Assembly (NCBI GenBank): GCA_947589535.1
Contig: CANQAS010000008.1
Location: 1 to 33,560 of the forward strand
Source of the DNA: an uncultured Bacilli bacterium
Lineage (GTDB): Bacteria; Bacillota_I; Bacilli_A; RF39; UBA660
Direction of reading: 5' to 3'
Length of the DNA stretch: 33,560 nt
Part shown: in pieces, positions 1 through 33,560 of the stretch
Position numbering within the stretch: the first letter of the stretch is position 1
Layout: every line of letters begins with the position of its first letter
Notes under the pieces: model-generated
The model's database searches: none
Told to the model about the DNA's origin: nothing
Seen by the model: only the letters and a program-made list of their open reading frames with translations
Made by a program: the position numbers and the translations under genes

Positions 1-88
1 AAAAACTAAATATAAACTAATATAGGTTAAATAAAAACTTATATGGACTATATTAATAAAAACATTAAAACCATATCAATCACAATTT

Positions 89-165
89 AAAAAAAGGCAA
101 CAAATTCACAATGGAATATTAATCAAATGATGGATGTTTTCTAAAGAGTATGTTTTAAATTAAAA
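89..165 (+). repeat. Intergenic element copy A (diverged direct repeat of 17849-17925)
   Basis: Ungapped 89-120 vs 17849-17880 matches 26/32 (AAAAAA.G..AA.AAATTCA.AA.GGAATATT). About 21 nt further on, taaagagtatgtttta vs taaaaactatgtttta matches 14/16 after a 1-nt spacing difference. Confidence 0.5.
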
Positions 166-181
166 AAAGAAACTTTCGTTT

Positions 182-601
182 CTACTTAATATAACCGTTT
201 GTTTTAAAAATTTCTATTGTATTTTCCTCAGATGTTTCTCCAACAATCCTATTTAACGTTGTTTCTTCTTCTCCGTTTGTTATAAAAGCAATGGTTGGAG
301 TTCCACTAATGTTTATATATGTTTTAAATTCATTAAATTCATCTTCGCTAAGTTTACTATTATCTAAATGATATATTGTTATTTTGTAATTCTTTAATAC
401 CTTATTTAGCGTTGGTTTATAAGATAAGCAATGAGAGCATCCTTCATTACCTATATATATAGCGAATGACTCTTTATTAGCAATCATTTCTTTAAAATCA
501 TCTAAACTTATTTCTTTCATATACTTATTATCACTAGAACATCCTGTTAAGCATAATATAAAAACAAACATAATAATCAAAATTTTTAATATCTTTTTCA
601 T
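182..601 (-). CDS. Thioredoxin-like lipoprotein
   Basis: Lipobox LTGC after a hydrophobic signal; GNEGCSHCLSYKP (CxxC) and cis-Pro-like SGTPTIAFI motif. Confidence 0.75.
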   Translation of the reverse strand: MKKILKILIIMFVFILCLTGCSSDNKYMKEISLDDFKEMIANKESFAIYIGNEGCSHCLSYKPTLNKVLKNYKITIYHLDNSKLSEDEFNEFKTYINISGTPTIAFITNGEEETTLNRIVGETSEENTIEIFKTNGYIK

Positions 602-651
602 ATAATCACCAATATGATTTTATCACTTATTTGATTATAATACAATTAAAT

Positions 652-680
652 TTGACAATAAATTATCATTTATATATATT
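652..680 (+). promoter_or_regulatory. Sigma-70-type promoter upstream of the T4SS locus
   Basis: TTGACA (652-657), 17-nt spacer, TATATT (675-680); AGGAG before the ATG at 702. Confidence 0.55.
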
Positions 681-701
681 TGTAAGTAGGAGTATTATGG
701 T

Positions 702-1217
702 ATGTATATAACTGATAAAGATAGAAAAAATAAATATAAAAGGCTAAAAAAATATAAAGACAAAGATATTTATATTGAAAGTGATGCAATAGGTGAATTA
801 GAAAGTATATTTATAAAGTCTTTTAATGAAAAAAACTTAAATAGAAGATATGAAATTATATATGATTATATGTGTGGATACTTAGATAAAATATCAAAAG
901 ATGCATGTGATTTTAAATGTGATAAATGTATTTCTAACAGATTAAAAAAATCAGTGCATAAGACTTTCGGCTGTTGTTATTTTAGAAAAGAAGGTTTGTG
1001 TAAATATCTTGTGGATAAAAAATGTACAAGACCAAATATAACATGTAAATTATTTATGTGTGATTATGTTGAAAAGAAAATATTAGGGTATAAGTCATTG
1101 CCTAAAAACTATGTACTTTTTGATTTCTTTTTTAATAGAAAACAAAAAGAATTATTAAGAAGAAGTTTTAAAGTAAAAAAAGAAGATTTGTTATTAAAAT
1201 TAGTTGATAATGCTTAA
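702..1217 (+). CDS. Cysteine-rich protein of unknown function
   Basis: ORF with SD; about 10 Cys in a central block (MCGY, ACDFKCDKC, GCCYF, LCKY, KCTR, TCKLFMC); no signal peptide. Confidence 0.6.
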   Translation: MYITDKDRKNKYKRLKKYKDKDIYIESDAIGELESIFIKSFNEKNLNRRYEIIYDYMCGYLDKISKDACDFKCDKCISNRLKKSVHKTFGCCYFRKEGLCKYLVDKKCTRPNITCKLFMCDYVEKKILGYKSLPKNYVLFDFFFNRKQKELLRRSFKVKKEDLLLKLVDNA

Positions 1218-1254
1218 AAAAATGTTTATAATTATTTTAGTAGGAGAAAAAAAT

Positions 1255-2349
1255 ATGAAAAATATAATGGATTTTATAAAAGACAAGATATATTATATAT
1301 TCGCAGGAACAATAATATTAATAGTTTTATTAGTAATAATAAGTTCGTGTTCTAATAGTATAGGTAGAAACTATAATAATATTGAAAAAAAGATGATAGA
1401 AGCTGCTAGAAGCTATTATACAGCAAGGCAAGATAAACTTCCAAAAGAAGATGGTAGTTCAGTTAAAGTAACAATTGGTACATTAATAGATGCAGAACTA
1501 ATAAAAGAGATAAAAGATCCAAACAATAAAGAACAAACCTGTGATGGATTTGTTCAAGTTAAGTTAGTAGAAAATGATTATGCTTTTATACCATTCTTAA
1601 CCTGTAAGGGTAATTACGAACCTAAATACTTAACAGATGTAATAAAAGAATCAAAACAAGACGAATATGGTAATGGTGTTTATGAAATGAATGGTGAATA
1701 CGTTTACCGTGGAGATGACGTTAATAATTATGTTACTTTTAACAATCAAACTTGGCGAATAATAAAAGTTGATACTGATAATACAATAGAACTTATATAT
1801 TATCAAGATAGAAATAATAAGATGTACCAATGGGATACTGATTATAATTCAGAAATAGAAAGATATTATGGTGTAACAACTGATTATTTGCATAGTGATA
1901 TAAGAAAATCGTTGGTAGAATTTTACGATACTAATTTTACTAATGAATCAAAGGCTCATATAGTTGCTAAAAATATATGTATAGGTAAAAAAGCAATTGA
2001 TGCTAAAGAAAGTGCAGAGGAAGAATGCTCAGTTGTTAAAGAAAAAGAAAAAATAGGATTACTTAGAGTGTCTGATTATCCAAAGGCTAGTTTAGATTCT
2101 GGATGTATAAGTTATGATTCCGCAGAATGTAGTAATAGAAATTACTTTACTAATAGTTCTATAAATACTTGGACTTTAACAACGGTTTCTGATAATACTT
2201 ATGAAGCATATACTTTATATACTGGTGGTATTATGAAAAAAAGAGCTTCTAAATCAAATAGAATTAATCCAGTTATATACTTAGATAGTGATGTTATAAT
2301 TATAAGTGGAGATGGAACAGTAGATAATCCATATATAATAAAATATTGA
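1255..2349 (+). CDS. Membrane-anchored, pseudopilin-like surface protein
   Basis: SD taggaga before ATG 1255; N-terminal TM helix; pilin-like helix AARSYYTARQDKLP; ectodomain with several Cys. Confidence 0.55.
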   Translation: MKNIMDFIKDKIYYIFAGTIILIVLLVIISSCSNSIGRNYNNIEKKMIEAARSYYTARQDKLPKEDGSSVKVTIGTLIDAELIKEIKDPNNKEQTCDGFVQVKLVENDYAFIPFLTCKGNYEPKYLTDVIKESKQDEYGNGVYEMNGEYVYRGDDVNNYVTFNNQTWRIIKVDTDNTIELIYYQDRNNKMYQWDTDYNSEIERYYGVTTDYLHSDIRKSLVEFYDTNFTNESKAHIVAKNICIGKKAIDAKESAEEECSVVKEKEKIGLLRVSDYPKASLDSGCISYDSAECSNRNYFTNSSINTWTLTTVSDNTYEAYTLYTGGIMKKRASKSNRINPVIYLDSDVIIISGDGTVDNPYIIKY

Positions 2350-2374
2350 CAATTGTATAAAAAAAGTATAGAAT
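2346..2374 (+). promoter_or_regulatory. Strong promoter for the pilin gene
   Basis: TTGACA (2346-2351), 17-nt spacer, TAGAAT (2369-2374); the -35 overlaps the TGA stop of the preceding ORF. Confidence 0.65.
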
Positions 2375-2399
2375 TGAAATATATAATGAGGAGGTTATT

Positions 2400-2795
2400 A
2401 TGAGTAAAGTAACTATGTGGCTATTAGCTGGAGCCGCAAAAGGAACAACAGCAGCTGGAGGAAAAGCAAATGTAGTATCACTTGGTGCGGACTGTCCAGA
2501 TGAAATGCAAGCTATAGTAAATATTTTTAAATTTGCTTTAACAGCAATTCAATGGTTAGTTCCAATCTTGTTAATTTTATGGGGAACTATAGATTTAGTA
2601 AAAGCAGTAGTTGCAGGTAAAGAAGAAGATATTAAGAAAAACCAAAAAGCTTTAATAAAAAGAGTTATTTCTGCTGTTATAGTTTTCTTGTTACCACTTG
2701 CAGTAAGCATCTTAATGGGATTAATTGGAACTGAAGGATGGAAGACATGCTGGGATGGAGCAGAAGCTAAAATAGATTTAAATGATTTAAATTAG
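2400..2795 (+). CDS. VirB2/TrbC-like pilin-type protein
   Basis: 131 aa; two hydrophobic helices around a short charged loop (TIDLVKAVVAGKEEDIKKNQKALIKR), typical of VirB2-like pilins; first of the T4SS cluster. Confidence 0.65.
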   Translation: MSKVTMWLLAGAAKGTTAAGGKANVVSLGADCPDEMQAIVNIFKFALTAIQWLVPILLILWGTIDLVKAVVAGKEEDIKKNQKALIKRVISAVIVFLLPLAVSILMGLIGTEGWKTCWDGAEAKIDLNDLN

Positions 2796-2811
2796 ATAGC
2801 TAATATAAAAT

Positions 2812-2848
2812 CTTTTTAAGGTAATTTCCTTTAAAAGGTTTTTTTTTG
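2812..2848 (+). terminator. Intrinsic terminator after the pilin gene
   Basis: ctttttaagg-taattt-cctttaaaagg followed by a T run. Confidence 0.6.
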
Positions 2849-2902
2849 ATTAAAAAGATGTTATTATATATTATGTATAAATATATGGTAGAAGGTGTAA
2901 AC

Positions 2903-3685
2903 ATGAAAAAAAATATATTTACTTTATTATTAACTTTTATAATGATGTTTATTCCAGTTTTGGGTGTTAATGCTGATGATTCATTTGATGCTGGAGAATG
3001 TATTAAAGATTTTGGTTCAATAAAGTTAAAAGAAACTGGTAGCAATAATGATGCAGGTGGGAAAGTAGTATTTAAAAATAAGAAAAATAATAGTACTTGG
3101 AGTACAAAAACAGTTACGTTTGATGCAAAAGTAGAATCTACTACCGGACATAAAATTAAAACTATTGGTTATAGTATTAAATCAAAAGATGGATATTCTT
3201 GTACAGGGGTTGTTAAAGGTACTAGTATAGAAAACAATACAGGTCATGTTACGGTAAGTGTCACTATAGATAAAGGATACGTAAGTAAGATGGCATTTTG
3301 GGGAAAAAGCGTTAACAGAAATAATCCTTCAAAAGGGGATATGACAGAGTCAAATATTATAAATGTAAAAAGGGAAATGACTGAAGATGAATTAAAAGAA
3401 ATTGATGAGGAACTTGATATTACTACTGGTGAAACTCTTCAGTGTGATACATTAGATGATTTATTAGGTAAGTATTGGACTTGGGTTATGATTTTAATGC
3501 CTGTATTAACTTTACTACTTATGACTATAGATTTTGTTGGCGCAATGTTAGCAAGCGATTCAGACGCATTAAAAAAGGCAGGAAGCAAAGCATTTAAAAG
3601 AACTATTGCACTGGTAATATTACTATTATTACCTGTTATAATAAATTTACTATTTAAAATATTTAGTATAGAAACTTGTTTCTAG
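2903..3685 (+). CDS. Secreted ectodomain fused to a VirB2-like two-TM module
   Basis: Signal peptide MKKNIFTLLLTFIMMFIPVLGVNA; C-terminal TIDFVGAMLASDSDALKKAGSKAFKRTIALVILLLLPVIINLLFKIFSIETC parallels the 2400-2795 protein. Confidence 0.65.
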   Translation: MKKNIFTLLLTFIMMFIPVLGVNADDSFDAGECIKDFGSIKLKETGSNNDAGGKVVFKNKKNNSTWSTKTVTFDAKVESTTGHKIKTIGYSIKSKDGYSCTGVVKGTSIENNTGHVTVSVTIDKGYVSKMAFWGKSVNRNNPSKGDMTESNIINVKREMTEDELKEIDEELDITTGETLQCDTLDDLLGKYWTWVMILMPVLTLLLMTIDFVGAMLASDSDALKKAGSKAFKRTIALVILLLLPVIINLLFKIFSIETCF

Positions 3686-3694
3686 GAGGTTATT

Positions 3695-4780
3695 ATGAGT
3701 ACACTAATGGGTTGGCTAACAATTCCAAGAACTTTATTTTTATGGCTCGATACGATTGTATTTGCACTTATTGATGATGTATATGATTTATTTCAAATTT
3801 TTGCAAAAAACCAGATATTTAGTGATGATGCAGTTAGTGCTTTAATGAATAATATTTACGTTTTGGTAAGTTTGGTTGCGTTTTTTAGACTTGCTATGTT
3901 ACTTGTTAATGCAATAATAGACCCTGAAAAATTATTCGCTAAAAAAGAGGGCTTGGGAAATATATTTGGAAGAACTCTTATTATGCTTGTGTTATTAGTT
4001 ACTTCTCCTATAATATTTAATGCATTGGCAGAAATACAAGGTAAGATAGTAGATAACAATGTTATACCTAGGGTTATAATAGGTTCGAATGGATCTAATA
4101 ATATTGAAACAAAGAAAAACAGTAATTATTTTTCAAATGCAGGTAAAACAATGCAAAAAATTGTTATAACTACATTAATAAAACCAGAAGATGAATTCTT
4201 TATAGATGGTGAAGAAGGTGTTACAAACTATTTAAATGATAAGGCTATTGCAGATGATTCCAAACAAGGGCCAAAGGAATTAGTTGATCAAGGATACGTT
4301 GATACTAGTATATGTAAGAAAACATGTCAAAAAGCAATGGCACAATACCATCAAATGATTTCTCAAACATCTAAAGGTGGTTTTAAATTAAGAAGATTAC
4401 TTGGATATATTGGTGGATCTGCAGAGGTTCCACAAGAAGGCTCTAATGGTGATTCAGAAGATTTATATTATTATGAATACTATGCACTTATAACGACGAT
4501 AACAGGTGGATTTTTAACTTATGTTATGTTAAGTTGGAGTATTGATATTGCAGTTCGTTCAGTAGAACTTGCAGTATTACGTCTTATAAGCCCATTATTT
4601 ATTGCAACAATAGTTGATCCGAAATCAACTGCAAGTGGAGGATACTTTAATAACTGGCTTAAAAGGTATGGCAAGACATACGCAGATTTATTCTTAAAAT
4701 TAGCAATTATATCTTTAGCAATACTAATGATTTCATTAATACAAGATGCTGATATATGGAATACAGTAACAGGAGGTTAG
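3695..4780 (+). CDS. VirB6/TrbL-like polytopic membrane protein, N-terminal part
   Basis: Multiple TM segments with RSVELAVLRLISPLFIATIVDPKS and GGYFNNWLKRYGKTYADLFLKLAIISLAI, typical of Gram-positive VirB6-like proteins. Confidence 0.7.
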   Translation: MSTLMGWLTIPRTLFLWLDTIVFALIDDVYDLFQIFAKNQIFSDDAVSALMNNIYVLVSLVAFFRLAMLLVNAIIDPEKLFAKKEGLGNIFGRTLIMLVLLVTSPIIFNALAEIQGKIVDNNVIPRVIIGSNGSNNIETKKNSNYFSNAGKTMQKIVITTLIKPEDEFFIDGEEGVTNYLNDKAIADDSKQGPKELVDQGYVDTSICKKTCQKAMAQYHQMISQTSKGGFKLRRLLGYIGGSAEVPQEGSNGDSEDLYYYEYYALITTITGGFLTYVMLSWSIDIAVRSVELAVLRLISPLFIATIVDPKSTASGGYFNNWLKRYGKTYADLFLKLAIISLAILMISLIQDADIWNTVTGG

Positions 4781-4784
4781 GATT

Positions 4785-6044
4785 ATGACTAGATTAATTA
4801 GAATATTTCTATTATATGCAATATTAATATTTGCAAAAAAAGCACCTAAGATGATCACTGATCTTCTTAATATTAAGAGCGAGGGTATAGGTCTTAAAGG
4901 ATTAAATATTAAAAATAAGATGGGTGAAGCTGCCATTGTTGGTGGTGCTGTTAAAAAAGGAATGTCTGTAGTTCATGGTAAAGTAAGACAAGGGGCTGTT
5001 GGGTTTGCTTCTGGTTATTTAAATGGTAAGGGAAACCCATTAAAAAAAGATGGTATTAAAAGTAGATTAAAGAGTGCAGGAAAAGGTTTAGCTACAGGTT
5101 TTGCAAACGGTGGAGCTGCTGCTGCTGAAAATCTAAAGAATGGTAGAGATGGACTTGAAGGTTTAGCTAAAAGCATTTGGACTAATACAAAAGAGGCCAC
5201 TAGAGGAAAAGAACCTACTTTTTTAGAAAGAATTGGAGCAAAATTTGATTCTTTAACTGCCAACATAGGCTCATTAGGTTTTTCTGGTCTTGATCAAGCT
5301 CGTGCTGGTGAAATGAAAGAAATGCAAAATAATCTAGGAAAAAAAGTTGGTAAGGAAGAAGCAATTAAGATTGTTTCAATGCTAAATCACAAACATAATG
5401 TAAATGGAAGAATTGATTTTCATAACGATGAAGAATTTGAAAGATATAAAAAAGATTTGAAGGCTATTACAGAGGCATATTCCGCTGATAAAATGTATGA
5501 TATCTTATTTGACATGAGTAGTGTTACAGACCCTTCTGGAGCTTTAATTGGTAATGCTGGAGGATTAGCAGCTATGGATGCTTATGCTTCTAGAGATCGA
5601 TTGAGTTTTGCTACGAATGCTATGGATTATATAGATGTTGATGAAATAGACAAGAAAGGGTCTAGTTTATTGTTTAGAAAAGATCTTTTAGTAGAAAGAG
5701 GAAAAGCTTTAGATAAAATTAATACTGAATGGCAGAGTTATTTGGAAATGCAACAGGCAGATCCAAATAATACGGTAAAATTACAAGAGCGATTAGTTAA
5801 AGTTCAAAAAGCTATTAAATCCGCTGATGATTCAGGCGTATTTAATGAAAAGTATGGTGTTGATGCTTTAAATTTATCATTGGATGTTACTACAGATCCT
5901 ACAACTGGGGCAACTACTTATGGAGTAGGTAATTTAGGTGATATTGGTGGATATATATTAACTAATAATAAAAAGATTAAAGGTGTTGAAAACGATATAG
6001 CAAGAATGCAAACAGTAGAACCTAAAAAGTCTGATGATAAATAA
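4785..6044 (+). CDS. VirB6-like C-terminal part: one TM plus a long cytoplasmic domain
   Basis: Starts MTRLIRIFLLYAILIFAKKAPKMITDLLNI, like the last helix of VirB6-type proteins, then a Gly/Ala/Lys-rich region; SD aggagg overlaps the end of the preceding ORF. Confidence 0.6.
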   Translation: MTRLIRIFLLYAILIFAKKAPKMITDLLNIKSEGIGLKGLNIKNKMGEAAIVGGAVKKGMSVVHGKVRQGAVGFASGYLNGKGNPLKKDGIKSRLKSAGKGLATGFANGGAAAAENLKNGRDGLEGLAKSIWTNTKEATRGKEPTFLERIGAKFDSLTANIGSLGFSGLDQARAGEMKEMQNNLGKKVGKEEAIKIVSMLNHKHNVNGRIDFHNDEEFERYKKDLKAITEAYSADKMYDILFDMSSVTDPSGALIGNAGGLAAMDAYASRDRLSFATNAMDYIDVDEIDKKGSSLLFRKDLLVERGKALDKINTEWQSYLEMQQADPNNTVKLQERLVKVQKAIKSADDSGVFNEKYGVDALNLSLDVTTDPTTGATTYGVGNLGDIGGYILTNNKKIKGVENDIARMQTVEPKKSDDK

Positions 6045-6061
6045 TGGAAAGGGGAATATAG

Positions 6062-6379
6062 ATGGAAGGAAATTATTTGATACCTGCGAACTCTAAGAGA
6101 GCGCAACTAATATTTAATATATTTAGGCCGGTGGATTTAACTATTGCTTCTGTTGGAGCGGCTATAACGATTATATTATTTATTATAGTTCAGCCACAAA
6201 CTCTATTATGGGCAATAGTTGTATTGCTACCGATACTAATATGTGCATTTTTGGTAATACCAGTACCAAATTATCACAATATGCTGTGTGTACTTCAAAA
6301 TATATATAAGTATTACTTTGAAGAAAGACAACAGTTTAAATGGAAGGGATGGTGTGTGAAAGATGAGTTCAAAGACTAA
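6062..6379 (+). CDS. VirB3/PrgI-like small membrane protein
   Basis: 105 aa; N-terminal IPANSKRAQLIFNIFRPVDL, two TM helices, lies directly before VirB4. Confidence 0.7.
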   Translation: MEGNYLIPANSKRAQLIFNIFRPVDLTIASVGAAITIILFIIVQPQTLLWAIVVLLPILICAFLVIPVPNYHNMLCVLQNIYKYYFEERQQFKWKGWCVKDEFKD

Positions 6380-6914
6380 AAATACTAGCGCTAGTACTGA
6401 AAGTTTTATTCCTATTAAGACTATTATTAATAATATGATAGAGCTTGATGATGGAAATAAGGTTGCTGGAGTTAAGGTTTTTCCAAAGAATATATTTATT
6501 CTTGAAGAGTATGAACAGTTTAATGTAATTGATAATTTAAAGAATTTATATAATACTTTAGATTTTGAATTTTGGCTAGTTGTTACTGATAGACCTGTTG
6601 ATATAGCTGTTTATATAGCACAGCTTCAGTCACAGTTTAATAGTACTCAAAGTTCTTTAGCTAGAAAGTTAATCAGCCAAGATTTGCAAAAGGCAAGACA
6701 GTTTATTAATAATGATGTAACTGATGTTGAATTTTATATTTTATTTAAAGAAAAGGATGTTTCACTACTCCAAAAGAGAGTTAGACTTGTAATTAATGGT
6801 TTAGCTCAATCTGGTTTAGCATCTGCTCAGGCTAATAATGATGATTTAAGAATGCTTCTTGAAAGTTTCTTAAATGGTGGCCAAAATACTGAATTTGGGA
6901 CGGTGTTATCATGA
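6363..6914 (+). CDS. VirB4/TraC-like N-terminal domain protein
   Basis: IPIKTIINNMIELDDGNKVAGVKVFP motif; overlaps the VirB4 ATPase ORF at 6911-6914. Confidence 0.7.
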   Translation: MSSKTKNTSASTESFIPIKTIINNMIELDDGNKVAGVKVFPKNIFILEEYEQFNVIDNLKNLYNTLDFEFWLVVTDRPVDIAVYIAQLQSQFNSTQSSLARKLISQDLQKARQFINNDVTDVEFYILFKEKDVSLLQKRVRLVINGLAQSGLASAQANNDDLRMLLESFLNGGQNTEFGTVLS

Positions 6915-8701
6915 TGAATATTAAAAAAGAATTAGCGCCTAAGGGGCTAGAATTTAAACCATCTGAGTTTATTATTAGTGACAAATGGTGTACGATTTTA
7001 ACGGTTGTATCTTATCCAAAATATATTCAACCTGGTTTTTTAGCAAGTATAACTAGTAATGCTGGTGTAAAAATAGTTATTAAACACATACCGCTTCCTT
7101 TTTCTATTATGTCTAAGATGCTTAATAAACAGTTAGCAGAGTTAAAGGCTGAGTACGAAAAGGAAAATGATAAAACAGCACAAGAGCAGATAAGACAAGA
7201 TTATGATTCATTAAACGAATTTATCCAAATGATAACTGCAAATCAATCAAAGATTTTTGATTTCCAAATGCATGTCGTAGTAACTGCTAATACCAAGGAA
7301 GAATTAGATCAAAAGAAATTGCAGATTAAAAACTATTTAGAGGCTATGGAATTAAGAGCAATTCCTTTAAGATTTGAACAAAAGAAAGTGTTAAAGTCCA
7401 TAATACCAATCTTTCCAAAACAAGATATAGAAGATCAAATAGGTACTCCTATTACTTCTAATACTATTGCTGCCATGTATCCATTTATATTCGATAGTTT
7501 AAAAGATCCAGGTTTATCTTGTTTATTTGGTATAGATTTTTCTGGTGGTGTAGTATTATTCAACCAATTCTTATATCAAATAAGAAAAGAACATAATAGA
7601 AATAACGCTAATATGATTATTCTTGGTACATCAGGATCTGGTAAATCAACAGCTGCTAAATTACTTCTTAGAACTCATATAAGAAATGGTTGTAAGATAG
7701 TTGCAATTGACCCAGAAGGTGAACTTGATGAAATGACCAAGAAAATGCAAGGTGATTTCATTGATCTTGGTAAAGGTGGAGAATTCGGTATGATTAATCC
7801 ACTAGAAGTTATTCTTGAAGCTGATGATGAGGAATTAAAAGAAGGATTAGGATATACAGTATTAACTAAAACTTTGCAATTTTTAAAAGCATTTATGAAG
7901 TATTATGATCCATCAATAACTGAAGATGTACTTACTATGTTTAGTGAAATAGCGCAGTTAACATATCAAAGATTTGGTATATCTTTTGAAACTGATTTTT
8001 CTAATTTATCTTCAGCACAATATCCAACTTTTTCAGATTTATATGAAACATTAGCAAGAAGATTAGAAGCTTATGGTGATCAAATGACTCATGAAAGGGA
8101 TATCTTGGAAAAATTGGAATTAAAGATAAGACCTTTAGTAAAAGAATTAAAGTTCTATTTCGACGGACATACAACAATTACTACTAGAAGTAATTTTATA
8201 GTATTTAATATTAGGGATTTAATGAACGCGGATGAAAATATTAGAAATGCTTTATTCTTTAACGTGTTAAAATACGCATGGAGTCATTGTTTAGATAAGA
8301 CTGTAAATTCTATTATGTATGTTGATGAAGCTCATATTTTATTATCTGGCAATAACACTATAGGAGCCGATTTCTTAGCACAAATTCAAAGACGTGCTCG
8401 TAAGTATAATAGTGGTACAATTCTTATAACACAACAACCTAGTGACTTTGCTTCCCAATCATTAATTGTTCAAGGTAAGGCAATATTTGATAATGCTTCT
8501 TATTATTTAATAATGGGATTAAAAAAACAAGCAGCAGAAGATTTAGCACAATTAATTGATTTAAATGAACAAGAAAAGGATAGTATTAAAAAGTATAATC
8601 AGGGTGAAGCTTTATTCGTTTGTGGTAGTAGAAGAATGAGAATAGATGTAATTCTAACCGAACCTGAATTAGATTCATTCGGTTCTGGTGGAGGTCTATA
8701 A
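6911..8701 (+). CDS. virB4: VirB4-like T4SS ATPase
   Basis: Walker A GTSGSGKST; Walker B-like SIMYVDEAH; FLAQIQRRARKYNSGTILITQQPSDF. Confidence 0.9.
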   Translation: MMNIKKELAPKGLEFKPSEFIISDKWCTILTVVSYPKYIQPGFLASITSNAGVKIVIKHIPLPFSIMSKMLNKQLAELKAEYEKENDKTAQEQIRQDYDSLNEFIQMITANQSKIFDFQMHVVVTANTKEELDQKKLQIKNYLEAMELRAIPLRFEQKKVLKSIIPIFPKQDIEDQIGTPITSNTIAAMYPFIFDSLKDPGLSCLFGIDFSGGVVLFNQFLYQIRKEHNRNNANMIILGTSGSGKSTAAKLLLRTHIRNGCKIVAIDPEGELDEMTKKMQGDFIDLGKGGEFGMINPLEVILEADDEELKEGLGYTVLTKTLQFLKAFMKYYDPSITEDVLTMFSEIAQLTYQRFGISFETDFSNLSSAQYPTFSDLYETLARRLEAYGDQMTHERDILEKLELKIRPLVKELKFYFDGHTTITTRSNFIVFNIRDLMNADENIRNALFFNVLKYAWSHCLDKTVNSIMYVDEAHILLSGNNTIGADFLAQIQRRARKYNSGTILITQQPSDFASQSLIVQGKAIFDNASYYLIMGLKKQAAEDLAQLIDLNEQEKDSIKKYNQGEALFVCGSRRMRIDVILTEPELDSFGSGGGL

Positions 8702-8719
8702 TACAAAGGAGTAAAAGTT

Positions 8720-9073
8720 ATGAATAGATACGAAGTACAAGATAGAATAGATGAATTAGAAGATCTTATAAGTACTGAAACTGACCCAACAAGAAAGGCA
8801 GCTTTACAGAAAATGAAAGATGATTATGAAGTTCAATTAAGAGAACTTGACATGGATTCTAATAATAGAACTAAAGGACAGAAAATAGGCGCTGGATTAG
8901 GTAGGCTTAGTGGTATGGTTGTTGGATTAGTTGCTGGTGAATTAGAAAGTTGTGTAACTGGAAAAGATATTAAAAAGACTAGGGGAAAATATGCTGATGG
9001 CGGTGAGTCAATTGGTAGTGCTATTGGTGGAATAGCAGAAAGATTGATTGATGCTAGAAGGAGAAGAAAATGA
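8720..9073 (+). CDS. Small protein with coiled-coil N-terminus and glycine-rich segment
   Basis: SD aaaggag; N-terminal charged helix, then GAGLGRLSGMVVGLVAGE. Confidence 0.55.
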   Translation: MNRYEVQDRIDELEDLISTETDPTRKAALQKMKDDYEVQLRELDMDSNNRTKGQKIGAGLGRLSGMVVGLVAGELESCVTGKDIKKTRGKYADGGESIGSAIGGIAERLIDARRRRK

Positions 9074-9345
9074 AAACGAATGAGTTTTTGTTGATAAGAG
9101 ATAATATTCCAGTTAAATGTAGTGCTTTATCAGTATTATATTCAGAAGATAGTAACAGAGGTTTTGTAGCTTACTTTGATGGTACATTTTCTTCTGGTAA
9201 ACCAGTTTTAAAATTTGGTGAGATAAAAACTGAAAATGATGATATAATAATTGAAAATTTATCAGATGAAGAGGAATTAAAAGAGGTATATAAACAATTT
9301 ATTGATATCTATAAAAAGGCAATTATAGAATTGGAGAGTGAATAA
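9070..9345 (+). CDS. Small protein, possibly DUF1292-like
   Basis: ATGA overlap with the preceding ORF; same size and strand pattern as the 9822-10085 protein. Confidence 0.5.
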   Translation: MKTNEFLLIRDNIPVKCSALSVLYSEDSNRGFVAYFDGTFSSGKPVLKFGEIKTENDDIIIENLSDEEELKEVYKQFIDIYKKAIIELESE

Positions 9346-9346
9346 T

Positions 9347-9820
9347 ATGCCAGAAAATGTTATGATGATAGAGGAAAATAGAAGTTTTGTTGAGAAAGCA
9401 AAGCAAAAAATGCAAGAAATTAGAACTTCTTATAAAGAAAAATTTATTGATACAGGAAAGTCTCAACAACTAGAAGAAGAAATAGAAAAGAAGGCTAAAA
9501 GAAAAAAGAAAACCATAAAGGTTTTAGGCAGGCTTGCAACTATAGCACTTGCAATTTGTCCAGCAGATGGTCCTTTTGGTGAAATATGTACAGCTCTTGC
9601 AACACCAGGATTATGTGCGTTAGTAGATATTTCGACAGAAATTCAAAAAAAAGCATTAATAACTGGAAAACGTGCTGCTGAAAAATACGTTTTAAAAGTA
9701 GATGGAAGTAATGGTAACGTTGCTGGTTACAATCTAAATAATAACGAAATAATAGAAGATATAGATAGCTTAAAATCTGCTATAAATGATTTATCTGAAT
9801 CGAAGGGTATGTGTGCATAG
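9347..9820 (+). CDS. Hypothetical protein embedded in the T4SS cluster
   Basis: Tight coupling to neighbours; K/E-rich N-terminal helix and hydrophobic Cys-containing middle. ATG 9347 preferred over GTG 9338. Confidence 0.55.
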   Translation: MPENVMMIEENRSFVEKAKQKMQEIRTSYKEKFIDTGKSQQLEEEIEKKAKRKKKTIKVLGRLATIALAICPADGPFGEICTALATPGLCALVDISTEIQKKALITGKRAAEKYVLKVDGSNGNVAGYNLNNNEIIEDIDSLKSAINDLSESKGMCA

Positions 9821-9821
9821 T

Positions 9822-10085
9822 ATGAATAATTATGTTGTTGTAAAAAATGAAAATGGTGAAGATATAAAGATAGAAGTGATACTTAATTTTAGAGTGGAAG
9901 AATATAATAAAGAATATATTGCATACACCTTAAATGACGATGGAACTTCTGAAAGTGTGGCTGTATTTCTTTCTGAAATAGATCCAAACACTAAGAGATT
10001 ATTATCTATACCAGTAGAACAAAAAGATGCTGTTATGGAAGCCTATGAAGGAGCAAAATCATTAATATTAGAAGATGAAGAATAA
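9822..10085 (+). CDS. DUF1292 (YrzB-like) family protein
   Basis: VKNENGEDIKIEVILNFRVEEYNKEYIAYTLNDDGT...VAVFLSEID pattern. Confidence 0.65.
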   Translation: MNNYVVVKNENGEDIKIEVILNFRVEEYNKEYIAYTLNDDGTSESVAVFLSEIDPNTKRLLSIPVEQKDAVMEAYEGAKSLILEDEE

Positions 10086-10112
10086 AAATTGCACTAATGT
10101 GCGATTTTTTTA
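10084..10112 (+). terminator. Intrinsic terminator
   Basis: aaaattgcac-taat-gtgcgattttttt. Confidence 0.7.
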
Positions 10113-10140
10113 TAGCCTTGTAGTTTTTGTTGCTTAAATA

Positions 10141-10149
10141 TGTTATAAT
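10141..10149 (+). promoter_or_regulatory. Extended -10 promoter for the wall-hydrolase gene
   Basis: TGTTATAAT (TGn + TATAAT) 23 nt upstream of ATG 10172; no clear -35. Confidence 0.4.
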
Positions 10150-10171
10150 TTGTATAGTACGGTGGTTTATT

Positions 10172-13100
10172 ATGAAAGATCAAGAATTGAGAAAAAAAAT
10201 TGATAAAGAATTAAATAAGAATGTCACCCAAGGTCCACTTGAGATATTGGATGTTTCTGATGTAGATGATTCATCTTCAGGTTTAACTGGGGCTTCTTCA
10301 CCATACTCTCAAGATAATGATATGATGGACATATCAGATAATAATGATTTATCTAATAATACTAATAATTCACTAGAATCTGACTCTAATGATATAGGGG
10401 CAAGTGGTTCTGCAGATAATGGGTTAGAGAATGGTTCTAAAGCATACGGACGTAGTGACCAAGAAAGCGATGATTCACCAAAATCTGGTGGGGTTGATGA
10501 AACCTCAAAAGAAAAAGGCGATAGCGCAGCAAATGAAATAAAGAATATGTTTGATGATAACAAGAATAAGAAATTAGAAAAACATGACGCTATAGATTCT
10601 GGACTAAAAAATGATAAACCATATGTTCCTGAAAACGTGAAAGATGCTGCAAAGGATCTAAAAGATAAAGCCCAACCAATTATTGATGATGCAAAAGAAA
10701 AATTAAATGAAGTTAAAGAACAGGGAAAAGATGCTGCAGCAAAAGCAGGCGGTAAGGCTATTCAAACTTTATCTAAAGGCGTAATACCTTCAAAAGTCGG
10801 AGAATGGGCAACTAAAAAAGTACTTGATAATACTGAAAAAAAAATAAAGAAAAAAGCACATGCTTTAGGAAATAATATAAAAAACCAAGCATCAAATTTA
10901 AAAGATAAAATTGATGATAACGAACACGTTCAAAAAGCAAAACAAACGGCTGGAAAAGCAGTAAAAGCTGGAGCAAAAGCTATTAAGACTGTTAAGACTC
11001 TTGATTTTATAAGAAAATGGGGTCCTGTTATATTAGCAGGTATTGCAGTACTTCTTGTAATAGCTTCATTTTGCGTAGCAGCAGAATTAATAGCATCATA
11101 TTTACCAGGAGTCTTTGGTGATGTCAAAAAAATAGAAGAAGATTCGACTGGTGCATATACCAAAAGAGATATTAAGATTCTTGATAACATCGAGGAAATA
11201 GTGGATAAATATCCAGCGGTATCAACAGATAAAGCAGCATATGTTATGGCAACAGTATCATATCCTTACCATGTATTATTACAAGGAGACAATGCTAAAT
11301 CCTTAGCAGGAAAAGAAGAATCAGAAGATGAAGAAACAGATAGTTATGAACTTCTATTTGAACCGGATAATGAGTTAACTGCAAAGGAAAAATACGAAAA
11401 ATATAAATTGGTATTTGCAAGTGGTTTAGAAGCTGGAAAAGAAGTAATTGAGTCTGAATTTAAAGAGTGGTTAGCTGATAAGTTTGGATATGAACCTTCT
11501 GAAGATGATGACGAAGATGAAGAAGATGGAAAAATATATAATGATATATATTTAACTATGTACAAAAAAGATAAATATTTAGAAAAATTTGATCAATTAA
11601 TGAAAGTTTATAATGATAATGGAGAGGATGGTTTTAATCAATATTTAATAGATGAATATTATGATGAGGACGATGGATATAAATCATTATTAGAAGTAAA
11701 TGATGATGTTAAAGAAGAATTAATTAATGACATTCAAAAAGACGTATCAGAAAATGCAGATTTATACAAAAATTATATTCCACTTAGAAAATGTTCAAGA
11801 AGTTCTTGGCTTACCTCGTTAGGTACTAAGGATACAGGAAACTATTTTGCAAATGATTTATATGTTACTTTAAGAGATTATAGAGATACTAATGGAACAT
11901 TTATTAAAGAAGATTATTATGCAGCCCCTGTATTATATGGAACCGATACAGAGCCACTTACTTTCAAAAGATATATAATGGGTGTTATGTATGCTGAATT
12001 ATCTTCATGCGTTGATAATGAAGTTTGTGCTAAAACATTTATGATTACTGCAAAAAGCTATACATTAGGAAGACAAAGCAGATATGATACTGAATATTTA
12101 GATGATAAGACTATTCTTCACATGAGAGGTAATGTAGGGGATCAAGACTTTTGTGATATTTATGAAGGATGTCAAAGTGGTAGATTTTCTAAAGAAACTT
12201 GGACGGTAACTGGTGAAGGTAGTAAAAGTACTAAGCCTGCTGCATCTCAAGAACAGATTGCTAAACTTGAAGAGTGGTGGGATGATGTATCTGATGAGTA
12301 TCTAATGACTAGCGAAGGAGCTTTTGTTGGACCACATTATAGTAATTATAATGATAACTGTAAAAAAGGAAGCTGTTTATCACAAACTGATTTAAGAGAT
12401 TCATCATTAAAAGAAAGTGATTATTTAAATTTATTATTTGATCCAAGTAAAGGTGGCTTTGATGATACTAATTATGTATTATATAAATCAAGCGATAGTA
12501 ATGTATATGCAGCAGGTTTAAGTGAAGATCTTAATTGTGTTTCAAATGAATGTGGTGTTTCGCCAACAAGAGATGGTGTTGTAACTTATGCAAGAAGCTT
12601 GGTAGGTAAAATAAAATACTACTTTGGTGGTAAGCCAAACAGTAAAAATTTTGAAGAAAATGACTTTGGAACAACAGTTGCACCAGATTCTACTCAAGGA
12701 AGAACTATAAGAGGTTTAGATTGTTCTGGTTTTGTTGATTTTGTATTCTGGCATGTAATGGATGAAAACTTTGGTAATGGTAATACTTCTGAGATAAGAG
12801 ATGTTTATTCAGAAAAAATAAGTTATGATGATTTAAAACCTGGCGATTTAGGATTTTTGGATATGACTGGATCAGGTACTAATCAACACGTAGGAATATA
12901 CGCAGGTAAAGATGAAGATGGTAATGATATATGGATAGATTGTAATCCTAATGGTGTACAAGAACGTAATACTAGTATATTTAAAGTATATTTTAGACCA
13001 AAAATATTTGAAGAAACTGATAATTCTAATACCAATATCTGTGAGAGTGATGGAGCTACGGAAAGAGTTTGCAAAAAGTATAATTTATCTGATTCTGAAT

Positions 13101-14077
13101 TAGCAGGATTAGCTGGAATAGCATATAAGGAACAAGGTTCACCTGAAGGGGCTAAGGCTGAAGCTTCTCTTATGGCCAATAAATATGAATTAGATAATAG
13201 TTCTAAAACGTTATATAATTATGTCAATGATAGCGGTTGGTGGGCATCAGCTAGTAAAGGTTCAACAACTAATAACAAGGAAGTTCTTGATGCGGTAAAA
13301 GATGCATTAGTAAATGGTAATAGATCATTTCCATCATATGTTAATGAGCATGATTGTATTTCTTGTGGTACATATGGATTTGATATTATCAAACTTGTAG
13401 TTGGAAATAAAACTTATACTAGTTCAGAAGATTTATTAAATCATGATAACTATAAAAAAGATCAAACCGTTATATATAATAAATATGGTTCAAAGTATAC
13501 ATTTTATTCTTTCCCAACCAAGGGTAGCGATCCATTTGGCTATACAAGTAAAAAAAAGGATACATGTAAGAGTGTATCGGCAGCAAATTCTGATGGTGTC
13601 GTAACAACTAAATCAACGGATTTAAGAGGTTCTAAATTTTATGCTCCAGTCCAGAAAAAACTAACGATGTATGGATACGAAAATGGTGTTAGACACGACT
13701 TAGCCGCTGATTGTGGTAGTCCACTTTATGCACCTGCAAGTGGTACAGCAACATATAAAACAATAACAAAAAATGGTAAAGTAGCTAGTTATGGTAATGT
13801 AATTTACATTAAAACAACTGATGGTTATGAAATAAGGCTAGGACATTTACAATCTTTTGAAGCATATAAAGTCAAATTTGGTATTGGTGCTAATTATCCT
13901 TCATCTTGTAAAGGCGGTAGATGTAATACTTATACCTACGGAAGTAAAGCTGTTAAAGAAGGTGAACTTCTAGGATACACAGGAACAAGTGGTAATTCAA
14001 CAGGTTGCCATTTACATATTGAATTAAGAAATTCAAGTGGCACTAGATTAAATCCACCAAGTTATTTTGGTTATTAA
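10172..14077 (+). CDS. VirB1-like multidomain cell-wall-remodelling membrane protein
   Basis: Acidic then Lys-rich cytoplasmic tail; single TM (ILAGIAVLLVIASFCVAAELIA); SpoIID-like RYIMGVMYAELSS...DQDFCDIYEGC; NlpC/P60 LDCSGFVDF, LKPGDLGF, QHVGIYAG; SleB-like LAGIAYKEQGSPEGAKAEASLMANKYE; C-terminal M23-like with CHLHIEL. Confidence 0.85.
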   Translation: MKDQELRKKIDKELNKNVTQGPLEILDVSDVDDSSSGLTGASSPYSQDNDMMDISDNNDLSNNTNNSLESDSNDIGASGSADNGLENGSKAYGRSDQESDDSPKSGGVDETSKEKGDSAANEIKNMFDDNKNKKLEKHDAIDSGLKNDKPYVPENVKDAAKDLKDKAQPIIDDAKEKLNEVKEQGKDAAAKAGGKAIQTLSKGVIPSKVGEWATKKVLDNTEKKIKKKAHALGNNIKNQASNLKDKIDDNEHVQKAKQTAGKAVKAGAKAIKTVKTLDFIRKWGPVILAGIAVLLVIASFCVAAELIASYLPGVFGDVKKIEEDSTGAYTKRDIKILDNIEEIVDKYPAVSTDKAAYVMATVSYPYHVLLQGDNAKSLAGKEESEDEETDSYELLFEPDNELTAKEKYEKYKLVFASGLEAGKEVIESEFKEWLADKFGYEPSEDDDEDEEDGKIYNDIYLTMYKKDKYLEKFDQLMKVYNDNGEDGFNQYLIDEYYDEDDGYKSLLEVNDDVKEELINDIQKDVSENADLYKNYIPLRKCSRSSWLTSLGTKDTGNYFANDLYVTLRDYRDTNGTFIKEDYYAAPVLYGTDTEPLTFKRYIMGVMYAELSSCVDNEVCAKTFMITAKSYTLGRQSRYDTEYLDDKTILHMRGNVGDQDFCDIYEGCQSGRFSKETWTVTGEGSKSTKPAASQEQIAKLEEWWDDVSDEYLMTSEGAFVGPHYSNYNDNCKKGSCLSQTDLRDSSLKESDYLNLLFDPSKGGFDDTNYVLYKSSDSNVYAAGLSEDLNCVSNECGVSPTRDGVVTYARSLVGKIKYYFGGKPNSKNFEENDFGTTVAPDSTQGRTIRGLDCSGFVDFVFWHVMDENFGNGNTSEIRDVYSEKISYDDLKPGDLGFLDMTGSGTNQHVGIYAGKDEDGNDIWIDCNPNGVQERNTSIFKVYFRPKIFEETDNSNTNICESDGATERVCKKYNLSDSELAGLAGIAYKEQGSPEGAKAEASLMANKYELDNSSKTLYNYVNDSGWWASASKGSTTNNKEVLDAVKDALVNGNRSFPSYVNEHDCISCGTYGFDIIKLVVGNKTYTSSEDLLNHDNYKKDQTVIYNKYGSKYTFYSFPTKGSDPFGYTSKKKDTCKSVSAANSDGVVTTKSTDLRGSKFYAPVQKKLTMYGYENGVRHDLAADCGSPLYAPASGTATYKTITKNGKVASYGNVIYIKTTDGYEIRLGHLQSFEAYKVKFGIGANYPSSCKGGRCNTYTYGSKAVKEGELLGYTGTSGNSTGCHLHIELRNSSGTRLNPPSYFGY

Positions 14078-14088
14078 TGGGAGGAAAC

Positions 14089-14832
14089 ATGAATAAAATT
14101 AGATTAATATTAATATTATTTATTTTTACTATTATATTATCTGGATGTACTGCAACTGATACAGTAACTTTAAACGATGAAGGTAAAGTTACTGAATCAG
14201 TATCAATTATGGAAAGTAATTCAAATGTCTTGTATGGAAATAAAACGTTAAAGGAGTCAATTGAACAAACTTTATCAGAATATAGATCAGCTTTAAGTGT
14301 AAGAAAATATAAAACAAATATAAATATAAAAGCTGAAAAAAGTGGTGTTGTGGTAACCAATGAATTTGATGATTTTTGTAAATTTATAGATAACACTATT
14401 TTTAGTCAGTATATTTATAATCATATAAATTGTACTTCAGATAATGAATTTTATACTGTGGAAAGTGTTGGTGATTTTATAACACTTGATTCACATTATG
14501 TTGCTGATCCAATACCAGATATAATGAAAATAAAGTTAAATTTACCATTTTCCTTAACTGAAAATAATGCAGATGAGATTAATGATAATACATATACATG
14601 GATTTATGATAAAAATACAAATGCTTCTAAAACATTAAAATTTAAGGTAAATAAATCTGAAGTTGAAAGAATAAAAAAAGAGGCTATAGAAAAAAAGAAA
14701 AAAGAAGAATTTAAAAAGAAGATTATTAAAATAACATCAATAATTTTTGCAATATTATTATTTGTTGGGTTAGCATATGCTATTACTATTAGACTTTACA
14801 ATAAGATGCAAGAAAATAAATTAGATTATTAA
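14089..14832 (+). CDS. LppM-like lipoprotein with C-terminal TM
   Basis: Lipobox LSGC; TDTVTLNDEGKVTESVSI; LNLPFSLTENNADEINDNTYTWIYD; C-terminal TM helix. Confidence 0.6.
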   Translation: MNKIRLILILFIFTIILSGCTATDTVTLNDEGKVTESVSIMESNSNVLYGNKTLKESIEQTLSEYRSALSVRKYKTNINIKAEKSGVVVTNEFDDFCKFIDNTIFSQYIYNHINCTSDNEFYTVESVGDFITLDSHYVADPIPDIMKIKLNLPFSLTENNADEINDNTYTWIYDKNTNASKTLKFKVNKSEVERIKKEAIEKKKKEEFKKKIIKITSIIFAILLFVGLAYAITIRLYNKMQENKLDY

Positions 14833-14838
14833 TAAAAG

Positions 14839-14876
14839 TTATACCAAATATTTGTAATATTTGGTATAATATTTTT
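14839..14876 (+). terminator. Perfect 14-bp inverted repeat followed by a T-rich tract
   Basis: ttataccaaatatt-tgt-aatatttggtataa then tattttta. Confidence 0.65.
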
Positions 14877-14923
14877 ATATGTATAATAAGTAGTTAGTTA
14901 TATTGGGGTTAGGAGGCTTTAAT

Positions 14924-17458
14924 ATGAAGCTTAAATTTAGAGCGGATCGTAAGGATGCAATAGCTTTTTTATGGGCTAGTTTATTACTTTTAATAGTTGT
15001 TTCAATGTGTGTTAGAAATTTTTATCACGCAGCAACAACTGGAATAGGCGGAAGTACAACTGAATTTCGTTGGTCGTTTAACTTTTTATTAGGACTTTTA
15101 CCGCCATATTTGGGATATACAATTCTTTTTTGGATTCTTGCAATGGTTCTTTTAATCGCAAGTGTATCATCTCACTTTTTCACTAGAGAAAAAGGTTTTG
15201 GATTTAAAGAAGGAAAAGATGAAAAAGGTTTTGGTAGATTTGCAAAAGAATATGAGTATCAAGAGTTTGAAAACGTAAAACCCGTTGAATTAACCAGTGA
15301 AAAGTCAGATGCAGCCGGATTTCCTCTTTGTTATGATAAAAAGAAGAATTTAGTATATGTTGATAATGGTGAGGCACATTCACTTGTTATAGGTGCTACT
15401 GGTTCAGGTAAAACTCAAATGGTTATTAACCCTCTTGTTAATATTTTATCAAAGAAGGGTGAATCAATGGTTATTACTGATCCTAAGGGTGAGATATATG
15501 AAAAAAATGGAGAGATGTTAAGAGCTTTAGGATATGATGTTATAGTTGTTAATTTCCGAGATCCACAAAATGGTAGTTGTTGGAACCCTTATACATTACC
15601 ATATAAGTATTATAAGGAAGGTAATCAAGATAAGGCAAACGAGCTTTTAAACGACATGGCGATTAACATTGCAATAGATGAAAAAGCTGATGATCCTTTC
15701 TGGACTAATTCAGCAGCGGATTATTTAACAGGTTTATCACTTGGAATGTTTGAAGATGCTCCAGAAGATGAAATTAGTATATCAACAGTTAACTTAATGG
15801 TAACTGTAGGTGAAGAAAAGATTGGTGCATCAACGTATGCAAAAGAATATTTTAAAACTAAAGATCCTGCATCGCCAGCGGCAATTAATGCATTAGGTAC
15901 TGTTAATGCTCCACAGGATACTAAAAACTCAGTATTATCAGTATTAAAACAAAAGATAAAAGTATTTGCTGTTACTCAAAATTTGGCAGAAATGTTATCG
16001 CGTAGTGACTTTGATATGGAAACGATTGGAGAGAGAAAAACAGCTGTATTTATGATAATTCAGGATGAAAAAACTACGTACCATGCTTTGGCAACAATAT
16101 TTGTAAAACAATGTTATGAATCTTTAATAGCAGTTGCACAAAGGCATGGTGGAAAGCTTCCTGTTAGAACAAACTTTTTACTTGATGAGTTTGCTAATAT
16201 GCCTAAATTTAAAGATATTACTACAATGATAACAGCAGCTCGTTCAAGACAGATAAGAATGACAATGATCATTCAGAACTTTGCTCAATTAAATGATGTT
16301 TATGGTAAAGAAGATGCTGAAACAATTCGTGGTAACTGTGGAAATATTTTGTATTTGCTTACTGGAGAGTTATCGGCTCTAGAAGAAATAAGTAAACTAT
16401 GTGGTGATAAGATTGTTAAAGTAGGTAAAGATAAGAGAGAAGAAACGAGACCATTAATCACTGTTACAGAACTTCAAAGGTTTACAAATAATGAAGTTTT
16501 AGTGTTAAAACATAGACTTCCTCCGCTAAGAACAAAATTTTTACCTTTCTGGGATACGGACTTTGGACATGGTAAAAATAACGCTTCAATAACACAAGCA
16601 ACATATACAACCCGTGAAAAGCGAGAAATTAAATTATTTGATATAAGAGAATTTGTTAAGAAGAAAAAGGATGAAAAAAGAAATGAATTATTTGGTGGAG
16701 TTGGAAACAATCCATTTGGTGGCGGAGCAACTCCAAATCCATTTGGAGGACCAAGTACACCAAATCCATTCGGAGGACCAAGTACACCAAATCCATTTGG
16801 TGCTCCATCATCTCAAGGAACAAATCCATTAGCTCCTTTTGGTGCTACTACACCAGGCGTTAATCCAGATCCTTTAGCAGCTTATGGAAGTACTCAAAAT
16901 AGTACACCAAATCCATCGCCTTTTAATCCTACGACTCTAGGCTCTTCTCCTTCATCGCCAGATGATTTAAATATTGATGAAATGATGAAGAAAATTGATG
17001 AGCGAATAGCTGAATTAGAAGCAGAAGAAAAAGCAGAAAAAGAAGCAGAAGAAAGAGAAAAACTTGCTTCTGAAGAAAAGACTGTTGAAGAAATTAAAAC
17101 CGAATTAAATAACGATGATGTTAAACCAGAAATTATGAATGATGATACTAATTCTATTTCATCAGCTAGTGCTATTGTTTCACCATCTAATATAGATTTT
17201 AAATCTTTTATGTCTACTAATAAGGAAGAAGTAAAAGAAGAAAAGAATGAAACATTTGGATTATTGGATGAAATGGTAGAAGATTTATCATTTGATGAAC
17301 CTATAAATAAAACATCGGTTCCCGAAATGTCAACTGAAAATAATGCAATTAAGGAAGCAGAGATTATTAAGCCTCCAGATGAAAAAATAGAAAGTTTGGA
17401 TTTTGATTTAGATAAGTCTAAGAATGATGATGACTTATTTGATGAATTCTTTGATTAA
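14924..17458 (+). CDS. virD4: VirD4/TraG-type T4SS coupling protein
   Basis: SD aggagg before ATG 14924; N-terminal TM helices; Walker A GATGSGKTQMVINPL; VITDPKGEIYE; LLDEFANMPKF; RSRQIRMTMIIQNFAQL. Confidence 0.9.
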   Translation: MKLKFRADRKDAIAFLWASLLLLIVVSMCVRNFYHAATTGIGGSTTEFRWSFNFLLGLLPPYLGYTILFWILAMVLLIASVSSHFFTREKGFGFKEGKDEKGFGRFAKEYEYQEFENVKPVELTSEKSDAAGFPLCYDKKKNLVYVDNGEAHSLVIGATGSGKTQMVINPLVNILSKKGESMVITDPKGEIYEKNGEMLRALGYDVIVVNFRDPQNGSCWNPYTLPYKYYKEGNQDKANELLNDMAINIAIDEKADDPFWTNSAADYLTGLSLGMFEDAPEDEISISTVNLMVTVGEEKIGASTYAKEYFKTKDPASPAAINALGTVNAPQDTKNSVLSVLKQKIKVFAVTQNLAEMLSRSDFDMETIGERKTAVFMIIQDEKTTYHALATIFVKQCYESLIAVAQRHGGKLPVRTNFLLDEFANMPKFKDITTMITAARSRQIRMTMIIQNFAQLNDVYGKEDAETIRGNCGNILYLLTGELSALEEISKLCGDKIVKVGKDKREETRPLITVTELQRFTNNEVLVLKHRLPPLRTKFLPFWDTDFGHGKNNASITQATYTTREKREIKLFDIREFVKKKKDEKRNELFGGVGNNPFGGGATPNPFGGPSTPNPFGGPSTPNPFGAPSSQGTNPLAPFGATTPGVNPDPLAAYGSTQNSTPNPSPFNPTTLGSSPSSPDDLNIDEMMKKIDERIAELEAEEKAEKEAEEREKLASEEKTVEEIKTELNNDDVKPEIMNDDTNSISSASAIVSPSNIDFKSFMSTNKEEVKEEKNETFGLLDEMVEDLSFDEPINKTSVPEMSTENNAIKEAEIIKPPDEKIESLDFDLDKSKNDDDLFDEFFD
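16733..16807 (+). repeat. 27-nt in-frame tandem repeat (PNPFGGPST units) in virD4
   Basis: ccaaatccatttggaggaccaagtaca at 16733-16759, again at 16760-16786 with one substitution, partial third copy at 16787. Confidence 0.9.
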
Positions 17459-17487
17459 AAAGCACTAGATAAAAGTGCTTTTTTTCC
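17459..17487 (+). terminator. Intrinsic terminator closing the T4SS locus
   Basis: aagcact-agataaa-agtgctttttttt. Confidence 0.8.
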
Positions 17488-17510
17488 ATATACTATATTA
17501 GGTGATATTG

Positions 17511-17780
17511 ATGGAAATAGAATTTGTTGATACCAATAGTAATGTACCCATCATTGATATTAGGTATCCTAGTGATTATGATAGTTATCATATTAGTAAT
17601 ACAATAAATGTAACTAGAATTAATTTATTAAAAAATCCAGATATGTATTTGACTAAAGATAGAGAATATTATTTGCTATGTGATAAAGGTACTGTTAGTA
17701 AATCTTGTGCCAAAATATTAAATGCTCTAGGATATAATTGTAAGAGTATTAAAGGTGGTATTGAAAGTATAAAGAATTAG
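17511..17780 (+). CDS. Rhodanese-like domain protein
   Basis: PIIDIRYPSDYDSYHISNTINV and LLCDKGTVSKSCAKILNALGYNCKSIKGGIES. Confidence 0.8.
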   Translation: MEIEFVDTNSNVPIIDIRYPSDYDSYHISNTINVTRINLLKNPDMYLTKDREYYLLCDKGTVSKSCAKILNALGYNCKSIKGGIESIKN

Positions 17781-17798
17781 GATAACTAATTCTTTTTC
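17773..17798 (+). terminator. Intrinsic terminator
   Basis: agaattag-gataa-ctaattctttttc. Confidence 0.6.
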
Positions 17799-17848
17799 TT
17801 AATTTCAATAAAAAATAATAAATATGAAAAAGTAGATTATAATACGTA

Positions 17849-17925
17849 AAAAAACGCTAATAAATTCATAACGGAATATTGCTTAGATTATATAATAATA
17901 AGTAAAAACTATGTTTTATCTTAAT
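17849..17925 (+). repeat. Intergenic element copy B (diverged direct repeat of 89-165)
   Basis: See copy A. Confidence 0.5.
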
Positions 17926-18012
17926 TAAAAATATTATGTAAAATAAAGAATATTTATATATGAATAATATAATTTATGTTGTATAATTGATGTATATAAT
18001 AAGGAGGTAAAA

Positions 18013-19083
18013 ATGGAATATATAATAATTGGTTTACTTGTTTTGCTTGTTATATTAGTTATTTTTTCAATATCAAAAAATATTAATGAAGGTAATATAA
18101 CAGAAAGACTTGGGAAGTTAGAAACTAATATAATTAAAGAACTTGGAGAATTTAAATCAGGAGTTAATAATAATTTGAATACTGATTTTGAAAAATTAAA
18201 TGATAGAATAGAAAGAAAACTTAATATGATAAATGATCATGTTAATGAAAGATTAGATGTCAATTTTGAGAAGACAAATAAAACATTTACATCGGTACTT
18301 GAAAGATTATCAAAAATAGATGAAGCTCAAAAGAAGATAGATAGTTTGTCTACGGATATTATTTCTTTACAATCTATATTAACGGATAAGAAAACAAGAG
18401 GTATATTTGGTGAAGTTAATTTAAAACATATTTTAGTAAGTGTATTTGGAGAAAACAATGATAGTATTTATAAACTTCAATATACTTTTGATACGGGAGT
18501 TATTGCTGACTCAGTTTTATTCGCTCCAGAACCTCTTGGAACGATAGTAATTGATTCAAAGTTTCCATTAGATAATTACAGGCTTATGATAGATAAAAAA
18601 GCTGGAATTGTAGAAAGACAAAACGCTGAAAAACAATTTAAAATAGATGTAAAAAAGCATATTGATGCAATTGCTAGTAAATATATTATAAAAGGCGTTA
18701 CAAGTGATCAGGCAATTATGTTTTTACCAGCAGAAGCAATTTTTGCTGAGCTTAATGCATATCATCCAGATATAATTGAATATGCCTATAAAAAAAGAGT
18801 ATGGATAGCATCTCCAACAACTTTAATGAGTACTTTAACAACGATTGAACTTGTTATTAAAAATTTAGAAAAAGATAAATACACAAGTGTAATTCATGAA
18901 GAATTAAATAAACTTGCAATAGATTTTAAAAGGTATAAAGAAAGATGGGATAAGTTATCTAGGAGTATTGATGCGGTAAGTAGAGATGCTAATGATATAC
19001 ATATTACTACTGATAAAATATCAAAAAGATTTGATTCTATAAACAACGTTGATATTAAATTATTAGATGATAAAAAAGACTAA
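18013..19083 (+). CDS. rmuC: RmuC family protein
   Basis: N-terminal TM, coiled coil, KKTRGIFGEVNLKHILVSVFG, VIDSKFPLDNYRLM, AIMFLPAEAIFAELNAYHPDIIEYAYKKRVWIASPTTLM. Confidence 0.92.
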   Translation: MEYIIIGLLVLLVILVIFSISKNINEGNITERLGKLETNIIKELGEFKSGVNNNLNTDFEKLNDRIERKLNMINDHVNERLDVNFEKTNKTFTSVLERLSKIDEAQKKIDSLSTDIISLQSILTDKKTRGIFGEVNLKHILVSVFGENNDSIYKLQYTFDTGVIADSVLFAPEPLGTIVIDSKFPLDNYRLMIDKKAGIVERQNAEKQFKIDVKKHIDAIASKYIIKGVTSDQAIMFLPAEAIFAELNAYHPDIIEYAYKKRVWIASPTTLMSTLTTIELVIKNLEKDKYTSVIHEELNKLAIDFKRYKERWDKLSRSIDAVSRDANDIHITTDKISKRFDSINNVDIKLLDDKKD

Positions 19084-19099
19084 TTAATAGTCTTTTTTT
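19072..19099. terminator. Shared terminator between convergent genes
   Basis: aaaaaagacta-attaa-tagtctttttt. Confidence 0.75.
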
Positions 19100-19401
19100 G
19101 ATATTTCTATAATTAAATTCATGTTATCATCATTTGCCATAATGTTTTTATGTTTTTCTTTACATTTATTACATTCATATATAATTTTATACGTATCTTT
19201 AAATTTTTCTATATCAATGGGTTTAAGTAACCCTTTACATTTATTTAATCTGTCACCAGGATTTATATCAACATGTTTTGAACATAGACAATAAGGACAA
19301 TGATCTCTTGCGGAATATTTTAATTTACTTACTTTTTTTCCGCAATTTTCACAAATGAATTCTTCATCAATCATATTAAACTTTTTCAAATTTATCACCA
19401 A
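19084..19401 (-). CDS. RNHCP-domain-like protein
   Basis: CENCGKKVSKLKYSARDHCPYCLCSKHVDINPGDRLNKCKGLLKPI; start uncertain (possibly 19374). Confidence 0.75.
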   Translation of the reverse strand: MVINLKKFNMIDEEFICENCGKKVSKLKYSARDHCPYCLCSKHVDINPGDRLNKCKGLLKPIDIEKFKDTYKIIYECNKCKEKHKNIMANDDNMNLIIEISKKDY

Positions 19402-19470
19402 ATAAATTATAGCATGTATTCAAAATATTGTCTAAATATGATATAATAATTAAAGAAAATAGGTGATTAA

Positions 19471-19932
19471 ATGATAATAAAAAATGAAATAAAGCTAGGT
19501 AATAACCATTATGCTATACACTCAAAAAATGAACCTGGTAGTTTATATTATGATAGATATTGTGAATATCAAATAATAGGAGATTATAAATTTATGATAT
19601 CTAAAACAGTCTGTGATGATATGGACAAAAATGATATAGATATATATGTATTAAAGATAAATGGTACAGATAAAATGTCTGGTGAAAACGGATATATGAT
19701 TAATTATTATGTAACTGATAACAGCGTTAGAGTAATTCATCGTGACATAAATGATGGGCACACCAATCAGAAAACATGCATACTTAGTGGTGATGATTAT
19801 TTCGAAGCAATAACTTATATAAATGATATGTTTGAACAATATTCTGATGATTTAAATTTAAGTGATAAAGCAATGAATTTTTATGAAGAAGTTATGTCTA
19901 AGGTTTCTTTGGTGAGAAAATATGCAGTATAA
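19471..19932 (+). CDS. Hypothetical protein
   Basis: ORF with TGATATAAT promoter and ggtgat SD; overlaps scpA by 11 nt. Confidence 0.6.
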   Translation: MIIKNEIKLGNNHYAIHSKNEPGSLYYDRYCEYQIIGDYKFMISKTVCDDMDKNDIDIYVLKINGTDKMSGENGYMINYYVTDNSVRVIHRDINDGHTNQKTCILSGDDYFEAITYINDMFEQYSDDLNLSDKAMNFYEEVMSKVSLVRKYAV

Positions 19933-20644
19933 GGTAACAATAGAAAATTTTGATGGTCCATTAGATCTTTTATTACACCTAATTAAAGAACAAGATATAG
20001 ATATATATGATATTAAAATAGAAGAAATAACTAAACAATACTTAGATTATATCCATGCAATGAAAGAACTTAATTTATCAATAGCAAGTGAATATTTAGT
20101 TATGGCATCTGAACTTATTGAAATTAAGTCAAAAATGCTTTTACCTAAAAGGCAAACTATAGATGAAGATGAATATGAGGAAGATCCAAGAGAAGTTTTA
20201 ATTGAAAGATTACTTGCTTACAAAAAATATAAAGAGATAACAAGTGAATTTAAGAATTTAGAATTAACTAGGAAATTAGTATTTACTAAAGAACCTGAAA
20301 ACTTAAGTTATTATGCTAAAGAAGAAGGTAATAAAGAAGAGCTTGGAATTAGTGATTTATTAGAAGCATTTAAATTGTTAATGCAAAAGAAAGAATTAGA
20401 TAAACCTCTAGCAACAAAAATAACAAAAAAAGAATTGTCAGTTTCAGAAAAAGTTGTTAAAATAAGAAGTATTTTAAGAGAAAAGAAAAAAGTTAACTTT
20501 GAAGAATTATTTGAAGTAGCAACTAAAGAAGAGGTTATAGTAAATTTTTTATCTATACTTGAAATGGTTAAGAAAAATGAAATTACGTTAGTTCAGGATA
20601 ATAATTTCAGCGGAATAGTTATTTCATTAAAAGAAGGTGAATAA
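19922..20644 (+). CDS. scpA: Segregation and condensation protein A
   Basis: NFDGPLDLLLHLIKEQDIDIYDIKIEEITKQYLDYI. Confidence 0.95.
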   Translation: MQYKVTIENFDGPLDLLLHLIKEQDIDIYDIKIEEITKQYLDYIHAMKELNLSIASEYLVMASELIEIKSKMLLPKRQTIDEDEYEEDPREVLIERLLAYKKYKEITSEFKNLELTRKLVFTKEPENLSYYAKEEGNKEELGISDLLEAFKLLMQKKELDKPLATKITKKELSVSEKVVKIRSILREKKKVNFEELFEVATKEEVIVNFLSILEMVKKNEITLVQDNNFSGIVISLKEGE

Positions 20645-20645
20645 A

Positions 20646-21209
20646 ATGAAATTAGGAGTTTTAGAGGGCTTACTTTTTGTAACTGGTGAAGATGGTCTTA
20701 CTTTAGAAGATATTGAAAAGTTACTTGAAGTTACAAAAGAAGAGGCAGAAAACCTAATAGAAGAGTATAAAGTATCTTTAAATGATCAAAAAAGAGGCTT
20801 AAGACTAGTTTATTTAGGTAATAAATATAAACTTACTACTAAAGAAGAACATAAAGAATATTATGAATTATTAGTAGATAAGGTAGTATCTAGTACATTG
20901 TCTCAATCAGCTTTAGAAACTCTTGCTATAATAGCTTATAATGAACCTATAACAGTAGGTCAAATAGATGAGATAAGAGGAGTGTCTTCAAGGGATATGA
21001 TAAGGAAACTGTTATTTAGAGGACTTATTGATTTAGCGGGAAAAAGTGATTTACCAGGTAAACCAATGCTTTATAAAACAACTGATAAGTTCTTAGATTA
21101 CTTTAATTTATCATCAATAAAGGATTTACCTAAAATAGAAGAACCTAAAGAGATGACTCATGAAGAAAAAGATCTATTTATCTCAAAATATAAAGAGGAG
21201 AACGATTAA
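20646..21209 (+). CDS. scpB: Segregation and condensation protein B
   Basis: LEGLLFVTGEDGLTLEDIEKLL; SQSALETLAIIAYNEPITVGQIDEIRGVSS. Confidence 0.95.
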   Translation: MKLGVLEGLLFVTGEDGLTLEDIEKLLEVTKEEAENLIEEYKVSLNDQKRGLRLVYLGNKYKLTTKEEHKEYYELLVDKVVSSTLSQSALETLAIIAYNEPITVGQIDEIRGVSSRDMIRKLLFRGLIDLAGKSDLPGKPMLYKTTDKFLDYFNLSSIKDLPKIEEPKEMTHEEKDLFISKYKEEND

Positions 21210-21210
21210 T

Positions 21211-22107
21211 ATGCCATATGGTAAAAACAAAAGATTTATAGCTTTTTTGTTGTCTACATTGATGACATTAGGACTTGGAACATCTTCAAAAAAAGATTTA
21301 TTAGATAAAGATATAGTACCATCATCTATAGAATTAGATTATTTTAAGAATATTGATGCCAAAATTATAGATTTAGATTATGAAAGTTTAGATGGGAATC
21401 TTGATTTGGAAGATATCGTTTATTTAGGATTTTGTTCAGAATTACTTCATGAATATCAACAAAGAATGTATTTAAGAGAGATAGACTTGAGACTATGTAC
21501 TGATGTTGATGACTTAACAAAAGGCCAATTACAATTTTTAGATAAATATTATGATTCCATCGATTATTATCTTTCTATTATTTCTAAATTAGGTAAATTA
21601 TTTGATAAACACTATGGCATGTTAGCTAGTTACATTGATAGTAACAAAAGTTTTTCATTTGAAAATGAAGATACATTGATATCAAAAACAAATTGTAATT
21701 TACCATCATATGGATTAGGTGATATGATTTTAACCAAACATGTTTTATTAGACTATAATTGGGTGGGTATAGATGTTGATTATAAAGATTTTAAACCATA
21801 TAGAAAATATAATTTTATTGATGAGGACGTTTCAATTAGATTAAAAGAAAATGAAAAAAATAATAATAATAATTTACCAGATGAATATGCATTATTACCA
21901 AATAATGTAGTTATTTGTGAAAACTTAGATTGTAGAAAATATGGGATGAATCAGTATCCATTAAAGAAGGTTAGTAAATCAAAGAGGAAAAAAACATTTA
22001 AACTAAATTATGTTGATAACAACATTGTAAATCAATATAAAAATCCAATGATTACTAATTATCCTTTAGGTGCCGCTAAAAAAAGAAGCGGTTATAGGGG
22101 TAAGTAA
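21211..22107 (+). CDS. Hypothetical protein, N-terminal hydrophobic segment
   Basis: ATG 21211 directly after scpB with SD gaggag; no family recognised. Confidence 0.6.
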   Translation: MPYGKNKRFIAFLLSTLMTLGLGTSSKKDLLDKDIVPSSIELDYFKNIDAKIIDLDYESLDGNLDLEDIVYLGFCSELLHEYQQRMYLREIDLRLCTDVDDLTKGQLQFLDKYYDSIDYYLSIISKLGKLFDKHYGMLASYIDSNKSFSFENEDTLISKTNCNLPSYGLGDMILTKHVLLDYNWVGIDVDYKDFKPYRKYNFIDEDVSIRLKENEKNNNNNLPDEYALLPNNVVICENLDCRKYGMNQYPLKKVSKSKRKKTFKLNYVDNNIVNQYKNPMITNYPLGAAKKRSGYRGK

Positions 22108-22144
22108 TTATATATAAAATTAAAAGAGAGGAGAAAAAGATATT

Positions 22145-22927
22145 GTGATAATTTTATTAATAATAGTGATCGTAATTTTTTTATCATCAATAAGACAGAT
22201 TAACCAATATGAAAGGGGTATTAAATTTACTTTAGGTAAGTTTAGTAAAATAATGAATCCAGGGTGGAACATTGTTTTACCGATATTTCAAAGCTATAGA
22301 AAGGTAGATATAAGAACTAAGGCAGTAGATGTTCCAGAACAAGATACAATTACAAAAGATAACGTATCAGTTAGAATAAATGCAGTTATATATTACAAAG
22401 TGTTTGATGCATCTAAAGCGGTTTTAGAAGTAGAAAACTTTTATTTCGCAGTTGGTCAACTTGCACAGACTACAATGCGTAATGCAGTAGGGGCTGTATC
22501 ACTTGATGAATTATTAAGCGAAAGAGATAAAATATCTACAGAAATATGCAAGATAATTGATAAAGCAACTGATCCATGGGGAATCAAGGTAGAAGATGTT
22601 GAATTAAAAGACATTTCTTTACCAGAAGAAATGAAAAGAGTAATTGCTATTGCTGCGGAAGCTGAAAGAGAAAAAGCTGCAGTTATAACTAAAGCTCAAG
22701 GAGAAGTTGAAGCTTCAGAAAACTTAGCGAAAGCAGCAAGTTTAATGTCACAAACACCAGGTGCAATGCACTTAAGAACATTATCTACTTTAAGTGATAT
22801 TTCGGCAGATAAAGGTAATACCATTATATTTGCTTTACCGGTTGAAATATTAGAAAGCTTTAAAGGTAAGTCATTAGATTCAGAAAAAGTAGAAGAAATA
22901 ATTAATAAAATAACAAAAAAGAAATAG
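22145..22927 (+). CDS. SPFH/Band 7 (slipin/stomatin-like) membrane protein
   Basis: QINQYERGIKFTLGKF, PGWNIVLPIFQSYRKVDIRTKAVDVPEQ, EDVELKDISLPEEMKRVIAIAAEAEREKAAVITKAQGE. Confidence 0.93.
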   Translation: MIILLIIVIVIFLSSIRQINQYERGIKFTLGKFSKIMNPGWNIVLPIFQSYRKVDIRTKAVDVPEQDTITKDNVSVRINAVIYYKVFDASKAVLEVENFYFAVGQLAQTTMRNAVGAVSLDELLSERDKISTEICKIIDKATDPWGIKVEDVELKDISLPEEMKRVIAIAAEAEREKAAVITKAQGEVEASENLAKAASLMSQTPGAMHLRTLSTLSDISADKGNTIIFALPVEILESFKGKSLDSEKVEEIINKITKKK

Positions 22928-22950
22928 TTTAATTAAATACTATTTCTTTT
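22915..22950. terminator. Bidirectional terminator
   Basis: gaaatagt-ttaattaaat-actatttcttttt between convergent genes. Confidence 0.7.
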
Positions 22951-23827
22951 TATTTTTTTTTCTTGCTTTTAATATATCATCATGAACTTCTTTGTAAGAT
23001 TTACCCTTATATTTTTTACATAAACTAATCATTATATTAGGCGTAATATCATCTTTATTTTGAAGTTTAATTTCTTCTTCAATATAGTCTATTTTTGCCG
23101 TACTAGGAATAGGAGGAAGATACCTTATTGCATTACTGTATATACGGCTAAACAATTTAGACCATTTTTCATATTTTCCAATTAATTTTGCTTCCTTGCT
23201 TGTTAATTCATGCAATGGTATTTCTTTGTATTTACTTAATTTTTTATCATGTAATAATGCTATATCCTTACATAATAATTTTATTAATTCTAATGAGTAT
23301 TCATCTTCATTTTCGTATAGTTCTCGTTTATTATCAGTAACTAAACACTTTGATTTTCTTACTAAGTAATTTAGATATAAAGTATTTCCTTCGTTGCTAG
23401 CTGCTTTAATTTCATTTAATAATTCATTTCTTTCTTTATTGCTAAAAGAAAAACTACTGCTAAATATTTTTGTTAATGCATCAATTAACGTATTTGGAAA
23501 TTTATTATTACTATTAGATAAAAGAACATCTTTTAAATCTCTTTTTGAAATCCATATTACTTGCTTTTTTATTTTTTCTACAGGGTTAAATTCATTTATT
23601 GTATATGGTTCTTCACATAGGAAATATTCCTCATTTTGATAGGTTTCTTTTGGTATTAAATAAGATTTTTTGACATTTAATCCAAAATTATCATATAAAT
23701 ATTTAGTTAAATGTTTCTTTTTATTACTAGCATTTCCAGAAATGCTAGGTAATGAATATTCGTTATTTTTCTTTAATATCAAAATTTGATCATCGGTATT
23801 AAATATTATACAATATGTTTTATTCAT
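22940..23827 (-). CDS. Hypothetical protein with degenerate NUDIX-like N-terminus
   Basis: YCIIFNTDDQILILKKNNEYSLPSISGN, then KKKHLTKYLYDNFGLNVKKSYLI in the position of a NUDIX box. Confidence 0.5.
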   Translation of the reverse strand: MNKTYCIIFNTDDQILILKKNNEYSLPSISGNASNKKKHLTKYLYDNFGLNVKKSYLIPKETYQNEEYFLCEEPYTINEFNPVEKIKKQVIWISKRDLKDVLLSNSNNKFPNTLIDALTKIFSSSFSFSNKERNELLNEIKAASNEGNTLYLNYLVRKSKCLVTDNKRELYENEDEYSLELIKLLCKDIALLHDKKLSKYKEIPLHELTSKEAKLIGKYEKWSKLFSRIYSNAIRYLPPIPSTAKIDYIEEEIKLQNKDDITPNIMISLCKKYKGKSYKEVHDDILKARKKNKKK

Positions 23828-23949
23828 GCTATGACCTCATTTCATTGTTTGATATTATAACATAAAAATTAAAAATTTATAAAAAAATAAAAACAACTAT
23901 TAAATAGTTGTTTCCTAAATTCAAATTTCTCTTTTAAAATACATATATA

Positions 23950-24567
23950 TTATGAATTTTCTATATCTTGAATATCCTTTGATAATTGAGTAAACATTTC
24001 GTTATTACCATAATATTTTCTATCAAATAAAATCCATCCATCACTTGCATTATTAACTTGTGGTAAAATTTCTTTAGATAATTCTTCTGGGTATTTTTTT
24101 ACATCTTCAATAGCATTTTCTAATTTGAAATCACCATTTAACTCATATATTTTTGCTTGTAAATCAGATTCTAATTTACTTACATATAATACATATTTTG
24201 CTTCTTCAGTTTCTTGCAACTCAAATTCGTCATACATATTTACTAATTCATCTTGCTTAATTAAACCATTAGTAATTTTTACTATTAATTCTTTACCATC
24301 GATATTATCAGAAGAATTTATTGATGTTTCATGCATTGGCACTACTTTCTTTAATTCTTTAATAATAAGCATTTTAAATACTTTTTCCATATCTAAACTT
24401 AAATTCTTTTCTGAAGATATAGCAATTGATAGAACTAAACATCCATAAATATGATCAGCAACTGATTCTATTTTTTCATCTGGAATATTTACTTCTTTCC
24501 AACCAGTACGAACAACATTCTTTAAATTATTAGCTGCTATATAAAAATTAATAATATTTTTATTCAT
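23950..24567 (-). CDS. YfbR/HDDC2-like HD-family protein with altered motif
   Basis: RTGWKEVNIPDEKIESVADHIYGCLVLSIAI matches the family; the HD/HE motif position reads IIKELKKVV. Confidence 0.6.
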   Translation of the reverse strand: MNKNIINFYIAANNLKNVVRTGWKEVNIPDEKIESVADHIYGCLVLSIAISSEKNLSLDMEKVFKMLIIKELKKVVPMHETSINSSDNIDGKELIVKITNGLIKQDELVNMYDEFELQETEEAKYVLYVSKLESDLQAKIYELNGDFKLENAIEDVKKYPEELSKEILPQVNNASDGWILFDRKYYGNNEMFTQLSKDIQDIENS

Positions 24568-24601
24568 AAAATTCATCTCCTTTTTGAACTATTTATTTAT
24601 C

Positions 24602-24624
24602 TAAACTCGGACTTTTCGAGTTTA
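24602..24624 (-). terminator. Terminator after tRNA-Leu
   Basis: taaactcg/cgagttta hairpin. Confidence 0.6.
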
Positions 24625-24632
24625 ATTCCTTT

Positions 24633-24719
24633 TGGTACCGGTAGTCGGGCTCGAACCGACATGGTATTACTACCACCAGATTTTGAGTCTGGCGCGTCTA
24701 CCAATTCCGCCATACCGGC
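24633..24719 (-). tRNA. tRNA-Leu (anticodon CAA)
   Basis: Reverse strand gccggtatggcggaattggtagacgcgccagactcaaaatctggtggtagtaataccatgtcggttcgagcccgactaccggtacca; long variable arm, encoded CCA. Confidence 0.95.
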
Positions 24720-24806
24720 ATCAACAAAAAGATTATAACATATTTATTCTTTTTTTTCTATAAAGTTTTAAGAAATAAGTGATATAATTAAATAGAGGTG
24801 GAGCTT

Positions 24807-26129
24807 ATGAAATATTATTGTATAGGTATAAAAGGTTCGGGAATGTCAACACTTGCTCAAATATTATATGATTTAGGTAATGAAGTATCTGGTTATGATG
24901 ACCATAAAGAATTTAAGTATACAGAGCAGGGATTAGTAGATAGAAATATTAAAATTTATTATGATAATAATCATGCTATAGATAAAGATACAATAGTTAC
25001 ATATTCTGTAGCTTTTAAAGAAGATCATCCTGAAATGAAAAGAGTAAGAAATTTAGGTTTAAAAATAGAGAGTTACCATAATGTTATGGGGCTTGTTACA
25101 AAAATGTTTGAAACAACTAGCGTGTGTGGTACCCATGGTAAAACAACAACCTCACTATTAATAAGTCATGTATTAGAAAATACTTTAGGTTGTAATTATT
25201 TTGTTGGTTCAGGAGATGGATATGCAAAAAAGGATAATAAATATTTTGTGGTAGAATCAGATGAATTTAATAGACATTTTTTGTCATATTATCCTGCAAA
25301 CGTACTTTTAACCAATATAGAGTTAGATCATACTGAGATATATAAAAACCTAGATGATTTAATAAATACTTTTAATACTTTTGTTAACAAAGCAACCAGG
25401 CTAATTGTCATGTGTGGTGATGACGAAAACATTAGAAAGTTAGATGTTAAAAAAGATGTTCCAGTATTATATTATGGATTTAATGACAATAATGATATAG
25501 TATGTAAAAATGTTATTTTAAATGAAACAGGTTCATCATTCGATGTTTATATTAATGATGAATTATATGGTCATTTTAACTTACCACTATTTGGTAAACA
25601 TATGATATTAAACGCATTAGGGTCTATTGCTATACTTAGAAGTTATAATATCAATAAGGAAGATATAGATAAATATCTAAGTGATTTTAAAGGTGCTAAA
25701 AGAAGATTTAAAATAAAAGAATTTGGAGATGTAATAGAAGTAGATGACTATGCCCATCATCCAACAGAAATAAAAGTAACAATAGAATCGGCTAAACAAA
25801 AATATCCAGGTAAAGAAATAGTATCAGTATTTTTACCTAATACGTATTCTAGAACCAAGGATTTAATGAATGATTTTATAGAAGCTTTAAAACTTTCAGA
25901 TAAAACATATGTATTTGAAATAGAATCTGACAGGGAAAAAGTTGAAGATTTTCCTGGTGTTACAAGTAAAACTATAGTAGATAATATTGAAGGTGCTGAA
26001 ATATTAGAAAAAGATACTATTCATAAATTATTAAAACATAAAAATGCTGTTATATGTTTTATGAGTTGTGCTGATATTTCAAAATACGAAAAAATATTTG
26101 AAGAACAAATAAAGAATAAAAATAATTAA
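24807..26129 (+). CDS. murC: UDP-N-acetylmuramate--L-alanine ligase
   Basis: IGIKGSGMSTLAQIL, VCGTHGKTTTSLLI, NIELDHTEIY, DDYAHHPTEIKVTI. Confidence 0.93.
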   Translation: MKYYCIGIKGSGMSTLAQILYDLGNEVSGYDDHKEFKYTEQGLVDRNIKIYYDNNHAIDKDTIVTYSVAFKEDHPEMKRVRNLGLKIESYHNVMGLVTKMFETTSVCGTHGKTTTSLLISHVLENTLGCNYFVGSGDGYAKKDNKYFVVESDEFNRHFLSYYPANVLLTNIELDHTEIYKNLDDLINTFNTFVNKATRLIVMCGDDENIRKLDVKKDVPVLYYGFNDNNDIVCKNVILNETGSSFDVYINDELYGHFNLPLFGKHMILNALGSIAILRSYNINKEDIDKYLSDFKGAKRRFKIKEFGDVIEVDDYAHHPTEIKVTIESAKQKYPGKEIVSVFLPNTYSRTKDLMNDFIEALKLSDKTYVFEIESDREKVEDFPGVTSKTIVDNIEGAEILEKDTIHKLLKHKNAVICFMSCADISKYEKIFEEQIKNKNN

Positions 26130-26133
26130 ATTG

Positions 26134-26158
26134 ATCACCATAATAATGGTGATTTTTT
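26134..26158 (+). terminator. Terminator-like hairpin abutting the SDR start codon
   Basis: atcaccat-aata-atggtgat-ttttt immediately before ATG 26159. Confidence 0.65.
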
Positions 26159-26932
26159 ATGAAAATATTAATAACAGGAGCAGCTTCTGGAATAGGTTAT
26201 TTAACAGCTCTTACTTTGGTAGAAAGAAAACATAAGGTATATTTAACTTGTGAAAATAATAAGCAAGTTAAAAATGTAAAGGAAAAAATACATAATTATA
26301 AAAACATAAATGTAATAAAGATTAATATAACAAAAGAAGAAGATAGAAAAAAAGTATTAGATTTAAACATTGATTGTTTGATTAGTAATGCTGCAATAGC
26401 TCAAGGTGGTAGTATAATTGAAGCTAACTTTGATAAGATAAGGGAAAACTTTGAGGTAAACGTTTTTTCTAATTTTGAATTAGTAAAAGATGTATTAAAA
26501 CAAATGATAGAAAAGGATAAAGGAAAAATAGTTATGATTTCTTCCTTAATTTCTAATGTATCACTTCCATTCATGGGAATTTATTCTGCTACTAAAGCAA
26601 GTATTTCAAATATTACCTCTGCTTTAAGAAAGGAATTATGGTTGATGGGAAGTAATGTAAGTATAACTTTAATAGAACCAGGTTTATACCATACTGGTTT
26701 TAACCAAGTTCTTTTGGAAAATAAATATGATAATGGAAAATATTTTGAAGATATAAAAAAAGAGTTATATAATGTAGAACACTTTGTACTTAAAATATTA
26801 GAAAAGAAAAAATTAGATTCTATAGTTGTTAAAATTGTTAGAGCAATTGAAGATGAAAAAACAAAAAGAGTTTATAGGGCACCTTACATTCAATCCATGA
26901 TGAGTAAGATATATAGTATATTTAGAAAATAG
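26159..26932 (+). CDS. Short-chain dehydrogenase/reductase
   Basis: ITGAASGIGYLTAL, CLISNAA, YSATKASISN. Confidence 0.9.
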   Translation: MKILITGAASGIGYLTALTLVERKHKVYLTCENNKQVKNVKEKIHNYKNINVIKINITKEEDRKKVLDLNIDCLISNAAIAQGGSIIEANFDKIRENFEVNVFSNFELVKDVLKQMIEKDKGKIVMISSLISNVSLPFMGIYSATKASISNITSALRKELWLMGSNVSITLIEPGLYHTGFNQVLLENKYDNGKYFEDIKKELYNVEHFVLKILEKKKLDSIVVKIVRAIEDEKTKRVYRAPYIQSMMSKIYSIFRK

Positions 26933-26976
26933 GTAAAGTTAAGAAAAAAGTCTTAACTTTTTTAATATAATTTAGT

Positions 26977-27360
26977 ATGAATAAAGAAGAACTAAGTAGA
27001 AGATTAAACCAGTTAAAGATAGAAGATTTTATATGGATAATTTACATTGTAATAATTATTATGAGTTTTTATTCTAATACTTTTGAAAGAAAATATTTTT
27101 TATATAATGATCATAAAAGTAAAGAAACATATAATAAGATAACAATTGGGATATTTGCTGTTTTAGTAGTTATATACGCATATTTCTTGAAAGATTCTAT
27201 AGAAGATGTAAAAAGTCTTAAAATATATGATACAGAAAAAAAGAAAAAATTAACTAAACTTTTACTTATTGGTTCATTTCTTATTTTCTTAAGTGGTATT
27301 ATATTCTTATATATAGCAATAGAGAATGAAGATATAGATGTAGAAGTTGCTTTTAATTGA
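26977..27360 (+). CDS. Small membrane protein
   Basis: Three hydrophobic helices; TATAAT 26966-26971 immediately upstream. Confidence 0.6.
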   Translation: MNKEELSRRLNQLKIEDFIWIIYIVIIIMSFYSNTFERKYFLYNDHKSKETYNKITIGIFAVLVVIYAYFLKDSIEDVKSLKIYDTEKKKKLTKLLLIGSFLIFLSGIIFLYIAIENEDIDVEVAFN

Positions 27361-27406
27361 TAATATAGTTTAATTTTGAATATAATTTTTTAGAAGGAGG
27401 AATAAA

Positions 27407-27784
27407 ATGACATTACCAAATATTCCTCCTAAGTTATTTTCTGCATCAGCTGTGGTAGTAGGATATATATTAATAGATGATATGACTGCTAATGAGCAAA
27501 ACGCAGTAGGTAACTGGCTTATGCTTGTTGCACAGGTTTTATCAACTAACGCATTTTATAGATCAGTAATGCAAGAAAGAGGGTTAGAACCAGTAGGTTC
27601 AACTGAAAGTGGCGCAACGGAAACCGGAAGAAATAATGCTTATACTTTTTCAGGTTCTTACGGACAAAGTGCAGGTAACGTTAATACTAGTGACGATTCT
27701 AATAAAGATGAAACTTTGGCAATGCTTGAAAAGATGGTAAGAGCAATGCAAACAGAGATAGAGAATATTAAAAGGAACTTATAA
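27407..27784 (+). CDS. Hypothetical protein
   Basis: SD aaggagg before ATG; hydrophobic N-terminal half, Ser/Gly/Asn-rich linker, C-terminal helix. Confidence 0.65.
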   Translation: MTLPNIPPKLFSASAVVVGYILIDDMTANEQNAVGNWLMLVAQVLSTNAFYRSVMQERGLEPVGSTESGATETGRNNAYTFSGSYGQSAGNVNTSDDSNKDETLAMLEKMVRAMQTEIENIKRNL

Positions 27785-27801
27785 TGATTTTATAAGTTCC
27801 T
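27773..27801. terminator. Bidirectional terminator
   Basis: aggaacttataa-tgatt-ttataagttcct, 12-bp stem. Confidence 0.65.
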
Positions 27802-28098
27802 CAAGAGCCATATTAATATCATTTTCAAATGGTGTTTTTTTATGCTAGATCCAGCGGTTAAGTATAATAAACCTTCTTCATAACCATCAATATCTAAACT
27901 TCCTCTAATTGGGATTTTAAATACTTTTCCGTTTGCAATAGTATCAGGTAAAATAGAATAATTACCATAATTAAACTGCTTGCAAATATAATTTAAATTT
28001 ATATTTTTGATATTAAATTTATCTAGTAATTGTATTGCGTTATGGTTGGCTTCTTGTTCTTCTCAAAGTTTTAAGCTATTTTCTAATTCTTTTGACAT
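27790..28098 (-). pseudogene. Hypothetical protein gene with in-frame TGA and poly-A frameshift
   Basis: Reading MSKELENSLKL*EEQEANHNAIQLLDKFNIKNINLNYICKQFNYGNYSILPDTIANGKVFKIPIRGSLDIDGYEEGLLYLTAGSSIKK; a -1 shift at AAAAAAA gives a plausible tail TPFENDINMALEELIKSL*. Confidence 0.6.
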
Positions 28099-28140
28099 AA
28101 TGAATCTCCATTAAATTTATTAGATATTTTATCATGCAAA

Positions 28141-28503
28141 TTAAATAAAAGTCAAATTTATCTCTTTTTTTATCCATTTCATTAACAATTCTACGATACT
28201 ATTTATTTGTTCTTTTGTTAATTCTTTATCTTTTGGTATACCATACCATTTTTCTAAGCAGCCACGGCAACAGCAAGCACAAGCGTGTTGGGCGATAAAC
28301 ACTGGATGTCCTTTCATTGGTGTTTGTTTACCATCATTTGGTATGTTTGATGGCGCAAGACGTTTATTTATGAAATCATAAGCGTGTACTTTAATGATAT
28401 CCATACCTTTTTCATTTATATAATCTATCATATATTTTCTTAAATGAAAACTAGCCCTAAACTTTGATTTAGATAGTTTATTTAACATTAAATCATAATC
28501 CAT
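28141..28503 (-). CDS. DUF4186 family protein
   Basis: RLAPSNIPNDGKQTPMKGHPVFIAQHACACCCRGCLEKWYGI. Confidence 0.88.
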   Translation of the reverse strand: MDYDLMLNKLSKSKFRASFHLRKYMIDYINEKGMDIIKVHAYDFINKRLAPSNIPNDGKQTPMKGHPVFIAQHACACCCRGCLEKWYGIPKDKELTKEQINSIVELLMKWIKKEINLTFI

Positions 28504-28710
28504 ATAATAACCTCTAATGTAATTATAATACTATTTTAAAAAATAAAAAGCTTTTATTGAGAAAATTCATATATTTTATGGATTAAAAAATGATACAGTT
28601 AAATAACTAGTGTGTTGAAGTTGCATTCGAACTTATGATGTTTCTTTTTGTTTTACGAAGTTTGTTTAATTTGTATTCATAAATATAATAATAATTGGTT
28701 GTTTTAATAA

Positions 28711-28746
28711 TAAAAGACATCTAATTCGTAAGAATTAAATGTCTGT
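28711..28746 (-). terminator. Terminator downstream of dapA
   Basis: agacatctaatt/aattaaatgtct hairpin. Confidence 0.6.
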
Positions 28747-28763
28747 GTAATTTTGATAAATAA

Positions 28764-29657
28764 CTATAATGATTTTACAAAGCTTTCAATTATGTTTGTT
28801 AGTTCTTTTGTCTTTTCATTATCTAATTCTATTAATGGTTCTCTTAAGATACCAGAATCCATATACATGATTTCCATAGCTTTTTTAACAGGTATAGGAT
28901 TAACATCACAGAATAAACCTTTACATAGGTTTAAGGCATTTTTTTGCATTGCGATTGCTTTAATTTTACTGCCCTCTAAATATTCCATAACCATATCGTG
29001 AGTATACTGTGGATAAATATTTGCAAGTACAGATATAACTCCAATACCACCTTTATCTAGGATATCTACTATTTGATCATCATTACCTGAATATATATCT
29101 AGTGCGCCACTTTTTGCTATTTTTTTAACTTGATTTAAATTTCCAGATGCTTCTTTAATAGCAATAACGTTTTCGTTTTCTTTCGCAATTTGAATTGCCG
29201 TTTCTGCTTCAATGTTAACACCGGTTCTAGATGGAACATTATACATTATTACCGGAATATTAACACTTTTTGCAATTCTGTGATAATATAGTTTTAAACC
29301 ATTCTGATTAGTTTTGTTATAATATGGTGTAACACATAATAATCCATCTGCTCCCATTTTTTCTGCTTTCATAGATAGTTCTACAGCTCTTTTAGTATTA
29401 TTAGAACCGGTACCTGCTATAACGGTAATTCTTCCATTAGCAATTCTTATGCATTCTTTAATGCATTTTTCATGCTCTTTTTCTGTTAAGGTAGATGATT
29501 CACCAGTAGTACCACAAATAATAATGCTATCAGTTCCGTTTTCAATATGAAATTCTATTAATTGTTCTAGTTTTTCATAGTCGACAACTATCTCTCCATT
29601 AATGTCTTTTTTAAATGGTGTAATTAAGGCAACACCAGAGCCCCTAAAAATAGACAT
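28764..29657 (-). CDS. dapA: 4-hydroxy-tetrahydrodipicolinate synthase
   Basis: GSGVALITPFKKD, CGTTGESSTLTEKEH, YYNKTNQNGL, VIMYNVPSRTGVNI, AIKEASGN. Confidence 0.93.
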   Translation of the reverse strand: MSIFRGSGVALITPFKKDINGEIVVDYEKLEQLIEFHIENGTDSIIICGTTGESSTLTEKEHEKCIKECIRIANGRITVIAGTGSNNTKRAVELSMKAEKMGADGLLCVTPYYNKTNQNGLKLYYHRIAKSVNIPVIMYNVPSRTGVNIEAETAIQIAKENENVIAIKEASGNLNQVKKIAKSGALDIYSGNDDQIVDILDKGGIGVISVLANIYPQYTHDMVMEYLEGSKIKAIAMQKNALNLCKGLFCDVNPIPVKKAMEIMYMDSGILREPLIELDNEKTKELTNIIESFVKSL

Positions 29658-29665
29658 ATAAAAAG

Positions 29666-29697
29666 CCCTCCTTCTATACTTTATTTTAAAAGGAGGG
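29666..29697 (-). promoter_or_regulatory. Terminator-like hairpin sequestering the dapA Shine-Dalgarno
   Basis: On the minus strand, ccctcctt pairs with aaggaggg, followed by ctttttat and then ATG. Confidence 0.6.
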
Positions 29698-29956
29698 TTT
29701 TAATGACAATTTTATAGTAGCACTTTATCTTTCAATGACAGTCATATAATTAAAATTATAATGCATATTACTTTTAATAGCTGCAACATAAGTATACGCA
29801 TATGCTACTACAGTATTTTTACGTTGTAAATGTTTTTTTGATTATACCAGTGAAACTACTTATAGAAAATAAAAATATAGTATAAGTTAAAATAACTAAA
29901 TAAAATTATCTAGTTATTTTCTTTGCTTTTGGTAAAACATGTCAATCTTTAAGTAT

Positions 29957-29992
29957 ATTAAAACTCGAACTACATTGGTTCGAGTTTTATAT
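29957..29992 (-). terminator. Terminator after the tRNA
   Basis: aaactcgaac-tacattg-gttcgagttt. Confidence 0.65.
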
Positions 29993-29997
29993 TAATT

Positions 29998-30074
29998 TGG
30001 TAGCGAGAGAGGGGATCGAACCCACGACCTTTCGGGTATGAACCGAACGCTCTAGCCAGCTGAGCTATCTCGCC
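29998..30074 (-). tRNA. tRNA with CAT anticodon (elongator Met or Ile2)
   Basis: Reverse strand ggcgagatagctcagctggctagagcgttcggttcatacccgaaaggtcgtgggttcgatcccctctctcgctacca; complete cloverleaf and encoded CCA. Confidence 0.93.
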
Positions 30075-30270
30075 ATGAACTGCATTAATATAATAGCAAG
30101 AAATAAAGGTTTAATCAAGTGTTTTTTAAAAAAAAATTAGTTACTTAATAAACTTTTTAAAAAGTTTAAAAAAAAGATAAAATTTTGTTGATTATTACAA
30201 AATTTAACTTTATAATATATAGCTATATGGTGGCTAATAGCCTAGTAATTATTAAGTAAGAGGTAAGAAT

Positions 30271-30873
30271 ATGAACTATGAAACAAAAGAAATAAAAACA
30301 AAACGCTTAATAATGAAAAGGGGAAAAAAAGAAGATTATATGAAAGTTTACGAATATGATTATTCTGAACTTAAAGGAATTGACGGAATAGTTAAATTTG
30401 TAAAAAAAGATTTAAAAAAATTAGAATTATTATTTAAAAATGGCATGAAAAAATATTTCACTAAAATAAAAAAAGGACATATGTTTGATTGGATTATATA
30501 TTTAAATGATAGTCCAATTGGTAACATATTAACTGTTGATGAAAATATAGCTAAAAAAGAAATTGAAGTTTCTTTTAATATTCATCCGTCATACTGGGGA
30601 AGAGGATATATGCCTGAAGCTTTAGAAGGTGTTATTGAGTATTTATATGAAATTGGATATGATAATGTTATATGTACTTATTATGATGGTAATTTAAAAG
30701 CTAAAAGAGTATTAGATAAATTAGGATTTAAGCCATATAAATTACTTAAGGATTCATTCAAAAGTAAAAATGGCAACTTAGTTGATGAATATAAAGTAAT
30801 AATTACTAAGGAAGATTGGTTTTCTAGAACGGGTAGATTAGATCAATTAAAAGGGTTGAAGAATTCTTTTTAG
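30271..30873 (+). CDS. GNAT family acetyltransferase
   Basis: KTKRLIMKRGKKEDY, VSFNIHPSYWGRGYMPEAL, NLKAKRVLDKLGFK. Confidence 0.88.
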   Translation: MNYETKEIKTKRLIMKRGKKEDYMKVYEYDYSELKGIDGIVKFVKKDLKKLELLFKNGMKKYFTKIKKGHMFDWIIYLNDSPIGNILTVDENIAKKEIEVSFNIHPSYWGRGYMPEALEGVIEYLYEIGYDNVICTYYDGNLKAKRVLDKLGFKPYKLLKDSFKSKNGNLVDEYKVIITKEDWFSRTGRLDQLKGLKNSF

Positions 30874-30887
30874 AATTCTTTTTTTAT
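30856..30887 (+). terminator. Terminator overlapping the GNAT stop codon
   Basis: aagaattc-ttttta-gaattcttttttt. Confidence 0.65.
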
Positions 30888-30914
30888 GCTATAATTATCA
30901 CAGGAGGATTTACA

Positions 30915-31913
30915 ATGAAAATATTAGTAACTGGTGGAACAGGTTTTATTGGTAGTCATACTTGTGTTGAGTTACTTGATGCAGGTTATGAAGTAGTTAT
31001 AATAGATAACCTTTCCAATTCAAAAATAGAAGTTAAGGATTATATTGAGCAAATAACAGGTAAAACGGTTGGTTTTTATGAAGGAGATGTTTGCGATAAA
31101 GAAGTTTTAAGAAAGATATTTAGTGAAAACAAGATAGATGCGATAATTCACTTTGCAGGGTATAAAGCGGTAGGTGAATCTGTTTTAAAGCCAATTATGT
31201 ATTATAGAAATAATTTGGATTCAACCATGTCATTAATTGAAGTCGCTAATGAATTTAATGTTAAAAAAATAGTATTTTCATCAAGTGCAACGGTATATGG
31301 TAGTCCAAAAAGTTTGCCTATTAAAGAAGATTTTCCATTATCTACAACTAATCCATATGGAACAACTAAATTAATGATAGAAAGAATCTTAAGAGATTTA
31401 TATGTATCTGATAATGAATGGAGTATAGCAATACTTAGATATTTTAATCCAATTGGTGCACATAAATCAGGATTAATTGGAGAAAATCCAAATGGTATTC
31501 CTAATAATTTAATGCCATATATAATAAAAGTAGCTACCGGAGAATTAGATTGCTTAGGAGTATTTGGTAATGATTATGACACTCATGATGGTACCGGTGT
31601 TAGGGATTTTATTCACGTTGTTGATTTGGCAAAAGGTCATGTTAAAGCAATCGAAAAAGTACTTAGCGAAACAGGTTGTGATGCATATAATTTAGGAACA
31701 GGAAACGGTTATAGTGTACTTGACTTAGTTAATACTTTCATGAAAGTTAATAATGTTAAAGTTGAGTATGAAATAAAAGAAAGACGTCCTGGTGATATAG
31801 GAGCTTGCTATGCAGATCCATCTTATGCTTATGAAAAATTAGGTTGGAAAGCAGAAAAAGACATAAATGAAATGTGCCGAGATGCATATAATTTTGTAAT
31901 GAAGGATAAGTAG
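30915..31913 (+). CDS. galE: UDP-glucose 4-epimerase
   Basis: VTGGTGFIGSHTCVELL, FAGYKAVGESV, SSSATVYGSP, NPYGTTKLMIE, GTGVRDFIHVVDLAKGH. Confidence 0.95.
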   Translation: MKILVTGGTGFIGSHTCVELLDAGYEVVIIDNLSNSKIEVKDYIEQITGKTVGFYEGDVCDKEVLRKIFSENKIDAIIHFAGYKAVGESVLKPIMYYRNNLDSTMSLIEVANEFNVKKIVFSSSATVYGSPKSLPIKEDFPLSTTNPYGTTKLMIERILRDLYVSDNEWSIAILRYFNPIGAHKSGLIGENPNGIPNNLMPYIIKVATGELDCLGVFGNDYDTHDGTGVRDFIHVVDLAKGHVKAIEKVLSETGCDAYNLGTGNGYSVLDLVNTFMKVNNVKVEYEIKERRPGDIGACYADPSYAYEKLGWKAEKDINEMCRDAYNFVMKDK

Positions 31914-31914
31914 T

Positions 31915-32403
31915 ATGATTGATGTTAATAATGAAAAAATAGAACTAAGTGAAATTGATATAGAAAGGATAGAAAATATATCTTTACTTTTAAGTCAAAA
32001 AGATTTTTCTGGAGCTAAATTACTATTTAATCGAATAATAGGATTTATTAATAAACAAAATTTTATTCAAAATTTAGAGGTTATAAAAAAATCTATAGAT
32101 AAAGGCCGAGAACTTAGGGTAATAATTGATTCTAAAGATGAAGGAGATAGGTTACTTGAAAATCTTGGAATTAAAGAAAAGGCTTTTTCTAGTTCTGATA
32201 TGGATGAAGAGGCTAAGCTTATTGTTTATATTGGGCAATCTATTATTAATCAGTTAGAATTAGATAATATGTATTTAAATAATGAAAAAGAAGTTGAAGA
32301 TATTCTTGATGAATTAAATGCTTTTGTAGATAAAAACGCCTTTGGTGATTGGTTTGATGAAGATGATTTAAATTGGAGAGAAAAAAATGTTAAAAAGAAT
32401 TAA
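31915..32403 (+). CDS. Hypothetical acidic protein
   Basis: ORF directly after galE; overlaps the next ORF. Confidence 0.55.
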   Translation: MIDVNNEKIELSEIDIERIENISLLLSQKDFSGAKLLFNRIIGFINKQNFIQNLEVIKKSIDKGRELRVIIDSKDEGDRLLENLGIKEKAFSSSDMDEEAKLIVYIGQSIINQLELDNMYLNNEKEVEDILDELNAFVDKNAFGDWFDEDDLNWREKNVKKN

Positions 32404-32989
32404 TAATCTATTAATATTTATATTTTCATTAGCATCAATTTGTTTTTTTGTAAGAGATTTAAACATAGGTGCTAACCAAAGATTTTTAGGGGATTTATCA
32501 ATGGTATTTGTTCTGTTAATACCAAAATTATTAAGAAAATTATTTAAAATAAAAATAACAGATGCAATGGAATTTACGTATGTTATATTTGTTATTCTTG
32601 CTCAGTTTTTAGGAAGTGTAGTTAACTTATATAATAATGATACAACTTGGTGGTATGATTTGTTTACTCACTTTTCATCTGGGGTATTAACTACGGTTTT
32701 AGCTTTAGTTATAATGAGCTGGCTTGGAGTTTATAAAGAAAAAAACAAATGGTTTAATCTTTTGTTTATGGTAAGTTTTACACTTATGGTAGCATCATTA
32801 TGGGAATTCTTAGAATTCGGTACTGATACGTTTTTAGGTATGAACGTACAGCATTCACTAGAAACTGGTGTTCGTGATACCATGGAAGATATGTTAATAG
32901 CTTTCTTAGGAAGTATAATAGTAAGTGTAACTTATTTATTAGAAGAAAAAAAGAAAATTATAAAAAAAATAGTAGACGCCTTAAAATAA
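32387..32989 (+). CDS. Membrane protein, YjdF/DUF2238-like
   Basis: WWYDLFTHFSSGVLTTVLALVI, SLWEFLEFGTD, TMEDMLIAFLGS. Confidence 0.65.
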   Translation: MLKRINNLLIFIFSLASICFFVRDLNIGANQRFLGDLSMVFVLLIPKLLRKLFKIKITDAMEFTYVIFVILAQFLGSVVNLYNNDTTWWYDLFTHFSSGVLTTVLALVIMSWLGVYKEKNKWFNLLFMVSFTLMVASLWEFLEFGTDTFLGMNVQHSLETGVRDTMEDMLIAFLGSIIVSVTYLLEEKKKIIKKIVDALK

Positions 32990-32995
32990 CGTTTA

Positions 32996-33523
32996 CTATT
33001 TTTTAATACCATATATTAAATTTATTGGATCCATAAATAATTCCCGGTTAGGTGGAAAATAAGTTAATATTCCGAAAATTACATATACAGTAATAGTAAA
33101 TATAATAGCCATGTTTTCTAATTTTAAATTATCTTTTTTCATTATTAAGTATGATATTACTTCTGATATCATTATTGTAATTAACATAATTATTATGGTT
33201 ATTACTAAGTTTTCTCCAATTGCATTATAAACTGGCATAAATATTATAAGAAAAATTGGAATAGAAGCTAAAGCCGCAGTAAAGTTAGATATACATACGT
33301 TGTTAATATCTAGTTTTTTAGTTTTAACTATTATTTTTTGTATTACACCTGCAATTAATATACTTCCAAATAATATTTTCATATGTTCCCATATACTTTC
33401 ATTAACTGGTGCTATAATACTGGTTACAAAACATGGTGCTTTATCATATAAAAAATGAAGTGGAAAAGTAATTAAAAACGCAATAACTGTGCCAAGTATT
33501 TTTAACTTTTTAATTTTATTCAT
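32996..33523 (-). CDS. Membrane protein, DUF6512-like
   Basis: TFPLHFLYD...APVNESIWEHMKILFGSIL; SD ggaggt upstream. Confidence 0.65.
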   Translation of the reverse strand: MNKIKKLKILGTVIAFLITFPLHFLYDKAPCFVTSIIAPVNESIWEHMKILFGSILIAGVIQKIIVKTKKLDINNVCISNFTAALASIPIFLIIFMPVYNAIGENLVITIIIMLITIMISEVISYLIMKKDNLKLENMAIIFTITVYVIFGILTYFPPNRELFMDPINLIYGIKK

Positions 33524-33560
33524 TTTGCACCTCCGATTAATAATATGATTAATTAATAAT

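What the first reader, a model, noticed from the sequence alone, without database searches (positions are those of the whole stretch)
702..17458. Relaxase-less T4SS-like locus next to housekeeping genes
The sequence shows VirB2-, VirB6-, VirB3-, VirB4-, VirB1- and VirD4-like genes, co-oriented over ~17 kb. No relaxase, integrase, replication, toxin-antitoxin or cargo gene is visible, and the right side passes into RmuC, ScpAB and MurC. Gram-positive conjugative elements normally carry a relaxase. Its absence is compatible with a domesticated protein or DNA secretion or uptake machine, an ICE remnant, or a relaxase encoded elsewhere. The ORFs are intact, which argues against simple decay. No VirB8- or VirB11-like protein was recognised. 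The window starts only ~180 nt left of the first gene, so the left context is unknown.
Basis: partly seen in the sequence, partly recalled or inferred. Interest (0 to 1): 0.75.

Follow-up and report, generated by a model that had tools for sequence, protein, structure and literature searches.

The report
Family-wide domesticated secretion machine, gut Bacilli
Nearly every member of a large group of uncultured, genome-poor gut bacteria carries the same inherited machine, built from the apparatus plasmids use to move between cells but stripped of the enzyme that prepares DNA for transfer, so these bacteria have probably turned it into a tool for acting on neighbouring cells.

Summary
Window 702-17458 encodes a type IV secretion system (T4SS): VirB2-like pilins, VirB6, PrgI/VirB3, a VirB4 split in two, a large cell-wall hydrolase, a lipoprotein and VirD4. 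It is not a mobile element or a remnant. The same VirB4 (62-87% identical) is in 127 of 146 genomes (75 genera) of its family, the uncultured gut Bacilli RF39/UBA660. VirB4 or VirD4 is in 133. It forms one clade, tracks its chromosomal neighbour RmuC, is under strong purifying selection, and in a single-contig genome its parts are dispersed yet all kept. Outside the family I found only divergent (<=36%) element-type copies. Of 22 such loci, 16 have a relaxase beside them; none of 100 core loci has an intact one. The window's genome has no MOBP, MOBV, MOBT or MOBQ relaxase. New: most relatives carry a Tad-pilus gene set directly upstream; a Bacillus thuringiensis conjugative plasmid carries the same Tad + T4SS set plus a relaxase. 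Best reading: a Tad + T4SS conjugative element captured once, relaxase lost, kept as a cell-contact export machine. Substrate and direction are inferred; no effector was found. Closest parallel: the relaxase-less T4SS of Patescibacteria.

The parts
182..601 (-). Thioredoxin-like lipoprotein; left neighbour, not part of the machine
   Evidence: Pfam Thioredoxin 1.4e-8; conserved at this place in near relatives
702..1217 (+). Cys-rich 171-aa protein, found only in this species among the fetched loci
   Evidence: no family; no homolog in the fetched loci
1255..2349 (+). Membrane-anchored surface protein: long N-terminal helix, small head domain, beta-rich C-terminal domain; in 30 of 100 loci, at varying places in the locus
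   Evidence: AlphaFold pLDDT 87, pTM 0.80; weak PDB match only
2400..2795 (+). VirB2-like pilin a
   Evidence: PF18895 T4SS_pilin 8.6e-6; tandem pilin arrays in relatives, mean 2.3 per locus, up to 6
2903..3685 (+). VirB2-like pilin b, with signal peptide and extra N-terminal domain
   Evidence: PF18895 0.0022; clusters with pilin a
3695..4780 (+). VirB6/TrbL-like channel protein, N-terminal part
   Evidence: NF045890 8.1e-6, TrbL_4 4.7e-4; cluster in 94 of 100 loci
4785..6044 (+). C-terminal part of VirB6 in relatives; separate frame here
   Evidence: one gene of about 560-950 aa in relatives
6062..6379 (+). PrgI/TcpE (VirB3-like) membrane protein
   Evidence: TcpE 0.0048, PrgI 0.015; cluster in 79 of 100 loci
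6363..6914 (+). VirB4 N-terminal part as a separate gene (TrsD-like)
   Evidence: matches the N-terminal part of fused VirB4 in L041 and separate B4N genes next to short VirB4; in 99 of 100 loci
6911..8701 (+). VirB4 ATPase, Walker motifs intact (GTSGSGKST; VDEAH)
   Evidence: in 127 of 146 family genomes; PDB homolog 4ag5, VirB4-like, 5e-66
8720..10085 (+). Four small ORFs (8720-9073, 9070-9345, 9338-9820, 9786-10085): insertion specific to this species between VirB4 and the hydrolase
   Evidence: no homologs in the fetched loci; 9786-10085 weakly DUF1292
10172..14077 (+). Large wall hydrolase (VirB1-like): disordered cytosolic N-terminus, TM helix, NlpC/P60 and M23 domains
   Evidence: NLPC_P60 4.6e-9, Peptidase_M23 8.9e-12
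14077..14832 (+). Lipoprotein with C-terminal TM helix, fast evolving
   Evidence: 77 copies in 58 loci; dN/dS about 0.8
14924..17458 (+). VirD4 coupling ATPase with low-complexity C-terminal tail
   Evidence: NF045973 1.1e-94, T4SS-DNA_transf 1.2e-59; in 132 of 146 genomes
17502..17780 (+). Rhodanese, conserved right neighbour
   Evidence: Pfam 1.1e-12; in 53 of 100 loci
18013..19083 (+). RmuC, chromosomal neighbour
   Evidence: Pfam 6.7e-56; seen in 22 of 35 loci with enough right flank

Best explanation
The locus is a domesticated, chromosomal type IV secretion system of the RF39/UBA660 lineage. An ancestor captured a conjugative element that carried a Tad pilus and a T4SS, lost the relaxase, and has passed the machine on vertically. 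VirB4 with its separate N-terminal subunit, PrgI and VirB6 form the membrane channel; VirB2-like pilins and the multi-domain hydrolase carry it across the own wall and possibly a partner's; VirD4 feeds in the substrate; in most relatives a linked Tad pilus probably provides cell contact. I think it most likely exports proteins into neighbouring cells, to the benefit of these nutrient-dependent bacteria. Shown: conservation, vertical inheritance, purifying selection, absence of relaxase, linkage to Tad-type genes, homology to a Tad + T4SS plasmid. Inferred: that it is active, that it exports, that the substrate is protein. Confidence about 0.93 for domestication, about 0.45 for protein export; the figure given is for the whole.
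For: VirB4 orthologs (62-87% identity) in 127 of 146 genomes and 75 genera sampled; rest of the class only <=36% copies apart from one contig-edge fragment. VirB4 and VirD4 occur together in 126 genomes (VirB4 in 127, VirD4 in 132; Fisher p 3e-13). Core VirB4 one clade, 99/99. Divergence tracks RmuC, rho 0.76. dN/dS about 0.03-0.06 for VirB4, as for RmuC. In single-contig G110 the TadC-like gene, VirB4 and VirD4 lie at 77, 698 and 742 kb, all kept. Relaxase beside 16 of 22 element-type VirB4 loci, no intact one in 100 core loci; a congener's ICE relaxase tracks ICE-type VirB4 and is absent from G000. CpaF-, TadB-, TadC-, CpaE-like genes upstream. pBMB68 has MobP3, VirD4, PrgI, split VirB4, NlpC/P60, CpaB, CpaF, TadB, TadC. 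For export: VirD4 is kept; ComEC and a PilB-type ATPase exist apart from it, also in genomes without the T4SS. For protein: no relaxase.
Against: No effector, effector signal or immunity gene was identified. VirD4 and VirB4 belong to conjugation-type families, so DNA as substrate is not excluded. No VirB8 was recognised in the window (C21/C22 in relatives are candidates, untested). The window's own genus lacks the linked Tad genes. About 9% of genomes lack both VirB4 and VirD4, so it is dispensable in some members.
Confidence: 0.6

Rival explanations
1. A domesticated DNA-exchange machine, like the archaeal Ced system with Ups pili: Tad pili bring cells together and the T4SS moves chromosomal DNA between kin, or takes DNA from neighbours as a nucleotide source.
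For: Ced/Ted are relaxase-less chromosomal T4SS derivatives and Ced works with a type IV pilus (PMC9905601); a Tad gene set is linked here in most relatives; VirD4 and VirB4 are of conjugation type; RF39 is reported to lack de novo nucleotide synthesis (PMC13155120).
Against: A VirD4 coupling protein is kept in 132 of 146 genomes, which points to export. ComEC and a PilB-type ATPase are present separately, also in genomes without the T4SS. No nuclease or recombination gene is in the locus.
Confidence: 0.28
2. A conjugation machine whose relaxase is encoded elsewhere, so that it moves mobilizable elements in trans.
For: MOBV relaxases occur in 53 of 99 and MOBP in 28 of 118 family genomes, on unlinked contigs.
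Against: The window's genome has none of MOBP, MOBV, MOBT, MOBQ nor the ICE-type relaxase, and many T4SS-bearing genomes have none either. In element-type T4SS loci the relaxase is adjacent. The machine's near-universal presence does not follow that of relaxases.
Confidence: 0.1
3. Mainly a surface pilus or adhesion device, with no substrate translocated.
For: Pilin arrays and fast-evolving surface parts.
Against: A coupling ATPase would not be needed, yet VirD4 is co-conserved with VirB4 and keeps its ATPase motifs.
Confidence: 0.1
4. A decaying ICE or recent insertion.
For: No integrase or relaxase; VirB6 is split in this genome.
Against: Family-wide vertical conservation and purifying selection.
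Confidence: 0.02

Closest known systems
Relaxase-less T4SS of Patescibacteria/CPR (PMC12102498)
   Same: Chromosomal, lineage-wide, MPF_FATA-type VirB4 with a separate TrsD-like N-terminal subunit, PrgI, VirB6, VirB2-like pilin arrays, mostly no recognisable VirB8, no relaxase, ComEC kept, reduced-genome host-dependent bacteria
   Different: Here in Bacillota; VirD4 is in the locus (96 of 126 genomes have it within 15 kb downstream on the same strand), a large NlpC/P60-M23 hydrolase is in the operon, and a Tad gene set is linked. Common origin of the two not tested.
Tad + T4SS + MobP3 conjugative plasmid pBMB68 of Bacillus thuringiensis (NZ_CP010581)
   Same: VirD4 (CD1115 family), TrbL/VirB6, PrgI, separate VirB4 N-part, short VirB4, NlpC/P60 protein, and CpaB, AAA ATPase, CpaF, TadB, TadC
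   Different: Plasmid-borne, has the MobP3 relaxase and a recombinase; VirB4 only about 30% identical; not the sister group of the core clade in my tree
Ced/Ted DNA-import systems of archaea (PMC9905601)
   Same: Domesticated chromosomal T4SS without relaxase; Ced works with a type IV pilus (Ups)
   Different: The paper describes Ced/Ted as VirB4, VirB6 and VirB2 homologs that import DNA; this system also has VirD4, PrgI and wall hydrolases
ICE-type T4SS in the same family (e.g. L155, congener G129)
   Same: VirB6, PrgI, VirB4, CHAP hydrolase and VirD4 homologs
   Different: Relaxase between hydrolase and VirD4; fused ~780-aa VirB4, 32-35% identical; sporadic
Dispersed vir T4SS of Rickettsiales (from PMC12102498 and own knowledge)
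   Same: Vertically kept and scattered on the chromosome in some members
   Different: Diderm MPF_T class with VirB7-B10

Membership tests
Conjugative element (ICE or plasmid) | relaxase encoded with the T4SS | tested here: not met
   none in the window; no intact one in 100 core loci, one 86-aa fragment in L112; none in G000 for MOBP, MOBV, MOBT, MOBQ or the L155-type relaxase
Conjugative element (ICE or plasmid) | sporadic presence at varying sites | tested here: not met
   133 of 146 genomes carry core VirB4 or VirD4; RmuC beside the locus in 22 of 35 loci with enough flank
Conjugative element (ICE or plasmid) | integrase and att sites | tested here: inconclusive
   no integrase recognised in the window; the contig ends about 180 bases left of the first gene, and att sites were not searched
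MPF_FATA-type T4SS of monoderms | VirB4, VirB6, PrgI/VirB3, VirD4 and a wall hydrolase in one locus | tested here: met
MPF_FATA-type T4SS of monoderms | VirB4 clusters with MPF_FATA | tested here: met
   inside a tree of Bacilli ICE and plasmid VirB4; no VirB4 of other MPF classes was included
Patescibacteria T4SS clade | VirB4 inside the Patescibacteria clade | not testable with these tools
   no Patescibacteria VirB4 could be fetched
Patescibacteria T4SS clade | separate TrsD + VirB4, pilin arrays, no relaxase | tested here: met
Ced/Ted | VirB4, VirB6 and pilin without VirD4 or relaxase; DNA import | tested here: not met
   VirD4 in 132 of 146 genomes; DNA import not testable
Tad pilus (upstream genes in relatives) | CpaF/TadA ATPase with TadB and TadC | tested here: met
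   CpaF by profile comparison 99.6%, although the best NCBIfam model is VirB11; TadB- and TadC-like profiles match the two genes after CpaF in pBMB68 (4e-10, 3e-11); top PDB match of the TadB-like model is EpsF, prob 0.84, E 2.5; CpaB 2.5e-5, below cut-off
Tad pilus (upstream genes in relatives) | Flp pilin and TadE/F | tested here: inconclusive
   small prepilin-like genes in the right place, no family match
VirB8/TcpC | NTF2-like membrane protein | tested here: inconclusive
   candidates C21 and C22 in 16 loci each; sequence search of solved structures gave no VirB8; not modelled

The most novel reading that the evidence does not exclude
A whole order-level lineage of genome-reduced gut Bacilli has repurposed a Tad + T4SS conjugative element as a contact-dependent machine for living off neighbouring cells, convergent with (or derived from the same stock as) the T4SS that epibiotic Patescibacteria need for growth on their hosts. 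RF39 bacteria would then be contact-dependent symbionts or predators of other gut cells.
Probability: 0.3. Interest if true: 0.88.

Novelty: new variant of a known kind. Interest (0 to 1): 0.72.

Why it matters
RF39 is an uncultivated order found in a large proportion of human gut metagenomes, with heavy auxotrophy, and how it obtains what it cannot make is unknown (PMC6784871). A translocation machine inherited across the lineage and dedicated to no mobile element is a concrete candidate mechanism. It would be a second bacterial case, after Patescibacteria, of a genome-reduced lineage keeping a relaxase-less monoderm T4SS, and a Gram-positive one with a wall. It makes testable whether such machines move DNA, proteins or nutrients, and suggests co-culture conditions. 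I found no mention of it in four RF39 papers searched.

Tried and rejected
(1) Recent ICE or remnant: rejected. (2) T4SS as the only DNA-uptake pilus (ComB-like): made unlikely, because ComEC (89 of 99) and PilB-type ATPases (98 of 99) occur independently, also without the T4SS. (3) I first took a CpaF hit on G000:C23 as a relocated copy of the T4SS-linked Tad genes; it is a second, different Tad locus (about 25-29% identity of CpaF), and the linked set is absent from the window's genus. (4) TadB and TadC could not be shown by Pfam or NCBIfam nor by profile comparison with the second Tad locus; the link came through pBMB68. (5) Model of the 1255-2349 protein: one PDB match of probability 1.0 but TM 0.36; no function claimed. 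(6) C21 against solved structures for VirB8: nothing. (8) A literature search for Tad on pBMB67-type plasmids found nothing relevant. (9) Six of the 16 genomes without any VirB4 match still have core VirD4, so some absences are assembly gaps.
Full report
WHAT IS THERE. The window is one whole contig (G000:C8, 33,560 bases) of a 1.13 Mb draft genome, 95.7% complete. From 702 to 17458 it encodes on one strand a T4SS of monoderm type: two pilins with a T4SS_pilin domain, VirB6, PrgI, VirB4 in two genes (6363-6914 is the N-terminal part, 6911-8701 the ATPase), a large hydrolase with NlpC/P60 and M23 domains, a lipoprotein, and VirD4. The right side is ordinary chromosome (rhodanese, RmuC, ScpA, ScpB, MurC).

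WHOSE IT IS. A scan of named genomes returned 'Bacillales bacterium UBA660', Candidatus Aphodocola, Candidatus Onthousia and Candidatus Coprosoma. NCBI places Aphodocola and Onthousia in Bacilli incertae sedis. That these are order RF39, family UBA660 of GTDB is my own knowledge; UBA660 as an RF39 family is also in PMC13155120.

IT IS INHERITED, NOT MOBILE. VirB4 orthologs of 62-87% identity occur in 127 of 146 genomes of the family, drawn from 75 genera; three further genomes have only an element-type copy. VirD4 is in 132, and VirB4 or VirD4 in 133; VirB4 and VirD4 occur together in 126. In a sample of 298 genomes of the class, nothing above 36% identity exists outside the family except an 816-base contig-edge fragment in a genome with 6% contamination. 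Core VirB4 forms one clade with 99/99 support against 21 element-type sequences. Pairwise identity of VirB4 tracks that of the neighbour RmuC (rho 0.76, 38 loci, no permutation of 300 as high). VirB4 has dN/dS of about 0.03-0.06, similar to RmuC (0.07-0.08), while the lipoprotein (about 0.8) and VirB6 (0.4-0.5) evolve fast; dS is high in these pairs, so the ratios are rough. RmuC is seen in 22 of 35 loci with at least 3.5 kb right of VirD4. In the single-contig genome G110 the TadC-like gene, VirB4 and VirD4 are at 77, 698 and 742 kb, all intact. Of the 16 genomes without any VirB4 match, six still have core VirD4, so part of the absence is assembly gaps.

THE RELAXASE IS REALLY MISSING. The window's genome has no match to MOBP (PF03432), MOBV (PF01076), MOBT (PF02486), MOBQ (PF03389) or the relaxase of a congener's ICE. 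In the family MOBP occurs in 28 of 118 genomes, MOBV in 53 of 99, MOBT in 1 of 99, MOBQ in 0 of 99. Among 22 element-type VirB4 loci examined, 13 have a relaxase by homology and 3 more by PF03432 within about 4 kb. Among 100 core loci the same search found one 86-aa fragment, in L112. The congener's relaxase occurs in 9 of 146 genomes; seven of these carry the element-type VirB4 and an eighth an element-type VirD4. The classes MOBC, MOBF, MOBH, MOBM and MOBL were not searched.

A TAD GENE SET BELONGS TO IT IN MOST RELATIVES. In 41 of 56 loci with at least 9 kb left of VirB4, at least three of these families lie directly upstream: CpaB-, CpaF-, TadB-, TadC-, CpaE-like and small prepilin-like genes. 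The ATPase is CpaF/TadA by profile comparison (99.6%), although its best NCBIfam model is VirB11; the two families are close. The TadB-like model's top PDB match is EpsF (prob 0.84, but E 2.5). The TadC-like gene is in 120 of 146 genomes; where VirB4 shares a contig with it, it is within 20 kb upstream on the same strand in 49 of 55. Presence of T4SS and TadC-like gene are associated (116/17 against 4/9, Fisher p 2e-5, without correction for kinship). The window's own genus lacks it.

WHERE IT CAME FROM. The B. thuringiensis plasmid pBMB68 carries a MobP3 relaxase, VirD4, TrbL, PrgI, a separate VirB4 N-part, a short VirB4, NlpC/P60, then CpaB, an AAA ATPase, CpaF and two genes that match the TadB- and TadC-like profiles. 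A Mycoplasmatota plasmid (CP074574) has a similar set. So the combination pre-exists on mobile elements, and the RF39 machine is best read as such an element captured and stripped of its relaxase. This is an inference: in the tree these plasmids are not the sister group of the core clade, several branches are long, and an independent joining of Tad and T4SS is possible.

HOW IT PROBABLY WORKS. VirB4, its N-part, PrgI and VirB6 form the membrane channel; pilins and hydrolase carry it across the wall; VirD4 recruits substrates. Retention of VirD4 argues for export. ComEC and a PilB-type ATPase are present separately, also in genomes without the T4SS, so it is not the only route for DNA uptake. 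With no relaxase, protein is the more likely cargo, but no effector was found. I put protein export at about 0.45 and DNA exchange at about 0.28.

COMPARED WITH WHAT IS KNOWN. The closest parallel is the T4SS of Patescibacteria: chromosomal, relaxase-less, separate TrsD and VirB4, PrgI, VirB6, pilin arrays, mostly no VirB8; in one member it is essential for growth on the host (PMC12102498). Differences here are VirD4 in the locus, the wall hydrolase, and the linked Tad genes. Whether the two share one origin could not be tested. Ced/Ted of archaea are also domesticated T4SS and Ced works with a pilus, but they are described as importers built on VirB4, VirB6 and VirB2 homologs (PMC9905601). 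Four RF39 papers have no mention of a T4SS.

LIMITS. Draft genomes; no expression data; VirB8 and substrate unresolved; literature limited to the open library held here.

Noticed in passing
window 8720-10085: Four small ORFs between VirB4 and the hydrolase have no homolog in about 180 fetched loci. Two contain glycine-rich hydrophobic stretches and one is weakly DUF1292; they could be two small cargo pairs.
   Followed up: partly
L155 (G129:C4:5000-24999): A congener carries a separate ICE-type T4SS with relaxase, whose VirB4 is broken into two overlapping frames (8342-9694 and 9694-10707).
   Followed up: partly
L144 (G000:C23), 389-4951: The window's genome has a second, unlinked Tad locus (TadE, TadF, CpaE, CpaF, TadB, TadC) of a different type; similar loci are in G022 and G114.
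   Followed up: partly
L171 (G203:C17:4000-21000): A genome of another Bacilli family has CpaF, TadC, VirB6, PrgI, VirB4 and then the VirB4 N-part, with no relaxase detected in 17 kb.
   Followed up: no
window 1255-2349: Membrane-anchored surface protein with conserved cysteines, whose relatives sit at varying places in the locus; the only significant fold match is to an IgA peptidase of Thomasclavelia ramosa, with low TM-score.
   Followed up: partly
L181 (G450:C99, 2617 bases): Core-type VirB4 fragment (76%) on a tiny contig of another family's genome; probably a binning contaminant.
   Followed up: partly
L112:19607-19864: An 86-aa relaxase fragment between rhodanese and RmuC, likely left by a mobilizable element inserted next to the locus.
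   Followed up: no
C21/C22 in L069, L071, L092, L100, L107, L118, L132 and others: Pairs of small membrane-anchored proteins between hydrolase and VirD4 that look like VirB8/NTF2 candidates; no family match.
   Followed up: partly
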